Positions 1 through 64,000 of a stretch of 64,000 nt of DNA are shown one piece after another. A program made the position numbers and the translations under genes. A model generated the notes under the pieces. It had not been told where the DNA came from, made no database searches, and saw only the letters and a program-made list of their open reading frames with translations. How positions within the stretch are numbered: the stretch's first letter is position 1; each line of letters begins with the position of its first letter. The stretch covers positions 2,356,001-2,420,000 of the forward strand of contig NZ_CP080437.1 of NCBI RefSeq assembly GCF_021216655.1, read 5' to 3'. This stretch comes from Clavibacter michiganensis (lineage in GTDB: Bacteria; Actinomycetota; Actinomycetes; Actinomycetales; Microbacteriaceae).

Positions 1-60
1 CCCTGTTCCGGGGGTACTCACCTAGGCTGAATTGAGAGCCGCGCCTGTACGTTTCGACAC

Positions 61-980
61 ATGGTGAAAAAGCCGATGAAGGCATCGTTGACTCCCTGAC
101 CCTCCGCTTCACGGGCGAGAACGAGGACGGCAGCCAACTACACGAGCTCCGAGCGTCACACGTCGCAGAGGTGCTCACGGGCCTCGTCGGGCTGTCCGGT
201 GACTTCGCCAAGGCGGGCGCCTTCAACAGCGAAGGCATCGTTGACTCCGAGGTCCTCGTCCGGCCCGCGCAGGAGGGCTCGTTCCTCATCGAGGTGGTGC
301 GAGTCGTCACAGAGAACTGGGAGGCGATTTCGACCGTCGCCGGCCCCCCGACGCTCACGCAAATCATCTTGTGGGCTACGAAGTCGGCGAGGGCGGACGT
401 GGAGGAGTTCGAGCATCTCGGCAACGGCAACGTCAAGGTCAAGTGGCAGGACGGGACTGCTCAGGAGGTTCCGCTAGCCGCGTGGAAGGAGCTACAGAAG
501 AACACTCCGAGGCGCAAGAGGCAGCTTCGGCAGATCCTGGCCCCCCTCAGCGACTCGCGTGTGTCGGCTGTCGACGTGGAGCGCCCTTCGTCGAAGGAGC
601 TCGAGAAGCTCACTCCTGATGACGCGCCGGATGTGTTCGTTCTCACCAAGCCCGACTACGATGCCGTCAAGCCAGACGACAAGACCGATGAGCGAAGCGA
701 GATCGTCAACGCTGAGGCGCAGATGACTGCCATCGACTTCGACGACTCGACCAAGTGGCGTGTGCGGGCAACCTTCGACGGGAAGACCCTCAAGCGATCG
801 GCGACGGTCGAGGACGAGGACTTCCTGGGCCACGTGTCGAACGGGTTGGCCATCCGCAAGGAGGACATCTTCCAGATTCGCCTTCGCGTGGACACGTCGA
901 CGACAAACGGCCGTACGAGCACCAGATGGACTGTTCTGGAGGTGCTACAGCACAGGAGGGCATCAGGTGACGACGACTAG
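61..980 (+). CDS. Hypothetical cytoplasmic protein, 5' end frameshifted
   Basis: I do not recognise the family. An uninterrupted frame runs from about 63 to 980, with the first in-frame GTG at 171, but the translated sequence upstream of 171 still looks coding (acidic, with GIVDSLTLRF and ENEDGSQLHELRASHVAEVL). The natural ATG appears to be at 61: ATG GTG then five A's. One more A in that run would join the ATG to the long frame (M-V-K-K-A-D-E-G). The gene is therefore either frameshifted by one base or carries an assembly error, and may still be read from 171. There is no signal peptide or membrane segment. The 3' end overlaps the start of a small membrane protein gene, which suggests a two-gene operon. 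Confidence 0.6.
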
Positions 981-1170
981 CAAGCCAGAGTCACATCGTC
1001 GGCTCGATGTTGCCCACCTCGTTCTCATGCTGGTCGGTCTCATCACCGGAGTCGCCGGCGCCGTCCTCGTCTCCGCCGGAGAGCTCAACGTCTTCTTCAC
1101 CGTTCCATCGGTCGTGGCGGTCGTTTCCGGGGCGACTCGTCTGACCAAGCGCGAAGCGCCGCATCGGTAG
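967..1170 (+). CDS. Small two-helix membrane protein
   Basis: A 67-residue protein starting at a GTG that overlaps the last codons of the preceding gene. A strong ribosome binding site (aggagg, about 954-959) sits inside that upstream gene. Two hydrophobic stretches (around residues 13-36 and 39-57) predict a small integral membrane protein with charged ends. The 14-base overlap implies translational coupling, so the pair is probably one functional unit. The function is unknown. Confidence 0.6.
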   Translation: MTTTSKPESHRRLDVAHLVLMLVGLITGVAGAVLVSAGELNVFFTVPSVVAVVSGATRLTKREAPHR

Positions 1171-1222
1171 TAACGGGGGCGTCGAGTGTGCCAGTGGGCT
1201 TATCTCCTCGGAGCCACGCAGG

Positions 1223-1675
1223 CTAGGCAATCCGCAGCTGCTCCCGCACCGCTCGGATCAGCCCGCACCAGTAGTCGTCCTCTCCCCCGAGCTCGGGCCG
1301 CTCGGACAACGGGCCCGCTGAGCGAAGCTGCGTGAACTCTGCTGCCGCAGGCGTTCGCCCGATGTTTAGGAACGGTTCGGCCGCCAGGTGCTCGAACTGG
1401 TGCACGGTCGCGTCGATCGAGAACAGCCCCGTCCCATCCGCTTCACGCCACTCGAGCCACGCGTGGCCGGATTTCTCTTGTCCAGGACGGCCCGCAGTCA
1501 CTAGCGTCCACTGCCCCAAGCCGCGGTCCTCGAGGACCGCGGCGAGAGGGACTGCGATGTACTCGCAGTAGCCGCATGGGTACCTATTCCGAACGAATCG
1601 AGCTTCAAGAGGGTCAGTTGCAAAGACGGCCTGGGTCACCTCGTCTACGGTCCGGCGGACGGCTTCGAGGTCCAC
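1223..1675 (-). CDS. Transglutaminase/papain-fold-like protein downstream of an antitoxin gene
   Basis: About 150 residues. Three motifs in the order of a cysteine-peptidase or transglutaminase core are visible: Cys37 in CGYCEYIA, His71 in SGHAWLEW and Asp88 in LFSIDATVHQF. This Cys-His-Asp order is what is known for transglutaminase-like domains; the substrate is unknown. No ATG is available; the GTG at 1675 is chosen because it lies 9 bases past the stop of the upstream antitoxin gene (1684-1686), which fits coupled translation. A CTG at 1687 overlapping that stop is an alternative. Position suggests it was co-transcribed with the toxin-antitoxin pair upstream, but a role in that system is only an inference. 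Confidence 0.6.
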   Translation of the reverse strand: MDLEAVRRTVDEVTQAVFATDPLEARFVRNRYPCGYCEYIAVPLAAVLEDRGLGQWTLVTAGRPGQEKSGHAWLEWREADGTGLFSIDATVHQFEHLAAEPFLNIGRTPAAAEFTQLRSAGPLSERPELGGEDDYWCGLIRAVREQLRIA

Positions 1676-1683
1676 GGGGGTGA

Positions 1684-2010
1684 TCAGGACGCGCGGATGT
1701 AGGCGGCGGTGGCCTCGCGGATGATCCGTGACTTGTTGTTGTGGCCCTGGCGCTTCGCGAGCGCCTCCACCTGCTCGTCGAGGGCCTTCGTGGCGCGCAC
1801 CTTCCACATGGGTCCGGCCGGCTCCTCGGCGTCGAATCGCGGGCGGCCGAGGGCAACGGCCATCGCGTCGTCGAGGGTGTCGGTGCCCGTGGCGTCCATG
1901 AGCATGGCGCGGCCGGCGTTGGCGGCGGCGGCGCCATGCAAGTCCGTCCCGGGGATGGGTGTGAGCTCGCCGCGCTCGGCGCGAGCGGCGAGGTCGTTGT
2001 AGTCGGTCAT
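1684..2010 (-). CDS. CopG/RHH-type antitoxin (toxin-antitoxin pair)
   Basis: 108 residues. The N-terminal half (MTDYNDLAARAERGEL, then LMDATGTDTLDDAMAVALGRPRF) matches a type of antitoxin common in Microbacteriaceae. The C-terminal half (KVRATKALDEQVEALAKRQGHNNKSRIIREATAAYI) has the layout of a ribbon-helix-helix DNA-binding domain. It would bind and neutralise the partner toxin and autorepress the operon. The start lies 2 bases downstream of the stop of the broken toxin gene (toxin first, antitoxin second). A shorter paralogue lies at 22654-22839. Confidence 0.75.
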   Translation of the reverse strand: MTDYNDLAARAERGELTPIPGTDLHGAAAANAGRAMLMDATGTDTLDDAMAVALGRPRFDAEEPAGPMWKVRATKALDEQVEALAKRQGHNNKSRIIREATAAYIRAS

Positions 2011-2011
2011 G

Positions 2012-2279
2012 TCAGTTGCCTTCGTTGAGCAGGTGCCGGTACAGATCGCTGAGCAGCATGCCGTGGAAGAACGTGACCGGCCTCGGCGGCCGCATGGCGG
2101 CGATCACTTCGATGTAGCGATCGGTCTGCCCGTGCGGGTGTCTGACATAGACAGTGGTGATCTCGCCGGGGTGTCCGTCGATCTGCTTTGCACCCTCGGC
2201 GTGACCGATTGCGTACAGCGCATCAGCGTGTGGGATCCCGTGCTTGTCTGCGCTGCTCCTCCACTCAACTCCTACGCAT
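2012..2279 (-). pseudogene. BrnT-like/small ribonuclease-type toxin, frameshifted near the N-terminus
   Basis: Reading backward from the stop at 2012 gives a convincing protein: VEWRSSADKHGIPHADALYA, a central TTVYVRHPHGQTDRYIEVIA and a short tail ending NEGN. This is the pattern of the small toxins that sit upstream of the antitoxin type at 1684-2010. No start codon exists in that frame. An ATG at 2279 begins in another frame (ATG CGT AGG AGT TGA), and removing one base near 2273 gives M-R-G-V-E-W in frame. The 268-bp length is 89 codons plus one base, consistent with one inserted base. The toxin is therefore probably inactive, leaving an orphan antitoxin. Confidence 0.65.
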
Positions 2280-2585
2280 AAAGCATTTCACAAAAAGCAG
2301 GCCACATCTAACGTCGAGATGATGGAGGCCGATCCGGTCGTACATCGAGGCGCCGCGGCTTCGTTCCGCTGCGCTCCACGAACCCGAGCCCTTGGCGGGG
2401 TGCGCTCATGAGGTGGCGGGTGCTGTGGCATCGTGATCGCGGGTCCTCGCCTGGTGATGGCGACGGTGCTGGCCGTGGAGCGGCGAAGGCTGAGACCGGC
2501 TGCGTCCTGTGGTTCTCGTTCGGGGCCGGCGTCACGGCTTCGACGATGACGATGACGATGACGACGACGGCTGGCGTGACGGGGA

Positions 2586-2975
2586 GTGAGAGCAGCAGGC
2601 GTGAGAGCTTGGTTTGATCAGGCAAAGGCGACGACTGACGGACGACGTGGGCTCGTGGTGCTACTGAGCTACCTGATCCTGATGCCTGCGACGCTCGCTG
2701 TGTCTGTGACTGGACTGCTCATCGGAGCGAAAACGCTGTCGAGCATCAGCGCTGTCTTCACCTTCGGGCTAGGAGTGATCACTGTCCCCGTAACCGCGAT
2801 CGCACAGGGCTATCACCGCGCACCAGACGCGCTGTCATCATCAACGGGGGTCTGGCATCTTACGTCGCAGCTCTGGGACGTCGGGGACGCGCTCGGGAAG
2901 TTCCTGGCCGCGACGCCGACGAAGGCGCAGCACGTGGCCCTTGCCGTCGTCGTCGGCGCATGGAGGGCGCGATGA
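2586..2975 (+). CDS. Membrane protein ORF fused to a ParB-tail fragment
   Basis: 129 codons from a GTG preceded by a weak purine-rich site. Residues about 22-74 contain two hydrophobic stretches (LVVLLSYLILMPATLAVSV and FTFGLGVITVPVTAIA). From about residue 100 the translation (ALGKFLAATPTKAQHVALAV) is homologous to the ParB-family gene at 25578-27125. The ORF is therefore a chimera: an unknown membrane-protein 5' portion joined to a foreign 3' piece by a deletion or insertion. Whether it is expressed is doubtful. Confidence 0.35.
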   Translation: MRAAGVRAWFDQAKATTDGRRGLVVLLSYLILMPATLAVSVTGLLIGAKTLSSISAVFTFGLGVITVPVTAIAQGYHRAPDALSSSTGVWHLTSQLWDVGDALGKFLAATPTKAQHVALAVVVGAWRAR

Positions 2976-3240
2976 GCCGCAAGTCGTGGCGCAGCGTGTC
3001 GGCCCACGACGCCGCGTACCTCCGCCAGCTCGCCGCGTGAGGGTACACGCTCAGCGAGGTCGAGCAGATCGTCCCCGACGTCGACGACGCACGCCGTGCC
3101 CAGCGCGACGCGGACGACGCCGACGAGTCGGCCGTCGCCGTAGTGGGCACGACCGAGCCCGAAGCGGACACGGACGGCCCCGCACTGGACACGGCGGCCG
3201 TGGAGGACGGACCCGGGACCATCGCGGATCCCGCCCCGGC
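2887..3240 (+). pseudogene. C-terminal fragment of a plasmid ParB-family gene
   Basis: Across frames this stretch reads ATPTKAQHVALAVV, then SRKSWRSVSAHDAAYLRQLA, then GYTLSEVEQIV, followed by a D/A/E/T-rich acidic tail. That is the same order as the C-terminus of the intact protein encoded at 25578-27125. It carries a one-base frameshift near 2963 and a TGA where the intact copy has Trp (about 3038). Even the downstream non-coding GC-rich run near 3240-3290 resembles the run after the intact gene near 27165-27215. It marks a second, older acquisition of the same plasmid backbone. Confidence 0.75.
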
Positions 3241-3336
3241 CGGGCGCCACGGCCGCCGCGAGCGGCCGGCGAGGGGCGATCCCCTCGCCCTCCCCCTCCC
3301 CGTAGACGGCGCGCAGCGCCTCAGCAGGCCTGAGCG

Positions 3337-3639
3337 TCACATCTGGATCAGGAGCCCGCCCGCGCGCTCAAGTACCCAGAACATGGCATCCAGGAATCCC
3401 ACGACGATGGCGATCACGAGCTGCAGTACGCCCCCGACGATGCCCACGACCGTCCGCGCACGGATCCACAAGACGGCCAACACCACGGAGGCGAGCTAGG
3501 CGATCAGCACGACCGCGAAGCTGAGGCGGCTGTAAAGCTGCACGTAGTAGCGGAAGCGCTGGTCGATGTCGGGCATGCCAGTGAGGATATTCGCGAGGTG
3601 CTCGCGGTCGCGCCAATCGCCTAGGGGGTCGAGCGCCAT
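3337..3639 (-). pseudogene. Small membrane protein with an in-frame amber stop
   Basis: From the ATG at 3639 the minus strand encodes MALDPLGDWRDREHLANIL, continuing to SFAVVLIA, then a TAG (3496-3498, codon 48), then LASVVLAVLWIRARTVVGIV and a second hydrophobic stretch (LQLVIAIVVGFLDAMFWVL), ending at 3337. The frame is continuous on both sides of the TAG and both sides are membrane-like. This reads as one roughly 100-residue two- or three-helix protein with a nonsense mutation. The function is unknown. Confidence 0.5.
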
Positions 3640-3898
3640 GGGTATGAGCCGTTCTGCCTCGTCGCTTATCAACAGCTCGACTCATCGGCGCGCATCGGCG
3701 GCTCGGCCGGCGACTTTCCCGATCGTGCGGGCTAACGGTGCCGCGTCCTCGTCTGGTGCGCGGTCTGTGCACTGGGAGCGCGAGGACCGGCGCGGATCAG
3801 TAGCGTCCTCGATACCCATCGGGGACAGCGCGCCTCGTCCGGACCCTCATCAGCAGATGGCCCCGGCCGCCCTCAAACATGACGATAGGAGAACGCTC

Positions 3899-5722
3899 AT
3901 GGCTCACGAATTAGAACCTGACAACGGTAGCTCCTTCAGCCGAAGGGGTTTTCTTACCGCCGCGGCCTCCATCGGCGCTGCGGTCGCCGTGCAGGCGACG
4001 GAGGAAGGGGGCGACGCAGCTCGTGCATCGACAGCGAACATTGATGTCGTCCGCCTGGTCCAGGGCATGTCGCTCGAGGATAAGGTCGCACAGTTGTTCG
4101 TCCTCGCGGTCTCCGGCCGTACGGCCGACACCGCAGACCCCGCGGCTGTGACGGCCAATCGCGCGGCTTACGGCGTCGCTACTCCGGCGGAAGTCGTCGC
4201 CCGGCACCGGCCTGGCGGCATCATCTACTTCGCCGGAGAGAAGGACAACCTCGTCGACCCGCGGCAGATCGCGCGGCTGTCCGGCGACTTGCAGCGTGCG
4301 TCACAGGGAGCGGGCCGAATCCCTCTCCTCGTCTCCACGGATCAAGAGCAGGGAGGCTATGTCGTGCGCGCTCCGTGCACGTTGCTTCCCGGACAGATGG
4401 GATTGGCCTCGAGCCCGAGTTCCTCTGCCGACGTTCGCGCGGTGGCGACCATCACGCGGGACGAGCTCCTCGCGATGGGCATCAACCAGGCCTTCGCGCC
4501 GGTGGTGGATGTGGCCTCCAACCCCGCAAACCCAATCATCCACGTGCGCTCCTTCGGGGACGATCCGGACCGGGTTGCTTCGCTCGCGCAGTCCCAGATC
4601 GGCACGTTCCAGAAGCGGCAGGGGATCGTGGCTGCGGCAAAGCACTTCCCCGGTCACGGCGCCACCGACACTGATAGCCACACCGGCCTTCCCGTAAACA
4701 ACCGAAGCCGCTCGGAACTGGAGGACAACGACCTCCCGCCCTTCGCCGCGGCAATCAAGTCCGGCGTAGGCGTCATCATGTCCGCCCACATTGTCGTGCC
4801 GGCCCTCGACTCCAGCGGCGACCCGGCTACCCTGTCCTACCCCATCCTCACCGGAGTGCTCCGCCAAAAGCTCGGGTACGACGGTGTCGTCATCACGGAT
4901 GCACTTGACATGGCGGGTGTACGACAGCGCTACAGCGATGCGCGCGTTCCCGTGCTGGCGATCAAGGCCGGAGTCGACCAGCTGCTCACGCCTCCAGACT
5001 TTTTCGCCGCACGCGACGGGGTCCTCGCGGCCATCCGTGCCGGCGAGCTCACGGAGGCGCGAATCGATGAGTCCGTGACCCGCATCCTGCGTCTCAAGCA
5101 GCGCTTTGGACTCCTCACCACAGCGAAGGTCCATGGCGACCCCTCTATCGTCCGGAGCGTGACGCACCTCGCGACCGCTGCGGAGGTCACCGATCGCACC
5201 ATCACGGTCCTGAAGGACGACGACGGCCTCCTCCCTCTGCCAGCTCGACCCCGGAAGGTGCTGGTGACCGGTTGGGGCGCCGTCACCACCGCAAGCCTCG
5301 CCGACGTACTCACCGCTCATGGAGACACCACCACGCTCTCCACCACCGGCATCTCACCAGATGCGGCGACCGTCACGAGTGCAGCGACACTCGCAAAGCA
5401 GGTCGACCTCGTCGTAGTGTGTACGCGCAATCTGGGCGCTGACACGAGCTCCGGACAGTTGAGCCTCGTATCCGCGCTTATCGCGTCCGGTACCCCGGTC
5501 ATCTCCGTCGCGGTGCTGGAGCCGTATGACATCGCTCACACTCCCCAGGTACGCACGCACCTCCTTACATACTCGTACGCGAAGAACGCCCTCGAAGCGT
5601 TGGGTCGTGTCCTCCACGGAGAAGTTGCGGGGACCAGCGTGCTGGCCGTGGACATCCCATTCAGCGACGGCACAGACGTGCTCTTTCCGCGGGGTTCGCA
5701 CGTCAGGCGCACCCGCTCCTGA
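3899..5722 (+). CDS. Secreted family 3 glycoside hydrolase (NagZ-type beta-N-acetylhexosaminidase-like)
   Basis: 607 residues from the ATG at 3899. The frame is open further upstream, but this ATG is followed directly by a twin-arginine-like signal (SRRGFLTAAASIG, from about residue 14), so export by Tat is likely. The GH3 domain has the NagZ hallmark KHFPGHGATDTDSHTGLP (from residue 248, His/Asp dyad) and the nucleophile Asp334 in VITDALDMAGV. Known members cleave terminal beta-N-acetylglucosamine or related beta-glucosides. A C-terminal domain (about 430-600) follows. Next to pectate lyase and protease genes, a role in host glycan or glycoprotein attack is plausible; wall recycling is less likely because of the export signal. 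Confidence 0.85.
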   Translation: MAHELEPDNGSSFSRRGFLTAAASIGAAVAVQATEEGGDAARASTANIDVVRLVQGMSLEDKVAQLFVLAVSGRTADTADPAAVTANRAAYGVATPAEVVARHRPGGIIYFAGEKDNLVDPRQIARLSGDLQRASQGAGRIPLLVSTDQEQGGYVVRAPCTLLPGQMGLASSPSSSADVRAVATITRDELLAMGINQAFAPVVDVASNPANPIIHVRSFGDDPDRVASLAQSQIGTFQKRQGIVAAAKHFPGHGATDTDSHTGLPVNNRSRSELEDNDLPPFAAAIKSGVGVIMSAHIVVPALDSSGDPATLSYPILTGVLRQKLGYDGVVITDALDMAGVRQRYSDARVPVLAIKAGVDQLLTPPDFFAARDGVLAAIRAGELTEARIDESVTRILRLKQRFGLLTTAKVHGDPSIVRSVTHLATAAEVTDRTITVLKDDDGLLPLPARPRKVLVTGWGAVTTASLADVLTAHGDTTTLSTTGISPDAATVTSAATLAKQVDLVVVCTRNLGADTSSGQLSLVSALIASGTPVISVAVLEPYDIAHTPQVRTHLLTYSYAKNALEALGRVLHGEVAGTSVLAVDIPFSDGTDVLFPRGSHVRRTRS

Positions 5723-6075
5723 TACCTAAGGCGTCCACCTGGACGCCCTCGCTCGACGACCAACGCGTCTCGGGCGCAAATCGACCGGGGTGTGGAGTCA
5801 GCACTCAGCGCGACCGGAGCGATCCGTTGCGCCCGCCGCTTCCCCACCGCTGAGAGAAGAGCTCGCCGGTTCTCCCGGGACAACCTCCGCACATACCGGG
5901 CCCCTCCGGGAGCTCAAGCCGCACGTCGTCGACTTAGTGCGTGGCCTGTCAATTAATGGGTAAGCGATACGCCGCGGTCAGAGTAGTAGTCTTAGTCACT
6001 TCTTTTCCCGAGCGGAAAGCGCGCAAACCACAAAACAAGTATCTATGTCTGTGCCCTGCCCGCAGGAAAAACGAA
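5723..6075. other. Intergenic region without a recognised gene
   Basis: Between the GH3 stop and the terminator of the converging protease-like gene I see no credible ORF, RNA or repeat. Confidence 0.4.
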
Positions 6076-6110
6076 GCGGGGCTCAGACTCTGACTTCGCC
6101 TGAGCCCCGC
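6076..6110 (-). terminator. Rho-independent terminator of the Ppa-like gene
   Basis: A perfect 11-bp stem (gcggggctcag / ctgagccccgc) with a 13-base loop. On the minus strand it is followed by a T-rich run (TTCGTTTTTCCT). It lies 29 bp past the stop of the minus-strand gene. Confidence 0.8.
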
Positions 6111-6138
6111 TCGTGTGTGGGTCCCCGTTCGCGCGTCC

Positions 6139-7140
6139 CTAAGCGGCGGCTGCTCGGTAGGTGGCGTGAAGGGTGGCGGTCCACTGGGGGCCGAAGGCGG
6201 CGTGCGTGAACTGGTGGTAGGCGAAGGTGGTCATTCCGCGCTGGATGTCGCCGGAGTCATCGTCGGTGTTGACCCACGGGGATCCGCTGATGCCGGCGCG
6301 GAGGTCGGTTTCGATGCCTTCGATGGCGTAGTCCTTGTTCATCCAGGGGTTCGGCTCGACCGAGCTCTCGACGCTGATGGGCTTCGTGCCGTCGTGCCCG
6401 CCGTCGAGCGCGTAGCCGGTCGAACGGTAGTCATCGTCGTCCTCCTGTCCGGCAAAGCGGACGCCAGAGGCGCCGACATTGGAGGACAAGGTCGTACCCG
6501 CAGCTGCACCGACGGGTGCCTTGACCTGGAAGAAGGCCGTGTCGAAGTCGACCTGTCGACCCGTCACCCACTGCGACTGGACCGTGACAGCAGTCGCGGG
6601 CCAGATGCCCTTGGGGGCGGTCCCGTCGTACTGGGGTACGAAGACCAGGTCAGTGACGAATGCATCCTTGATGGCAGAGACGCAGCGGCCGGCCGTTGCG
6701 ACGAGATTGCCGGAGTCGGATACGACCACGTTTCCAGTGCAGCGCTGGTCGATGCCGCGGCTGCGGAAGAACACGACGCCGAGGTGATCGTTCGCGGTGA
6801 AGCCTGGCACGGGCGTGGTTTCTGACACGTGCGGGGAAGCTGCTCCGGGGGACGCGTCGCTGGTGCTCGTGGCGGTGAGTGCGCTGTCCTGGTCGTCGGC
6901 GGGTGGGTTCCCGTCGGCGGGGTCGGGATCGACGAAGGAGTTGGTGACGGCAGCGTGCATTCGGGCGCGTGACCATGTAGAGCCGGCAGCGGCGGTCTCG
7001 GTGCTCGAGATGGTGTGTCGGAGTGTGCCGGTGGGTTCCGCTGTGGTTGCTGCGGTCGCAGCCCCCGCGCCCATGAGGGTGAGGGCGAGCGTGGCACATG
7101 TTGCCGCGCCGATGAGGGTGGAGCCAGTGCGTGTAGCCAT
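6139..7140 (-). CDS. Ppa-type secreted trypsin-like protein lacking the catalytic His
   Basis: 333 residues with a signal peptide (TLALTLMGAGAATA, cleavage near residue 30). A Ser/Thr/Pro-rich linker to about residue 110 leads into a chymotrypsin-fold domain like the Clavibacter Ppa proteins. The segment that should contain the catalytic His (TAAHC) reads VATAGRCVS, with Arg152 in the His position. The Asp is present (DFDTAFFQV, Asp200). The Ser motif is AGISGSPW (Ser285), a variant of GxSGGP. The enzyme therefore looks catalytically dead although the frame, the signal peptide and its own terminator are intact. A function as a binding protein or decoy is possible, as is simple decay. Confidence 0.8.
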   Translation of the reverse strand: MATRTGSTLIGAATCATLALTLMGAGAATAATTAEPTGTLRHTISSTETAAAGSTWSRARMHAAVTNSFVDPDPADGNPPADDQDSALTATSTSDASPGAASPHVSETTPVPGFTANDHLGVVFFRSRGIDQRCTGNVVVSDSGNLVATAGRCVSAIKDAFVTDLVFVPQYDGTAPKGIWPATAVTVQSQWVTGRQVDFDTAFFQVKAPVGAAAGTTLSSNVGASGVRFAGQEDDDDYRSTGYALDGGHDGTKPISVESSVEPNPWMNKDYAIEGIETDLRAGISGSPWVNTDDDSGDIQRGMTTFAYHQFTHAAFGPQWTATLHATYRAAAA

Positions 7141-7338
7141 GTGAGCATCCTGTTCTCGCGAGTCATTGAACGCTGATCAGCGAACAAGGCACCATGGCGT
7201 TAACCGCCCCCGGAGCGAGCGAAGTGCACACATGACCAGTTGAGGACGATAGTCCACCCACCAGGAAGGCATTGCGTTGTAACGTCTCGCCAACCGCGAC
7301 CGTCGCGGCATGCGCACTTTATTAAAGGACTCTCCGCC

Positions 7339-8190
7339 ATGCCCCCACTCCTCCCTGCCCAACGTCATCACCTAGCCACGAGACCCTGGGCGGTTGCGCT
7401 CGTCGTCCTCATCGCTATCGGAGGCGTCGCTGCTGTGCCCGCATCCTCGGCTCACGCAGCAGGGCTACCCGCGCAGGGATCAACCATCTCGACCCTCCCG
7501 GCGTTTCCCGCACCCACATCAGTCAAGCCGCCACGAGCAACCCCATACGAAGTGCCCGCGGGTCAAACCGTCGACTACAACAACGCGGAACTCAACGGTT
7601 CGACGTCAGGGCGTGGCGAGTTCCAGCAACCGGTCATCCTCGTCCACCCGGGAGGAACGGTGAAGAACGTGATCATCGGCTCGCTCGCAGCCGACGGCAT
7701 CCACTGCGAAGCATCCTGCACCATCGAGAACATGTACTCGAGTCACGTCGGGGAGGACGCCGTGACCCTGCTCGACGGATCCCCGACGTCCTCCGTCGTC
7801 ACCATCCAGGGCGGAGGCGTCCAGCATGCATACGACAAGGTCGTCCAGATGGATGGCGCCGGCACTGTCCGGATCTCGCACTTCGCCGCGTCCGACATCG
7901 GATCTCTTGTGCGTTCCTGCGGTAACTGCCCGCACCAGTACCCGCGGCACATGGTGGTCAGCGACGTCTTCATCGACGGTGGCCGTTACAAGGTCGCCGG
8001 CGTCAACCAGAACTTCGGCGACACCGCCAAGCTCGACCACATCACCATCCGCGGAACACGCATGCAAGTCTGCGACAGGACCATCGGTGGCCGCGGCACG
8101 CCCGCCAAGGAGGTACCCGGAGGGAGCGGAGACCCCTACGCGGGGGTGTGCGACTTCAGCTACGCCACCATCCTGTTCGAGCACGGATGA
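7339..8190 (+). CDS. pelA: Secreted pectate lyase, polysaccharide lyase family 3
   Basis: 283 residues from the ATG at 7339, with aaagga about 9 bases upstream. The signal peptide is AVALVVLIAIGGVAAVPA through SSAHA. The PL3 core is recognisable: VDYNNAELNG, DGIHCEASCTIENMY, VGEDAVTLL, DKVVQMDGAGTVRISHFAAS, SLVRSCGNC, PRHMVVSDVF and VNQNFGDTAKLDHITI. The Cys-rich pattern is typical of the family. Known members cleave de-esterified pectin by beta-elimination with Ca2+. Clavibacter michiganensis carries pelA genes in its chp region, so the symbol is assigned by analogy. A resolvase-site-like half element lies at 7283-7295 and another copy begins 20 bp after the stop. Confidence 0.85.
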   Translation: MPPLLPAQRHHLATRPWAVALVVLIAIGGVAAVPASSAHAAGLPAQGSTISTLPAFPAPTSVKPPRATPYEVPAGQTVDYNNAELNGSTSGRGEFQQPVILVHPGGTVKNVIIGSLAADGIHCEASCTIENMYSSHVGEDAVTLLDGSPTSSVVTIQGGGVQHAYDKVVQMDGAGTVRISHFAASDIGSLVRSCGNCPHQYPRHMVVSDVFIDGGRYKVAGVNQNFGDTAKLDHITIRGTRMQVCDRTIGGRGTPAKEVPGGSGDPYAGVCDFSYATILFEHG

Positions 8191-8210
8191 GGTGGTGCGG
8201 TCCGTGACCC

Positions 8211-8240
8211 CCAAGCCTTGGCCTGCAAGACGTCTCGTGA
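8211..8240. repeat. Resolvase-site-like repeat copy 1
   Basis: Reads ccaagccttggcctgcaaga followed by cgtctcgtga. It matches copies at 10416, 21014, 22044 and 22152, sharing the order CAAC/GCC-TTGG-TTG-GAGACG-TCTCGTGA. It starts 20 bp past the pectate lyase stop. Confidence 0.6.
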
Positions 8241-8381
8241 ACGGCAGGAGCTCGCCACGAAGTACCGCGTCGTAGTGCGGCGACGGGATCCCGCGCCCCT
8301 CGAGCTGTCCGAGGCAGGGTTCCGTTCCTGGATGCGCCTGTGCAGCGCGACCCGATCGGACATCTCGAGTGGGGTATTGAG

Positions 8382-9016
8382 ATGGCGATTGATCTGAGCG
8401 CGGAGACACGCATAGAGCGATACGACCGGGGGCAGGCCGCCGCCGAGCGTGCCCAGCAGCGCCAGACGGAGGCTGCTCGGGGGAGGGGGGCTGCGCGGTG
8501 GGGCGGTGATGACTCCCCGGAGCACCGGGCGTTCCTGGAGCAGGAGTGCGAGATCCGGGCGGCGGCATCTCGGCGCGGGCCGTGCCGGTCACGCTCCCAG
8601 ACCAGCCCACGCCCCGTTCGTCGGACGCCGCCGCGGTGGCCGGGATAGACGAGCTCGTCACGGCCGCACTGCTCGGCGGCGGCCGCCGCCCGTCGGGCTT
8701 TCCGCCGGCCGTCCAGGATTTCCACGGCCGCGTGCTCCGACCGACGCGGATGCTCACCGGTCGCGGCTATGAGCTCGCCGCCGCCGACGCCGCCGCCGAC
8801 GCCGCCGCCGCCGACGCTGCTCGCGGAGCGGGCGACGTCGTGCTCACCATCGCGGCCGGCACCGGCCGCATCACGTTCGCTCCCCCGGCCGAACTGCCAG
8901 CCGATGCCATCTGGCAGACCGGCACCGACGGCGCCGAGCACGCCGACGACGTGACCGTGCACGAGTACATCGGTCAAGTCGAGACGGCTGCCCGCAAACT
9001 ACGTCGCATGCCTTGA
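8382..9016 (+). pseudogene. Hypothetical cytoplasmic protein split by a frameshift
   Basis: The first frame from the ATG at 8382 reads MAIDLSAETRIERYDRGQ through HRAFLEQECEIR. The continuation is in another frame from about 8550 (ISARAVPVTLPDQ to the stop at 9016) and ends with a 150-residue region containing an Ala/Asp repeat (AADAAADAAAADAA, 8770-8822). I infer one protein of about 210 residues broken near 8545. Alternatively the 3' part is an independent ORF. The family is not recognised; the style is that of actinobacterial plasmid cargo. Confidence 0.4.
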
Positions 9017-9035
9017 TCACGAAATCGATTACGCG

Positions 9036-9896
9036 TCAACGTGTCACGAGATTGTATTCTCTCTGCTCATGGAAAAACTGAGATAGCTTGATATACACCA
9101 TCGTGCTCTGCTCTGTGAGACGATGAGGAACTTGATCGGTCATTATTCCGTATAGCATACCCGTATCCGGGTTAAATACAGGCCCTCCGGAATCGCCCGG
9201 AAGCAAAAAGTCAGTTGTGGAAGATGCTGCTTGGTCTCCGCTTCGAGGGTCCCTGAAACCCGGTGGCCAAGCACGAACGGATAGATTCCGCCAGTTCACC
9301 TGTACACCAGTGGTGCTACCGCTTGTAGCAAAAGCTTCATTCAGCCCGGGGTTATCGTACCCGATTACGGGTTGGGCATATATGCTCCGCATTCTCAGCG
9401 ACGCGGTGAGCACCCGAGGAAGGGCGTTTGGCGTCCAGGTGGTCACCGGCAAGCAGTGGGGCGCGCCATGTGAAGAACTCCCACACGTGTACGACACGTG
9501 AACAATGGGATCAATTTTAATTAACGCTAGATCGACGTCATCAGATCTCCAATAAACCGTTCCGATGGGGGGAACATGACCGTGACGAGACTCGAGCTCG
9601 TTTCTAACAAATACCCTTTCCCCTATGCGCGCAACACAGTGATTAGCAGTCACTACGTATCTAGTCGCGCGCTCTTTTGCGAAGAACACTGCACTCCAAC
9701 TATTTTTTTGTACCACAGCACCTGCAGTGCAATCGCCGCCGAACTCGAATTCAAGCTGCGAACCCGCAATTACTGGTCGTGTCTGCCTGGCGCCCTCGGT
9801 AGCGAACGCGCTCCAAACCGTAGAACTGGCGGCCATTAGCCCAAGAGCGATGGGAATGACAATAAAGTAAATACCGCGAAAATGCGTTTTTGACAT
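9036..9896 (-). CDS. Chp/Pat-1-family secreted serine protease
   Basis: 286 residues from the ATG at 9896, chosen over upstream codons because the signal peptide (YFIVIPIALGLMAASSTVW through SAFA) follows at once. The chymotrypsin-fold domain has a complete triad: His86 (VVTANHCV), Asp122 (DDVDLALIKI) and Ser236 (LLPGDSGGPV). Paired Cys residues (GDCTAGA / CGSSSHGAPHC) are typical of Chp proteins. Members are exported virulence or host-recognition factors of Clavibacter; host targets are mostly unknown. The gene is visibly more AT-rich than its surroundings, suggesting separate acquisition. The sequence diverges clearly from the Chp proteins encoded at 13025 and 21180. Confidence 0.85.
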   Translation of the reverse strand: MSKTHFRGIYFIVIPIALGLMAASSTVWSAFATEGARQTRPVIAGSQLEFEFGGDCTAGAVVQKNSWSAVFFAKERATRYVVTANHCVARIGERVFVRNELESRHGHVPPIGTVYWRSDDVDLALIKIDPIVHVSYTCGSSSHGAPHCLPVTTWTPNALPRVLTASLRMRSIYAQPVIGYDNPGLNEAFATSGSTTGVQVNWRNLSVRAWPPGFRDPRSGDQAASSTTDFLLPGDSGGPVFNPDTGMLYGIMTDQVPHRLTEQSTMVYIKLSQFFHEQREYNLVTR

Positions 9897-10415
9897 TGAA
9901 TCAAAATCTCCATAATGACCCGATATGGATCTAAAGCGTATCAAATTGCGTATACAATGGTGCACTTGCCTCTAAAGCACACTAGACGAACGCTAAACTT
10001 ACAAAGGTCTTAATCCGAAGCGCTTTGTTTGTCCACAGACGGGGTGCTGAACGTCAGCGTGAAGACCGAAAACTACAGAGTGGTCGGGCGGAGCTCTCCG
10101 AGGAGTAGCCCTATCCGAGTCGATGCGGCACCGAGCGGCAGGGCGGGCGAGGGCGGGATCACGGGAGGTGCTGCAGCTGCTCGATCAGGCCCACAGGCGT
10201 ATGTGTTGTTTCCACGCTCGTCTCGCGGGACCTGGTCGTGTCTTCAAGATCCTGTGGACCATCGTTCTTCTGGTTCCGGTCCTGAGTGTTGTGTTCGGGA
10301 TGATCGTCAAGCCCGACGGATCTTTGCTGCCTCGAAGGCGACGCACACGGCCGCATTCGATGTGAGTCAAGGGGAACAGGTCAATAGGAAATGGCCCCCA
10401 TGTACTGTCCGCAGC
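9897..10415. other. AT-rich promoter region and unassigned sequence
   Basis: About 130 bp of AT-rich DNA upstream of the chp gene probably holds its promoter. Further on, a plus-strand frame around 10234-10365 encodes one membrane helix (FKILWTIVLLVPVLSVVFGM). It may be a remnant of a small membrane protein, but I cannot define a gene. Confidence 0.35.
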
Positions 10416-10450
10416 CTCTCGCAACCCTTGGCTTGTGAGACGTCTCGTGA
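10416..10450. repeat. Resolvase-site-like repeat copy 2, upstream of the resolvase remnant
   Basis: Inverted arms cctctcgcaaccc and ggcttgtgagacg around a TT centre, followed by tctcgtga. It lies 96 bp upstream of the resolvase reading frame, where res sites of serine resolvases normally sit. Confidence 0.65.
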
Positions 10451-10545
10451 GTCGAGGGGGAAGCGCTGACGATTCCCAGGGGGCGAATTGATGTACTTCA
10501 AGTAGGTGCTTGACTAAACCTACGCATCGTCGGTTGTGACACAGG

Positions 10546-11167
10546 TTGGTCGTCGTGAGGAAGCTCATCGGGTCTGCGCGGGTGTCGACGCGTCAGCAGG
10601 ACACTGACCGACAGGCGACGGACCTCCTCGCGTCCGGCGATCGGCGCAATGACCTCTACGTCGATCACGGCGTCTTGGGAGCTCGCGCGTCCCGGCCGGT
10701 GTTCGATGAGGCGTTGCGCGCGCGGCACGACGGCGACACCCTCGCGATCACGACTCTCGACCGGCTGGGGCCGATGAACGCACAACATGCTCGTACTAGT
10801 AAAGGACCTGCCGGGGAGGGGAGCATCGCTTCGGGTGTTAAATCTTGGCGGGGGAGATTAGGACACGGCGACCCCGATGGGGTCGATGGTGTTCACCGTC
10901 ATGGCGGCGCCGCCGCAGATAGAATTTCAGATCGAGCGGAAGCGGATCACGGACTCGCTGTCAAAGCGGCAGGCTGCGGGCGAGGACCTGGGCGGCCGGC
11001 GCCAGGCCTTCACCGACAGTCAAGTTGCGAACGCTGCCCGGCTGATTGATGCCGGCGAGCCGGCCACCCAGCTCGCGCGCGTCACGGGCATGTCCAGGGC
11101 GACGCTATACCCCCGACTTCCGGACATTCAGAAAGCCGAAGCAGCAGCCGCGATCCCGCGTTGGTAG
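10546..11167 (+). pseudogene. Serine recombinase (resolvase/invertase), disrupted
   Basis: The N-terminal frame reads RKLIGSARVSTRQQDTDRQ, which includes the catalytic Ser in RVST, and continues to ALRARHDGDTLAITTLDRLG. It breaks between about 10780 and 10870. It resumes in another frame with MVFTVMAAPPQIEFQIERKR, LSKRQAAGEDLGGRRQAF and a helix-turn-helix tail (LIDAGEPATQLARVTGMSRATLY). The order matches Tn3-type small serine resolvases, which cut and rejoin res sites. The central region is scrambled or deleted, so the enzyme should be inactive. A second, shorter remnant lies at 12121-12460. Confidence 0.8.
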
Positions 11168-11359
11168 GCCTCCGAGTATATCTCCATTAGCCCCCTTGCC
11201 CGGACCCTTCCGCCGGACCGGTCTTCTGAGATAGGCGGCTAACACGGATCGGAGGCGGGTGAGCGATGCTGGTAGACGTCCTCCGGACGTTCGTGCCCAT
11301 TAGGTAACCGTGACCTGTATGAGTACCCGAGGGGTCGGTCATTCGAGGAAAGAGGTGAG

Positions 11360-12067
11360 CTAGTTACCGCAATGGCTGTTTCCAAGGTCAGGGAACTTGA
11401 TGTAAAGGTACTTCAGATGCCGAGAATAGCAGCTTACTGCGACCGACCCGAGAGTGATGAATGCGACGGCGCCGATGCTTATGATGATCGCGGACGCGAT
11501 CAGCCCGAACGCGCCCGCGACGATGGACGCGATACCCACCGCTGTGCCGCCGCCGAGGAGGGCACCTCCGGTAGGGGCGGTAATCCTGGCGGTTACCCAA
11601 TGATGAAAAAAGTGCTTGAACTTGCGCCAGAACGATAGCTGCGTACCAGCCGCCGGGTTGGGGGCGGCGGTCGCTGCGGACTGCAGGATCACGGGTTGGC
11701 CCTGGTCCGTGTCGCTACCCAGCTGTCCCCAGCCGACAATGCTGCCAGTACTGCGGAGCTGCTCCACTTCGGCCGTCATTCCTTGAGGTAAGATGGCGCG
11801 GTCTAGAGTGGCGACTCCCTGCGCGTGTCCGGCGATACTTGCGTCGACGAGCTGGTCAACGCTGATGCGCCCGTCGACGACGTTCTGCAGAAACGAACCG
11901 TCACGCACAGCGTCGGCGATCGACTCTTCAGCGGCATTCGCTACCGGAGCCGCCGTCATGAGCGACCCGACGATGCTCAGTGTCGCAATCGTGGAGACTA
12001 TGGCCCGACTTCGACGACGGTAGTCCCGGGAAGTGAAAGGAAAGGGTGAGGAGACAGAAGGTTTCAT
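11360..12067 (-). CDS. Secreted hypothetical protein with a long hydrophobic C-terminal hairpin
   Basis: 235 residues. The signal peptide is AIVSTIATLSIVGSLMTAAP with cleavage near VANA-AE (about residue 46). The mature part has a soluble region (to about 150), a His/aromatic segment (FWRKFKHFFHHW) and then a glycine-rich, very hydrophobic stretch of about 45 residues (GGALLGGGTAVGIASIVAGA onward) that could form two membrane helices. It ends in a short Cys-containing tail. No family is recognised. The layout recalls secreted pore-forming or bacteriocin-like proteins, but that is only a structural analogy. It lies between two resolvase remnants among secreted virulence genes. Confidence 0.6.
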   Translation of the reverse strand: MKPSVSSPFPFTSRDYRRRSRAIVSTIATLSIVGSLMTAAPVANAAEESIADAVRDGSFLQNVVDGRISVDQLVDASIAGHAQGVATLDRAILPQGMTAEVEQLRSTGSIVGWGQLGSDTDQGQPVILQSAATAAPNPAAGTQLSFWRKFKHFFHHWVTARITAPTGGALLGGGTAVGIASIVAGAFGLIASAIIISIGAVAFITLGSVAVSCYSRHLKYLYIKFPDLGNSHCGN

Positions 12068-12120
12068 GGAACCATGCTCAATCGTCCGAATTGGATAAGT
12101 AAGCCCATAAGCTACGCGGC

Positions 12121-12460
12121 GGCCGCGAACCGTTGGCGGGTTTTACACAGGCTGCTTGCCCGGCACACCTCGCCTGTTCCGGCCGCCTGGTTCCACGGCT
12201 CAGCCCGGCCGGACGCCTACAGCGTCATCCGCGACACCGTCTCTACAGGCCTCTGCTCGATGCGGCCGACGTCGGCCTCCGGGTGCTCAACTTCGGCGGC
12301 GGCGGCGACGTCGGCACGTCCACGATCGTAGGCGCGATGGTACCTACCATAGTGGCCGCGCTCAGGCAAGCGAAGCGCGAGATCGAGACGACATGAGTCG
12401 TCGATTCCGTGGCCAAGCGTCGCGCGGTTGACCGCGACCTCGGCGGCCGTCGCCGAAGTT
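12121..12460 (+). pseudogene. Second serine resolvase fragment
   Basis: One frame reads LLDAADVGLRVLNFGGGGDV then GTSTIVGAMVPTIVAALRQA. Another frame after about 12400 reads VDSVAKRRAVDRDLGGRR. Both match the middle of a serine resolvase (GVGLRVLNxGxxDxxTSTPMG to KRRAAGxDLGGRR). The N-terminal catalytic part and the C-terminal DNA-binding part are missing or unrecognisable. Confidence 0.65.
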
Positions 12461-13011
12461 CGCGGACAGCCAGATGGTGGGCCCTTGACCTACAACCCGG
12501 TCGACAACAAATAGCGCAACGTCATCGAGCGCGGATTTGTCGGCTGAGGCAGTGGAGTGGCCGCGCGACCCGGTACGACAAGCTCGCGATCGTCTACTGC
12601 ACTCCCGTCGTCCTCAACGCCGTCATCGCCTAGATAGGCCGTCTAAGAGACATGCCTTAGCGCCAAAGTCTGAATACCGTAGCTCCCGTCGGCGGTATAG
12701 GGCAGCGGCGTCCCGCTCGAGAGGTGCACGTCCGCGATCTTAAAGTCAGTCAAGACGTCTACGCACGCCCAGGAGTCCGGTGCGACTTGGAAGCACGACG
12801 GAGAACGCTTCCCGCGGCGATCGCTCCCTGCGCGCCACGATCGGTCAGTCCGACGTCCCCGAAAGCAGCGAAGGTACCGGTATGGCAGGTCCGCGACGGC
12901 CGAACGGGTAGGCCTCACCGACGGGACAGGTCGGAGCTGTGCAGAGACTCGGAGCACACGCGCCGAAGGCAGATAGCTTGTCCGATGACGAATCGTCTAT
13001 CGAACAAACTT
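12461..13011. other. Unassigned sequence
   Basis: About 550 bp with several overlapping short ORFs on both strands and no recognisable protein. The last 100 bp probably hold the promoter of the chp gene that follows. Confidence 0.35.
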
Positions 13012-13024
13012 TGAGGAGGCCGCC

Positions 13025-13879
13025 GTGGCGGTTCAAGCATCGCACGCCGCACAAGCACGTCACACGCGCGGGGTTCTTCGCCGCCAAGCAGCTATCCTTC
13101 TTACTGTGGTGGCTGTTCTGACAGGAACGCTCAACTATGCCACGCCAGCGCAGGCAGTGACGATCCCTTCGAATCCAGACCGCATCCGCGAGCCGGTCGT
13201 AGCCGGCAGTAAGGTCAACACGCCCACCGGTTCGTGCACGGTCGGAGCCGTCCTCATTCCACGCAGCATCTATTCCCGCATCACGCCATACCAAAGAGCC
13301 ACGCGATGGTTCGTCATCGCGAAGCACTGTGCACGCATGTATGCCCCCATTCACGTCGGCACGTCAATACTCGGTGACGTCGTCTGGCAATCTGCAACGT
13401 CGGATATCGAACTCGTCCGCGTCTCGCCGCGACCAGACCCTTCGCCGCTCATTTGTGTGGCGCATCACCCCAAGAACCCGGCGGTTTGTAGCCCGTTTCA
13501 GACCTTCACGGCACGAGCGGCCGGTCAAGTATTTATGACAGCACGAGGTCACGTGGCGCGCCTCCCCGTCACCGGTTCGGGAGCGGCGGACGACGATCGG
13601 TTCTGCACCAGTGGATGGTCAACCGGAGTACAGTGCATCTGGCATGGTGTGAGTATTCCGCCGAGAACACCGCTTTCGTATGAGCACCTGGTTGCAGGTG
13701 AATCGGGCCAGCTTCTGAATCTCGATCCGGGCGACTCAGGCGGACCTGTAGTAAACTATTCTGCCGAATTGCTGGGGATTATCTCCAGCGTCCTGCCCCG
13801 CACGACGCTCATGTTATACACACCAATGTCGCAGGTGCTATCCGAGCTCCACGATTATCAATTGGCCTCAGGGGATTGA
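13025..13879 (+). CDS. Chp/Pat-1-family secreted serine protease
   Basis: 284 residues from a GTG at 13025, with gaggagg 7-13 bases upstream. An Arg-rich n-region leads to the signal peptide AAILLTVVAVLTGTLNYATP through AQA. The triad is complete: His101 (FVIAKHCARM), Asp127 (ATSDIELVRV) and Ser238 (DPGDSGGPVV). Cys pairs CTVGAV, CVAHHPKNPAVC and CTSGWSTGVQC match the Chp pattern. It resembles the protein encoded at 21180-22013 far more than that at 9036-9896, with the shared strings IVAGS/VVAGS, RITPYQRA, GDVVWQSA and YTPMSQVL. An extracellular virulence protease is inferred. Confidence 0.88.
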   Translation: MAVQASHAAQARHTRGVLRRQAAILLTVVAVLTGTLNYATPAQAVTIPSNPDRIREPVVAGSKVNTPTGSCTVGAVLIPRSIYSRITPYQRATRWFVIAKHCARMYAPIHVGTSILGDVVWQSATSDIELVRVSPRPDPSPLICVAHHPKNPAVCSPFQTFTARAAGQVFMTARGHVARLPVTGSGAADDDRFCTSGWSTGVQCIWHGVSIPPRTPLSYEHLVAGESGQLLNLDPGDSGGPVVNYSAELLGIISSVLPRTTLMLYTPMSQVLSELHDYQLASGD

Positions 13880-14266
13880 TCAGTTGTTATTGACGACGGG
13901 TGCATGGTGGGGACTGTAAGTGTTGGACGCAAACAACAAGCGGACGCTCACGCAGGTTCTTTAAACCTCCAGCAAGTAGAAGGTCACGTGAATGATCACC
14001 CTGTCTGAGATTAATGTCATCGTAAGCGCTGCGAGCACTAACATTATTAGATCATCGACGTCGCCGTAACTCATGCCGCGGCGCAGCAAGCGTGTCATCG
14101 GCATCCGGGAGCGCGCAAACCGCCGGTCTCTCGACGCGAGACAGCCTCCCTGTGGAGAGAAGAAGCGTGCTCCTCTCCACACCCGCGAAAGTTATCTGAC
14201 GCTGCGCAATTGCCCATCGGTGTGTGGTTCAGCCCCTCGCCTCCGGTATCACCAGAAGGAAGAACG
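13880..14266. other. Intergenic region with one possible 37-codon membrane peptide
   Basis: No assured gene. The minus strand from 14074 to 13961 encodes a 37-residue single-helix peptide (DDLIMLVLAALTMTLISDRV in the middle), which could be a tiny membrane protein or chance. The promoter of the next gene is presumably here. Confidence 0.25.
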
Positions 14267-14725
14267 TTGCCCTACAATTCACAGCCGAAAGCGCAGGTCC
14301 GCCTCGTCCGAGCCGGACTCGTCTTCGTGACCTTGCTTTGCCTCCTCGTCGGTGGGGTCGCAGTCCCCACTTCGGCGAAGGCACCGGGCAATGAACCCGG
14401 ACTTACGCCCCTGAAAGGCCCGCGAACGATTCAATTCGATGCCGTCTGGACAGGCCAGAACAGCGACATTGGATCAGTTCGCGTCTTTGGCCCCGGGCTG
14501 CCGGCGGGTGGCACCTGTCTAGTTTTAAGGAAGGGCCTCAACGAGACCGTTGCGTTCGTGAACCTGACCGTATCGTCCGCAGGTCCGTTCCACGTCGTCA
14601 GCTACCTAGCCAATCCGATATGCAAGCCGTGGACTTACCATCTTGCCGCCGTGGGGCCGGTTCTCGCGGCCATGCAGTGGACGTGGCGGGTCAGTGCCGA
14701 CCACAAGCCGTACCGAGTCTGGTGA
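14267..14725 (+). CDS. Small secreted two-Cys protein, paralogue of the 54371-54799 product
   Basis: 152 residues from a TTG at 14267 preceded by agaaggaaga. The signal peptide is LVFVTLLCLLVGGVAVPTSA. The mature protein is about 110 residues with two Cys (GGTCLVLRKG and NPICKPW). It aligns by eye with the secreted protein encoded at 54371-54799: IQFDAVWTGQNSDIGSVRVF against VTFQAHWSRSGPNVQSILVE, FHVVSYLANPICKPW against FQIFSYNNPFCDLAH, and a shared aromatic C-terminus (WRVSADHKPY against WSVSATRPPK). I know no named family; a beta-rich extracellular protein is likely. The neighbours are secreted proteases, so an effector-like role is inferred. Confidence 0.7.
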   Translation: MPYNSQPKAQVRLVRAGLVFVTLLCLLVGGVAVPTSAKAPGNEPGLTPLKGPRTIQFDAVWTGQNSDIGSVRVFGPGLPAGGTCLVLRKGLNETVAFVNLTVSSAGPFHVVSYLANPICKPWTYHLAAVGPVLAAMQWTWRVSADHKPYRVW

Positions 14726-14786
14726 GACGGCTATGGTCTGGAGCGGCCAGTCTCGCTCGATGGACCAAACCGCGACATAACGTTCG

Positions 14787-15791
14787 TTAGCGGTGCGCGA
14801 GTCGAAGCTGTGAGAAGGGCAATAAATCGCCTTCAACAACTGCGCGCGTCACCCGTCCTCGCGAGGATCTGCCCTCGCCTGCGACCCGCGTCGATGTGGC
14901 CGGATCCAAACGCCCCTCGGTGGTGGTTCCGTCGAGGACGGGATCGAGGAATGAAGAAACGAGCTCCACCGTATCCTCGATCCGAGGGCGGTGATCCGCC
15001 AGCGGCGTCGTCGCGGCCATGCGTCGATATGCGGCGCCCCAGTGCTCGGGCACGGTGAGGTGATCGACCGGTTCGAGGGAGCGAAGCAGGAACTCCTGGC
15101 TGACGGCGACCCGGAGCTCGGCCGCGTCGACGGTCTCGAAGGACGCGATCATGGCGAGGTCGACCAGGTCCTTCTCCCGTGACGACGGCCGGCCTTCTGG
15201 GCCGTACACCTGGATCGTTGCGCAGAGCTTGTCGCTGACCTGGTCGACGAGCGGGTACAGCAGGTAGTCGTACGTGCGGAACTTGAGCTGCGTCAGCCGG
15301 TTCGCCGGCGCTCGACGCTCGGGTGCTGCCGAGGGCATGTGGCCTACGGCCAGGTCGATCCCGATCTTGCCGTGCGAGGTCACTCCGAGGAACGCGTCGA
15401 ATGTGACCCGGCATCCGCTCGTGTACGGCTGGTTCTCGCCGGTGAGCAGCTCTGTCCGCGATTTGTAGACGAAGCGGAAGTGATCGCCGAGATCCCGTGA
15501 TGCGCATTCGACGAGCTCGTCGACGGCGGCGTCGAGCGCGCCTTCCGTTGCCGCCAGGTCGATGTCGAGCGTCGAACGGCTGCGCGGCATGCGCGCCAGC
15601 ATGCCCGTCCCTCCCTTCAGCACGAACATGGGCTCGTCGTCGGCGAACACGCGGCAGAGGAAGCGATCGAACATCGTCTGCTTGATGAGATCGCCCACGG
15701 AGGGCGATGCCCCTTGCGCGGCCTTCTGCGCGGCCGTCTTGATCGCGGCCCTGGCTGCGGGACCCGAGCTGTAGCCCAGCAGGTCAGGCAC
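14787..15791 (-). CDS. AbiEii/AbiGii-type nucleotidyltransferase toxin
   Basis: 334 residues from a GTG at 15791 that overlaps the stop of the AbiEi gene (15784), showing translational coupling. The nucleotidyltransferase signature is present: FVLKGGTGM (about 57-64) followed by STLDIDLAA with the metal-binding DxD at 76-78, and a conserved core to about residue 280 (TQLKFRTYDYLLYPLVDQVS, then EKDLVDLAMI). AbiEii toxins transfer nucleotides to RNA or protein targets and arrest growth. With AbiEi it forms a type IV toxin-antitoxin or phage-abortive pair. The last 40 residues are Arg/Thr-rich and atypical, possibly a shifted tail. Confidence 0.85.
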   Translation of the reverse strand: MPDLLGYSSGPAARAAIKTAAQKAAQGASPSVGDLIKQTMFDRFLCRVFADDEPMFVLKGGTGMLARMPRSRSTLDIDLAATEGALDAAVDELVECASRDLGDHFRFVYKSRTELLTGENQPYTSGCRVTFDAFLGVTSHGKIGIDLAVGHMPSAAPERRAPANRLTQLKFRTYDYLLYPLVDQVSDKLCATIQVYGPEGRPSSREKDLVDLAMIASFETVDAAELRVAVSQEFLLRSLEPVDHLTVPEHWGAAYRRMAATTPLADHRPRIEDTVELVSSFLDPVLDGTTTEGRLDPATSTRVAGEGRSSRGRVTRAVVEGDLLPFSQLRLAHR

Positions 15792-16788
15792 CGGAGTCCC
15801 TCGTCGCGCTCTCGCGCGCTCTGCTCTGTTCGGAGCGATCGCTGGTGCGTTGCGTTCGCGCGGGGATGCCGCGGATCTCGCTGAGGAGCATCTCCGAAAT
15901 GTAGCCAGTCTGCGGCCTGAGCGCACGGGCGACCGACTCGCTGACGATCTCCGAGACGCCGATCCGTCCGATCGCCGCGGATGCGATCCGAGAGATGTCC
16001 GGCAGGACGCCCGACGTCTCAAGGATCGAGCGGGAGAGCGACTTCGCGATCTCCTCGCCGATCCTGACCTGCACCGCATTGAATGCCGTCGCGTTGCCTC
16101 GGGATGCACCCTCGAGAGCCCGCCGGAGCCGAGAGGCGGCGTCCACTCCCCCGAGCTCGAGGAGCCGGTGGAGGAACCCGGCTCCATCATCGGCTGGCCG
16201 GCCGGGGCGCCGGGCGGCCGGCTCGAGAAGATCGGCGAGGCGGTCAAGGTCGATGGACTCAGCGCGGACAGCATCGGCGAGCACGTCCGCGACCAGGCTG
16301 AGGTCCTGGTCCTCGAGGACGAGGTCGGCGATGGTGCGTTCGACGGTCGTCGTCGGGAGCCCGGCGACGACCGTCACGTCATGTGGGTCGAGCTGATCCT
16401 GCCGGTAGCGGACGTCGCTCCGTTGCGACTGGCGGCGCTTCGAGGTGATGAAGTCGTAGGGCTCCGGCTGCAGGTCGCCATAGCCGTGGAGGTGAGCCGC
16501 CGTGCTACCGCCGACCACAGCGCGAGGGTCACCCGATGTGATGCGTTCCTCTGCCGTCCTACGTGAGTCGGTGCTGATCCATGCTGCTCGGATCGGGTCC
16601 CACTCCCCCGGCGCGCTGCCGGCATCGCGGTACACGCCGTGTGCCATCCGCTCGAGTAGGCCGCGCTGAGCCAGTCGTGACAGCTGCAGGCGGGACACCC
16701 CGACGGCCTCGGCCTGGGCTGTCGTGACCATGCCCCACTGCCCTGCGGTGAGTTCTGCAAGGAGAGGAAGGGCATCGAGGGACTTCAT
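15784..16788 (-). CDS. AbiEi-type antitoxin and transcriptional repressor
   Basis: About 334 residues if started at the ATG at 16788. The open frame reaches 16818, but that region overlaps a palindromic operator. The N-terminal winged-helix domain (AELTAGQWGMVTTAQAEAVG, LSRLAQRGLLERMAHGVYRD) and the middle domain (VVGGSTAAHLHGYGDLQPEP, then LPTTTVERTIADLV) are typical of type IV antitoxin AbiEi. It should repress its own promoter and counteract the toxin encoded by the overlapping downstream gene. The C-terminal third (residues about 220-330) has no counterpart that I recognise. Confidence 0.85.
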   Translation of the reverse strand: MKSLDALPLLAELTAGQWGMVTTAQAEAVGVSRLQLSRLAQRGLLERMAHGVYRDAGSAPGEWDPIRAAWISTDSRRTAEERITSGDPRAVVGGSTAAHLHGYGDLQPEPYDFITSKRRQSQRSDVRYRQDQLDPHDVTVVAGLPTTTVERTIADLVLEDQDLSLVADVLADAVRAESIDLDRLADLLEPAARRPGRPADDGAGFLHRLLELGGVDAASRLRRALEGASRGNATAFNAVQVRIGEEIAKSLSRSILETSGVLPDISRIASAAIGRIGVSEIVSESVARALRPQTGYISEMLLSEIRGIPARTQRTSDRSEQSRARESATRDSGA

Positions 16789-16796
16789 GTGAGGAT

Positions 16797-16817
16797 TGTA
16801 TCTCTCTGGGAGATACA
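16797..16817. promoter_or_regulatory. Palindromic operator in front of abiEi
   Basis: tgtatctc and gagataca form a perfect 8-bp inverted repeat separated by 5 bases, ending 9 bp upstream of the AbiEi ATG. AbiEi family members are known to autorepress through inverted repeats at this position. Confidence 0.6.
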
Positions 16818-17135
16818 TTCCAAGCGGTTTCTCGTATCGGGAGCCGCAACCGCTCTGGCTCTGAGGCGCCTCCCTGCCCCGGAGGCGGCCTGCGCTGGCT
16901 GTCGTCAGAGCCCGCCTGTGAGCCTCATCGACAGGGTCCTCAACATCGCATCCACGCGAGCGCGGTTCTCTCGAGCTCGGTGGGAAGCGGCGATCGACTG
17001 AAGACTGTGCGGCCTCGATCTCAAAGGGCGGCGTCGGCCGTGGAGCTTCCGCCCGCCGCCGAGGCGGGAAGATTGGCGCCTCGGCTGGGGTGGCCTTCGT
17101 GCAGGGCTTGGACTAAATGGTGGTACGTCCTCGTC

Positions 17136-17444
17136 ATGTGCCCGTGGACGCGGTACTACCTCAGCCCCGAGCGCGACGTCGTGCTCGCGCTGTTCGGGAC
17201 CCGCGCCGGGTGGCACATCGGGGACCACATCGCGGCGGCACCGGGAACGGGCCGTGGCCGTGCGCTACGCATCCTCCTGCTGCCCGAGCTGCTGCCCGTC
17301 GCGGACGCCCGGCGCGTGACGATCCACGCGACGGCCGCGTCACCCGAACTGGCCGCGCTCTACATGGCCGAGCTCCCGGGCCTGGTCGACGTCGGCGGAG
17401 GCATGTTCCGCGGCCGTCGTCTCCGCCGGCCCCCGGCTACCTGA
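17136..17444 (+). CDS. Hypothetical protein
   Basis: 102 residues from the ATG at 17136 (MCPWTRYYLSPERDVVLALF). Sequence such as RILLLPELLPVADARRVTIH and ASPELAALYMAELPGLVDVG looks coding and is Ala/Leu-rich. No domain is recognised. The 3' end overlaps the convergent minus-strand gene by about 100 bp, so one of the two may be shorter than shown. Confidence 0.4.
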   Translation: MCPWTRYYLSPERDVVLALFGTRAGWHIGDHIAAAPGTGRGRALRILLLPELLPVADARRVTIHATAASPELAALYMAELPGLVDVGGGMFRGRRLRRPPAT

Positions 17445-17747
17445 GCGCGAGCGCGCCGCGAACGCGATCAGCTCGGCGCTGTGCTGCACCATCCACGCCA
17501 CGGCCGTGTCCAGCGAGGGCTCGCGGCGGATCCAGATGCGCTGGCCCTGGTCGTTGCGGGCGTCGGCGTAAACGTCGAAGGTGAACGGGTCTCCGAGCTC
17601 CGCCCGGTGCCGGATCACGTACCCGAGCACAGGACGGTCTTCGACCTGGATCCGCCAGTAGCCGGCCTGGAGGTGCGCCCACGGGTGCTGTCCTGTGCTG
17701 CGCACGAGGCTGTCGATGCCGTCGAGCTTGCTCTTGACCCTGCTCAC
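17340..17747 (-). CDS. Hypothetical plasmid-type protein
   Basis: 135 residues from a GTG at 17747 with ggaggag about 9 bases upstream. The frame is open to 17996, but that part lies in a tandem duplication. The core reads GYWRIQVEDRPVLGYVIRHR, FTFDVYADARNDQGQRIWIR and TAVAWMVQHSAELIAFAARS. A compact alpha/beta protein is likely; no family is recognised. Confidence 0.5.
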   Translation of the reverse strand: MSRVKSKLDGIDSLVRSTGQHPWAHLQAGYWRIQVEDRPVLGYVIRHRAELGDPFTFDVYADARNDQGQRIWIRREPSLDTAVAWMVQHSAELIAFAARSRSGSRGPAETTAAEHASADVDQARELGHVERGQFG

Positions 17748-17782
17748 CGGGTGCTCTCCTCCGTCGATGCGATCGAGTGGGA

Positions 17783-17955
17783 GCGTCCGGCCGCGCTCAT
17801 CGACGAGCGTACGAAGGGCCACCGACGGATGGACCATCTTCGGGTAGGTGGTGAGCGGCGGCACGTTGTCCGCGTCCGGCCGCGCTCGTCGACGCGCGCA
17901 GGAGCGACCACCGACGGGTGGACGAGCTGCCGTTCGACAGTGAGCGGCATCGCGC
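17783..17955. repeat. Imperfect 89-bp tandem duplication
   Basis: Two adjacent copies (17783-17871 and 17872-17955) both start gcgtccggccgcgctc, contain an accgacgg-tggac string and end in gtgagcggc. On the minus strand both encode a VHPSV...VDERGR peptide in different frames. Confidence 0.6.
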
Positions 17956-18186
17956 CGCTGTCCGAGCGCGCGGAGCACCCGCGGCGGCGCGCTCACATGG
18001 CCGCCTCGCGCTCGGGATGCGCCGGCGGAGGCTGCCGAGCGAGACCGGATGATGCCCCCCGAAGTGGGGATCTACCTGTGGACAACGGGGGTGGACTTTT
18101 CCCCACCCTGGGGATAACACGCCCACAACATGTTGTGACTAGGACAGCGTCGGTCGTACTACATATAGTGAGCGAAGACATGAGAC

Positions 18187-18225
18187 GACCCCGCAAGCTG
18201 CGGGCGAGCCGAGCGTTGCGGGGTC
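18187..18225. other. Hairpin in the leader of the YjzC-family gene
   Basis: A 10-bp perfect stem, gaccccgcaa / ttgcggggtc, with a 19-base loop, about 100 bp upstream of the next start codon. No T-run follows, so a leader structure or protein-binding site is as likely as a terminator. Confidence 0.4.
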
Positions 18226-18326
18226 GAAGTACCGGTTGGCAGGCCAGTGCGTCGAACCTACATCGTCGGGCGCGACGGAAGCGCCCATGGCTCACATCGA
18301 GCTCGGTCAGTAAGGAACTGATCACC

Positions 18327-18503
18327 ATGGCCTCATCGCCGCTGACGTCCGGAGACCCCACGCCGCGCTCCGGGCAGTACGAGATCCGTGGACCCCGTGG
18401 GGGCCACACCGGCGAGGAGCGGACGTCGACGCGGGGCAACCCGCTGCCGCCCACTCCGAAGCCGGGGCAGACGTTCACGCTCGTCGACCCCACGAAGCAC
18501 TGA
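18327..18503 (+). CDS. YjzC-family small protein
   Basis: 58 residues (MASSPLTSGDPTPRSGQYEI onward). GQYEIRGPRGGHTGEERTS and PLPPTPKPGQTFTLVDPTKH match the conserved pattern of the short YjzC-like family found in firmicutes and actinobacteria, whose role is unknown. It starts at an ATG after a modest purine-rich site. Confidence 0.7.
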   Translation: MASSPLTSGDPTPRSGQYEIRGPRGGHTGEERTSTRGNPLPPTPKPGQTFTLVDPTKH

Positions 18504-18528
18504 GGGCCGACGGGCGCAGACGAAGTAC

Positions 18529-18651
18529 GTGAAGGGCTGGATCTTCATCCCCTGCCCTCACTGTCGCCACGAGCACGGGCCGTTCTCGCAGGTCACCACC
18601 GGTGACATGCAGTGCGCCCGCTGCAAGACCTGGTTCGAGCTCGTCGCCTAG
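18529..18651 (+). CDS. Tiny zinc-ribbon protein
   Basis: 40 residues from a GTG at 18529: WIFIPCPHCRHEHGPFS and MQCARCKTWFELV. The two CxxC knuckles are 22 residues apart and predict one zinc-ribbon. The start codon is uncertain because no clear ribosome binding site is visible. Confidence 0.5.
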   Translation: MKGWIFIPCPHCRHEHGPFSQVTTGDMQCARCKTWFELVA

Positions 18652-18675
18652 GTCGCTCCCCGCCGCAGGGCGGTC

Positions 18676-18694
18676 GGCGCCCCTCGTGGGCGCC
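18676..18694 (+). terminator. Short GC hairpin after the zinc-ribbon gene
   Basis: ggcgccc / gggcgcc with a 5-base loop, 25 bp past the stop. There is no T-tract, so activity is uncertain. Confidence 0.45.
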
Positions 18695-18844
18695 GGCTGC
18701 TCTCGGCAGTGGGCAGCCGCTCAGATGTGGCGCTCTCCCGGTTCGACCGTACGGACGAGCGCCGGCATGAGGCTGGGCGGCCGCGGCGAGCTCTCTTCGA
18801 GCGGGGGACGTATGCCGTAGACGACCATCTGGGGTCCAATGCAC

Positions 18845-18878
18845 GAGCGGCCGGGACCCTGGTGGGTCCCGGCCGCTC
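18845..18878 (-). terminator. Strong hairpin downstream of the 18893-19156 gene
   Basis: A perfect 15-bp stem (gagcggccgggaccc / gggtcccggccgctc) with a tggt loop, 15 bp beyond the minus-strand stop. Confidence 0.7.
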
Positions 18879-18892
18879 CTGTTCGTACTCGC

Positions 18893-19156
18893 CTAGACGG
18901 CGGTGCTTCGTGCGCCGCGGCGCTCTCGGGTGCGTCGTCGCTCCGGGTTGGCGTTGACGCGGGCGAGCGCGGCAACCAGCTCGGGGTCGTTCATGAACTC
19001 GCGCTCGGCTGGGGTCATGATGATGGCCGGCTCGAAGATGATCGTGCCGTTCGGCTCCTCGCGGACGAGGTACTGGTCGAACTTCGCCATGGATCCAAGG
19101 CTTGCGCGCTTGCGTGCGTCGATCTGGACGAAGGTGGGGGCGATGGTGGAGGTCAT
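18893..19156 (-). CDS. Small hypothetical (antitoxin-like) protein
   Basis: 87 residues: MTSTIAPTFVQIDARKRASL, then GTIIFEPAIIMTPAEREFMN, then a basic tail (RVNANPERRRTRERRGARS). The N-terminus with a short beta-strand and RKR before a TIIFEPA strand recalls swapped-hairpin or antitoxin-type DNA-binding proteins, but this is only a resemblance. Upstream is agaagagagacgagca. No toxin partner is adjacent. Confidence 0.5.
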   Translation of the reverse strand: MTSTIAPTFVQIDARKRASLGSMAKFDQYLVREEPNGTIIFEPAIIMTPAEREFMNDPELVAALARVNANPERRRTRERRGARSTAV

Positions 19157-19452
19157 TGCTCGTCTCTCTTCTTTCCGTCTACGTGGGTGCGGAAAGGCCG
19201 TGCCCTGATGAGGGGCAGGTTTTCTTATATTTCTTTGGGGTGGCTAGCGCAGACCCATGTCTGGACCTACAACTGCGCGGGCCTCCAGCCGGGGCCGGGG
19301 GGCGCTCTCATTGCTGACCGTGAGGGGTATCAGCCTCACGCTTCGTGATCCGTGGATCACTGAGTAAGGACGCGAACACACGTGGGTGAAACCCAACAGG
19401 GGCACAGCCCACCTGTGCACAAATGGGCCAAGGGGTGCGCGCTGGCTGGATC

Positions 19453-19734
19453 ATGAACCTGGCATACGCAGACGAAGCAGCAGATCAGCTCGATCACTAC
19501 GACGAGCGCGACACGCTGCTCGCTGACGCGTTCGATCGCGTGATCGGGGAGCTCGAGGCTGCGCCGCCCAACGGCGCCGTGCAGCTGCGGCAGACGTACC
19601 TCAAGCCCCCGGGGGCGTAAGCCGTGGCCGTGATGGTCCCGGGTCGTCCCCAGCGGTACATGCTCCTGTGGGAGTTCGAGGAGCCCAACACGGCGTTCAT
19701 CAAGTACGCCGGCCGAGGCTTGGCGGCCCTGTGA
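19453..19734 (+). pseudogene. RelE-like small protein with an in-frame TAA
   Basis: From the ATG at 19453: MNLAYADEAADQLDHYDERD through QLRQTYLKPPGA. After a TAA (19618-19620) the same frame continues AVAVMVPGRPQRYMLLWEFE and FIKYAGRGLAAL to a stop at 19734. The coding character is the same on both sides. An N-terminal helix pair followed by a late beta-hairpin is RelE/ParE-like, which is a weak resemblance. The TAA is best read as a nonsense mutation in one 93-codon gene. Confidence 0.5.
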
Positions 19735-19940
19735 CGTCCGCGAGCGATGCCGCGCTGCACGCAGCGCCCACTAGACCACCGGGGCTCGCCCCCGGCCACC
19801 GACTGCCCTCATCTGCGGGTCGTCGGTCTCTTAAAGCGAAGAACCCCACCGAGGTCGTCGGAGGGGAGCTCAGCATCCTTGTGAGATGGGATCAGCCGAG
19901 CGTACATCGCTACGCAGGTGAGGAAGGAGGTAGAGCGTCC

Positions 19941-20081
19941 ATGAGTAAGAAATCCTCCAGCAAGGTGACCAGCCCGTCGATCGCCAGCAAGGCGTCCGGC
20001 ATCCTTCGCGACGGCCGCACGTCGGCCAACTCGAAGAGCATCGCCGCCAGCGCCCTCGCTCAGGCCAAGGGCGGCAAGTAG
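19941..20081 (+). CDS. Small basic conserved hypothetical protein
   Basis: 46 residues, MSKKSSSKVTSPSIASKASG through SIAASALAQAKGGK. It is preceded by a strong aaggagg at about 19922-19928 and followed by a terminator. Ser/Lys/Ala-rich proteins of this type are common as small plasmid or phage genes; the function is unknown. Confidence 0.6.
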   Translation: MSKKSSSKVTSPSIASKASGILRDGRTSANSKSIAASALAQAKGGK

Positions 20082-20128
20082 GCCCGCCGCCTCATCGGAC
20101 GAACGCGACGACGACCCGCCGCATTCTC

Positions 20129-20154
20129 GCCCCCTCCCCTTCCGGGGAGGGGGC
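20129..20154 (+). terminator. GC-rich hairpin after the small basic protein gene
   Basis: gccccctcccc / ggggagggggc, a perfect 11-bp stem with a 4-base loop, about 50 bp past the stop. Confidence 0.6.
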
Positions 20155-20693
20155 GCCGCTGTATCCACGGTGCGACTACTGCCCGGCGGCCGTTCGCGGG
20201 ACGTCCCGGAACCTTTAGGACGTGGGTCGTCCTCGCAGCGGCCGGCTACGTGCCGACCTTCGCCGCGGCCGTGGCGTGCGCGTTCGTCGCCGGCGTGCGC
20301 GACGTCGGCGGCCGTGATCCTCGCCGGCGGGCTCCTGGTCCCGTCGACCATCCGCCGCCGTCCGGCCCACCGATGACCTGTGAGAGCTGCAACCGCCGCC
20401 AGGACTGATGGCGCCAGTTCCCGGGCGCCACAGCAGCGCAGCTATGCCTAGGAGCAGATCGTCACAGAACCACAACATGTGGGGTTCTACAACAGGCGCG
20501 CCACGAACATGTCGTACCCCGCCCGTAGAATTAGCGGCGGAACGTAGTACGACCCCGCACCCGTCGGGGAAGCCGAGTGGTACGGGGCCGATTTACCAGT
20601 TTCCAGGCCGGTTCATCGACCTTAACACCGTCGCAAGGGGCGCTACCCGAGTGCCTTCGGCCCAAGTGATGCTCGTCCAGATTGGAACATCTC

Positions 20694-20957
20694 ATGGCAG
20701 ACCGTGCCGTACGACAGACCGGCAAGGACCGCGACGGCGACATCACGTCGCTCGCCGACCGGGGTAGCTCGTGGTCACCTGTGTCGAAGGCTCAGGCGAT
20801 CTACGACATCGAGAATCGACTGCACACGTACCACGTGCCGTGGAAGACCGCCGGGCGCACGGAGATCCGCGTCGTGCCGGATCCGAAGGGTAAGTACCTT
20901 CGGACCGACTCAGACAACACGACGAGGAACAACCTGCGCGACCTGCCCGACGCATGA
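20694..20957 (+). CDS. DUF3892-family protein
   Basis: 87 residues from the ATG at 20694. KDRDGDITSLADRGSSWSPV, KAQAIYDIENRLHTYHV, RTEIRVVPDPKGKYLRTDSD and RNNLRDLPD are the conserved blocks of DUF3892, a short domain of unknown function found in many bacteria. It is followed by its own terminator and shows no operon link to the chp gene downstream. Confidence 0.75.
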   Translation: MADRAVRQTGKDRDGDITSLADRGSSWSPVSKAQAIYDIENRLHTYHVPWKTAGRTEIRVVPDPKGKYLRTDSDNTTRNNLRDLPDA

Positions 20958-20966
20958 TCCGGTGAA

Positions 20967-20999
20967 GGCGGGAGGGGAGGCCATGTCGCCCCTCCCGCC
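20967..20999 (+). terminator. Hairpin after the DUF3892 gene
   Basis: ggcgggagggg / cccctcccgcc, a perfect 11-bp stem with an 11-base loop, 10 bp past the stop. Confidence 0.6.
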
Positions 21000-21013
21000 G
21001 CGGGCGTTTGTCA

Positions 21014-21041
21014 CGTCCCACAACCCTTGGGTTGCGAGACG
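21014..21041. repeat. Resolvase-site-like repeat copy 3, upstream of a chp gene
   Basis: Near-perfect 28-bp palindrome: arms cgtcccacaaccct and tgggttgcgagacg. It lies 138 bp upstream of the chp start codon. Confidence 0.65.
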
Positions 21042-21179
21042 GGCCCACTTCGTGCTGGCGCCGATCGCTCGGTGATGCTCTGTCGCGTCTCTGTGTAGAG
21101 ACAGCTCCTCGAGCGGGCGCGCCAACCTACGGTCGCGTCGACCGCCCCATGGCGGACAGCCCACGCTACGGAGGAACTC

Positions 21180-22013
21180 TTGCCTGCTCGCCATCACACC
21201 ATCCAGCGCAAGCGCTCAATAGGGGCTGCTCTTCTCGCTCTGCTGGCGACCCTTGTCTTGACCTGCATGGCGGGAACACCCGCCTACGCGAACGGACTCA
21301 GCAACCCGGACCGCGGAAACTTCCCCATCATCGCCGGTTCCGAAGTCGGCGTTCCGAATGGCTACTGCAGCGTCGGAGCCGTGCTCGTTCCCAGCAGCAT
21401 CTTCCAGCGGATCACCCCATATCAGCGCGCTGTTCGCTACCTCGTCCTCGCCAAGCACTGCGCTCCGCTCAACTCGCCCATCTACTTCGCGCAGCAGGAC
21501 ATCGGAGACGTCGTCTGGCAGTCAGCAGCATCTGACATCGAGCTGGTCCGCGTATCGCCCTCGCGCGACAACATGACCCTGCACTGCGCCGGCCACTCCA
21601 CCCCCGCAACATGCAGCCCGATCCAGACCTTCACCCCTCGAGCCAACGGCCAAGTCTTCATGACCGCACCGCCCTCACCGATCGTCGGGCGGCGAGCGAT
21701 CGCAGGGACGGGTATTCCGTCGGCCACGGGCACGTTCTGCACGAGCGGGCACGTCACCGGCGTCATCTGCGACTTCCAGCCCACGAGCCTGCCTGTCGGG
21801 GTCCTCAGGGCGTATGAGCACCTTGCGGCTGGACAGTCAGCCGCCGTGGGAGCGCTGCGGCCCGGCGACTCCGGCGGCCCCGTCGTCAGCAAGGACAGGC
21901 GGCTGCTTGGCATCATCTCCGGCGACGTGCCGAACACTCACTTCCTTGTCTACACCCCGATGGCGCAGGTCCTCCACGAACTGTCGAGCTACAAGCTCGC
22001 ACCCGCCAACTGA
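21180..22013 (+). CDS. Chp/Pat-1-family secreted serine protease
   Basis: 277 residues from a TTG at 21180 with ggagga 5-10 bases upstream. The signal peptide is GAALLALLATLVLTCMAGTP through AYA. The complete triad is His93 (LVLAKHCAPL), Asp119 (AASDIELVRV) and Ser231 (RPGDSGGPVV). It is close to the protein encoded at 13025-13879, sharing RITPYQRAV, GDVVWQSAASDIELVRVSP, QTFTPRANGQVFMTA and YTPMAQVLHELSSYKLA. GC content matches the surroundings, unlike the 9036 copy. It is flanked by near-palindromic repeats at 21014-21041 and 22044-22070. An exported virulence protease is inferred. Confidence 0.9.
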   Translation: MPARHHTIQRKRSIGAALLALLATLVLTCMAGTPAYANGLSNPDRGNFPIIAGSEVGVPNGYCSVGAVLVPSSIFQRITPYQRAVRYLVLAKHCAPLNSPIYFAQQDIGDVVWQSAASDIELVRVSPSRDNMTLHCAGHSTPATCSPIQTFTPRANGQVFMTAPPSPIVGRRAIAGTGIPSATGTFCTSGHVTGVICDFQPTSLPVGVLRAYEHLAAGQSAAVGALRPGDSGGPVVSKDRRLLGIISGDVPNTHFLVYTPMAQVLHELSSYKLAPAN

Positions 22014-22043
22014 CCCCACGTCGTTCCTCGGCTCGACACCAGG

Positions 22044-22080
22044 CGTCCCGCAAGCCTGGGTTGTGGGACGTCCCGCGAGC
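22044..22080. repeat. Resolvase-site-like repeat copy 4, downstream of a chp gene
   Basis: Arms cgtcccgcaagcc and gggttgtgggacg, followed by tcccgcgagc. It starts 31 bp after the chp stop. Confidence 0.65.
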
Positions 22081-22151
22081 GGTCGGAGCTCGCCGCGGAG
22101 CACCGCGGACGCGAGCGTCCCGCAGCGATGGCCCGCAAGGGTCTACACGGC

Positions 22152-22180
22152 GCGCCGGGCCAACCGTCGGTTGCGGGACG
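22152..22180. repeat. Resolvase-site-like repeat copy 5 (weaker)
   Basis: gcgccgggccaacc-gt-cggttgcgggacg. The right arm fits the other copies well, the left arm only partly. It lies 108 bp from copy 4, a spacing like sub-sites of one res region. Confidence 0.5.
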
Positions 22181-22313
22181 GATAGAGCAGCTTCGCTCCG
22201 ACGGCCGGTGGTGCTCGCCGCCGTCTTGCACATCCTCCGGGACTGCAGGCCACGTGGGAGCACAGGTAGGGTGCTCTCTTCGGGCGATGCCTGGAGTCTG
22301 GTGAGGGAGAGCG

Positions 22314-22664
22314 ATGCCGCTCCTGCTGCACGTGTACGTCTACCGCGAAGGCCGCTACTGGATCGTCGTCATCCCTGCAGTGGGCGCGGTCACGCAAGCG
22401 CGATCGACACAGGAGATCCGAATCATGGCGCGGGACTGCGCGGCAGTCGTTCTCGACGTTCCCCTCGAGCGAGTTCGGATCGGCGCCGTACGGACGCTGG
22501 CCGAAGCGCAAGTCGCCTCGATGGAGCAGGTCGCGCCCCTTGGTCCCGTCTGGCCGGGGCGTGGCGCGTCCGACGGAAGGGCTGGGGGAGGAAGAGCTGA
22601 GCGGACGATCCGGTCGTCGACCTCACCGCTGGGGTCCTCGACTCGGCCGGCGACTACTCGTTAA
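22314..22664 (+). CDS. HicB-like antitoxin-type protein with an aberrant tail
   Basis: The first 70 residues (VYVYREGRYWIVVIPAVGAV, STQEIRIMARDCAAVVLDVP, ERVRIGAVRTLAEA) have the fold pattern of HicB-type antitoxins: strand, G-x-x-W strand, helix and strand. After about residue 75 the sequence becomes Arg/Gly-rich and overlaps a convergent gene, suggesting the natural frame was lost by a frameshift. No HicA-like toxin is adjacent. Start ATG with gagggaga upstream. Confidence 0.5.
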   Translation: MPLLLHVYVYREGRYWIVVIPAVGAVTQARSTQEIRIMARDCAAVVLDVPLERVRIGAVRTLAEAQVASMEQVAPLGPVWPGRGASDGRAGGGRAERTIRSSTSPLGSSTRPATTR

Positions 22665-22839
22665 GACGCGGGCGGCCGAGAGCGACGGCTATGGCGGCGG
22701 TGAGGCTGTCCGTGCCGGTGGCGTCCATGAGCATGGCTTGGGCTTCCGTGCGGGCGGCGCGGCTGCGCCTCTGGGTGCCGGGGATGAGCGCGAGCTCACC
22801 GCGCTCGGCGCGCACAGCGAGCTCGTCGTAGTTGGTCAT
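22654..22839 (-). CDS. CopG-type antitoxin paralogue, short form
   Basis: 61 residues: MTNYDELAVRAERGELALIP, then LMDATGTDSLTAAIAVALGR. It is homologous to the N-terminal half of the antitoxin encoded at 1684-2010 but lacks its C-terminal ribbon-helix-helix region. aaggaggag upstream is a strong binding site. No toxin is recognised beside it, so it may be an orphan. Confidence 0.6.
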   Translation of the reverse strand: MTNYDELAVRAERGELALIPGTQRRSRAARTEAQAMLMDATGTDSLTAAIAVALGRPRLNE

Positions 22840-22887
22840 GCCCGTTCTCCTCCTTGAGTAGGTGATGCCGTCGTCATGTGGTGGTCA

Positions 22888-23268
22888 TCAGCGCGCGGTC
22901 TCCGGGGGCTCCGCTGTGAAGATCCTCGGCCCGAACCGTCGCGCTGTCCTGAGCAGGTCCGCGAAGAACCTCAAGACCTCGTCACCGGGAAGCAGCGCAA
23001 AGATCATGCCGACCTCCCACTCGGCGGCGGTCTCCTGCCGTGCCTTGTTCAGATCCTCGGCGGTGATGCCAGCGTCGCGGATGACAGCTTGTGCGGCGCC
23101 GTCGATGCGGGCTGCGCATGTCTCATTGTCTTCGGTTTCGCCCACTCCCGGGAGGCGAACCAGCCGGGCCAGGGCTTCGAGGATGAGAACCGCGTCGATG
23201 GAGGTGTGGTCTTCAAGGGTCGTGCGGTCATCGTCGCATCGCGTCAAGATGTAGCGAGCGGCTGACAC
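22888..23268 (-). CDS. Hypothetical helical protein
   Basis: 126 residues from a GTG at 23268 (SAARYILTRCDDDRTTLEDH). It is mainly helical, acidic in the middle (ITAEDLNKARQETAAEWEVG) and ends GPRIFTAEPPETAR. It lies 48 bp upstream of the short antitoxin gene on the same strand and may share its transcript. It shows no toxin motif I recognise. Confidence 0.5.
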   Translation of the reverse strand: MSAARYILTRCDDDRTTLEDHTSIDAVLILEALARLVRLPGVGETEDNETCAARIDGAAQAVIRDAGITAEDLNKARQETAAEWEVGMIFALLPGDEVLRFFADLLRTARRFGPRIFTAEPPETAR

Positions 23269-23330
23269 ACACGGCCCGTGTCCGGAGCAGGAGCCGGCAA
23301 GGCGAGGCCGGATGTAGAAGGAGGTGGGGT

Positions 23331-23825
23331 GTGGCGTTCCAAGGCGAGATCTTGTCGGTGACAGAGATGATCCGGCTCGCGGAGCTGGCCCCGCCGGCAC
23401 CGCGGAGCTCCGCAGGGGTGCTCCACACCGCGGTGGGCGCTGCCCGCGACGCCGCCGAGCTCGTTGACGCCGGCGAGCCGGCGACGGCCGGCTGGCGGTT
23501 CGGCGTCCTTCAGGCCCTCGACGACTACACGTCCACTTGCCTGCGCGGCGGCACGGAGCTGGGCGCGCAGGTGTTCACCGAGCCGCCGGCCCCGACCGGA
23601 TCTGTCGAGCTCGACGCGGCGTTCGCCGCGCTGGCGGACTACCTCGCGGAGCGGGACGGCTGGGCAGCCCCGCTTTGGATCCACGATGCGTGGCGGACCG
23701 TGAAGCCCGGCCAGTGGTGGGCGTCGACGCCCAACATCTACCGCCAGATCGCGCTCGAGGAGAGCCCTCGCGCGTTCCGCGACCGCGGCATCTGGATCAC
23801 GCTCAGCGGGCTCGCCCGGGCATGA
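23331..23825 (+). CDS. Hypothetical protein
   Basis: 164 residues from a GTG with aaggagg about 7 bases upstream. The N-terminal half is helical; the C-terminal half contains WAAPLWIHDAWRTVKPGQWW and SPRAFRDRGIWITLSGLARA. That C-terminal pattern recurs, from memory, in actinobacterial proteins next to toxin-antitoxin genes, but I cannot name a family. It is divergent from the preceding gene. Confidence 0.55.
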   Translation: MAFQGEILSVTEMIRLAELAPPAPRSSAGVLHTAVGAARDAAELVDAGEPATAGWRFGVLQALDDYTSTCLRGGTELGAQVFTEPPAPTGSVELDAAFAALADYLAERDGWAAPLWIHDAWRTVKPGQWWASTPNIYRQIALEESPRAFRDRGIWITLSGLARA

Positions 23826-23943
23826 CCACGTCGTGATTGGCGAGGCCCGTCCAGCCCCTCGTAACCGGGCCCTCACGGGGTCACGATTCCCGCGCGGACA
23901 GCGCTCACAACCCGTATAATTACAGGTGAGCAGGGGGGTTCCC

Positions 23944-24153
23944 ATGGGCACCAAGATCACGCAGCGCAGTGCGCCGACGGTCGACGTCGAGCAGGGCATG
24001 GCGCTTGTCGAGAAGGCACAGCAGCTCGCCGGACACTTCCCGAACGCCGAGGCGCTCGGCCGGGCCCGGAGCGTCCTCGAGGGGACGCTGACCGAGGACG
24101 AGGCTCGCGCGGAGGTCGCAGCGAAGTACGGGTTTCCCCTCCGCCAGCGCTGA
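23944..24153 (+). CDS. VbhA-like antitoxin for the Fic protein
   Basis: 69 residues (MGTKITQRSAPTVDVEQGMA to AEVAAKYGFPLRQR) with agggggg before the ATG. The C-terminal block ARSVLEGTLTEDEARAEVAA is typical of VbhA-type antitoxins, which lie directly upstream of Fic toxins and insert a Glu into the active site. The exact S/TxxxE(G/N) inhibitory motif is not clearly present (SVLEG is one residue short), so the assignment rests mainly on size and position. Confidence 0.65.
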   Translation: MGTKITQRSAPTVDVEQGMALVEKAQQLAGHFPNAEALGRARSVLEGTLTEDEARAEVAAKYGFPLRQR

Positions 24154-24178
24154 GCGCCGGCGTCGCCCTGACGACCGC

Positions 24179-25021
24179 ATGAGCGTCGACGACAAGTACA
24201 CGTACCCGGGCAGCGGCGGCGTCCTCATCAACGCGGCGGGCATCCGCGACCACGCGCAGCTCGACGAGGCCATGAACGACGTCGCGTCGTTCGTGCTCGC
24301 GAAGATCTACACCGAGCCCGCCCCGGAGCGCCTGGACATCGAGTACCTCCGCGGCATCCACGTGCGCATGTTCGGGGATCTCCTCCCGGGGATCGCCGGC
24401 CGGATCCGCGACGTCGACGTCCAGGCGACGGGCACCGGGATCCCGTACTGCAGGCCCGACTTCATCGAGGCCAACCTCGACACGCTGTTCCGCAAGCTCG
24501 AGCGCGAGGACTACCTCACCGGGCTCGACGCCGACACGTTCACCAAGCGTCTCGCCGACCGCTGGGGCGAGCTCTCTGCGATCCACCCCTGGCGCGACGG
24601 CAACACCCGCAGCCAGTCCATGTTCGTGGCCGTTCTCGCGCAGCGGGCCGGCCACCCGATCGACTGGGCGAGCATCGACGTCGACGAGCTCCGCCACCAC
24701 CGCCTGCAGGCGATCGCCGGCACCGACCGCCCCCTCGCCGGCTACCTCCGAGCGCACCTGATCGACACGGCCTCGACCCGGGGCTCCGAGGGCGCGGCGC
24801 CGCTCGGCGCGGCGCGCACCGCTGGGCGCGAGCAGGCGCCGTCCCGCGACGCAGGCGAGACGCCGGCCTACAGCCGCCGTGACCTCGCCGAGCGCGAGAT
24901 GCTCCGCACGGCGGGCATCGACCCGGACGAGCGCAGTACGCCGCATCGCGGGTCGTCGTCGACGAGTGTGACCTCTCACGAGCCTCACCGTGCCCGCGGG
25001 GACGACGCGCTCGAGCGCTAG
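24179..25021 (+). CDS. Fic-domain adenylyltransferase (toxin)
   Basis: 280 residues. The Fic core motif is HPWRDGNTRSQ at about 136-146, a GNTR variant of HPFxDGNGRxxR common in actinobacteria. The flanking helix FVLAKIYTEPAPERLDIEYL and the flap-like RDVDVQATGTGIPYC (about 78-91) also fit. Fic enzymes transfer AMP from ATP to Ser/Thr/Tyr of target proteins. The roughly 85-residue tail after the core is Arg/Glu/Ser-rich and looks disordered. It starts 25 bp after the VbhA-like gene, so a two-gene toxin-antitoxin operon is likely. Confidence 0.85.
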   Translation: MSVDDKYTYPGSGGVLINAAGIRDHAQLDEAMNDVASFVLAKIYTEPAPERLDIEYLRGIHVRMFGDLLPGIAGRIRDVDVQATGTGIPYCRPDFIEANLDTLFRKLEREDYLTGLDADTFTKRLADRWGELSAIHPWRDGNTRSQSMFVAVLAQRAGHPIDWASIDVDELRHHRLQAIAGTDRPLAGYLRAHLIDTASTRGSEGAAPLGAARTAGREQAPSRDAGETPAYSRRDLAEREMLRTAGIDPDERSTPHRGSSSTSVTSHEPHRARGDDALER

Positions 25022-25095
25022 CCCGAGCGCCACGACGTCGACGCGTCGCCGACTCGCACCTGGGCACCGTGGTGGTGCCGCGGTCCTGCGCTCGG

Positions 25096-25127
25096 GGTGG
25101 GTGTGCCGGCATGCCGGCACACCCACC
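25096..25127. repeat. Perfect 32-bp palindrome after the fic gene
   Basis: ggtgggtgtgccggca and its exact reverse complement with no loop, 75 bp past the fic stop. It may be a terminator of bidirectional type, or a protein-binding or recombination site of the former plasmid. Confidence 0.6.
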
Positions 25128-25577
25128 AAGGGCTAGGTGCCGGGGACGGCGAGCACGACGTCCACATCGGCGAGGACGATGTGCGCGCCGGCAAACGAGG
25201 GTGAATACGGCGGTGGTGTCCGCCGTCTCGTGCGCTGCGTCCAGCATGGCGGGCGACGCTTGGGCGGAGCCGCGATGCGGCGCTGTTGGCCTCATCTGTG
25301 CCGCTGCGCGGCGCCCCTCTCTGGGCCCTGCGGGCCCGTTTTTTGGCCGTGAAGCCTTCGGCGGCTCGGTCGCTGCGCTCCCTCGTAGCCACCTGCGGGC
25401 TCCGCGCAAGCGGCTGCGCCGCTGGCTCCTCCGAGATTTTCGGGACGCGGTCGCAAGCTCCCTTATTTCGCCCCGAAATTCTCTCCCCCACCGCCCTTCG
25501 GGTTGCACTACGCCCTCCGGTCGCTAAGGCGTAAAAACGCCTTCACGGCAAAAAAACGAGTGGAAGAGAGAACACAC
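25128..25577. other. Leader region of the ParB-family gene
   Basis: About 450 bp rich in short GC hairpin-prone runs, with no credible ORF. The promoter of the ParB-family gene is presumably here. An AT-rich run near 25540-25577 precedes the start. Confidence 0.35.
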
Positions 25578-27125
25578 GTGACAATTACCGAGAACACCAC
25601 CAGTCCCGTCGGGGTCATCGAGTACCTGGACCCGAACACGCTCATCATCGAGGAGAACGTGCGCCCCAGCGCGGACCTCAACCGGGAGTTCGTGCAGAGC
25701 ATCCGGGCGAACGGCGTCCTGACGCCGGTCCGTGCTCGCCGCGACGCGGAGGGCCGCGTGCTCGTCCGGGCCGGACAGCGCCGCACCCTCGCCGCGCGAG
25801 AGGTCGGCCTGGCCACGATCGCCGTCCACATCATCGACGGCGACGAGGCCACCGCCGAGCGGATCGTGCAGCAGCTCGTGGAGAACGACCAGCGCCTGGC
25901 CCTCACCGACGCGGACCGCACGGTCGCGTTCAAGCAGCTCGAATTCGCCGGACTCACGCCCGCGGCGATCTCCAAGCGCACCGGCACCAAGACCGCGACG
26001 GTCAAGACGACCTTGCAGGTGGCAAACACGCCCGCCGCGGCCGACGCGATGACCGCGCACCAGCTGACGCTGGACCAGGCCGCCGGGCTCGTCGAGCTCG
26101 ACGACGACGAGGAGACCCGGGCAGCGCTCATCAAGACCGCCGTGACCGTGCCCGCGCAGTTCGAGCACGAGCTACAGCGCGCCCGCGACGAGCGCGCCCG
26201 CCGCGAGGCCCTGCAGGCGGCGATCACCGACCACGAGAGCCGCGGCTACGTGATCGTCGACCACGAGAACCCCGAGCACGAGGCGTTCGTGCCCGTCTTC
26301 CAGCTCGTGACCGCCGACGGTCGCTACCCGCGGCTGAGCGCCGAGGAGATGGATGCCCTCGACGGCCGCGGCGCACGGATCGTGGACTACTTCGACGGCC
26401 CGGAGGCGACCTACTACCTCCGGGACCCCGAAGCGGTCGGCTTCCGCCGACGCCAGCACGAGACCCCGGCCGAGGTCACGATGACCGACGAGCAGAAGGC
26501 TGAGCAGAAGGCCGAGCGCCGGAGGGTCATCGCCAACAACAAGGCATGGGACAACGCCGAGACCGTGCGCCGCACGTTCGTCGCGTCGCTCGTCACGCGG
26601 AAGGCCCTCCCGAAGAACGCCGTGCAGGTCATCGCGGCCGGGCTCACCACCTACCGCCACGAGGTTGGCCGCGCCGTCCAGGAAGGCAGCCCGCTCGCGC
26701 ACGAGTTCCTCGGCGTTGCGCGTGAGCGCGGCTACTACAGCGACGCCCTCGGGCAGTACGCCGCGGCGACGCCCACGAAGGCGCAGCACGTCGCCCTCGC
26801 CGTCGTCCTCGGCGGCATCGAGGCGTCGGTCAGTCGCGAGTCGTGGCGGAGCGCCCAGCCCGAGGTCGCCGAGTACCTCCGACAGCTCGCCGCCTGGGGG
26901 TACCCGCTGAGCGAGGTCGAGCAGCTCATCGTCAACACCGACGAGAAGCGCCGCGCCGCGCGCGACGCGGACGACGATGCCGACGATGCCGACGCGGACA
27001 CCGCGGCCGCGGAAACGGACACGGACGCCGCCGAAGTGGACACGGCCACCGTCGAGGACGGCCACGAGCCCATCACCGCTGATCCCTCCGAGGACCCGGA
27101 GCCCGACCCGGCCGAGGCCGCGTAG
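25578..27125 (+). CDS. ParB/RepB/Spo0J-family plasmid protein
   Basis: 515 residues from a GTG at 25578 (gaagagag upstream). The N-terminal ParB nuclease-like domain has IEENVRPSADLNREFVQSIR, NGVLTPVRARR and VLVRAGQRRTLAAREVG, the G-x-R-R box of ParB CTPases. A helix-turn-helix follows (LTPAAISKRTGTKTATVKTT). The middle and C-terminal parts (about 260-470) are specific to actinobacterial plasmid ParB-like proteins, and the last 55 residues are very acidic. It binds a centromere-like site for segregation or acts in conjugation. A broken copy of its 3' end lies at 2887-3240. No parA is adjacent; the nearest is at 32917. Confidence 0.85.
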   Translation: MTITENTTSPVGVIEYLDPNTLIIEENVRPSADLNREFVQSIRANGVLTPVRARRDAEGRVLVRAGQRRTLAAREVGLATIAVHIIDGDEATAERIVQQLVENDQRLALTDADRTVAFKQLEFAGLTPAAISKRTGTKTATVKTTLQVANTPAAADAMTAHQLTLDQAAGLVELDDDEETRAALIKTAVTVPAQFEHELQRARDERARREALQAAITDHESRGYVIVDHENPEHEAFVPVFQLVTADGRYPRLSAEEMDALDGRGARIVDYFDGPEATYYLRDPEAVGFRRRQHETPAEVTMTDEQKAEQKAERRRVIANNKAWDNAETVRRTFVASLVTRKALPKNAVQVIAAGLTTYRHEVGRAVQEGSPLAHEFLGVARERGYYSDALGQYAAATPTKAQHVALAVVLGGIEASVSRESWRSAQPEVAEYLRQLAAWGYPLSEVEQLIVNTDEKRRAARDADDDADDADADTAAAETDTDAAEVDTATVEDGHEPITADPSEDPEPDPAEAA

Positions 27126-27130
27126 CGGCA

Positions 27131-27160
27131 GCGGGGCGCTCCTGGCCAGGAGCGCCCCGC
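27131..27160 (+). terminator. Terminator of the ParB-family gene
   Basis: gcggggcgctcct / aggagcgccccgc, a perfect 13-bp stem with a 4-base loop, 5 bp past the stop. Confidence 0.75.
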
Positions 27161-27238
27161 CCCGCCCGGGCACCACGGCCGCCGCGGGCGCCCGGCGAGG
27201 GGCGATCCCCTCGCGCTCCCCCCATCGACGGCACCCCC

Positions 27239-28155
27239 CTAGCTCGAGGGCGCTATGGCATAGTTTGGCTGCTCCCGAAAGAACTCAGAAATTGGAGTGT
27301 AGATGGATACATTCTTGAACCGCGTGGGGTCGGCCGACCCATGGTGAATGCCGAACAGTACGCCCGACTCGCTGGAAACCGGCCCGCCTGAATCCTCGGG
27401 TTCCGATCCCCTGCTTCCGCTGCGAATTACCTTCTGTCCGCGCGACCGAGCCTGCGCCTCCTCCGTCGGTGGTAGCGTTACAAGCTTGAACGTGCAGTTC
27501 ACGCCAGTCACATAGCCGGATATGCAAATGGACTGCGTACTATTGGGGTCACCTGTTCCGGCTATCGGGACTGCCCGTTCAAAGTTACTGAACGGCAGGT
27601 TCAAAAGTATCTTTCCGACCGCTCGCGGCGTGTAAGACTGAACAATACTGCACCGGGGCGCACCGCTGGGAGTGCCTGAACAATGTGTACTTCTCGACAC
27701 AACAGGATCCACTTCAACAAGCTCAAGGTCCCTGTCTGGAGACTGCCAGATCACTTTTCCTACATTCGTATCTCCTGCGTAGACATCCGCGTTAAGGTCA
27801 CCGCAGTGCTTCGCGGTGGGGATGTATCTCTTAGCGGCCGCAAATGGGAGTATTCTCGAGTACAGAGTCGTGCTCTTCAGCACCGCTCCCGCAGTGCACC
27901 GCACGTCCGCACTGTACGTGCCGGGTGGGGTGGGGTGGGTGAATGAAACGTAAGTACCGATCCTGCGACAATGGGTAGAGAGGTGCGATTAGAGCCGACA
28001 GCCTGGGCTGGTATCGCTGTCGTCACAGCCGGAGTCACGGACAAGAGCAAGCTGAGTACAAACAGCCTAAAAAAGCGATTGTATTGTCGGCGTCGTTGGG
28101 GCATCCGGTCGGATGCGGGGATACGACGGGAGGGGTAATCAGAGCCTTTGGGCAT
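27239..28155 (-). pseudogene. Chp/Pat-1-family protease gene, out of frame at a pentanucleotide repeat
   Basis: The N-terminal frame from the ATG at 28155 encodes a signal peptide (FFRLFVLSLLLSVTPAVTTA through IPAQA) and SLPIVAGSVLTFHSPTPP. It then runs into a stop near 27877. The protease domain is in another frame from about 27920 to 27239 with all three catalytic motifs: IPTAKHCGDL, RDLELVEV and EPEDSGGPV. The frames change at three copies of gtggg on the plus strand (27925-27939). Deleting one 5-bp unit restores ...HSPTPPGTYSADVRCTAG and a full-length Chp protein of about 300 residues. The domain is otherwise undamaged, so inactivation is recent or reversible. The region is AT-rich like the chp gene at 9036. 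Confidence 0.85.
27925..27939. repeat. Three-copy pentanucleotide repeat inside a chp gene
   Basis: gtggg repeated three times on the plus strand (CCCAC on the coding strand). Loss or gain of one unit changes the frame by 5 bp and is enough to open or close the gene. Confidence 0.8.
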
Positions 28156-29273
28156 GAGGGGCTTCTTTCTTTCAGAGGTCGTTGGGGGCATCTCGACGCC
28201 AGTAGAAGGGCGTGCGTTCAAGGAGACGTTGGTCAGAGGATCTCTCGTTCGGTGCACACCTGGATCTAGTACTCCCCAGGCGCGGCAGCGCCGTGCGCCG
28301 GTTGAGCGGAGGGTGACGCAGGGGTTCGTTGCGGGGCACGCGCCTCGAAGGTCGTCGCTCAAGACATGTGCGCAGGAGATTGGCTGCGACCACAGCGACG
28401 CACCCATAGCCGTGTTCCCCGGGTAGTCATTCGACGGGTCTTGGACGCGAGCCAGGTCAACGGCGGTTTAGACGTCGAGCTCGTGCACGAACTCGCCGGT
28501 CCCCAGGCGCGGCAGCCCCCGGCGCCCAGCCCGCACCCCGCGTACTCGCGGCCGCCGGCCGCCGCAGTGCTTGACCAGACGACTCCCGCGACCCTCCCTG
28601 TCATCGCGTGATCTGTGGCTCCCGGCCAGTCCGATAGGGCAGACCGGGCGAGCCCCAGTTTCGGCGACGTCGTGCGGACCCATGCTGGCCGCCCGGCGCA
28701 CGCCGGCGAGAGGGCTGGTAGCCGCTCCGCGGCGGGCAGCGACGACCTGGTGAGAAGGGCGCAGCAGGCTCCCCCAGGGCGGCCGTCCGTTGTCGAAAGC
28801 ACCGGACCAGAGCGCTGATGGATATCCAGCCCTCCCGCAGTCATTCACCCCCCAATGTCATCGACCACAGTCCCCACATCGGTCCCAGATTCATGCGAGG
28901 GATGCGCGCACAACAGTCCCCTGTACCACGCAACGCGCCAATTAGTTCGCCGCGGGAATGTTCTGGGAGTCCCGCGCACGGTAGGGCCAGATATGTATTT
29001 CAAGCTCGTGGGAAATGCACCAGAGTCCCAAGAAGAATGCCCCAAAGTATTGCATTCAGTGCCTCCGATACCGTATTGTTCTATATAGGGAAAGCAACCG
29101 TAGCGGCAACGACGAGAACGGAGCTCCGATGAACACCACCAGCGCCAACGACCAGAACCTCGCACAGGCCATCGGTACCTCCACCGTCGACGAATATGTC
29201 GTTCCGTCGACCCGATGGATCTTCTCCAGTGCGATAGCTGCCAGTGAGAATCTCTTCTCTAGGAGACGTTGTG
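28156..29273. other. Unassigned region between the chp pseudogene and the SSB fusion gene
   Basis: About 1.1 kb with many overlapping short ORFs but no recognisable protein, RNA or repeat. GC content changes along it (GC-rich 28440-28750, AT-rich 28840-29110), suggesting a junction of differently derived pieces. Confidence 0.35.
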
Positions 29274-30032
29274 ATGGATACGCAGAAGCTGTCATCCGAG
29301 CAGGAGCTCGCATTCGACCTCGGCCGCGAGATCGGAATCATCGAGGGCCGAGCCGCCATGGAGGATCTCGCCGACCGGTACTACCGCGCCCCGTACGGCG
29401 ACGAGCGTCGCCCGCAGAACCGGGCCATCGTCACCCGCGAGGAGCTGGAAGAGCGACGCCGAGCTGCGTGGGAGGCCGCGCAGCCCATCACCGTCGACGA
29501 CGCCCTCCGATCCTGGGGAATCGACCCCGCATCACAGCGCGTGACCCCCAGCACTCCCGCCACGACGTCGGCGGCCTCGGCCCCGTCGGCTGCACCGTCC
29601 ACCGCACCGTCCGGCACCACCCACACGAACAGGAGCCGCACCATGAGCCACATCAGCCGAACCGGCAACCTCGCCGGCACCCCCGTCCTCCGCCAGGGGC
29701 CCAAGGGTCCGTACACCTACGCCGCCGTCATCGTGAACGACCGGTTCCAGGACGAGAACGGGACCTGGGTCCAGGGCCCGCCGATCCGGTACGAGCTCGC
29801 CGTCAGCGGCACGCAAGCTGTCGCCCTCGTTGCGACCGCGAAGGCCTGCGGCAACATCCGCGTCACGTTCAGCGGCGCCTACACGGTGCGCGAGTTCCAG
29901 GGCGACAAGGGCACGATCCTGCAGCACAAGGTGTTCGTCGACGAGATCGGCGCCAGCTTCTTCGGCCAGGACGTCACCATCGCCCGACGCACCGCGTCCA
30001 CGTCCACGACCACGACCGCGGGCGAGGAGTAG
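29274..30032 (+). CDS. Single-stranded DNA-binding protein with an extra N-terminal domain
   Basis: 252 residues from the ATG at 29274 with taggag upstream. Residues 1-85 form a helical, charged domain (EQELAFDLGREIGIIEGRAA, ITVDDALRSWGIDP). A Ser/Thr/Ala/Pro linker follows (to about 123). An OB-fold SSB begins at Met124: MSHISRTGNLAGTPVLRQGP, TWVQGPPIRYELAVSGTQAV, RVTFSGAYTVREFQGDKGT. An internal in-frame ATG at 29643 preceded by aggag (7 bases) could yield the SSB alone. The tail is Thr-rich and ends GEE rather than with the usual acidic phenylalanine tip. Plasmid or ICE SSBs protect transferred DNA; this one is followed by other cargo. Confidence 0.75.
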   Translation: MDTQKLSSEQELAFDLGREIGIIEGRAAMEDLADRYYRAPYGDERRPQNRAIVTREELEERRRAAWEAAQPITVDDALRSWGIDPASQRVTPSTPATTSAASAPSAAPSTAPSGTTHTNRSRTMSHISRTGNLAGTPVLRQGPKGPYTYAAVIVNDRFQDENGTWVQGPPIRYELAVSGTQAVALVATAKACGNIRVTFSGAYTVREFQGDKGTILQHKVFVDEIGASFFGQDVTIARRTASTSTTTTAGEE

Positions 30033-30034
30033 CG

Positions 30035-30372
30035 ATGCTCGACTCACTGACCGGAAGCGCTGAGGGCAGCACGCCCGGCGCCGACGAGGACACCCAGCTC
30101 GTCATCGACGTCTACGGCGCGTACGAGACCGCCAGGAGCGGCGCCCGCCACGCCGTCGAGCACCGGCAGCCCACAGGCGCCGCCGCCGGGGAGATGGAAC
30201 CCGGGTCGTCAAAGCGCTCGAGTGCAACAGCGACGCCCGCGACATCGACCTCATGGTCGCCGAGACCTTCGAGACCGCGGGCCTGGCCGGTGACCTACGG
30301 ATCCGTGAACTGGTTGTCGAAATCATGAACGTCGCCAGCGCAGCCGCGAACCCGGCACGGGGTGACGAGTGA
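30035..30372 (+). pseudogene. Small hypothetical plasmid gene, frameshifted
   Basis: It starts at an ATG 2 bp after the SSB stop: MLDSLTGSAEGSTPGADEDT, QLVIDVYGAYETARSGARHA. Around 30165-30195 the good coding sequence switches frame, to VVKALECNSDARDIDLMVAE, TFETAGLAGDLRIRELVVEI and the stop at 30372, which overlaps the next gene's start. The arrangement SSB-this gene-nuclease is tightly packed and operon-like. The function is unknown. Confidence 0.5.
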
Positions 30373-31115
30373 GGGGCCGCACGCGCCGCCTGTACCTCCT
30401 CGCCGCCGTGCTCCTCAGCATCGGCGGCCTCGCCGGGGGCCGGTACGGCAGCGGCCTCGGCAACCTGCAGGAGCCGGCCGATAGCGCGACAGCGGGACCC
30501 CGCACGGCCGCGAGCGGTCCTGTGGTCGACGCCCTGACCGCTGCCGGCCTCGTCCGCGGAGGAGCGGTCGACGCGCCGTCGGTGCGCTCGCTCGTTGACG
30601 CGCACACCCGGACGCCCAACTACGACCGTGCCGCGTACGGGCCCTCTTGGGCCGATACCGAATACAACGGGTGCGACCAGCGCAACGACGTTCTGGCCCG
30701 CGATCTCACCGCGATCACGTACACGATGGCGGATCCCGGCTGCACCGTGGCCACCGGCCACCTCGCTGACGTCTACACGGGCCGCAGCATCGACCTCACC
30801 CGCGGGAAGGCCACCAGGGCGGCCGTGCAGATCGACCACCTCGTACCCCTCGGGTGGGCGTGCCAGCACGGCGCCGCCGCCTGGACGGGGGACCGCCGCG
30901 AGCAGCTCGCGACCGACTTCAACAATCTTCAGGCCATCGACGGACCGACGAACGAGGCGAAGTCGGACCACGGGCCGGCGACGTGGCTCCCACCGGCCGC
31001 CGGCTACTACTGCATGTACGTCACCCGTTTCGCGTTCGTGCTCCACGCCTCCGCGCTCACGACCGACGACGCGCACCGCGCCGCGATCGACCACACCCCC
31101 AAGACCTGCAACTGA
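30369..31115 (+). CDS. Secreted HNH-type (GmrSD C-terminal/DUF1524-like) nuclease
   Basis: 248 residues from a GTG at 30369. An N-terminal signal or anchor helix (LYLLAAVLLSIGGLAGGRYG) suggests export. The catalytic region is AVQIDHLVPLGWACQHGAAA, then QLATDFNNLQAIDGPTNEAK and SDHGPATWLPP. This is the D-H...N...K pattern of the His-Me finger nucleases common as exported actinobacterial proteins. The Cys pairs (CDQRND / CTVATG; C-terminal CMYV and CN) fit an extracellular, disulfide-bonded enzyme. It could degrade extracellular DNA or act against competitors. It is the third gene of the SSB operon. Confidence 0.8.
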   Translation: MRGRTRRLYLLAAVLLSIGGLAGGRYGSGLGNLQEPADSATAGPRTAASGPVVDALTAAGLVRGGAVDAPSVRSLVDAHTRTPNYDRAAYGPSWADTEYNGCDQRNDVLARDLTAITYTMADPGCTVATGHLADVYTGRSIDLTRGKATRAAVQIDHLVPLGWACQHGAAAWTGDRREQLATDFNNLQAIDGPTNEAKSDHGPATWLPPAAGYYCMYVTRFAFVLHASALTTDDAHRAAIDHTPKTCN

Positions 31116-31183
31116 CCACGGGACAGCCCTGGCCCTCGCGGGGCCTCCGATGCGCAATACCCTCGACGGACTACATCATTTCA

Positions 31184-31879
31184 CTATATGGACCGAGTGA
31201 TAAGCCCATCCAGCAGAGCCCGAATATCCCAACGTTGCTCTGACTCGCTGCGGGCGCCCTCAGGCTCATTGCCCACAAGCACAGCCTTCATCCCGGACAA
31301 ATGCGCACCATCTAAGTCCTCAAAAGTCCTATCCCCGACAAACAAGGCGTCGGACGCACGGTCGCACCCCAGCTCCCGCAGCGCATAAGCGAAAATACGC
31401 GGGTTGGGTTTCGCCCATGGTGTAGAAGACGAGTAGACAGTCGAGTCGAACGACGCGCGTGCACCGTCAGCCTCAAGCAGGCGCCCGTGCAAATCGGCAG
31501 GCCAAATGGTGTTACTGACCAAACCAACACGGTATCCGGCGTCGTGAATTATTCGCAATCGCGAAGATATATCCGCTGGTACACGTAGCCACGGACGCCA
31601 AGTATCAATAAATGCCTCAACAGCTTCAAGTCGATAGGGCATGCTCGAGTCAGCTAATACCCGGCGAAATGACCAGGAGCTGCCTCTTTCTACACACGCT
31701 ACTCGAGCGGAGTCCTCTGCCGCCTCTAATGCCAAAACCGACGCTTCAACGTCCGCCGGTCGCACAACTGACGCGTATGCCTCCCATGCAGTGGATTTTG
31801 CAAAAGCCGGAACCGAAGGTGTGAGGGTGCCAGCCAAGTCGAATACAATGGTACTCGCGCTTGCCAGATGTTTCCGCAC
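31184..31879 (-). CDS. HAD-superfamily hydrolase with altered motif I (DxA)
   Basis: 231 residues from a GTG at 31879 preceded by ggagatataac. The frame is open further upstream, but this start has the best ribosome binding site. HAD motifs: I VFDLAGTLT (Asp14 nucleophile; the second acid residue is Ala16), II VGLVSNTIW, III Lys in WAKPNPRIF, IV FVGDRTFEDLDGA. A DxA motif I is known in phosphonatase-type HADs, so activity other than simple phosphate-ester hydrolysis is possible. The helical cap (about 25-110) is of the C1 type. It lies 87 bp downstream of a kinase-like gene in the same AT-richer segment. Confidence 0.8.
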   Translation of the reverse strand: MRKHLASASTIVFDLAGTLTPSVPAFAKSTAWEAYASVVRPADVEASVLALEAAEDSARVACVERGSSWSFRRVLADSSMPYRLEAVEAFIDTWRPWLRVPADISSRLRIIHDAGYRVGLVSNTIWPADLHGRLLEADGARASFDSTVYSSSTPWAKPNPRIFAYALRELGCDRASDALFVGDRTFEDLDGAHLSGMKAVLVGNEPEGARSESEQRWDIRALLDGLITRSI

Positions 31880-31966
31880 GTTATATCTCCAAAAAAATCT
31901 ACCGCCCCGACTATAAGACATAAAGAAGCAACACGCCCATTGTATTACCTGATGCCACCGGCGCGA

Positions 31967-32734
31967 CTATTCAATACCGCGACGGAATAGGGGCGCCCGC
32001 CAGTGCTCCATATTGCTTGCAATGTAGTCATAGCAATCCGACCAATAACCCCAGTGCCCTTCATCGTATAAACGTGACCAAGGAGGCGTATTATTCCGCT
32101 TTCCCGTTTCGAGCAAATCACGCATAGATTCTGTTCGAAGAAGAACATTGGAAAGTATCAAATCGGGCGATCCACTCCAACGATACCCGTCAAGAAAGAT
32201 ACACATTCGTATACCGTTGTTCGCAACTCCAGTACCAGGCTCGAGACCCACAAACGTCTTTATCGCGTACCTCAGGTCCCATTCACGTGTCCCCCAACCG
32301 ACGCCGTCCCAGTCGATGATACACATAGAGCCATCGGGTCGGAGAATGAAGTTCCAGGGCGACAGATCATTGTGACACAGTATAGATCCAGCTTCCGTAG
32401 GAAAGCTAGGGTAAAATCTGTCCATCGCATTTGGCTTGTACGACTCCAGGGCGTCGTGTAATTCGCGGATTGCCGCACCTGCGTCCCGTAGAGCCGTGTC
32501 TGAAAGACGCCCTTGGTCGGCGAGGAGGTGACCAGGGATGTACTCTAAGCGCTGCAGTCCGTCGTCTCCCACACCACTAAATCGCGGCGTTAAACCTGGC
32601 GCTCGTTGTTCAAGGTACCGCAAGAGGCGCCCGACGGCCGGAGTAGACTCGTGCGACGATTTATAAACGACATTCCCCTGACGATATATAACCGGAGCAG
32701 AATTACCGCCAGAGAGGGGTTCCGTGGCACTCAC
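31967..32734 (-). CDS. Aminoglycoside-phosphotransferase-family small-molecule kinase
   Basis: 255 residues from a GTG at 32734 with gaggag 8 bases upstream. APH/choline-kinase fold: N-lobe VIYRQGNVVYKSS, hinge LQRLEYIPGHLLA, catalytic loop ILCHNDLSPWNFIL (Brenner HNDxxxxN) and metal-binding IIDWDGVGWG. The substrate is unknown: family members phosphorylate aminoglycosides, macrolides, choline, fructosamine or homoserine. The HAD gene follows directly, so the pair may phosphorylate and dephosphorylate the same compound, or make a phosphorylated metabolite. The segment is AT-richer than its neighbours, a sign of transfer. Confidence 0.8.
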   Translation of the reverse strand: MSATEPLSGGNSAPVIYRQGNVVYKSSHESTPAVGRLLRYLEQRAPGLTPRFSGVGDDGLQRLEYIPGHLLADQGRLSDTALRDAGAAIRELHDALESYKPNAMDRFYPSFPTEAGSILCHNDLSPWNFILRPDGSMCIIDWDGVGWGTREWDLRYAIKTFVGLEPGTGVANNGIRMCIFLDGYRWSGSPDLILSNVLLRTESMRDLLETGKRNNTPPWSRLYDEGHWGYWSDCYDYIASNMEHWRAPLFRRGIE

Positions 32735-32848
32735 TGTGTTGACTCCTCGCGTTTGTAGTGCTAGCACTTGCATAGCAGTATCCCTGAGGCGCTGCGTCGG
32801 CTGAGCCGTCTACACAGACCAACCCAGTTCCCCTCCGTCGGCCATGGG

Positions 32849-32888
32849 GCTAGTACTATGACTCTGCTAGCAAGGCGCTAGTACTATG
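32849..32888. promoter_or_regulatory. Direct repeats upstream of parA (operator/centromere-like)
   Basis: gctagtactatg occurs at 32849-32860 and 32877-32888 (28-bp spacing), with gctagc between them. Similar gctag elements recur at 33901 and near 34208-34227 around the parAB-like pair. Confidence 0.6.
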
Positions 32889-32916
32889 CAAGGGCTACAG
32901 ACGGGAACGCCTCTAC

Positions 32917-33549
32917 ATGATTCTTCTAGTCGGCAGCCAAAAGGGCGGCGCAGGGAAGTCGACGATCGCGACCAACCTCGCGGCTGAGTACGCCCGACGG
33001 GGGAGTGACGTGGTCCTCGTCGACGCCGACGTGCAGCGCTCCTCCGCTCGCTGGCACGCCGACCGCGAAGCGGCTGGCCTCACGCCCGCCATCGCCTGCA
33101 TCGAGAAGCTCGGCAACATCAGCGGCACCCTCAACGACCTCGACAGCAGGTACGGGGTCGTCATCGTCGACGTCGCAGGTAAGGACAGCAAGGAGATGCG
33201 CACCGGCATGGTCGTCGCGCACAAGATGATCGTCACCGTCCGGCCGTCTCAGTTCGACCTCGACACCCTGCCGCACATGAGCGAACTCGTGGAGCAGGCA
33301 CGGGACCTCAACCCGGGGCTCGACGTCCGCAGCCTCCTGACCCAGGTTCCCACCAACCCCGGAGTCACCGAACGGGCCGACTCGGAGGACTATCTCTCGG
33401 ACTACCCCGAACTGCGCCCGCTGCAGACCGTCGTCTTCGAGCGCAAGGCGTATCGCGACGTCATCGGCGAGGGACGCGGCGTCGTCGAGTGGAGCAACCC
33501 GAAGGCACGAGCAGAGATCCAGGAACTGGCAGCGGAGGTGACGGCGTAA
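32917..33549 (+). CDS. parA: ParA-family partition ATPase
   Basis: 210 residues. A deviant Walker A at the N-terminus (LVGSQKGGAGKSTIATNLA), VVLVDADVQRSSARWHADRE (Walker A') and YGVVIVDVAGKD (Walker B). There is no N-terminal DNA-binding domain, so it is a type Ib/MinD-like small ParA. It moves or positions plasmid DNA together with its partner. The stop overlaps the start of the next gene (TAATG), the usual layout of parA with a small centromere-binding protein. Confidence 0.88.
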   Translation: MILLVGSQKGGAGKSTIATNLAAEYARRGSDVVLVDADVQRSSARWHADREAAGLTPAIACIEKLGNISGTLNDLDSRYGVVIVDVAGKDSKEMRTGMVVAHKMIVTVRPSQFDLDTLPHMSELVEQARDLNPGLDVRSLLTQVPTNPGVTERADSEDYLSDYPELRPLQTVVFERKAYRDVIGEGRGVVEWSNPKARAEIQELAAEVTA

Positions 33550-33881
33550 TGGCCATCAAGAAGAGGACCCAGCAGGAACGTGACCGCGAAGCCCGCATCG
33601 AGGCATTCGGCGCCGCCGCCGAGGCGCGCAGCAACGAGCCGGCGCCCGCTGCGGAACCTGCGGTGCCGGCAGTCGCACCCTCCGGCGATCGTCAACCGGC
33701 GCCGGCTCCGGGGGAGCAGCGCGCCTGGCCCAAGAACGCCCTCATCCGCTACCCGAACGAGGACCTCCCGAAACTCCTCGCTGAGGTCGCCGCCCTAGAA
33801 GAGCGCACGCATCACGCCACCACGCTTCGTGCGCTGCGCCGAGGGCTCGAGGTCCTCCGCGAAGAACACCTCAGCCGCTGA
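33549..33881 (+). CDS. Small ParB-like centromere-binding protein
   Basis: 110 residues, translationally coupled to parA. A basic N-terminus (MAIKKRTQQERDREARIEAF), an Ala/Pro-rich linker (about 28-58) and a C-terminal helical region (LIRYPNEDLPKLLAEVAALE, TTLRALRRGLEVLREEHL), the last compatible with a ribbon-helix-helix or helical DNA-binding dimer. The identification relies on position after parA and on the flanking repeats. Confidence 0.65.
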   Translation: MAIKKRTQQERDREARIEAFGAAAEARSNEPAPAAEPAVPAVAPSGDRQPAPAPGEQRAWPKNALIRYPNEDLPKLLAEVAALEERTHHATTLRALRRGLEVLREEHLSR

Positions 33882-33888
33882 CTTGGGG

Positions 33889-33918
33889 TGCTATCAGGAT
33901 GCTAGCTATATGATAGCA
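33889..33918. promoter_or_regulatory. Inverted repeat, candidate parS-like site
   Basis: tgctatca and tgatagca, perfect 8-bp arms 14 bases apart, with gctagc inside. It lies immediately after the centromere-binding-protein gene and carries the same gctag core as the repeats before parA. Confidence 0.5.
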
Positions 33919-34335
33919 AGCACTAGCGGAAGGCGCGCCTGCCATGGCTGGCGGATGGGTCAGGGGTCTTCCGCAGGACTGGGGGTGGGTCTTGGTGGCG
34001 CCGGTGAGCGTCCGGTGCGTGTGTGTGCCAGTGTGGGCGTGCAGTGTGGGGGAGTGGTGGGAGTCTCGACCTCACTGTGCAGGTGCTTGTCCGCGGAGGT
34101 CGCATCCGCCAGCTGACGCGCAGGGCTGTCACGCGGGTCTCGCGAACTGCGGCGCCGGATCAGTCGGGATGCCGCTCCGACGGCAGTACAGATCGCGTGC
34201 ATGCAGATCGCTAGCGCTCTGCTAGTAGTTGAGCGCCCGCCCTGTTCGAGCGGAAGAATGCTGGAGTCGGTCTCCCGGTGTATCCCGATGTCTGTCAAGA
34301 TCTGACAGATCAAGAGAGTCAAGGGGAGATTTACC
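33919..34335. other. Upstream region of the AAA ATPase gene
   Basis: About 400 bp without a credible gene. It contains a gctagc element near 34209 and the inverted repeat at 34292-34308. Confidence 0.4.
34292..34308. promoter_or_regulatory. Inverted repeat before the ATPase gene
   Basis: ctgtca-agatc-tgacag, perfect 6-bp arms, 28 bp upstream of the GTG start: a likely operator or part of a promoter. Confidence 0.45.
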
Positions 34336-35505
34336 GTGGACGGTACGACGAATCCCTACGCGCCCGGCGCCGGCGCACGGCCACCCGCGCTCGTCGGCCG
34401 GGACGCAGAGCTCGAGGCGTGGCGCGTCTCGGTCGCACGCGCTGCCGCTGGCCGGGCACCACGCTCGCTCGTCCTCTACGGACTCCGCGGCGTCGGCAAG
34501 ACCGTCCTGCTGAGCCAGATGTCCGCCGAAGCCGAAGCATCCGGGTGGATCGTCGCCCAGGTCGAAGCGGCTGCCGGGACATCCATGCGCGGCGCACTCT
34601 CCTCGACCCTCCAGAGCCACGTCGCCCGTATCGCCCGACGCAACCGCAAACGGCCCTTCCTCCGCGCGCTGAAGACCGCCCTGTCCTTCTCCGCTCGCGT
34701 GGACACGGACGGGACCACCACATTCGGACTCACGCTCGACGACATCGAGGCCGAGCTCGCCGACTCGGGCAATATCGAACTCGACCTCACCACCGTCGTC
34801 GACGGGATCCTCGACGCGGTGCACGACGAGGGACTCGGCCTCGCGATCCTCATCGACGAGGCACAAGACCTCACCGCGGACGAACTCGTCGCCATCTGCA
34901 CCGTCGCCCACCGCGCCTCCCAACGACAACGACCCGTCCTCTTCGTCCTCGCCGGGCTGCCCAGCCTGCCCACCCGCCTCGCCGAAGCGAAGTCCTACTC
35001 CGAGCGCCTCTTCCAGTACCGGCACATCCGCGAACTCGAGTCCGACGCGGCTGCCGATGCCCTCACGGTGCCCGCTGCCGATGAAGGCGTCACGTGGACC
35101 GACGACGCCATCGACCTCGTCGTGACGCTCACCGGCGGATATCCCTACTTCCTCCAGGAGTACGGCTCCGAGGCATGGCTCGAGGCAGCGTCATCACCGA
35201 TCTCCCGCGATGACGCCCAAAACGGCGCCGGGCTCGCCCTCCGCCACCTCGACGACGGCTTCTACCGAACCCGATGGGACCGCGCCACACCCCTCGAGAA
35301 GGAGTACCTGCGCGCCATGGCCGCCGACGGCGACACCGGATCCAAGACAGCCGACGTGGCACGCCGCCTCGACCGCACCACCCAGCGCCTTAGCAAGATC
35401 CGCCAGAACCTCACCGACAAGGGCATCATCTACGCACCCGAGCACGGGCGCATCGCCTTCACCGTCCCGTGGATGGCCGCGTTCATAGAGCGACAACCCG
35501 CCTGA
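34336..35505 (+). CDS. Orc1/Cdc6- or STAND-like AAA ATPase
   Basis: 389 residues from a GTG at 34336 with ggggag upstream. ALVGRDAELEAWRVS, Walker A LVLYGLRGVGKTVLL, Walker B LGLAILIDEAQDL and a sensor region (PVLFVLAGLPSLPTRLA) define an AAA ATPase of the bacterial Orc1-like class. A C-terminal winged helix (SKTADVARRLDRTTQRLSKI, LTDKGIIYAPEHGRIAFTVP) suggests DNA binding. Relatives occur in prophages, plasmids and defence-type islands. It follows the partition cassette, so a role in plasmid maintenance is possible; a defence or regulatory role cannot be excluded. Confidence 0.75.
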   Translation: MDGTTNPYAPGAGARPPALVGRDAELEAWRVSVARAAAGRAPRSLVLYGLRGVGKTVLLSQMSAEAEASGWIVAQVEAAAGTSMRGALSSTLQSHVARIARRNRKRPFLRALKTALSFSARVDTDGTTTFGLTLDDIEAELADSGNIELDLTTVVDGILDAVHDEGLGLAILIDEAQDLTADELVAICTVAHRASQRQRPVLFVLAGLPSLPTRLAEAKSYSERLFQYRHIRELESDAAADALTVPAADEGVTWTDDAIDLVVTLTGGYPYFLQEYGSEAWLEAASSPISRDDAQNGAGLALRHLDDGFYRTRWDRATPLEKEYLRAMAADGDTGSKTADVARRLDRTTQRLSKIRQNLTDKGIIYAPEHGRIAFTVPWMAAFIERQPA

Positions 35506-35589
35506 CGCCTGAAGGGCCTGAGGCGGGGGAGTGGGCCATTGACGGCGAAAAACGCTGTCCTTCGTCGTTGACTCGTTGTTCGCAGCCTC

Positions 35590-35856
35590 CTCGATCATCA
35601 GGGGCATCACGTAGTCGCGACCATGTCACCGACCGCGGGCATGACGTTGTGGCTCGACGGCAGGCAGGTCGCGGCGAACACTTCCTTCCGGGCTGCGGAG
35701 AACACGACCGGATGGTGGCGCATCGGCTACGACAACCTCGACACCTGGCCGGCCGCCGGCAACCGGTACTTCACCGGAAGCATGAGGTACGCCGCCGTCT
35801 ACTCGACCACCCTCACCGCCACGCAGATCCAGAACCACTACAACGCAGGCCGCTAG
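35590..35856 (+). pseudogene. C-terminal fragment of a LamG/concanavalin-like secreted protein
   Basis: The frame reads HHVVATMSPTAGMTLWLDGR, then TTGWWRIGYDNLDTW, RYFTGSMRYAAVYSTTLTAT and QIQNHYNAGR. This is the last two-thirds of a LamG domain as found at the end of large actinobacterial surface proteins. Everything upstream is missing; the junction lies near 35590. An ATG at 35623 gives a 77-codon ORF, but a stand-alone protein is unlikely. Confidence 0.7.
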
Positions 35857-35912
35857 CGAAGCAAAGCTCGGCCGACACGCCTGGTACTGCCTGATGAACG
35901 GGCAAGGATCCC

Positions 35913-37217
35913 CTACCGGACAGCCGCGGGAACCGGCTCGTGGAGCGAGGCAGCAGCGTGCCATCGTCCGCGGAGAGCGAGCAGCGTGCCGCCGATGACA
36001 GCCGACGTGAGCAATCCGATCAGCACGCCCACCTTCACCGCGTCGTCCTGCGCGCTGCCGGTGCCGTACGCGAGCTCGCCGACGAGGAGCGAAACGGTGA
36101 AGCCGATGCCGGCGACGAAGGAGAGGCCGAGGACGTCGGGCCATCGCAGCGTCGGGTCGAGGCGGATGCCGGGCAGGCGGGCCACGAGGAGCGACGCTCC
36201 GGTGATCCCGGCGGCTTTGCCGATCACGAGGGCGACGATGATGCCGACGGCGACGCTGTCGGTGAGCGATGAGGTGAGGCCTTCGAGGCCGCCGACGGTG
36301 ACGCCGGCGGAGAAGAACGCGAATACGGGGACCGCGATGCCGGACGAGATGGGGGACCAGCGCTCAGCGAAATAGTGCGTGAGCGCGTGCCGCTCCTCGC
36401 GCCCGGCGGTGCCGCGGTGCGTGACACCGGCACGGGCGGTCGCGATCGCGGGGACGAGGAGGCCGAGAGCGACTCCGGCGATGGTGGCGTGGATCCCGGA
36501 CGCGTGAACGAGCGCCCACGCGGCGACGCCGAGCGGGATGAGCACATACCAGGCACGCACGCCGCGCTGCACGAGGATCCCGAAGACGGCCAGTGGCACC
36601 GACGCGAGCAGCAGAGGCACGAACGCGATACCGGCCGTGTAAAAGACGGCGATGATCGTGATCGCGAGGAGGTCGTCGACCACGGCGAGAGTGAGCAGGA
36701 ACGTCCGCAGCGCCGGGGGAAGGCGCCTGCCGACCACTGCGACCACGGCCACGGCGAACGCGATGTCGGTCGCTCCGGGGATGGCCCAGCCCCGGAGCGC
36801 TTCGGGCCCGGCGCCGAGGTTGATGAGAGTGAAGATGCCGGCAGGCACGATGACGCGGCCCGCAGCCGCGGCGATAGGCAGCGCGGCGACGCGGGGGTCG
36901 CGGAGGGATCCGGCGACGAACTCCTGCTTGAGCTCGAGACCGACGACGAAGAAGAAGATCGCGAGGAGCCCGTCGGCCGCCCATGCGCTGACGCTGAGGT
37001 CCAGGTGCAACGCCTCGGGACCGAACGTGAAGCCACGCACGCGTTCGTAGAGGTCCGCGGCGGGGCTGTTCGCGATCACGAGCGCGAGGACGGTCGCGAT
37101 GAGCAGGAGGATCCCGCCGGTGGTGTCGGGGCTGAGGAACCGGGAGAGGCGGGCGCCGCGGCCGGGCGCGGTCGGGGCGTGCGGAGGGGTAGGCAAGGCA
37201 GGGTTGGGCGAGATCAT
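35913..37217 (-). CDS. nhaA: Na+/H+ antiporter NhaA
   Basis: 434 residues from the ATG at 37217 (ggaag upstream); an open frame to 37325 is less convincing. Twelve hydrophobic segments are present. NhaA signatures: GLLAIFFFVVGLELKQEFVA, GWAIPGATDIAFAVAVVAVV and LRTFLLTLAVVDDLLAI with the paired ion-binding Asp residues. It exchanges Na+ or Li+ for protons across the membrane and helps pH and salt homeostasis. It stands alone, convergent with the LamG fragment, and full length compared with the family. Confidence 0.92.
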   Translation of the reverse strand: MISPNPALPTPPHAPTAPGRGARLSRFLSPDTTGGILLLIATVLALVIANSPAADLYERVRGFTFGPEALHLDLSVSAWAADGLLAIFFFVVGLELKQEFVAGSLRDPRVAALPIAAAAGRVIVPAGIFTLINLGAGPEALRGWAIPGATDIAFAVAVVAVVGRRLPPALRTFLLTLAVVDDLLAITIIAVFYTAGIAFVPLLLASVPLAVFGILVQRGVRAWYVLIPLGVAAWALVHASGIHATIAGVALGLLVPAIATARAGVTHRGTAGREERHALTHYFAERWSPISSGIAVPVFAFFSAGVTVGGLEGLTSSLTDSVAVGIIVALVIGKAAGITGASLLVARLPGIRLDPTLRWPDVLGLSFVAGIGFTVSLLVGELAYGTGSAQDDAVKVGVLIGLLTSAVIGGTLLALRGRWHAAASLHEPVPAAVR

Positions 37218-37879
37218 GGTGGTCTTCCGTCGACGAGCGTGAGCAGGGGGCGTCTCCGCTCCGGCGTCGCGGTTGACGGTAGCGGGCCTAGCCGGCTGGC
37301 GGCGGGCAGTCGGCGATCTCGCCATGCGCGTTCGTGCCCCACGAGCTCATCCACCCGTTAGTGCCGGAGGCGCGCTTGGTCACTAGCAGCCGCTTGGGCA
37401 ACGTGGCAGCGGCGCGGGCGCGTGAGCGCGAGGCGGGGGCTGTCGGGAAGGGCACAGCCCAACCTTGCCGACCTGTGCACGACCGCGACTGTGAGGGTTG
37501 GTGAGGTGGCCGGGAAGCTATTCCCTAATGAGCCCAAGGTGAGCCGCGCACGTCGTGCCCTCAAAGGCGGCCCAACAGTTGACGCGGGGGCGTTTGTGGG
37601 CTAATACAAACTATTTACCGCATTTGGGTAGCTGACAAGCTCCGATAGGGTGGCCGCCTGTCAGAGGCGCACAACCGCAGAGCGGGGAACGATGCCGCTC
37701 GTAGTCGGGCCGGTCAAAAAGCCCGCACGGTGGCCGTGAGTCCGCGTTAAGCGTCGTTCCGGCCACCGCGCAGTGTCGTGCAGCGCAGATTCCGTCCTGC
37801 CCCAATTGGCCTTCCAGTCGATAGCCACAGCTCCTGGCGAAAGTCGTGCCCGAGTTGATTCAGGAGCAGATGGACGCCG
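37218..37879. other. Intergenic region without a recognised gene
   Basis: Upstream of nhaA and downstream of the subtilase. There are short ORFs on both strands, none with recognisable sequence. The nhaA promoter must lie in the first part. Confidence 0.4.
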
Positions 37880-40800
37880 TCAGCGTCTGATCCGGTAGGA
37901 GGTAGCCGCGAGCGGGGCACTCGCCGACGGCGCGGTCGAGTCTGCCGGTACTGTGATGTCGAACAATGTGGTGGCGTCTGATCCGGAGTACGACAAGAGC
38001 CCGAGGTAACGGGACCCAACGGCAAGCCCGGACCAAGAGGCTTCGTACGTCGCCTTCTTACCGCGTTGCACCGGGAGCTGCACCGGCGTGGTTGCGAAAG
38101 CGCCCTGCCCACCGCTCGCAACCACGTCGTACCGGGTTAGGTCAAAGCCGGTCATCGCCGCACTGCCCGCGACCGACTCCGCCGCCACAGTCGCAACGTA
38201 TTCACCGGCCTCCGGTGCTTGAACGACGATACGCTCGGACGGCGACGGCGTGATCTTGACGTCGATTACCGTGCGCTTGCCGCCGTCGCCGATCCGCTCG
38301 AGCTCAAGTGCCAGATCTGACGCCCCATCTCGCGGGGCGACATCGACCACGAGTGCCTTCTCATTGGCGGGGACATTGATCTGCATGGCGTATTCCCTAT
38401 TTGGCGCGAGCGATCCGGTCGGCCCGCTCTGCGTGCCGGACGGGTCGTGAAGGCGCTGCGCCGGCGCCAACCCCGAGGCCTCGAGCGCGATCCGCCCCGT
38501 CACTCCGGAGTCGACAGCCACGTCCAACTTTCCACTCGTCCCGCTACCGGAGACCGACGACGGTACCCCGAGCTCCTGCGGCCGCACGGCGACGGGGCTG
38601 CGGACGGTCCCGCCGGGGCCCGTCCAGGTGAGGGACCCGGTCGTCCACGCGCCGGTGGACGCTCCGACCTTCGCCTGGATGCGCACGTGGAAGGTGCGCG
38701 TCTGGCCCGGCGCCGTGAAGGTCAGCCGGGCCGGGCTGACGGTCACGTCGGCTCCGGCCACGCCCTGCACGGACGCCCTCCAGGTCCCCGCGGCCTGGGA
38801 TGTCACGGTGCGGGTGAGCGTCGTGCCGCCGATGAGCGACCCGACCGCGATGCTCGGCAGGTTGAGCTGGGACACCGGCACCGCCGGCACGGGATGCGGC
38901 AGCTCGAGCCCGGTCTGCGCGGCGTACCCCGCCCAGTCCCGCGGACCGCTCGCGTACACGAGGCCGGGGTGCAGGTAGCGCGCGGACGCGATCTCGCCGG
39001 CGCCCTGCGCGAACGGATCCGTGACGGCCTTCCCCTGCGCGTCCACCGTGTCGGTCGCGGTGGTCATCATCGCGGACTTGATCTCGGACGGCGACGCGGT
39101 CGGGTGGATGCCGAGGTAGACGAGCGCGAACCCGGCGATGTGCGGCGACGACATCGACGTGCCCGAGAGCGCGGCGAAGCCCGGCCGGCCGTCGACGTCC
39201 TTGTACGCGGCGGGGATGCCCGAGCCGGGTGCCGTGATGTCGGGCTTGATGATGTCGGCGCCGTCCGCCGGGTCGGGGCCCCGGGAGCTGAAGCCGGTCA
39301 CCTGGGGAGCAGGTCGCTCCACGCCCGAGGTGTCGCCGGCGGTCAGCGTCGCGGTGGCGCCGGCCTTCGCGGCGTAGGCGACGATCGCGGGGCGGGCGTC
39401 GACGTCCACGTGCACGGTCGGGACGGCGTGGCTGTCGAGGTCCTCCGAGTCGGCCTTCACGTTGGTGAGGACCATGCCGATCCCCCCGGCGCGCGTGACC
39501 TCGGCGCTCTTGTCGACGCGCGCCGAGACGCCGCGGTCGCACTGCACGATGCGGCCCGTCACCTTCGCCGGATCCAGCGTGCCCTTCCCGCACAGCTCCG
39601 GGGACGTCGCGCCGGCGACACCGGAGGCCGCCGCTCGCACCAGCGGGCCCGACACGGGCGACGGGCCCATGTGGGACGCGCCCGCGAACCTCCGGCCGTC
39701 GCCCAGGGTGAGCGTCGCGGCGTAGTTGTCGGGGACGCTGCTGGCGGCGACCGTGGTGACCCACGGCTCCAGGTTCGAGACCGTGCTCGCGTCCGGGCCG
39801 CTGTTGCCCGCGGACGCGGCCACGAAGATGCCCGCGCTCGCGGCGCCCAGGAGGGCGCGCTGCTCCTCGTCCGGCGACGGGCCGTCGCCGCCGAGCGACA
39901 TGTTGATGACGTCGACCCCGTCGGCCGTGGCCTGGTCGATGGCCGCGATGATGTCGGAGGCGGCGCACCCGTCGTCCGTCTCCACCGTGGGGTCGGGGCC
40001 GTCCCAGCAGACCTTGTACGCGGCGATCCGCGCGGCCGGCGCCACGCCCGCGATGGTGTCGAGGGTGCGGCCGTGGATCACGGCGGGCACGTCCGCGTCC
40101 CCGGCGGCCGTGCTGGCCGTGTGGGATCCGTGCCCGTTCGTGTCGCGCGCAGACCGCCGCTCCTGCGGCCCGAGGGGCACACCGCTCGCATCGCGCCCCG
40201 AGACAAAGGATCGGGCTCCGATGACCTTGGTGGAGCAGTCGGCGGCGGTGAAGCCGTCGCCGGTCTCGCATGTGCCGTGGAAGACGCTGCCGTCGGCCTT
40301 CCGGAACGCGATGCCCGTCCCGTCGCGGTAGGGCTCGGCACCCGGGGCCGAACCGAGGGGCTTCCCCGCGAAGGACGGGTTGTCGGGGGCGATGCCGGAG
40401 TCGATGTCGCCGATCACCGTCCCCGCGCCGGCGTGCTCCGCGCCGCCTGCGGCGGCCCAGAGCCCGTGGTCGCCCTCGAGCCCGAGGGAGCGGATGGCGG
40501 GCGTCGACTGCGGGTGCAGCGTCTGGTCGGGCTCGACGCTGAGGACGTCGCCGTCGTGCGCCAGCGCCCGGACCTGGGCTGCGGTGAGCGACGCGGAGAA
40601 GCCGTTCGTCGTGAGGGAGTACTGGTGGGTGGGCGTGACGCCGATCGCGTCGGCGACGGAGCGCTGCGCCCGCGCGAGGTGGTCGGTGTAGCGCTCGACG
40701 GCGTCCGACCGCGCGTCGAGTCGGGCCCCCGGGTCGACCTCCGTGCGGGCGAGCCCGTCGAGCGTGCCGTCGTAGGTCGCCGCCGGCTGGTCCTTGAGCG

Positions 40801-40981
40801 TGATGAGGTAGTGGCCGTCCGCCGCGTCGAGCGACACGGCGGCCTGCGGGAGGACCGCGGCACCGGCGGCGGATCCCCCGGCGACGACGAGCGCCACGGC
40901 GAGCGCGCAGGCCGCGAGGGGACGTGCCGAGCGAAGCCGGGCCCTCCGGCCGGGCGGGAGCGGGTGTCAGTGGCTGGGCAT
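37880..40981 (-). pseudogene. sbtA: Large secreted subtilase (S8) with a premature stop at codon 5
   Basis: A protein of about 1030 residues: inhibitor I9-like propeptide, S8 catalytic domain, PA insert, Fn3-like and C-terminal modules. Counted from the GTG at 40897, the triad is Asp166 ([10 protein letters not shown]), His256 (DTNGHGSHTAST) and Ser581 (SGTSMSSPHIAG), all intact. The only good initiation site is the ATG at 40981 with aggaggga 7 bases before it. It reads M-P-S-H-TGA (stop at 40967-40969) and then the same frame continues as [20 protein letters not shown], a normal signal-peptide n-region. Re-initiation at the GTG at 40897 would leave a signal peptide without its basic region. 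SbtA-like subtilases are known in Clavibacter islands; the symbol is given on that basis. Confidence 0.8.
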
Positions 40982-41164
40982 GGCTGTTCCCTCCTATCGC
41001 CGACCGCGGCCGGCTCGTGGATCCGCGGAGCCCGAGGTGCGCAGGACGGCACCGGCCGGAGTCGCGGAGTCACGTCGTCGAGGCGATGGGCAGAACCGTA
41101 GGGAAGGATCCACGGCCCCCATCGGCTCTTTGCACACGCGCCGCGCGCCCGGATATGGGCGAGA

Positions 41165-41189
41165 CCCCGCCCCCGATGCGGGGGCGGGG
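41165..41189 (-). terminator. Terminator of the former isocitrate dehydrogenase gene
   Basis: ccccgccccc / gggggcgggg with a 5-base loop, about 40 bp past the stop of the fragment and upstream of the subtilase. Confidence 0.65.
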
Positions 41190-41227
41190 CCTCTCGGCGA
41201 GCGGCGGTGTCGGATGACGCCGGCGGA

Positions 41228-41477
41228 TCAGGCCAGGCGCGTCTGCGGTTTCTCCCCGAGCGACGCGAGAAACTCCTCGGTCGGAGGCCGAGCGAGCCGA
41301 AGCCCTGCGCGACGGTGTCGGACTGCACGTCGCCGTCGTAGTTCTTGCAGGCCCAGACGTAGCCGCCCTCCCACTTGAGCGAGGCGGCGACCATGTCGTC
41401 GATGAGGCGGTGCTCGTAGGTGATGCCCGCTGCGGCGAACTGCTCCGCGTACTCGGCCTCGAATACCTCCTGGAACA
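41228..41477 (-). pseudogene. NADP-isocitrate dehydrogenase fragment with an internal deletion
   Basis: The minus strand reads [40 protein letters not shown] and [24 protein letters not shown], the unmistakable core of monomeric-fold NADP-isocitrate dehydrogenase. It then jumps, with a frame change, to [18 protein letters not shown] and a stop, which is the C-terminus. About 100 codons between these blocks and the whole N-terminal half are missing. It cannot be functional; a housekeeping icd gene must exist elsewhere. Confidence 0.85.
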
Positions 41478-41519
41478 GGGGTGAAGGGGAGGACGCAAGT
41501 GCGCCCTCCCCTTCACCCC
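41478..41519 (-). terminator. Terminator of the second Ppa-like gene
   Basis: ggggtgaaggggagg / cctccccttcacccc, a perfect 15-bp stem with a 12-base loop, at the junction between the isocitrate dehydrogenase fragment and the protease-like gene. Confidence 0.65.
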
Positions 41520-41667
41520 ATCACGGGATACCTCTCGTCAGCGCACATTGTAAACGGCTATCAGTCTGACTGCGGACTATTCCTGCTGAGCGACGCATGC
41601 GCTGTGCGGGTCTCGCGCTTATGATGCCTGACCTTCTCCGCCGCTGTGCAAATCCAACTTTCGGCGA

Positions 41668-42624
41668 CTACCTCTTGGACAGATCGGCAAGAGTCGTTGC
41701 GGCGTCCGTGCCCCATGCTGCCAGAACCAGACCTCGCTTTCCGACTCGCTGATCGGAGCTCTGCGCGATCACGGACCGTAGTTCTCCAGCGGGCGACAGA
41801 GCGGGTCCTCCCATTGCGCCGTCGTTGATATCGCACCCGATTTCACGTGCTGCCGACGGCGCAGCGAGCCGATGCGCGATAGCACCACAGCCTACGAGCT
41901 TCTGGCCGCTGTATGGTTTTTCCTGCGGATACGCGAACACGCGGAGAAGTTCCGTAGCGGGGGGTGTAATAGTGTCGAATACGGCCGGAACGGACCCGGC
42001 GGCGTCCTTTAGGTGGGTGCCGGTCGGGCCGGCGACCTTTGCGAACGCTACGTCCGCAGACGTTGCACCCGTTGCGTTCCACTGTGGCGTGGCTTCGGCC
42101 ACGCGGATCGGCCAAATGCCTTGTGGTGCTGCTGCATGGTCTGTGGAAGGTACGAAAGTCGCGAGTCGGTATACGGTCTTGGCTCCGCGGTCGATGAGGC
42201 AGCTTGCGGCTGTGGCTATCGTGTCACCGTCGGGTGTGTTGATTACGGTGGCGGTGCATGCGCGGTTTTTGCCGCCCTGAACAAAGAAGAGCTCTCCAAC
42301 GTACGGGAGGACCGCGTGTGCATGGGTGCGAGCTGATGTTTGTACTGCGGAAGTGGAGAGCTCGGGCGTCATGTCGGCTTCTGGCGAACTGGACGCAATC
42401 GCCTGTGCCTGCCGTGCGGTCGTCCAGTATGTCGTCGACGCCTCGGAGGAATCGGTCGCCGTGGCGATGTGGCTCTGCCCCTCGTTTTCGCTGGCGTACA
42501 CGGCGCCGGCACCTGTTGACAAGGCAATAATCATTGCGCCGCCGACACCCACCGCTGCATTAGCGAGCCGGTGGGCTGAGCGCGGCCGAGCGCGCTTGGT
42601 TACAGAGAGGAGGTGCGATTTCAC
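41668..42624 (-). CDS. Ppa-type secreted trypsin-like protein lacking catalytic His and Ser
   Basis: 318 residues from a GTG at 42624 (aagga upstream). The signal peptide is GVGGAMIIALSTGAGAVYAS. The chymotrypsin-like domain aligns with the product of 6139-7140: ATAASCLIDRG against ATAGRCVSAI, and FVPSTDHAAAPQGIWPI against FVPQYDGTAPKGIWPA. The catalytic His is replaced by Ser141 (TAASC). The Asp is present (Asp191, SADVAFAKV). The nucleophile motif is NDGAMGGPA, with Met271 instead of Ser. Two of three catalytic residues are gone while the reading frame is fully open, so it is a pseudoprotease or a gene in early decay. Confidence 0.8.
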   Translation of the reverse strand: MKSHLLSVTKRARPRSAHRLANAAVGVGGAMIIALSTGAGAVYASENEGQSHIATATDSSEASTTYWTTARQAQAIASSSPEADMTPELSTSAVQTSARTHAHAVLPYVGELFFVQGGKNRACTATVINTPDGDTIATAASCLIDRGAKTVYRLATFVPSTDHAAAPQGIWPIRVAEATPQWNATGATSADVAFAKVAGPTGTHLKDAAGSVPAVFDTITPPATELLRVFAYPQEKPYSGQKLVGCGAIAHRLAAPSAAREIGCDINDGAMGGPALSPAGELRSVIAQSSDQRVGKRGLVLAAWGTDAATTLADLSKR

Positions 42625-42842
42625 TGATGGTCCTTGTCAGGTTATTGGTGCGGGCGGGAAAGTCAGCACGCAATCGGATTACATAATCGGCGTCCATACA
42701 TGCGGCTGTCGTGATTTACATTCGAGCGAATATGCTACTGCGCCGGTGGTCCCGACGGGACAAGTTGTCCACAGGCCCGGTATTGCACAGCCAGCTCGTG
42801 CCACTGGAGGGTGCAGCCGGTGGCCGCGTTCTCGGCGCCGTA

Positions 42843-43986
42843 TCAGAGAGAGGTTGACGGGGTCCTTCGCGGACCGTACTGCGGCGCATGGGCCAGCTCG
42901 AGCCGTGACGGCGCGGACGCGGTGATGTTCGCGCTCATGGCGACCGCGATCACGTCCAGGCGCTCGATTGCCATCTGCCGTGCACCCGGGTAGTAGCCCG
43001 CTTGGGATGCCGGGTGCGTATGAATGACCCGATGCGCACGCCTCGCGGCGATCAGGGTTTTCTCGTCCCGCCCAACGGGGCCAATTGTGAGACCGAAGAG
43101 ACCAAAGAGACCGCGGATCGCGGTCGCGAGAACGCCTGCAGCGTCTGTCGTCGCGTCGCCGGCGATGTCGTCCGCCGCTGGCCGTCCGTGCCGATTCGCC
43201 TGGCCTGCCATCGTCACCAGCAATGCTAGCGCTGGGCCGAGGAGCAGTCCGGCCGCGCGCGCGAGCCCGGCCTCAGGGTGGACACCGGCGGCATGGATCA
43301 CGAGATCGGCCCGCACGCGCGTACCGGCCGAGAGGAGCGCGTGCCCGTGCGCCGCGCCGAAGACGGCCGCCCCCGTGCGCAGATCCGCACCTGCCGCCTC
43401 CAGTGCACCTTGCACCGGCGTGGCCGTCTCGGAATGCAGCAACGACAAGATCTTGTCGTTACGCCGCACGAGCGTGCCCCGCACGTCTCGGGTAAGAAGA
43501 TTGTCGACGGCCTCCAGGCCGGCGAAGCCCGCTTGACCACCCTGGCGTGCGCGTCGGCAATCTCGTCGAGGCCGGCCGTGATGCGATCCACGTCCTCAAC
43601 GCTCCGCAGCGTAGAGGACGGTATGTCCCTGTCTCTGCCGGCCGGTGCCGTTCCAGAGCCCACCGCCTCGACCAGGTCGTCGGACCCTCATTACGTATTC
43701 GGCGTCCGAGTCGAGGTCAAGCACGCGAACGGACTTCGCGCTCGCCTGAATTGCCTTGACCTCGTGCCGCACCCGCACATCGAGGCGGAATCGGGCGGCG
43801 AGCGAGTCCGGGGTCTGGAGCAGCAGCGATGCCCTCTGCGATATCACGCCCGGGGAGCCCGCTGTTGGCGAACGACACGGACGGGCCACGCTTGAGCCCG
43901 ACGACGTTGCGCTCGTCGTCTAGCCGACGCAGCCGCATCGCCGCCGACATTCCGCCGGCCACTCCTCCGATGATTACAGTCCTCAT
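42843..43986 (-). pseudogene. Degenerate CoA-disulfide reductase copy
   Basis: Pieces in several minus frames align in order with the intact gene at 55361-57019: MRTVIIGGVAGGMSAAMRLR, then RASLLLQTPDSLAARFRLDV, then PSSTLRSVEDVDRI, then TPVQGALEAAGADLRTGA, then ANRHGRPAADDIAGDATTDA and SQAGYYPGARQMAIERLDVI. At least three frameshifts and internal deletions separate them, and the active-site SFANCGLPYY reads SFANSGLPG, with Cys changed to Ser. The C-terminal rhodanese part is absent. It is an old, dead paralogue. Confidence 0.85.
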
Positions 43987-44270
43987 GAACATCACGATGC
44001 TACGGGGGAAGGGTATGAGTTATCGGGTGCCGTAACCGCGGCGAATAACTAAAAGGAGGTACGAGGGGTGTCGACTAGGTCGTGAGCGATGTCCCGTGGA
44101 CAGATCGGTCCTCGGGTCACGCGAGGTCGGGAGCTAGTCGCGGCCCGCCATCAAGATTCTAGACGCGAGCTTGAACAGGAGCCGGCCACGATCCCTCGAG
44201 CCCCTCGCACTGGTAGTAGCTCCCACATGGAGGTCTGCTGATCACGTGGGCCGATCCTGGCGTCGTAGCC

Positions 44271-45011
44271 TCAGCGGCTACTTACCACGGGCCCATGCCC
44301 GGGGGCGAAGCGCACGGCGTAGGGCCAGTTCACGAGTCGGTCGTACGTTTCACGAGTCGCCTGGACATCGCCATGGAACATAGGATGCAGCAGTTGAGGT
44401 CCCACGTCGCGTGACGTCGCATGCGCTGTAATGAGGGCGTCTCCTGTTACCAGCACGCCGGCCCTTTCGAGATAGTACGCTGTGTGGCCCTCCGTATGTC
44501 CGGGCGCGTCGACAGGGGACGGGCGACCGGGAATATCAAGGGAAGCATCTCCCGCGAAGGCCTGCACGTCGGAGTAGCCCACCTCCTTCAGGCCGCCCTG
44601 CTGTATTGCCGCTAGCAACCATGTAAGCACTCCAGGTTGACCCGCATGGCGGAGCACCTGTCGCAGTGTCACCTGCTGCAGGTGCTCACGGCGTACGTGG
44701 CTCGCCTCGAGCAGTGAGCACAAGACTCGAGGAGTGTTTGGGAGCGCGTCCAGCACAGCCGTGAGGCCCCCGATATGGTCCGAGTGGCCGTGCGTGATGA
44801 CTATAGCTTCAAGGCGGTGCGCGCCTGTTTTGGCGCTGACTTCTTCAAGTGAATCCAGGACTGCCGCGCTGTTCCCGGGATAGCCGGCGTCAATGAGCGT
44901 CATGCCGGACCCTTCGGTCAGAATTGACCAGTTGACATGGGACCCGCGAACCACAAACACATCCGCTTCCACGGCCGTGATCGTGTATGCGTCACCCTTG
45001 TTCCTACTCAT
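44271..45011 (-). CDS. Metallo-beta-lactamase-fold hydrolase
   Basis: 246 residues from the ATG at 45011 with agaggaa upstream; earlier in-frame codons lack a good site. Metal motifs: ITHGHSDHIGGL (HxHxDH), APGHTEGHTAYYLE, TGDALI and the final FAPGHGPVV. This is the glyoxalase II/lactonase type of metallo-hydrolase. The substrate is unknown; relatives hydrolyse thioesters, lactones (including acyl-homoserine lactones) or arylsulfates. It is divergent from an acyl-CoA ligase gene, which makes a thioester or lactone substrate attractive but unproven. The region is AT-richer than the GH3 operon. Confidence 0.8.
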   Translation of the reverse strand: MSRNKGDAYTITAVEADVFVVRGSHVNWSILTEGSGMTLIDAGYPGNSAAVLDSLEEVSAKTGAHRLEAIVITHGHSDHIGGLTAVLDALPNTPRVLCSLLEASHVRREHLQQVTLRQVLRHAGQPGVLTWLLAAIQQGGLKEVGYSDVQAFAGDASLDIPGRPSPVDAPGHTEGHTAYYLERAGVLVTGDALITAHATSRDVGPQLLHPMFHGDVQATRETYDRLVNWPYAVRFAPGHGPVVSSR

Positions 45012-45421
45012 AGATATGTTCCTCTCTGAAGGCGTGTCGGTGCGAGTGGTCGCTCCAATAGAACAGCGATTCGTTGGTGGCGTGCCATGCCATGCCATGG
45101 CGCACGCCGATGCGAAAAGGCCATCGGACGTAATAGTTACCAACCCGGATTGCGCCAGGGGTGTAGGTGTCACGCGAAATAGCCCTGTCAAGCGTGCGTT
45201 CCTCTAGTTCCAGAGGACACTAGCCAAGTTGCCTAATCGGTGGTGAAGTTATGCACACCTGGTGTATCCACTAGGCAGCGTTTGCTTCGGAGTCTCGAGT
45301 GGAGCAACGCGAACGATTGTCCCAAACGTGCCTGTGGATAGCTCGGGCGGCGGCGGGCGAGGATCGCGGACACTGCTTAGACGTCTACCCCCCTCTCATT
45401 CGCGATGAAGGAAGTCCACCC

Positions 45422-47008
45422 TTGGTAAACTCCTCGACACCTGAAGACGATTTTGTAAATGGGCTCTCGCAGCAGAGTTCGATGTCTGTTGTATCCATCT
45501 TGGCGGAGTCTGCCATTCGATACCCCGACACGATTGCGATAGTGACAGGGAATGAACGCACCACATACAAAGAATTGTGGAACCAAACACGTGCGACCGC
45601 CGGCGCCCTCGCGGCATACGGCGTCAGCCCAGGAATACCGGTTGCCATGCTCATTCCTAACGTTTCGGACTTCCCTCGCGTCTATTACGCCGTGCTGGCC
45701 CTCGGAGGTGTGGTCGTCCCCATCAATCCCCTGCTGAAATCAGAGGAAATCGCTTTTGTACTACGCGACTCCGGTGCGCAACTGCTAGTCTGCGCCGCTG
45801 CCTTTCTCGAGCAGGCCGTGCCCGCGGCTCGCCAGGCAAGTTGCACCGTCGTCAGCCTACATTCGTCAGTCGACATGCCTGAATCACCAGCGCGTCTTGA
45901 GGACGAACTCTCAAAGTCGAACCCCATCAATTCGTACGTCCCCACGCTCCCAGGCGACGCGGCAACGATTCTGTATACTTCCGGCACCTCTGGGCGACCA
46001 AAGGGAGCGGTGGGCAGTCATCAGGCTTTGATAATGCAGGTGGATGTGCTTCTACTGAACACGTTGGACATGCGTCATGGTGACCGAATCCTAGGTTGTC
46101 TTCCGCTGTCGCACACATTTGGGCAGACCTGCACTATGAACCTCGCATTCCGCATTGGCGCTACGGTGATACTCATGCCGCGGTTCGACGGTGACGAGGC
46201 ACTGAAACTGATGGTCGAGTACGAAACCCAGCTCTTTATGGGTGTACCCAGCATGTTCGTCGCCCTCCTAGGTGCAGCGAAGCGTAACGTTGCACGTCCG
46301 CCCCTGCGGTACGCGATGAGTGGGGGTGCGGCCATACCAGTTGCTATAATCGAGGCCTTCCGCGTTGAGTTCGCGGCGCATATTCACGAGGGTTATGGGC
46401 TCACTGAGACCTCACCGGTCGCGACATTTAATCACGTCGGTATCTCTCCACGTCCTGGGACCGTTGGACAAGCAATCTGGGGAGTTCAAGTTGAGGTCGC
46501 GGATCCGACTCGGCTGGACACGGTCTGTTTACTGCAGGTAGGCGAGCTCGGCGAGCTCGTCGTTCGAGGGCATAACATTATGATGGGGTATTTGAATAGA
46601 CCGGACGAAACCGCGCGGGTCATCGTCGACGGTTGGTTTCGCACGGGCGACCTCGGAGTGATCGACGACGACGGCTACGTCCGAGTCGTTGATCGCACAA
46701 GCGACATGATCATTCGCAACGGATACAATGTCTACCCTCGCGAAGTGGAGGAGGTGCTCGCCCGCCACCCTTCGGTGCAGCAGTGCGCGGTCTTCGGTGT
46801 GCCGCACGAGTCGCATGGTGAAGAGATCGTGGCTGCAGTTGTTCTACGTCCTGAAATGACGATGAACCCTAAGGCAGTGAGAGATTTCATGTACAGGCAA
46901 CTTGCCGCGTATAAGGTTCCGCGCCGCATCGAGATTGTAGAGTCGTTGCCACTGGGTCCTAGTGGAAAAGTGCTTCGACGGCAGCTTGTCGCGGCGTTCT
47001 CTACATGA
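45422..47008 (+). CDS. AMP-forming acyl-CoA synthetase (long-chain fatty-acid-CoA ligase family)
   Basis: About 528 residues. The start chosen is a TTG at 45422 with aaggaag 9 bases upstream; the ATG at 45482 is an alternative. Adenylate-forming motifs: ILYTSGTSGRPKGAVGSHQ (P-loop), GYGLTETSPVATFN, VDGWFRTGDLGVIDDDGYVR, DRTSDMIIRNGYNVYPREVE and the catalytic Lys in LPLGPSGKVLRR near the C-terminus. It activates a fatty or aromatic acid as acyl-AMP and then acyl-CoA. No fatty-acid degradation genes lie beside it; the divergent metallo-hydrolase is its only neighbour. Confidence 0.88.
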   Translation: MVNSSTPEDDFVNGLSQQSSMSVVSILAESAIRYPDTIAIVTGNERTTYKELWNQTRATAGALAAYGVSPGIPVAMLIPNVSDFPRVYYAVLALGGVVVPINPLLKSEEIAFVLRDSGAQLLVCAAAFLEQAVPAARQASCTVVSLHSSVDMPESPARLEDELSKSNPINSYVPTLPGDAATILYTSGTSGRPKGAVGSHQALIMQVDVLLLNTLDMRHGDRILGCLPLSHTFGQTCTMNLAFRIGATVILMPRFDGDEALKLMVEYETQLFMGVPSMFVALLGAAKRNVARPPLRYAMSGGAAIPVAIIEAFRVEFAAHIHEGYGLTETSPVATFNHVGISPRPGTVGQAIWGVQVEVADPTRLDTVCLLQVGELGELVVRGHNIMMGYLNRPDETARVIVDGWFRTGDLGVIDDDGYVRVVDRTSDMIIRNGYNVYPREVEEVLARHPSVQQCAVFGVPHESHGEEIVAAVVLRPEMTMNPKAVRDFMYRQLAAYKVPRRIEIVESLPLGPSGKVLRRQLVAAFST

Positions 47009-48370
47009 GCGTCGCGCGGTGCCTGCCCGAGCTCGTGTCACCGTATGTCAAAACTTGCCCACAGAAACTTCCTCGGTGTGTCTTTTGTTGGATCTCTCGT
47101 TAAAGGCGGCAATTCGCCACTTGCCCTGTGTTCCTGTTCGAATACGCATACGGTGCGTGGAAGCCCAATATCGAAACTGCCGTCGTCGACGTGACCATTA
47201 CTAAGCCCGCCGAATGCCCGGGCCCGGTGATCTAACAATGGGCGGTTCGTACTGACAAGCGCCGGAGCAGCGATCGCGATCAGCGCGAAAGGGACGCCTG
47301 CGGGGACTCGAGATATCTGTTTCGCAGGCATACCCGCCCTCAGCGATTCCAAGACGCAGGGCGACCACTTGCCCGCTGCGTGTCGCTCCCTGGGTTTCGA
47401 TACCCCAGTTGAGATCGTGACCGAGGCTATCGACACGGTACGTAAGAACGCCGTAGAGTAACGGGGCCGCCTTTACGTGACAGTTTTGGGACGGCATGCG
47501 GATCGTAAGGCGCGCCGCGCGGGCATGGCAGCAGGCACGCCGCGATCTTCCCGCATAAAGCACCAAAGGCGATAGATCGGAGCAAGTCGGGTTTGCGAGA
47601 TGCGCTCTGGCGTCATGCTCGCGGCGGCGGAGGTTTCCATCTCAGCAAGCTGTCCGTGGCCGACACCCTTAGGAGGGTCGACGCGATTCATCGACCTTGT
47701 CTCCGCGGCAGCGCCGACATGGCCATCTTTGAGGGCCCCCGGCGGTGAACTTGCCTCTCGCGACTTTGGCGCGAGTCGCCCGACGAAGATCCAGCGCCAG
47801 CAAGCGCGTGCTCGAGGCGGCTCGGCGTGACCGTTGTCTGAGGAGCGCTCGAGGAGGACTGCGGATCGATTGCCGGCGGGACTTGCAATGAACGCGCCCG
47901 CCGAGGCGGGTCCAGCGCGGACGCAGCCTTCACTGTCGTGCCCCGTTCGCCAGCGACTAAGTGCACCTGCTCTTAGGGTGCCTCCCGCCCCGCCCCGTCA
48001 ATACCATTAGCTGCCTCAGTGCCGAGCAGCCGAGACCATCATCGGCAGCGGCACCCAGCTAAGGCACCAGCAACGCCAGTGCCTCAGTCAGTATCAAGGC
48101 AGCTGCGACGGGGAGGGGGTGGCGCTGACGAGGAACTGTACATCTCAGAAGAGAGCGTCAGCGTACGGACGCGATGTGTCCATGTAGCGTCCTGGTGCCC
48201 GACTCGCCAGCCCTGTGGACAGCTCTAGCCGTCGTGTTCGCCCCATCAGCACCATCAATCGTACGCTGACCCGAGGGTAAGTCGGGCAGCTACAAACGCG
48301 GTGCTTATCAAATTCACAGAGCAGTTCGTATAGAAGCGGTACCGACTTGGCAGTTGGAGTACCGCACGAT
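47009..48370. other. Unassigned region upstream of the tmRNA
   Basis: About 1.36 kb with only short overlapping ORFs on both strands. Nothing is recognisable. Around 47230-47460 both strands look partly coding (plus-strand GAAIAISAKGTPAGTRDICF before a TAA at 47459), so a decayed gene is possible, but I cannot identify it. Confidence 0.35.
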
Positions 48371-48737
48371 GGGGATGATCGGTTTCGACGTCGTCAGCAG
48401 AGTCACGAGAAGCGGGTCGAGAAAGCGGAGTCAACTCGAAAATGTCCTCCGCGCAACATAGGTGCCGAACTTAAGCGCACTGATCACGTTCTCGCCGCTT
48501 AGGCGAAGCATCAAGTGATCCGCCGTTCTAGCAATTTCCTCTAGCTAGCACCGGCGTCATAAAGGGGAATAGCCGTGTAGATACGCCTTGTGGCTACATG
48601 GGTCACTAAGCAAGGCTGGGCTTGTCGACCGCAGGTGCCCTGACCAGGGTCGGAGCCGAGTAAAGCGATTTAGGGATACACTCGTAGAAGGCGTAACAGT
48701 GCAACGGCGGACCGGGGTTCGATTCCCCACATCTCCA
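48371..48737 (+). ncRNA. ssrA: Transfer-messenger RNA (tmRNA), divergent
   Basis: The 5' end ggggatgatcggtttcgac is the tmRNA signature. The 3' end has the T-arm ggaccggggttcgattcccc and catctcc, which pairs with the 5' ggggatg (one G-U). CCA is not encoded. The internal tag frame at 48464-48502 reads A-E-L-K-R-T-D-H-V-L-A-A then TAG. tmRNA frees stalled ribosomes and adds a degradation tag. Actinobacterial tags usually end in ...KRTDFALAA, so H-V in place of F-A and the early E-L are unusual. Length (367 nt) is normal. No smpB is nearby, and a tmRNA 3' end is a common integration site for mobile elements. Confidence 0.85.
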
Positions 48738-48770
48738 CACAAACTATAAGAACTGATTTGTGCCGCGTGT

Positions 48771-48817
48771 GGTCGCGTGAGAATCCGAGGTGATAACCCG
48801 AGAATTCTCACGCGACC
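48771..48817 (+). terminator. Terminator after the tmRNA
   Basis: ggtcgcgtgagaat / attctcacgcgacc, a perfect 14-bp stem followed by attttc, 34 bp after the tmRNA end. Confidence 0.8.
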
Positions 48818-49341
48818 ATTTTCATCGACATGCCGATTTCATGGGTGCTGAGTCTGGTTATGGCACTCGTGTGAGTTACTTATAAACTCGTAGCGTCGTT
48901 TTAACCATGCAAGCCCCTGAGCCCGCTGACCATATTGGGGTCGACGCATGAGGGTCTAGAGGAGCTACAGCGCGATGTTCATTACACATTGTTTATTACA
49001 TATCAACTCGTGGAGTCACGGCGTGTTGCTCGTCTAAACGTCGCATCGACGTGCGCGGCCCGTGGGGTACTCCGGCGGGCAGGGCCGAACATTGTTTTCC
49101 GCGAGTCCTACGACCGTGAGTGTCCGGCAGTCCGTCCCCGCCTGGCTTACCCGGCGTGGGTCTCGAAGTGGTTGAATCGAATGGCTGCGGGAGCGCCTTG
49201 ATCACGCCGGCCATTCACGGTGGGATTTATATAGCGCAAAGAGCGGTGCGCGCTTGCTGCGGAATGCCGACGCGAGTTCGCGAGGTAAAACCATGCAATG
49301 CCAGCTATATATTGCCGAGCATATTACCGAAGGGTACAACG
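48818..49341. other. Unassigned, partly AT-rich region
   Basis: No recognisable gene. Short ORFs at 48935-49201 show no family resemblance. The promoter of the secreted-protein pseudogene probably lies near the end. Confidence 0.35.
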
Positions 49342-49976
49342 TTGTTTCATGTTACTGATCGCTTGTCGCTGGTGCCACGTACATCCGCGGGTTCGCGCAT
49401 TCTCGTAGTTGTCATCACGGCGTTGCTACTGGCTGTTACCCCGCTTTCCGCTGTCCACGCGGCAGACGCTGGAACGCGGGCTGTAGCGGGGTCGCCGGTG
49501 GTGTCCGGGACGCCGGACATGGGAGCGTCTGCCATCAATATCGGTCCCTACAAGAACGACTACTCGGGTCTGCGAGTGTGTGGGTGGTACCACTCGAACA
49601 ACCGCAGCCAGAGAAACGATCCCGAATGGATCGGCACGGGGCTCGCGGTGGTGTACGCAAAGGGGGCGACTCCACCTGCGAGAAAAAGCTCGCTTACATG
49701 AAGACCAATTATGAAGAGGCTCTTTCGGGTTCCACAGCGAAGGTTCCTTACCGGATGATCACGTGCGAAGACTTCGCTAAGCTCGTAAACCGTGAGTCCG
49801 ATGCTGCACAGCAAGTCAGCCCTTGTGACGAGATGATGACCCGCGTGAATGGCATCTATCGCGTTGTTTTGTATGGGACGGCGATCATCCGCAAGCGGTG
49901 CCGCGTACGGAGTTCTGGCATTGGTGAAGCACTGAGGATTTACCTCTGCGGGGGCTGGGTAGTTTGGGGCAGGTGA
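49342..49976 (+). pseudogene. Secreted Cys-containing protein, frameshifted in a G run
   Basis: It starts at a TTG (49342) with gaaggg upstream. The signal peptide is ILVVVITALLLAVTPLSAVH. The mature part is GTRAVAGSPVVSGTPDMGAS, then YKNDYSGLRVCGWYHSNNRS. At ggggg (49662-49666) the frame ends soon after, but the next frame continues with GGDSTCEKKLAYMKTNYEEA, STAKVPYRMITCEDFAKLVN and GIYRVVLYGTAII to a stop at 49976. One more G restores a 212-residue secreted protein with about six Cys. The family is not recognised. Homopolymer error or slippage are both possible. Confidence 0.6.
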
Positions 49977-50316
49977 CGCTGCGTTTTCTATTGGAGGTCG
50001 CTTCCTTGTCCGCGCCTCGAGGAGCAGCTGGTGAATGGAGTGCGGTTGCTTGCCCGTCTCCGTTTCCGTCACCACCCGCTCCTAGCAGCTGGCAGCCGGG
50101 ATGCTCGCCCGCGCGGTCGCGTTCGACTTGCGGAACATGGGCGACGTCGACACCGTCTCCACACTCACGCTGATCGGCTGCGGCCGCTGCCTCTTGAAGT
50201 CCTTCGCCCACCCGGGCAAGTACCCCCAGTGCGCGGCCGGCACCGACCGCTCCCCGTCGCGCTCCCGCACCAGGGGTGCGTCGCGGGTCGAAGGGCGTCT
50301 GGAAGGAGAAGTAGAG
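49977..50316. other. Intergenic region before the DUF2188 gene
   Basis: About 340 bp with no recognised gene. The second half (50090-50300) is GC-rich, in contrast to the AT-rich secreted-protein pseudogene before it, so a junction lies here. Confidence 0.35.
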
Positions 50317-50538
50317 ATGGCTCGCAAGCGATATGACGTCGTGTACAAGCTCTCCGTCTGGACGGTGACCCATGCGGGGTCGACCGTCTCGACGCACAGT
50401 ACCAAGCAGTACGCGATCGACGCTGGGGTAGCTCTGGCCCGGGCCAATCAGCTCAGCCAGCTCATTATCCATCAGTCGGATGGAACAATCGAGGACGAGC
50501 GCACGTACGGGAACGACCCCTTCCCGCCTCGGGGATAG
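50317..50538 (+). CDS. DUF2188-family protein
   Basis: 73 residues from the ATG at 50317 with ggaaggag upstream. WTVTHAGSTVSTHSTKQYAI, NQLSQLIIHQSDGTIEDERT and YGNDPFPPRG are the conserved blocks of DUF2188, a short beta-alpha protein of unknown function widespread in bacteria. It is convergent with a decayed DUF1508 gene and followed by a terminator. Confidence 0.8.
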   Translation: MARKRYDVVYKLSVWTVTHAGSTVSTHSTKQYAIDAGVALARANQLSQLIIHQSDGTIEDERTYGNDPFPPRG

Positions 50539-50548
50539 CACCGCACGA

Positions 50549-50576
50549 GCGGCCGGCACCTTCCGGTGTCGGCCGC
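50549..50576 (+). terminator. Terminator of the DUF2188 gene
   Basis: gcggccggcacc / ggtgtcggccgc, a 12-bp stem with one mismatch, 4-base loop and ttctt after it. Confidence 0.65.
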
Positions 50577-50604
50577 TTCTTTAGCTGCCGCCGGTGGCTA
50601 CGGC

Positions 50605-50835
50605 TCAGCCGCGCCGGAGACGGGTACGTCCGGCGTAGGTCCCCGAGATCACCTGATCACCCATCCGCTGGGCATCGGACTGGTTCTCGTAGCCCTGGCT
50701 CCCGTAGGTCGCGATGACCTAACCGTTGTCCGCGGTCAACTGCCATGCCCATCGCCCATCGGCTCTGGTACGGGCGGTGCCGCGCTCGACCCCCGTCCGG
50801 GGATCCCCCGGTGCCCAGGCGACGGCCTTAGGCGG
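50605..50835 (-). pseudogene. YegP/DUF1508-family gene with an in-frame amber stop
   Basis: On the minus strand: RTRADGRWAWQLTADNG, a TAG (50719-50721), then VIATYGSQGYENQSDAQRMG and DQVISGTYAGR to a stop at 50605. This is the DUF1508 repeat (W-x-W-x-L-x-A-x-N-G-E-V-I-A-x...Y-x-x-x-x-x-A). The TAG sits exactly where the family has Glu (GAG), so a single substitution explains it. The 5' end is not defined. Confidence 0.65.
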
Positions 50836-51179
50836 ACGCTGCACGCGTGTCGGCCTATTGCGCCAGCCTATCCCGCATCCATGATTTTGCGCTCCATCGC
50901 CCTGTGGCGGCTTGTCTGCGGTGACCCTTGTCCGTGCACCGTAGCCTCTATACGCCCTGCATCAGGGTGCCGGGTGGTCGACGCGGTCACGTTTCGGGTC
51001 GTAAGACCTGAGCGCGCGTGAGGGTTGGCACGCCCACTCGGGCGGTGGCGTGGCTCGTGCGCAGGTAGGACTCAGGGAGCGCGTCCCGGTACGAGGTAGG
51101 GGAAATCCAGCTAGAGCCATTCGCCGCGACCCCATCGGTTCGTCGGTTGAGGAATATGCTCTCGCTGCCGACCCGATCG

Positions 51180-52154
51180 TCACTTGGGCCACAGGTCAAC
51201 GGACCGATAAAGGCTGTACTCCACCTGACCCCAGGGTACGAAGATGAGCAGCGGTGACCCATCTCGAGCGCGTCGCGTCTCCGTGATGACACCGTATTGA
51301 GTCCCGTTCGGGCCATGCGTCGACGCGTGATAGACGGGGCCACCAGAGGCTCCTCCCGGCGGGTCACAATTGGCGATCTCGTACTCCGGGATGGAGGCAA
51401 ATCCGCGGAAGTGCCTGCCCTCACCTGCGCACGTGTAGAGGGGTGCGGGGACATAGCCACCGAGCGGCCTGTACCCGAATGCCTCAAAGTGGAGGCCGGG
51501 CATCGCGGCCGAAAATGTAGGAGCGGGAGCTCCCGCCTTGCTGGCCAAGTACTCCTTGGAACCATCCCACGCAGTCTTTGGAGCCATCTTGATGAACGCT
51601 GCGTCGTGACCCGGGTCCTCTGTGGTCCGCCAGTCCCGGGAGACGGCGTAAAAGAAGGCACCCCAGACGCCGAGGGGCTTGTTAGCGCCGTCCCAAGCCG
51701 GGATGAATACCACGCGGGTGGACCACTCGCCGTGGTCGTATAGACAATGGGCCGCAGTGGCGACGACCAGCTGAGAGTCTGAGCGAATGGAGGATCCAGA
51801 GCACGAGTACTGGCGCCCGTTAACATCGAAGTAGATGCGACCGATCCAGTAGACAGGCTCAAAGGTCCCAGCGCCCTGCGTGATCAGGGCCTGCTCGGTG
51901 GCACCTGTTACCGGGGCATTGACAGCATCGCTCGGGCGGTCGAGATCGCTGGCGGCGGCAAGTGCCTCCGGAGTCCAGGACCTCACAGCGTCGGAAGCCT
52001 CTGCATCGGAAAAGCTCTGGCCGGTGTCATCAGAGAACGCCGTCCCCGTCGGCCCCGCCGCTTGAGCGGGTCTAGCAACTGACGACTGCCCGACCATGAC
52101 GACGAGCAGCAGCAGGGCTAGGACTGAGAAGCGATTTTTCCATAGGGCAGTCAT
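51180..52154 (-). CDS. Ppa-type secreted trypsin-like serine protease, triad intact
   Basis: 324 residues from the ATG at 52154 (a typical signal peptide: FSVLALLLLVVMVGQ through ARPAQA). A linker precedes the protease domain (from about residue 95). The triad is complete: His136 (VVATAAHCLYD), Asp184 (GHDAAFIKM) and Ser270 (PGGASGGPVYH). It resembles the two degenerate Ppa-like proteins in its layout (FIPAWDGANKPLGVWGA) but keeps all catalytic residues. Known Ppa proteins are exported proteases of Clavibacter with suspected roles in plant colonisation. Confidence 0.85.
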   Translation of the reverse strand: MTALWKNRFSVLALLLLVVMVGQSSVARPAQAAGPTGTAFSDDTGQSFSDAEASDAVRSWTPEALAAASDLDRPSDAVNAPVTGATEQALITQGAGTFEPVYWIGRIYFDVNGRQYSCSGSSIRSDSQLVVATAAHCLYDHGEWSTRVVFIPAWDGANKPLGVWGAFFYAVSRDWRTTEDPGHDAAFIKMAPKTAWDGSKEYLASKAGAPAPTFSAAMPGLHFEAFGYRPLGGYVPAPLYTCAGEGRHFRGFASIPEYEIANCDPPGGASGGPVYHASTHGPNGTQYGVITETRRARDGSPLLIFVPWGQVEYSLYRSVDLWPK

Positions 52155-52499
52155 GTCAGTACCTCCGGGATCGCCGTAGTGACGCGAGAGTAAGCGCTTG
52201 TGTGATGGTCACCGATCGCGCGCGCTGCAGTGATGATGAACAGTACGAGCCGAGGGGGATATCGCGTCGGATCTTCACACAGGGTCCCGATCCGAGGATC
52301 TGCGGACACCGATTTGACCGCTAAGCGAGACACTCAGGGCGAGGGCTACAGAACGGATCCGGCCCGATTGGTGACCAACACGCTGCGCAGATCGACAACG
52401 TTCGAGTGGGATGTTCAGAGCGGCGCCCAACCCTCTGCTTCTGCCTGTGACCACGACCCGCTCTCGCCGCAACAACGCCTGTCTTCGGCCCAACCGCCC

Positions 52500-53455
52500 C
52501 GCGGCTCATCGGTCGAGCAAGTCAAGAGGTTCATTCGCACTGTGCCGGCCACTCCCGGAGGCACCCGGAAGCGTCGGCTTCTGTCCGCTGGTGTTGCCGG
52601 GCTGCTGGCGCTGACCCTAGTCGGCGGGTCACTAGTGTCACTGATGATGCAGGCACGTGAGTCACAAGCTGTCGCCATAGCCCGGCAGGAACGAGCCCTG
52701 GCGGCTGAAGTGCCACAGGGACGGGAGGCTACTGAAGAACTTTCCGACGCTCGATAGAGTCGAGAACGCCATCTCGTTGACGCGGACGAGCGAGCCGCCG
52801 AAGCTGCAGCGTATGCGGAGCCCGCCGCACTCGAGCAGCTCAGCGTCGACCGTGCTGCACTTGCCGGCCTTGAGGACAGCACCGACGCTAAGGAGATCTC
52901 CGCAGCCGTCCGTGCCGTCCTCCGGAGCACGCACGCTGTACGAAGCGAAGCCGATGTTCAAGCCCGCGAGTACCTCGTTGCTAGAGAAGCAGCCGGGAAG
53001 GGATCGGCGCTCAGCGACACCTCCTCGTTGAGCACCGCCAAGCTGTACTGCTCATACCTCCTGTGCTACCACGGAAACCACCCCCAGTCCTCATACATAC
53101 GCTTCGCCGATGGCGTGTACGACGAGGGCTTCGAGGCCGTGCAGATTTACTGCCCGCACTTCCAAGCCGGCATCGAATACGCGAGCCGCGTCATCCCATA
53201 AGACAGCGGCCTCGCCGTAGGCGACGCCGCCAGCCCCCTCGACGCCTCCCCCGAGTGATCGCCGCCGGCACCTACAAGACCGTCGACGCACCCAGCGACT
53301 GCTACTACGAGATCAACAACCAGCTGGGAAGTATCATCACGAACAACTTCAAAAACTCCGCCCCTGGCGGCCTCACTGTCACCTTGCGCTCCGGTCAAAG
53401 CTCCGACAGCCAGGGGTGCGGCATGTGTATTCCGCAGTGCAGCGTGCTCGTGTAG
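52500..53455 (+). pseudogene. Membrane-anchored extracellular protein, multiply interrupted
   Basis: One frame runs RRLLSAGVAGLLALTLVGGS (membrane helix) and an Ala/Glu/Arg coiled coil through a TAG at 52755-52757. After it the same frame continues RERHLVDADERAAEAAAYAE to FADGVYDEGFEAVQIYCPHF, where a TAA follows near 53200. The end is in another frame: IAAGTYKTVDAPSDCYYEIN, QLGSIITNNFKNSAPGGLTV and GQSSDSQGCGMCI. The GTY...CYYE...GCG block resembles the small extracellular C-terminal domain of many actinobacterial lipoproteins. Two nonsense codons plus one frameshift make it a clear pseudogene. Confidence 0.6.
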
Positions 53456-53889
53456 TCGATGATCGCGCACACGCCGGCGAGCACCATCCATACGGCAGCT
53501 CAGCTCGCGAACAGGCGGACCTGCATCGGCGCCACCACATGGCCATTTCTTGCTCCACGAAGGCCGCTCAGGTCCGTGGACGAGCGACACCGAAACTCAA
53601 AGTATTAAAGGGTCCGACAGGGGAGCCCTTACCAGACCGATCCGTCCCTTGTACGCGCCGTCTACGGAGAGCGGCCGTACCTCTTTGAGACGCCGCGCGC
53701 CGTGCCCATCGGGCGCAGCTCGGAGGAAGCGCGATGCCGCCGCTGGACGCCTCCGGGTTAGACGCGCCGGCGGGCCAATTCGTGAGGCGATCGGCTTCCG
53801 CTCGCACCGCCGAACGACATCCGTGGTGATAAAGGTTATTCTAGATCGTGCCCCTCCGTGATCTTTTGTATCGCCAGGTGCCGCGTATT
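53456..53889. other. Unassigned sequence between pseudogenes
   Basis: About 430 bp, no recognisable gene on either strand. Confidence 0.35.
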
Positions 53890-54125
53890 GCACGGAACGT
53901 ATCTGTGACGCCGTGGTGACGGGGATGACGGTCGGCCGCAAGCACCGCGTCATCATCGTGGGCCACGTCGACACGGTCCCCGGTACACCGCGACCCGCCG
54001 GCCCGAACGGGCACCGTCGCCGACAAAACCAGCACGTGGGCGCTGGCCACGTCGACGCAACCATGAAGCGCCGCGAAAGGCGGCAGATAGCTTTGAGCGG
54101 CCAGGAACAACTTTGCCTCCCGTGA
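53890..54125 (+). pseudogene. M20 peptidase (DapE-like) fragment
   Basis: VTGMTVGRKHRVIIVGHVDT-VPGT carries the first metal-binding motif (GHxDTVP) of M20 peptidases such as succinyl-diaminopimelate desuccinylase. It is followed by a divergent VGAGHVDATMKRRE where the family has WGRGTVDMKGG. The rest of the enzyme is missing on both sides. It is a small fragment of a housekeeping-type gene, like the isocitrate dehydrogenase piece. Confidence 0.55.
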
Positions 54126-54370
54126 TCCTGCGCCGCACGCGGCAGCCCAGAGCCGGAACAACGCAGGCCCGGCTTCAGAGCCAGCCGACGCCGCATCGAC
54201 CCTTACTTGACATTATCGACGACCGGTCCAGATGTCCTTCACAGTGGCTCCGCTGGCACAGCAGTTGAGACCCTGTCTCCCTTGAATTCGGTCACCCTTG
54301 CGCAAATTGTTGTCCCACCACGGTCATGCAGCGTCGTGTCCGCTTGGCGAGCACTGCGTGGTCCGCGTCT

Positions 54371-54799
54371 TCACAGGTACATCTTGGGCGGGCGCGTTGC
54401 GGAGACCGACCACTTTTGCCACCGACCTGTGTCGATGGTCCCCTGCGACCCGGCGTAGTAGTGCGCGAGGTCGCAGAAGGGGTTGTTGTAGCTGAAGATC
54501 TGAAAGCGTCCAGGAAACGGCAGGCGTACCGTCTTGGTCATCCATTCGCGATTCCCGAACAAAGGAGGAGTTGAGTAGAGGAGCCAGCAGTGGCCATCCG
54601 TTCCGTCCGCGTTCTCCACGAGAATAGACTGAACGTTCGGACCCGAGCGCGACCAATGAGCCTGGAAGGTGACCTGCGTGGTGTGGGCACTGGCCATGGC
54701 CGGCGCGGCTCCGGCACCTAGGGAAAGCCCGGCGGTCAGCAGTAGGACGAGAGCGCCGGCTGTGTGGCGTATGGGGCGGGTGACTGGAGAGAAGGGCAT
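54371..54799 (-). CDS. Small secreted two-Cys protein, paralogue of the 14267-14725 product
   Basis: 142 residues from the ATG at 54799 (caaagga upstream). The signal peptide is TAGALVLLLTAGLSLGAGAA, with cleavage after AMA. The mature part is about 105 residues with two Cys (GHCWLLYSTP and NPFCDLAHYY). Its alignable features with the 14267 protein are the first strand (VTFQAHWSRS), SILVENADGTDGHCWL, TVRLPFPGRFQIFSYNNPFC and WSVSATRPPK. No named family is known to me. The pair is 40 kb apart and only distantly similar, so not a recent duplication. Confidence 0.7.
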   Translation of the reverse strand: MPFSPVTRPIRHTAGALVLLLTAGLSLGAGAAPAMASAHTTQVTFQAHWSRSGPNVQSILVENADGTDGHCWLLYSTPPLFGNREWMTKTVRLPFPGRFQIFSYNNPFCDLAHYYAGSQGTIDTGRWQKWSVSATRPPKMYL

Positions 54800-55117
54800 G
54801 GCAGTCCTTTGGTTCGGGGTGTGGTGGGCTGGAACGCGGGCTGACGCCGTGGAGGCTGCCAGGGTCAGCCGTTCGCCCTGTGTCGCTCATTATTTGTCCC
54901 GATCGGCGCTGACCGGCGTGATGATCCACAGGCGCAACTACCTCACGCGATCAGATCGTCCGGCACGGGATCCCTGCCCGGATCACCTCGTCGTCGAGTG
55001 GCGGCCGCGGAGTCATGTATCTCAGGTGTGACCTACGCCGCTGGGCGGCGGTACATGCCGGCTAGGAGTGGACTACGTCGCAGTCGCCAGCGTCATGCCT
55101 GGCGCTGGGAAAGCCCG
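54800..55117. other. Intergenic region
   Basis: Promoter side of the small secreted protein gene and downstream side of the Cys-rich gene. No ORF stands out. Confidence 0.4.
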
Positions 55118-55285
55118 CTAGCCCCGGCGGAAGAGTTTGGCGATTAGTCCACCACCCGACTCGCCCTTCGGGTGGCCCTGACACCGGTCCGATTGCGCAA
55201 GTCCCCGCATGACTTGCTCCACGTGCTGCCCGCACCCCGCCCAGTCCTCCTTTCCGCACACCCGGCATGTCACCCGTCGACACAT
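55118..55285 (-). CDS. Small Cys-rich protein of sulfur/metal operons
   Basis: 55 residues from the ATG at 55285 with aggagg 7 bases upstream. MCRRVTCRVCGKEDWAGCGQ, HVEQVMRGLAQSDRCQGHPK: two CxxC-type clusters and a late C-x-x-H suggest a zinc-binding knuckle. Proteins of this pattern are, from memory, frequent beside CsoR-type regulators in actinobacteria. It is transcribed divergently from the CoA-disulfide reductase gene across the CsoR-type operator, so common control is likely. Confidence 0.65.
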   Translation of the reverse strand: MCRRVTCRVCGKEDWAGCGQHVEQVMRGLAQSDRCQGHPKGESGGGLIAKLFRRG

Positions 55286-55334
55286 CTCGTTCCTCCTGTT
55301 CATCGCCTGCTGCAGTTGCAGCACACTACGAATG

Positions 55335-55350
55335 ATACCCCCAGGGGTAT
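55335..55350. promoter_or_regulatory. CsoR/CstR-type operator between the divergent genes
   Basis: ataccccc-aggggtat is a near-perfect 16-bp inverted repeat of the ATACCC...GGGTAT type bound by CsoR-family repressors. It is 10 bp upstream of the reductase ATG, and the matching repressor gene is the third gene of that operon. Confidence 0.75.
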
Positions 55351-55360
55351 AGTTGACGCC

Positions 55361-57019
55361 ATGAGGACAGTGATCATCGGAGGAGTGGCCGGCGGGATGT
55401 CGGCGGCGACGCGGCTGCGTCGACTGGACGAGGAGCGCGAGATCCTCGTGTTCGAGCGCGGCGCGTACGTGTCGTTCGCGAACTGCGGACTCCCGTACTA
55501 CGTCGGCGGAGTGATCCCGGAGAGGGCGTCGCTTCTGCTGCAGACCCCCGAGTCGCTCGCGGCGCGCTTCCGTCTCGACGTGCGGGTGCGGCACGAGGTC
55601 GTCGGCATCGACGCGGGCGCGAAGACCGTCGCGGTGCGCGATCTCGACGCGGGCACCGTCGACACGGTCGTGTACGACGACCTGGTCATCGCGGCGGGCG
55701 CCGGCGCCGCGCCCGGCGGGACCGATGGCGGCGTCCCCTCCTCCACCCTGCGCAGCGTGGAGGACGTCGACCGCATCATGGCCCTCCTCGCCGGCGCGCC
55801 CGATCCGCACGCCGTCGTGGTCGGCGCCGGCTTCATCGGGCTCGAGGCTGTCGAGAACCTCCTCGCCCGCGGCGTCCACGTGACGCTCGTGCAGCGCGGG
55901 CAGCAGGTGCTCTCCCCGCTGGATCCGGAGATGGCCGCCCCCGTCCGCGAGGCCCTGGAGGCCGCGGGCGTGGACGTCCGGGCCGGCACGACCGTCACCG
56001 GCGCCGCGGACGGGCACGTAGACCTCGACGACGGCACGCGCGTGCGGGCCGACCTGGTGATCCAGGCCGCCGGCGTCCACCCCGAGACAGGCTTAGCTGA
56101 GGCAGCCAGTCTGCGTCTCGGCCCGAGCGGCGGCATCGCCGTCGACGCTCGTCAGCGCACGAGCGACCCGTCGATCTGGGCGGTCGGGGACGGCGTGGAG
56201 AAGATCGACCACATCGACGGCACCCCGACGCTGGTGACCATGGCGGGACTCGCCAACCGGCACGGGCGAGCGGCGGCCGACGACATCGCCGGCGCCGCGA
56301 CGACGGACGCCGCGCCCGCCCTCGGGACCGCGATCCTCGGCCTCCTCGGCCTCACCGTCGGGCTCGTCGGGTGGAACGAGAAGCGCCTCGTCGCGGAGGG
56401 GCGGCCCCTCCGGATCATCCACACGCACTCCGCCTCGCACGCGGGCTACTACCCGGGTGCGCAGCATATGGCGATCAAGCTCCTCGTCGACCCGGACGAC
56501 GACCGGATCCTCGGTGCGCAGATCGTCGGCCGCGACGGCGTCGACAAGCGCCTGGACGTGATCGCAGTGGCCATGTCCGCAGGACTCACCGCTTCCGCGC
56601 TGACGCGGCTCGAGCTGGCCTACGCGCCTCAGTACGGATCCGCGAAGGACCCCGTGAACCTCCTCGGCTATGTCGCTGAGAATGCCGCCACCGGCACGAC
56701 TCGCTCGATCCAGTGGCACGAACTCGAGGACTCCCTTGCCGCCGGTGCCACCCTGGTGGATGTGAGGACGGCCAGCGAACACGCGACCGCCGCGATCCCC
56801 GGCGCTGTGTCGTTGCCCTTGGACGAGCTGCGCGCGCGCCACCACGAGCTCCCGGCGGGACCGCTGGTCGTGCACTGCCAGGTCGGACAGCGCGGACACA
56901 CCGCCGCGCGCCTCCTGGCCCAGCTCGGGCACGACGTCCGCAACCTCGACGGCGGCTTGCTCACCTGGCGCGCCGGAACCGCATCCACGACCCGCAACAC
57001 CACCGGGACCGCGGCCTAA
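55361..57019 (+). CDS. cdr: CoA-disulfide reductase with C-terminal rhodanese domain
   Basis: 552 residues. N-terminal FAD-binding MRTVIIGGVAGGMSAATRLR, active Cys42 in SFANCGLPYY, NAD-binding HAVVVGAGFIGLEAVENLLA and the second FAD motif SIWAVGDGVEKIDH. A C-terminal rhodanese domain (from about residue 455) has Cys506 in VVHCQVGQRGH. Such fusions reduce CoA or bacillithiol/mycothiol-type disulfides and persulfides and polysulfides with NAD(P)H. First gene of a three-gene operon with a rhodanese and a CstR-like repressor. A dead copy lies at 42843-43986. Confidence 0.9.
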   Translation: MRTVIIGGVAGGMSAATRLRRLDEEREILVFERGAYVSFANCGLPYYVGGVIPERASLLLQTPESLAARFRLDVRVRHEVVGIDAGAKTVAVRDLDAGTVDTVVYDDLVIAAGAGAAPGGTDGGVPSSTLRSVEDVDRIMALLAGAPDPHAVVVGAGFIGLEAVENLLARGVHVTLVQRGQQVLSPLDPEMAAPVREALEAAGVDVRAGTTVTGAADGHVDLDDGTRVRADLVIQAAGVHPETGLAEAASLRLGPSGGIAVDARQRTSDPSIWAVGDGVEKIDHIDGTPTLVTMAGLANRHGRAAADDIAGAATTDAAPALGTAILGLLGLTVGLVGWNEKRLVAEGRPLRIIHTHSASHAGYYPGAQHMAIKLLVDPDDDRILGAQIVGRDGVDKRLDVIAVAMSAGLTASALTRLELAYAPQYGSAKDPVNLLGYVAENAATGTTRSIQWHELEDSLAAGATLVDVRTASEHATAAIPGAVSLPLDELRARHHELPAGPLVVHCQVGQRGHTAARLLAQLGHDVRNLDGGLLTWRAGTASTTRNTTGTAA

Positions 57020-57035
57020 TAGGAGACGGGACACC

Positions 57036-57335
57036 ATGACGAGCATCACCGTCCAGCAGCTCGCCGCCTCCGCGGGAGCCACCATCATCGATGTGCGCGA
57101 ACCCGACGAGTACGCCGCCGGTCACGCGCGGTCCGCAGTGAACGTCCCGCTGTCCGAGCTCGGCGAACGCATCGACGGGATCCCCGCGGACCGGCCCGTG
57201 CACTTCATCTGCCAGTCCGGGGGCCGCAGCGCCCGAGCCACAGAGGCGCTCAACGCCTGCGGCATCGACGCCATCGAGGTCACCGGGGGCACCACCGCCT
57301 GGATTGACGCCGACCTGACGACCGACCGCGCATGA
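57036..57335 (+). CDS. Single-domain rhodanese
   Basis: 99 residues: TIIDVREPDEYAAGHARSAV, NVPLSELGERIDG and the active loop VHFICQSGGRSARA with Cys59. It transfers sulfane sulfur between persulfide carriers. The gap to the preceding gene is 16 bp with a good site (ataggagacg). The stop overlaps the start of the repressor gene, so all three genes are translated as a unit. Confidence 0.9.
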   Translation: MTSITVQQLAASAGATIIDVREPDEYAAGHARSAVNVPLSELGERIDGIPADRPVHFICQSGGRSARATEALNACGIDAIEVTGGTTAWIDADLTTDRA

Positions 57336-57649
57336 ACGACACCAGCGGACAGCTCCACGACGCCGTCGCGGTGCGAAAGGTCGCGAACCGCCTCAAGCGC
57401 GCCCAAGGCCAGCTCAGTGCTGTCATCGCCGCCGTCGAGAACGGCGGCGACTGCCGCGACGTCGTCACCCAGCTCGCTGCCGTGTCCAGTGCGCTGGATC
57501 GTGCCGGTTTCCTGATCGTCTCCACCGCGATGCAGCAGTGCTTGGTCGCTGACAACGTCACCGACCTCGACGCCACCAAGAACGGTGAAGCGTCACCTCG
57601 AAAGCTCACCATGGAGGAGATCGAGAGGCTCTTCCTCACACTCGCGTAG
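57332..57649 (+). CDS. CsoR-family repressor, CstR-like (persulfide sensor type)
   Basis: 105 residues, all-helical DUF156 pattern: VANRLKRAQGQLSAVIAAVE, GDCRDVVTQLAAVSSALDRA and IVSTAMQQCLV. The two sensor cysteines, Cys41 and Cys70, are present. The His that Cu(I)-binding CsoR has four residues before the second Cys is Ala66 here. Loss of this His with both Cys kept is typical of CstR-type sensors that respond to sulfide or persulfide rather than copper. Linked rhodanese and CoA-disulfide reductase genes support this. It presumably binds the operator at 55335-55350. Confidence 0.85.
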   Translation: MNDTSGQLHDAVAVRKVANRLKRAQGQLSAVIAAVENGGDCRDVVTQLAAVSSALDRAGFLIVSTAMQQCLVADNVTDLDATKNGEASPRKLTMEEIERLFLTLA

Positions 57650-57674
57650 CGGTCACACCGTGTCTCGGAAATCC

Positions 57675-57845
57675 TCAGCGTGTCGGGACGGGCAGCTCGG
57701 GTGGCGAGGACACGGCGGCGACGAGGACCAGCACGAGCACCGTCGCATTGCGGGGCCTGAGCTGCTCGCCGAGGAAGCCCGGTAGGGGCGGCCCTACGAG
57801 GAAGGCGACGTAGCCGACGGTCGCGACGGCGGCGGCGGTCGACGT
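57675..57845 (-). pseudogene. C-terminal fragment of an MFS transporter
   Basis: The minus strand reads [40 protein letters not shown] and [14 protein letters not shown] before a stop at 57675. The GPPxxGFLGE turn and surrounding hydrophobic segments match the last two helices of a drug/metabolite MFS transporter. Upstream sequence is missing. Confidence 0.55.
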
Positions 57846-57883
57846 GGGGTGGAGAGGAGACGGCTACTTGACGCGAGTGGCTG

Positions 57884-58675
57884 TTACAGCACGGACGCCA
57901 TCTGCCTGGCGATCATACCCGTCGCCCAGCGCGGGGCCAGGCGGACGAGTCGGTCGAGGAGACGAGCGTCACTTCCCACGAGGATGCGGAACTTGCTCCT
58001 CTCGATCCCGTCGACGATCGCCCGTCCCGCATCCTCCGGAGTCGTGGCTTTGACCTTCTTGCCTTTGGCGTCGATCATCGCGACGCCCGAGTTGCCGGTG
58101 AGGTTCGTGGAGATGTTGCCGGGGAAGATGGTCGAGACAGTGAGGCCGGTGCCCAGCGCCTCTGCGTAGAGACCTTCGCTGAACTGCTTGACCGCCCCTT
58201 TGCTGGCTCCATAGAACGTCTGGCTGGCAAACGGGATGAGCGCTGACAGGCTCGACATGTTGACCAGCGCGGCGCTGGGACGGGAGCGCAGGATCGGGAG
58301 GAACGCGCGGCACACGTTGACGGTTCCCCAGAAGTTGACATCCATGACCCGTTGAGTCACGTCGATGGGGAGCTCCTCGAACGGGGCGAAGGAGTGGATG
58401 ATCCCGGCGATGTTGATGACGCCGTCGACGTGAGGATGCTGCATCAGCACTTCGTCGCGGAGCACGGCGATGGCATTCCGGTCGGTGACGTTCGCGGTGT
58501 GCACGGTCATGCGGCCTGTACTGCTCTGCGCGAGCTGTAGTGTGTCGGCGAGGCCGTTCTCGTTGAGGTCGACCGCCGCGACGTGACCGCCTCGACGCAT
58601 GATCTCGAGAGCGACCTGTCGGCCCATGCCGTTGCCGCCTCCGGTGACGACGAAGACCTTGTCGTGAATCTGCAT
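57884..58675 (-). CDS. Short-chain dehydrogenase/reductase (SDR)
   Basis: 263 residues. Cofactor motif VFVVTGGGNGMGRQVALEIM, NIAG at about 93, catalytic Ser in LVNMSSLSALIPF and YGASKGAVKQF (Tyr-x-x-x-Lys), then FPGNISTNLTGNSG. It is a classical NAD(P)-dependent SDR. The last gene of the minus-strand sugar operon, starting 10 bp after the GH3 gene's stop. The substrate may be an aglycone or sugar alcohol released by the neighbouring glycosidases (inference). Clavibacter tomA-type regions carry similar glycosidase clusters. Confidence 0.88.
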   Translation of the reverse strand: MQIHDKVFVVTGGGNGMGRQVALEIMRRGGHVAAVDLNENGLADTLQLAQSSTGRMTVHTANVTDRNAIAVLRDEVLMQHPHVDGVINIAGIIHSFAPFEELPIDVTQRVMDVNFWGTVNVCRAFLPILRSRPSAALVNMSSLSALIPFASQTFYGASKGAVKQFSEGLYAEALGTGLTVSTIFPGNISTNLTGNSGVAMIDAKGKKVKATTPEDAGRAIVDGIERSKFRILVGSDARLLDRLVRLAPRWATGMIARQMASVL

Positions 58676-58685
58676 GGCTTGCTCC

Positions 58686-61073
58686 TCAGCGATCGGACGT
58701 GACGCGGCTCGGTCGAGTGCGTTCGGAAGGTTCGACGTTGTGGCTGTCCCCGATGAGGAGCGTCTCCGCGGTGAGCCTGATGTCCGCCGAGGACCCTCCG
58801 ATGAACAGCTCTACGCGGCCAGGTTCGATGAGCCATCCCTCTCGCTTGTCCCAGAGGGCGAGCATGGCGGTGGGGATGTGGACTGAGAGCCGTCGTGCTT
58901 CTCCAGCGGCGAGAGGGACGCGATCGAAGGCGAGGAGGACGCGGGGAGGGCGGACTGTCCGGGCATGGACGTCGTGCCCGTACACCTGGATGACCTCCTC
59001 GCCCGCTCGCTGTCCGGTATTGCGCACGGTGAACGCGAGGCGGATGGTCCCGTCGGTAGGGACGGTCGGGGAATCGAGGGTGAGACCGCTGTAGTCGAAG
59101 GCCGTGTAGCTGAGGCCGTGCCCGAAGGGGAAGAGCGCGCGGATGGAACCATCCACGTATGCCGGCCCTTGGAGGCTGCGCCCGTAGGTCACCGGAGCGG
59201 CGCCGCTTGATCCCAGCATCGCGATAGGGAGTCGACCCGCCGGATTGCTGTCTCCGAAGAGCATTGCGGCCGTGGCGTTCCCTGCTTCTTCCCCGCCGAA
59301 CCAGGTGGTCACGATAGCCGGGACAGATTCCGCCATCCAGTCCACGGCGAAAGGTCGGCCGTGACTCAGCACTACGACCGTGGGAGTTCCTGTCGCGACG
59401 ACCGCTTCGACCAGCTCGCGTTGAACTCCGGGAAGAGCGAGGTCTGAGCTGTCCAGTCCCTCGCCGACGGTTCCAAGGCTGTTGATCCCCGACTGGTCGC
59501 CGACGACGACGATCGCGACCTCCGCTGCCCGGGCTGCTCGCACGGCGTCGTCGAATCCGCTCCGGTCGTGGCTGGCGATGCGGCTTCCGGAAGCGTAGAG
59601 CACGTCGACGTCGGCGCCCGCTCGAGAGCGGATTCCATCCAGGAACGTCACGATCGGGACGGATTCCACCAGCAGCTTCGCGTCATCGGGGCCAGCGCCG
59701 GCGAGGCCCTCCGTGTCCGCGGCTCGAGACTGCGGGTCATTGGCGGCGGCGAACTGGACGGTCATGCTGTCAAGCACGTGGTAGCTGTAGTGCCCGAGCT
59801 GGCCCAACGGACGGTCGGCATTCGGACCGATGACGGCGATGGAGGAGAGATCTGCTGGTAGCGGTAGGAGAGGTGTCCCGTTGACGGCCTGATTCTGGAG
59901 CAGCACGATCGATTCCGAGGCGACGGTCATCGCCAGCTCACGCGCCTCCTCCGAGTCGAGTGTCTGCGGAACCGCTTCCACGTCGACGTAGGGGTTCTCG
60001 AAGAGACCGAGCTCGAACTTGGCGCTCAACACCTTGGTGACGGCGCGGTCGAGGGTCGCATCGTGAAGGAGCCCCTCCTCGAGGGCCCGGAGGATCTTGT
60101 CGGCGGAGTTGCTGTTGGCGAGATCGACGTCCATGCCAGCGGTGAAGGCTTGAGCGTAGGCGGCGACGACGTTCTCGGCCGTGCCGTGCTTGGTGTGCAG
60201 CTGGGGGACGGCTTCGAGGTCGGAGATGACCAGACCGGTAAAGTCGTACTCGTCGCGAAGCAGACCGGTGAGCAGGTCGTGCGATCCGGAGACGGGGCTG
60301 CCGTCGAGGTCGTTGTACGAAGGCATCACAGCCCGTGCCCCGCCTTCGCGGACAGCAACTTCGAATGGGCGTCCGTACACCTCTCGAAGCTCTCTCTCTC
60401 CGATGTTGGCCGTCTCCGTGTTCCGGCCGCCGTCGCTGGCGCTGTAGCCGACGAAGTGCTTCAGTGTGGCGATGACGGGGCGGTCAGGGACGGCTCCCTG
60501 AATGCCTCGGACGAAGGCAGAGGCGATCTGGCCGACGAGGTAAGGGTCCTCACCGTATGTCTCGCTCACCCGTCCCCAGCGCGGGTCCTGAGCGACATCG
60601 GCCAGAGGTGACAGCGCCTGTCGGGCGCCGACGGAGACCATCTGTGCGCCGATCGTCGCGCTCATCCGTTCGACGAGGTCGGGATTCCAGGTCGAGGCCT
60701 GTGCAATGGCTTCGGGGAACATCGTCGCGTCGCGGACCTTGAAGCCCACGAGAGCTTCTTCCGCGAAGAGGACGGGGATGCCCAATCGTGTCTTCTCGAC
60801 GTGGACACGTTGCAGCTCGTTGGCGAGACGGGCTGTCTCGCGCGGCGGCATGCGCATTGAGCACAAGCCGGCGGTGACGATTCCCCAGCCGGTGTCCGGC
60901 GGGGTGCGGGTGTCGACCATCGCTCCGAAGGGTGAGACCAGCTGCGCCGCCTTCTCGGCCGCGGTCATGCGACCGAGAAGGTCGGCGATGCGCTCCACGA
61001 CGGGGCGGGAGGCATCTCGGTAGGGCGCGTGCTGGAGGAAGTGGTCCTCCGTCGTGTCTGCGGGGCTCGTCAT
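58686..61073 (-). CDS. Family 3 beta-glucosidase with Fn3-like domain
   Basis: 795 residues, no signal peptide, so cytoplasmic. GH3 N-domain: ALSPLADVAQDPRWGRVSET, YGEDPYLVG, TLKHFVGYSASDGGRN and the nucleophile Asp285 in TGLVISDLEAVP. The C-domain has the acid/base region IVVVGDQSGINSLGTVGEGL, then SVPAIVTTWFGGEEAGNATA. A C-terminal Fn3-like module (GEEVIQVYGHDVHA) completes the classic bacterial beta-glucosidase/xylosidase architecture. It would hydrolyse imported beta-glycosides. It lies between another GH3 (145 bp upstream) and the SDR gene. Confidence 0.92.
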   Translation of the reverse strand: MTSPADTTEDHFLQHAPYRDASRPVVERIADLLGRMTAAEKAAQLVSPFGAMVDTRTPPDTGWGIVTAGLCSMRMPPRETARLANELQRVHVEKTRLGIPVLFAEEALVGFKVRDATMFPEAIAQASTWNPDLVERMSATIGAQMVSVGARQALSPLADVAQDPRWGRVSETYGEDPYLVGQIASAFVRGIQGAVPDRPVIATLKHFVGYSASDGGRNTETANIGERELREVYGRPFEVAVREGGARAVMPSYNDLDGSPVSGSHDLLTGLLRDEYDFTGLVISDLEAVPQLHTKHGTAENVVAAYAQAFTAGMDVDLANSNSADKILRALEEGLLHDATLDRAVTKVLSAKFELGLFENPYVDVEAVPQTLDSEEARELAMTVASESIVLLQNQAVNGTPLLPLPADLSSIAVIGPNADRPLGQLGHYSYHVLDSMTVQFAAANDPQSRAADTEGLAGAGPDDAKLLVESVPIVTFLDGIRSRAGADVDVLYASGSRIASHDRSGFDDAVRAARAAEVAIVVVGDQSGINSLGTVGEGLDSSDLALPGVQRELVEAVVATGTPTVVVLSHGRPFAVDWMAESVPAIVTTWFGGEEAGNATAAMLFGDSNPAGRLPIAMLGSSGAAPVTYGRSLQGPAYVDGSIRALFPFGHGLSYTAFDYSGLTLDSPTVPTDGTIRLAFTVRNTGQRAGEEVIQVYGHDVHARTVRPPRVLLAFDRVPLAAGEARRLSVHIPTAMLALWDKREGWLIEPGRVELFIGGSSADIRLTAETLLIGDSHNVEPSERTRPSRVTSDR

Positions 61074-61217
61074 CGTCGTCCTTTCAGGGCGGAGCCCGCA
61101 CTGCCATGAGTGAAGCTCTCGCCGGGCTGCTGTGTGCCGCGGGTGGGGAGAGTGAGGATGAGGAGGAGCGGTCTACCGCCGACTCGTGTCAGCTGCAGTC
61201 GCTCCCGCTGACCTTGC

Positions 61218-63056
61218 TCAGGGGAGATCGAGGCCGAACCCGATCGGGAACAGCGGGTCCCATGTGCTGGAGGGTGCATCCGGCGCGGAGAGCCGGATGG
61301 CTTCCATCGATCGCGGGATCTCGACGGGAAGACGTCCCGACGGGGTGACCCGTCCAGCGAGGGCAGCCAGGAGCGCTTCATCGGATACTCCGAAGGTGAC
61401 CGTCAATCCGGCGAGAGCATCCACGACGGGAGCGAGCAGGGCCGGCCGGTCGAGCGCGACGTCGAGGATGAGCGGCGTCGTCTCGGCGATGGTCCGGAGG
61501 TGGTGAACCAGTCCCGGACGCATCTCCAGCGACCCCTGGTGGAAGTAGCTCTCAAGGAACAGGTCATCTCGAGGTTCGTACGGCGCTTCGATGCGGATGA
61601 TCGCGATGTCGGCATCCTCGAGCTCCGCAACAGGTGTGCCGACCTGGGCGAGGGCGCTCACGTCGATCCCTTCTGAGTACACCCGCATGCCCGGAAGGAC
61701 CGGCAGGACGGGCGCACTCTCAGAGCGGCCGTTCTTCAGCACCACCACTGACCTCGACTGAGCGTCCAGGCCGGCCCGCCGCGACTCGGCGTTGCCGACG
61801 TGCTCTGCTGCTGCGTCCTCGTCGACGAAGGGGTTGTCGAACAGTCCAAGCTGGAACTTCACCAGGAGCAGCCGTCGCGCGGATTCGTCGATCCGAGCTT
61901 CGGAGATGCTGCCGTCGTGGACGAGGTCCAGGAGCAGATCGGTGCACTGCTCGCCGCCGAACTGGTCGGCGCCCGCCTCGATGATCTTCACCATGCGCTG
62001 TCGGGCGTCGAGGTGCTCGACTCCCCAGGCCCGGGCGGGCAGGACCCGGTCGCCGACGATGTTGTCGTTGACGAGTTCCCAGTCGGTGAGGATCACACCC
62101 TCGAAGCCCAGCTTCTCCCGCAGGAGCCCCGTGAGGATCTGCTTGTTGTAGCCGAAACCGACTTCCTCGATGGGCTCGCCGTCGATCTCGAGTCCGACGG
62201 GCATGCCGTAATAGGGCATGATCGCCGCCGTGCCGTTGCGGAGGGCGGCTTCGAAGGGTCGCAGGTGCACCCCGAATGCATCCGCCGGGTAGACCTGCTC
62301 ACGCCCGTACGGGAAGTGCGCGTCCTCGCCGTCCTTCTGGGGACCAGCGCCGGGGAAGTGCTTCGTGACGCACGCCACGCTGGTGGCGTCTAGGGCGGGG
62401 CCCTGGAACCCCTCGAGGTAAGCGGTGGTGTAGTCCACGGCCAGGTCAGGGTCGGCGCCGAAGGATTGCAGCTGCCGCGTCCATCGCGGTTCGCTCGCAA
62501 GGTCGACCTGCGGGTGCAGCGCCATGCTGATGCCCACGGCGCGGTACTCGTCGCGGGCGATCTCCGCGAACTCGCGGACGGTGGCGCTGTCCCGCAGCGC
62601 GGCCATGCCGAGCGTGTCGGGCCACTGCGAGAAGGGGCCGGCGGTGAAGGAGGCTCCGACATTGTCGACGAACGCATGCCGCGGATCCGTCGAGATGGTC
62701 ACGGGGATGCCGTGCGGTGTCTGCGCGGCAAGGCGCTGCAACGAATTGTTCCACCGCGCGGCTTCGCGGGCGCTGTTGATGCGGTGCACGTTGAAGTGAT
62801 TGATGAAGCGCTCTCGAACGACCTCCGTCGTCGGCGACTTGCTGATCGCTCCCGGTTCTTCCAACAGGTCGCCATCCGGCCCGATCTCGATGACGGTGTG
62901 GAAGAGCAGGCCGATCTTCTCCTCGAGGCTCAGACGCTGGAGGAGGTCGTCGGTGCGCTCCTGGGCGCTGAGTTCCGGGTCCTCGTAAGGCTCCATGCGG
63001 TCGTTGCCGTCGAAGTGTCGGGAGGCCGCGGTCGTGCGGGCGGAGGTGGTGGTCAT
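61218..63056 (-). CDS. Family 3 glycoside hydrolase (short form)
   Basis: 612 residues, no signal peptide. LSLEEKIGLLFHTVIEIGPD, GIPVTISTDPRHAFVDNV, MALHPQVDLASEPRWTRQLQ, VTKHFPGAGPQKDGEDAHFP and the nucleophile Asp325 in GVILTDWELV are GH3 motifs. The C-domain is present but no Fn3 module, so it is about 180 residues shorter than the neighbour. The KHFPGAGPQKDG sequence marks an exo-beta-glucosidase/glucohydrolase subgroup rather than NagZ. It is co-transcribed with the permease gene upstream (69-bp gap). Confidence 0.9.
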   Translation of the reverse strand: MTTTSARTTAASRHFDGNDRMEPYEDPELSAQERTDDLLQRLSLEEKIGLLFHTVIEIGPDGDLLEEPGAISKSPTTEVVRERFINHFNVHRINSAREAARWNNSLQRLAAQTPHGIPVTISTDPRHAFVDNVGASFTAGPFSQWPDTLGMAALRDSATVREFAEIARDEYRAVGISMALHPQVDLASEPRWTRQLQSFGADPDLAVDYTTAYLEGFQGPALDATSVACVTKHFPGAGPQKDGEDAHFPYGREQVYPADAFGVHLRPFEAALRNGTAAIMPYYGMPVGLEIDGEPIEEVGFGYNKQILTGLLREKLGFEGVILTDWELVNDNIVGDRVLPARAWGVEHLDARQRMVKIIEAGADQFGGEQCTDLLLDLVHDGSISEARIDESARRLLLVKFQLGLFDNPFVDEDAAAEHVGNAESRRAGLDAQSRSVVVLKNGRSESAPVLPVLPGMRVYSEGIDVSALAQVGTPVAELEDADIAIIRIEAPYEPRDDLFLESYFHQGSLEMRPGLVHHLRTIAETTPLILDVALDRPALLAPVVDALAGLTVTFGVSDEALLAALAGRVTPSGRLPVEIPRSMEAIRLSAPDAPSSTWDPLFPIGFGLDLP

Positions 63057-63125
63057 GGGGATCCGTTTCGTGCGGTCAGAGCAGCGTCGATGCGGTCTGG
63101 AAGGGGTGGCTGGTCGCTGTGGCGG

Positions 63126-64000
63126 TCAGCCCTTGATCGCGCCTTGCATCACGCCGGCGACGAGCTGCTTGCCGAGGATGAGGAAGAGGACCAGCAGCGG
63201 CACGATCGACACGAGGACGCCCGTCATGATCAACGGGATGTCCTTGAAGAACCCGGTCTGCAGCAGCTGGAGCGCGACCGGCAGGGTGGGGTTCTGCGGT
63301 CCGAGGACGATGGCAGGCCAGAAGTAGTTCGTCCACGCGCCGATGAAGCTGAACAGCCCCAGCATCGACGCGGCAGGACGGACAGCGGGGAGCGCGATCG
63401 ACCAGAACGTGCGGAAGGTGGACGCGCCGTCGATGCGAGCCGCTTCGATCAGCTCGAAGGGCAGCGCCGCCGACAGGTACTGCGTCATCCAGAAGACTCC
63501 GAACGCGGTGACGATCCCGGGCAGGATGACCGCCCAGAGGTTGCCGACGAGTCCCAGTTCGCGCATCACGATGTACAGCGGGACGACGCCGAGCTGAGTG
63601 GGGACGGCAAGGGTCGCCACCACGATCGCAAGCAGAGGAACCTGGCCACGGAAGCGGAGCTTCGCGAAGGCGAAACCGGCGAGGGTGGAGAAGAAGACGA
63701 CGGCCACCGCGGTGACGGCGGAGACGAAGAATGAGTTCCACGCCGCCTTCATCAAGTCGATGTCGGACTGGAAGAGCCTAGTGAGGTTGTTGACGAGTTC
63801 TCCACCTGGGATGGCGGAGGGGATGGGATTCTGCGCGACCTCGGCTGAAGTGTTCGAGGCGAGAAGGAAGGTGTAGTAGAGGGGCAGCACCGAGATGAGG
63901 ATGACAGCACCGAGGACCGCGTAGGTGACCCACTTCGGCTTGTCCCCGGTGGCGCCCTTGTCGCGCCTCTTGGAGGCGGATCTCGCAGCGCCGGGACCGG
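63126..64000 (-). CDS. Carbohydrate ABC transporter permease (MalG/CUT1 type), 5' end outside the window
   Basis: At least 291 residues are visible; the frame is open to the window edge. N-terminal basic region (ARSASKRRDKGATGDKPKW) then the first helix (VTYAVLGAVILISVLPLYYT). Six membrane segments are present with the EAA loop ELIEAARIDGASTFRTFWSI before the fourth cytoplasmic turn, and the C-terminus LGKQLVAGVMQGAIKG typical of MalG-like permeases. It would import oligosaccharides or glycosides using a solute-binding protein, a second permease and an ATPase expected beyond the window. It leads into the two GH3 genes. Confidence 0.9.
   Translation of the reverse strand, partial: GPGAARSASKRRDKGATGDKPKWVTYAVLGAVILISVLPLYYTFLLASNTSAEVAQNPIPSAIPGGELVNNLTRLFQSDIDLMKAAWNSFFVSAVTAVAVVFFSTLAGFAFAKLRFRGQVPLLAIVVATLAVPTQLGVVPLYIVMRELGLVGNLWAVILPGIVTAFGVFWMTQYLSAALPFELIEAARIDGASTFRTFWSIALPAVRPAASMLGLFSFIGAWTNYFWPAIVLGPQNPTLPVALQLLQTGFFKDIPLIMTGVLVSIVPLLVLFLILGKQLVAGVMQGAIKG

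What the first reader, a model, noticed from the sequence alone, without database searches (positions are those of the whole stretch)
7283..22180. Resolvase-site-like palindromes around the pectate lyase and a chp gene
Five near-palindromic elements (8211, 10416, 21014, 22044, 22152) plus a half-element (7283-7295, cgtctcgccaacc) share arms of the type cgtcycgcaaccc / gggttgygrgacg around a short centre, several followed by TCTCGTGA or TCCCGCGA. One lies 96 bp upstream of a dead serine resolvase, where res sites belong. Others bracket single virulence genes: 7283 and 8211 around the pectate lyase, 21014 and 22044 around an intact chp gene (31 bp past its stop). This could be an unreported resolvase-driven, cassette-like way of moving, deleting or amplifying virulence genes.
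Basis: partly seen in the sequence, partly recalled or inferred. Interest (0 to 1): 0.78.

Follow-up and report, generated by a model that had tools for sequence, protein, structure and literature searches.

The report
Resolvase-site gene cassettes in Clavibacter
Short palindromes around single genes in a plant-pathogen gene island are the crossover sites of a DNA resolvase, and comparison with related plasmids shows that whole genes have been swapped at exactly these sites, like cassettes.

Summary
The palindrome is crossover site I (13+2+13 bp) of the res site of a Micrococcales plasmid resolvase family: 7 of 8 loci with resolvase relatives carry it 149-186 bp before the start codon. Window 10415 belongs to the broken resolvase; 22044 and 22152 are sub-sites of one res; 21014 is an orphan site I without sub-sites II/III; 8205-8232 is decayed; 20202 is an extra decayed copy; the 7283 half-element is not a boundary.

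The cassette idea is supported. Ends of aligned blocks between 23 related loci fall on 37 of 43 sites (shift mean 3.6, maximum 13 in 5000). Cassettes align centre to centre between plasmids and species. Two decayed borders lay where alignment predicted them. Empty and filled platforms exist. In 11 of 11 arrays the full res is the last site.

Best model: integron-like shuffling by a serine resolvase, site-I-only cassettes stacked upstream of a full res. Shown: exchange borders at site I. Inferred: the recombinase, circular intermediates, present activity. I found no intact close resolvase in this genome. Cargo is often protease or pectate lyase, not only. My searches found no printed description.

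The parts
6056..8218 (+). pectate lyase block (pel CDS about 7240-8190), ending in a site I on its right; no site found at its left end
   Evidence: collinear with C. capsici L032/L036/L037 up to 8232; Pectate_lyase 181.6 bits; no site near 6056
8205..8232 (+). decayed site I 14 bp after the pel stop; the next ~37 bp resemble the start of the 22044 res by eye, II/III not recognisable
   Evidence: PWM 23.3; nhmmer E 1.2
10415..10442 (+). site I of the res of the broken resolvase
   Evidence: PWM 39.3
10443..10545 (+). rest of that res (II/III region)
   Evidence: nhmmer E 2.5e-10
10546..11167 (+). broken serine resolvase, catalytic and HTH pieces in different frames
   Evidence: Pfam Resolvase 49 bits and HTH_7 30 bits
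20202..20229 (+). decayed orphan site I, left border of cassette d
   Evidence: PWM 17.5; same place relative to gene and hairpin as the decayed site of L069
20216..21027 (+). cassette d (DUF3892 gene)
   Evidence: most of it (20293-20988) matches L071 at 83.8%, ending 24 bp before a site there; annotation of H41
21014..21041 (+). orphan site I, left border of the chp cassette
   Evidence: PWM 41.1, no II/III match
21028..22057 (+). chp cassette (secreted-type trypsin-like protease, CDS 21180-22013)
   Evidence: aligns end to end with the C. capsici cassette, 88% over 1033 bp; Trypsin 22 bits
22044..22070 (+). site I of a full res, centre reduced to one base
   Evidence: nhmmer E 2.5e-5; right flank 95% like pCM2 over 250 bp

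Best explanation
The palindromes are crossover sites (site I) of res sites of a small serine resolvase family carried on Micrococcales plasmids. In Clavibacter plasmids and in this island they are borders of exchangeable gene cassettes. A full res (I+II+III), with or without its resolvase gene, is the platform. Cassettes of about 0.8-2.2 kb, often one gene, begin with the right half of a site I and end with the left half of the next, and are stacked upstream of the platform in one orientation. Strand exchange at the central 2 bp (mostly TT) moves or deletes cassettes. In the window the chp cassette, with a decayed cassette d before it, sits on a platform that holds other DNA in relatives. Shown: site identity by homology, block borders at site I, half-sites that travel with the adjoining segment, empty and filled platforms, order of sites. 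Inferred: that this resolvase family did it, that circular cassettes are the intermediates, that a lone site I can be a partner.
For: Site I in the res position of resolvase genes, 7 of 8 loci. Block ends at 37 of 43 sites, shift mean 3.6, maximum 13 in 5000. Near-identical capsici plasmids diverge at the site I after pel. Cassettes chp, b and a align centre to centre, c also. Cassette a keeps its own unusual half-sites in three contexts. Two decayed borders found where predicted. Empty/filled pairs L072/L064 and L069/L071. Right halves follow right flanks: 1.18 mismatches against 3.20 in the background, 0 of 5000 permutations. Full res last in 11 of 11 arrays.
Against: No experiment and no excised circle seen. 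Tn3-type recombination is built on I, II and III (passages of PMC9943657), yet orphan sites have no II/III. The window's resolvase is broken, that of pCI1 has lost its C-terminal part, and the C2 resolvase of this genome is only 38-40% identical. Left-half linkage fails over all 18 left-flank pairs (3.44 and 3.44) and appears only after leaving out 7 pairs with two decayed pel sites (2.09 and 3.36). One of 6 orphan pairs goes the other way. Lone orphan sites outside arrays exist (L068, L073, L075, L071:15958), and one neighbour is inverted (L076:10205). The pel block has no left site in the window or in capsici. Shared ancestry makes the pair counts dependent.
Confidence: 0.72

Rival explanations
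1. Ordinary resolvase shuffling between complete res sites (plasmid fusion and resolution), as described for Tn3-family and plasmid res sites; orphan sites are former full sites that lost II/III.
For: Known process (PMC9501444 passages). Full res sites join many different left neighbours: 189 site pairs have similar right flanks only. It needs no new property of the resolvase.
Against: Exchange between full sites leaves II/III on every product. Orphan sites in arrays have no II/III match, and cassette a starts at its half-site with the same leader in three contexts, so the loss would have to be old and repeated in unrelated cassettes.
Confidence: 0.18
2. Homologous recombination or break repair at short palindromes, without the recombinase.
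For: The sites are repeated palindromes; the genome has no intact close resolvase that I found.
Against: 28 bp is short for homologous exchange (recalled). Halves on the two sides of the centre follow different flanks. Of 20 neighbouring pairs within 3.2 kb, 19 have the same orientation.
Confidence: 0.05
3. The palindromes are ends of a transposon or of miniature elements that carry passenger genes.
For: Repeated palindromes flank genes.
Against: They recur in the res position of resolvase genes; neighbouring copies are direct, not inverted, in 19 of 20 pairs; one site is shared by two neighbours. I did not search for target duplications.
Confidence: 0.03
4. They are only transcription terminators or operators.
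For: They lie 14 bp after the pel stop and 30 bp after the chp stop; the leader after 21014 is also found before a metallopeptidase gene (L035).
Against: None of the 9 terminator-like matches in 7000-22500 lies on a site; res position and exchange borders are not explained.
Confidence: 0.02

Closest known systems
Shuffling function of resolvases (Kholodii 2001, seen only as cited in PMC9501444)
   Same: Serine resolvase, exchange between res sites, mosaic plasmids
   Different: There complete res sites are recombined (as described in the passage read); here many borders are site I alone and single-gene cassettes stack upstream of one full res
pdif/dif modules of Acinetobacter (PMC12907356, passages)
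   Same: Gene modules bounded by short recombination sites, in a row, on plasmids and chromosome
   Different: XerC/XerD tyrosine recombinases, C/D and D/C sites; here serine-resolvase sites of 13-2-13, mostly one orientation
Integrons (recalled)
   Same: Platform site plus array of cassettes, each with its own recombination site, one orientation
   Different: Tyrosine integrase and attC hairpins there; here a serine resolvase and a double-stranded palindrome, cassettes upstream of the platform
Tn3/gamma-delta resolvase and res
   Same: Protein family, three sub-sites upstream of the gene
   Different: No Tn3 transposase among the annotated features of the resolvase-bearing plasmid stretches fetched; orphan site I copies serve as borders

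Membership tests
Tn3-type serine resolvase / res | Resolvase catalytic domain with relatives among solved gamma-delta and Tn3 resolvases | tested here: met
   pCI1 relative: Resolvase 124.6 bits; 1gdt, 2gm4, 5cy1 at E 1e-20 to 4e-23. The window copy is broken
Tn3-type serine resolvase / res | res with crossover site I and accessory arms upstream of the gene | tested here: met
   7 of 8 loci; window 10415 and 22044
Tn3-type serine resolvase / res | Every recombining site carries II/III | tested here: not met
   orphan sites in all 11 arrays
Tn3-type serine resolvase / res | Cleavage at the 2-bp centre of site I | not testable with these tools
   only indirect: halves follow their flanks
pdif modules | XerC/XerD sites of C/D and D/C type, alternating | tested here: not met
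   19 of 20 neighbouring pairs in one orientation; sites 13-2-13; the 11-6-11 form of dif is recalled
Integron | Tyrosine integrase gene at the array | tested here: not met
   no integrase among the annotated products of L029, L032, L035, L036, L037; product names only, no profile search there
Integron | attC sites folded as single strands | not tested
   -
Integron | Cassettes in one orientation at one platform site | tested here: met
   full res last in 11 of 11 arrays

The most novel reading that the evidence does not exclude
A working, integron-like cassette-capture system run by a small serine resolvase: circular cassettes with a lone site I insert at the site I of a full res. It would be widespread in Microbacteriaceae, including a row of nine related site clusters in 9.6 kb of another genus (L099), and would supply secreted protease and pectate lyase genes to Clavibacter.
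Probability: 0.38. Interest if true: 0.9.

Novelty: new variant of a known kind. Interest (0 to 1): 0.76.

Why it matters
It would explain how Clavibacter species swap single protease and pectate lyase genes between plasmids and island. It would add a serine-recombinase route to gene-cassette systems; the ones I know of (integrons, pdif modules; recalled) use tyrosine recombinases. It also makes an old question testable: whether a resolvase that normally works through accessory sites can use a lone crossover site.

Tried and rejected
Half-site 7283 as left border of pel: rejected, it is internal to a collinear block. A left border for pel near 6056: no site there in the window or capsici. Terminator role: no match on the sites. 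The plasmid resolvase of G149 as enzyme of the G149 array: the best site-like score near it is 5.9. A simple empty-site comparison of the window with pCM2: left flanks differ too much. A strain-level comparison inside C. michiganensis chromosomes was not possible; the one same-species copy of the island seen (pVQ28-1, two stretches compared) is collinear.
Papers: 0 hold Clavibacter + res site + resolvase; 0 hold gene cassettes + serine recombinase + resolvase + res site + integron-like; others (5 papers; 1; 18, 15 listed; 1; 3; 7) showed nothing like it in titles and abstract starts. I read passages only, of PMC9501444, PMC4133298, PMC4059874, PMC9943657 and PMC12907356. The library lacks most subscription journals, so absence in print is not shown.
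Full report
WHAT THE MOTIF IS. The palindrome is CGTCYCGCAACCC-TT-GGGTTGYGRGACG. The catalytic piece of the broken resolvase (window 10558-10788) has relatives on 699 plasmid records, 30 of them at 60% identity or more, on Clavibacter, Curtobacterium, Arthrobacter, Kocuria and related plasmids. Of 8 loci read upstream of a relative (L023-L030), 7 hold the 28-bp palindrome 149-186 bp before the start codon, followed by further arms (sub-sites II and III); L030 has none. The pCI1 relative matches solved gamma-delta and Tn3 resolvases. So the motif is site I of a res site. A profile of the II/III region of those 7 loci, run on the right flanks of 47 sites, separates full res from orphan site I. 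In the window 10415 and 22044 are full, 21014 and 20202 are orphans, 8205 is too decayed to score (E 1.2).

WHERE IT IS. In the own genome the profile finds 7 distinct places at E<=1: 5 within 30 kb of the chromosome-size contig C1, one on C3, one weak on C2; of 18 genus genomes 12 match (150 candidates scored per genome, so counts are lower bounds). With a 24-bp pattern and up to 2 mismatches, 12 of 398 family genomes match and no backward control does. With the profile and stricter filters 22 of 249 match at E<=0.001.

EXCHANGE AT SITE I. (1) C. capsici pCM2 of PF008 (L036) and of 1207 (L037) are 99.4% identical over 18.4 kb up to the end of the site I that follows pel; no match then until 21710/21998. 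Left of TT the halves differ at 1 of 13 bases, right of it at 3. PF008 has an annotated peptidase and a DUF2283/DUF4258 pair there; 1207 has chp (annotated as trypsin-like), as has pCM1 of PF008. (2) In the window pel and chp lie 13 kb apart, each at a site I; in C. capsici they are neighbours joined by one site I. (3) Centre to centre, the window's chp cassette (1029 bp) matches capsici (1036 bp) at 88%; cassette b of L071 (1533 bp) matches capsici (1527 bp) at 91%; cassette a (832-834 bp) occurs three times at 97-99% on two contigs of G398. Cassette a always starts with the odd half GT[C/T]TTGTGAGACG and ends with AGTCCCGCA[A/T]GCC, while the outer halves vary. (4) The end of b in capsici had no site at my threshold; alignment put it at 20366 and the best position in 2.7 kb is 20352-20379 (9.9, next -2.9). 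The left end of cassette c in L069 was likewise the best position in 2.5 kb (10.7, next -1.7); for c in L071 no such site was found. (5) Empty and filled platforms: L072 has X-res, L064 has X-site-cassette-res; L069 has c-res, L071 has the end of c, then site-a-site-b-res. (6) The 22044 platform with 3 kb to its right is found in L069 (88.6%) and in pCM2 (97%) with other DNA on the left: d and chp in the window, c in L069, other DNA in pCM2.

STATISTICS. Over 23 loci (422,843 bp; the partly duplicate L032/L036/L037 included, 22044 added by hand) blastn gave 734 distinct block ends, of which 38 lie on a site; 37 of 43 sites have an end within 10 bp, against a mean of 3.6 and a maximum of 13 in 5000 circular shifts. 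Half-sites, 41 sites (left out: the six of L023-L028, window 22044 and 20202, and weak or lone copies L035:9764, L071:15958, L076:10205, L081): in 28 pairs with strongly similar right flanks and unrelated left flanks, right halves differ by 1.18 bases and left by 3.89 (background 3.20 and 4.24; 23 of 28 pairs in this direction, 3 against, 2 ties); 0 of 5000 permutations is as low. In 18 pairs with similar left flanks both halves differ by 3.44; without 7 pairs that involve the two decayed pel sites, 11 remain with 2.09 left and 3.36 right, 0 of 5000. Among 6 orphan-orphan pairs one goes against the rule (c in L036 and L069, 7 mismatches on the right; both decayed). Shared ancestry makes the pairs dependent.

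ORDER. Of 20 neighbouring site pairs within 3.2 kb, four decayed sites included, 19 have the same orientation; L076:10205 is the exception. I count 11 arrays of orphan(s) plus full res: window 20202-22044, L032, L036, L035, two in L070 (4.4 kb apart), L071, L064, L069, L076, L077; the full res is last in 11 of 11. Two full calls are weak by nhmmer (L070:7259, E 0.017; L069, E 0.022), but their right flanks match other full sites. If its place were random the chance would be about 1 in 20,000, overstated because arrays share cassettes. Left out: window 8205/10415, L065 (two full sites 5.7 kb apart), and lone orphans L068, L073, L075 and L071:15958.

CARGO. Pectate lyase and chp (over Pfam cut-offs); a reprolysin-like protein and a TetR regulator (over cut-offs) and two serine proteases (below) in pCI3; b, trypsin-like below cut-off; a MerR-type regulator below cut-off; cassette a without a match; DUF2283/DUF4258 genes. 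Secretion is judged by eye from the N-termini, not computed.

HOW IT WORKS. Shown: borders at site I, half-sites that follow their flanks, orientation and order. Inferred: a resolvase of this family brings together a cassette's site I and the site I of a full res; exchange at the 2-bp centre inserts the cassette upstream of the platform, and the reverse deletes it. Tn3 resolvase recombines inside a complex built on I, II and III (passages of PMC9943657), and wild-type Tn3-type resolvases hardly act on site I alone (recalled), so the lone site I is the weak step: it may be rare, need a host factor, or use another recombinase. Full-length resolvases (203 aa) lie beside the arrays of L076 and L077; the one of pCI1 has lost its C-terminal part; the window's is broken. 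PF00239 has 5 matches in the own genome: two pieces of the broken gene, C2 (38-40% identical to relatives), C3 (37%) and C1:1325923 (not compared). In this genome the cassettes may thus be fixed unless a plasmid brings an enzyme.

KNOWN OR NEW. The nearest printed ideas are resolvase shuffling of res sites and pdif modules (PMC9501444 and PMC12907356, passages). My searches found no description of site-I-only cassettes. I file it as a new variant of a known kind. While checking I lowered the probability of the boldest reading slightly, because c in L071 lacks a visible left site and lone orphans exist.

Noticed in passing
L099 (G149:C1:1120000-1139000), 7114-16698; L100 (G245): Another genus of the family has a row of nine related site clusters (mostly AT centre, one strand but for the two end copies) around small ORFs, many without Pfam match, also GNAT, tautomerase and a WapI-like immunity protein. 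The left part resembles res site II by eye. The only PF00239 match of G149 is on C2 and has no such site upstream, so the enzyme is unknown.
   Followed up: partly
L032:9697-12697, L036:24361-27361: A 3-kb unit with a recombinase, a Mu-transposase-like and an AAA gene (Tn402-like by recall) occurs in both capsici plasmids at 99.97%; in pCM1 (L032) it lies just upstream of another recombinase gene.
   Followed up: no
window 6000-11600 and 19500-24500: Both stretches are present, collinear and 98.8-99.7% identical, in a 131.6-kb circular record called plasmid pVQ28-1 of C. michiganensis VQ28, although the window's copy is in a 3.27-Mb contig.
   Followed up: no
window 8318-8996: Relic of a plasmid replication gene (78-80% to rep regions of Clavibacter plasmids) right after the pel block.
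   Followed up: no
G398 contigs C2 and C3: Site matches occur twice at constant offsets (about 60,885 and 48,669 bp), so these contigs look like more than one turn of a circular plasmid.
   Followed up: no
window 21042-21197 and L035:7842-8002: The leader after the orphan site, with an inverted repeat GTCTCTgtgtAGAGAC in the window copy, is shared by chp and a metallopeptidase gene; it may be a common promoter or regulator site.
   Followed up: no
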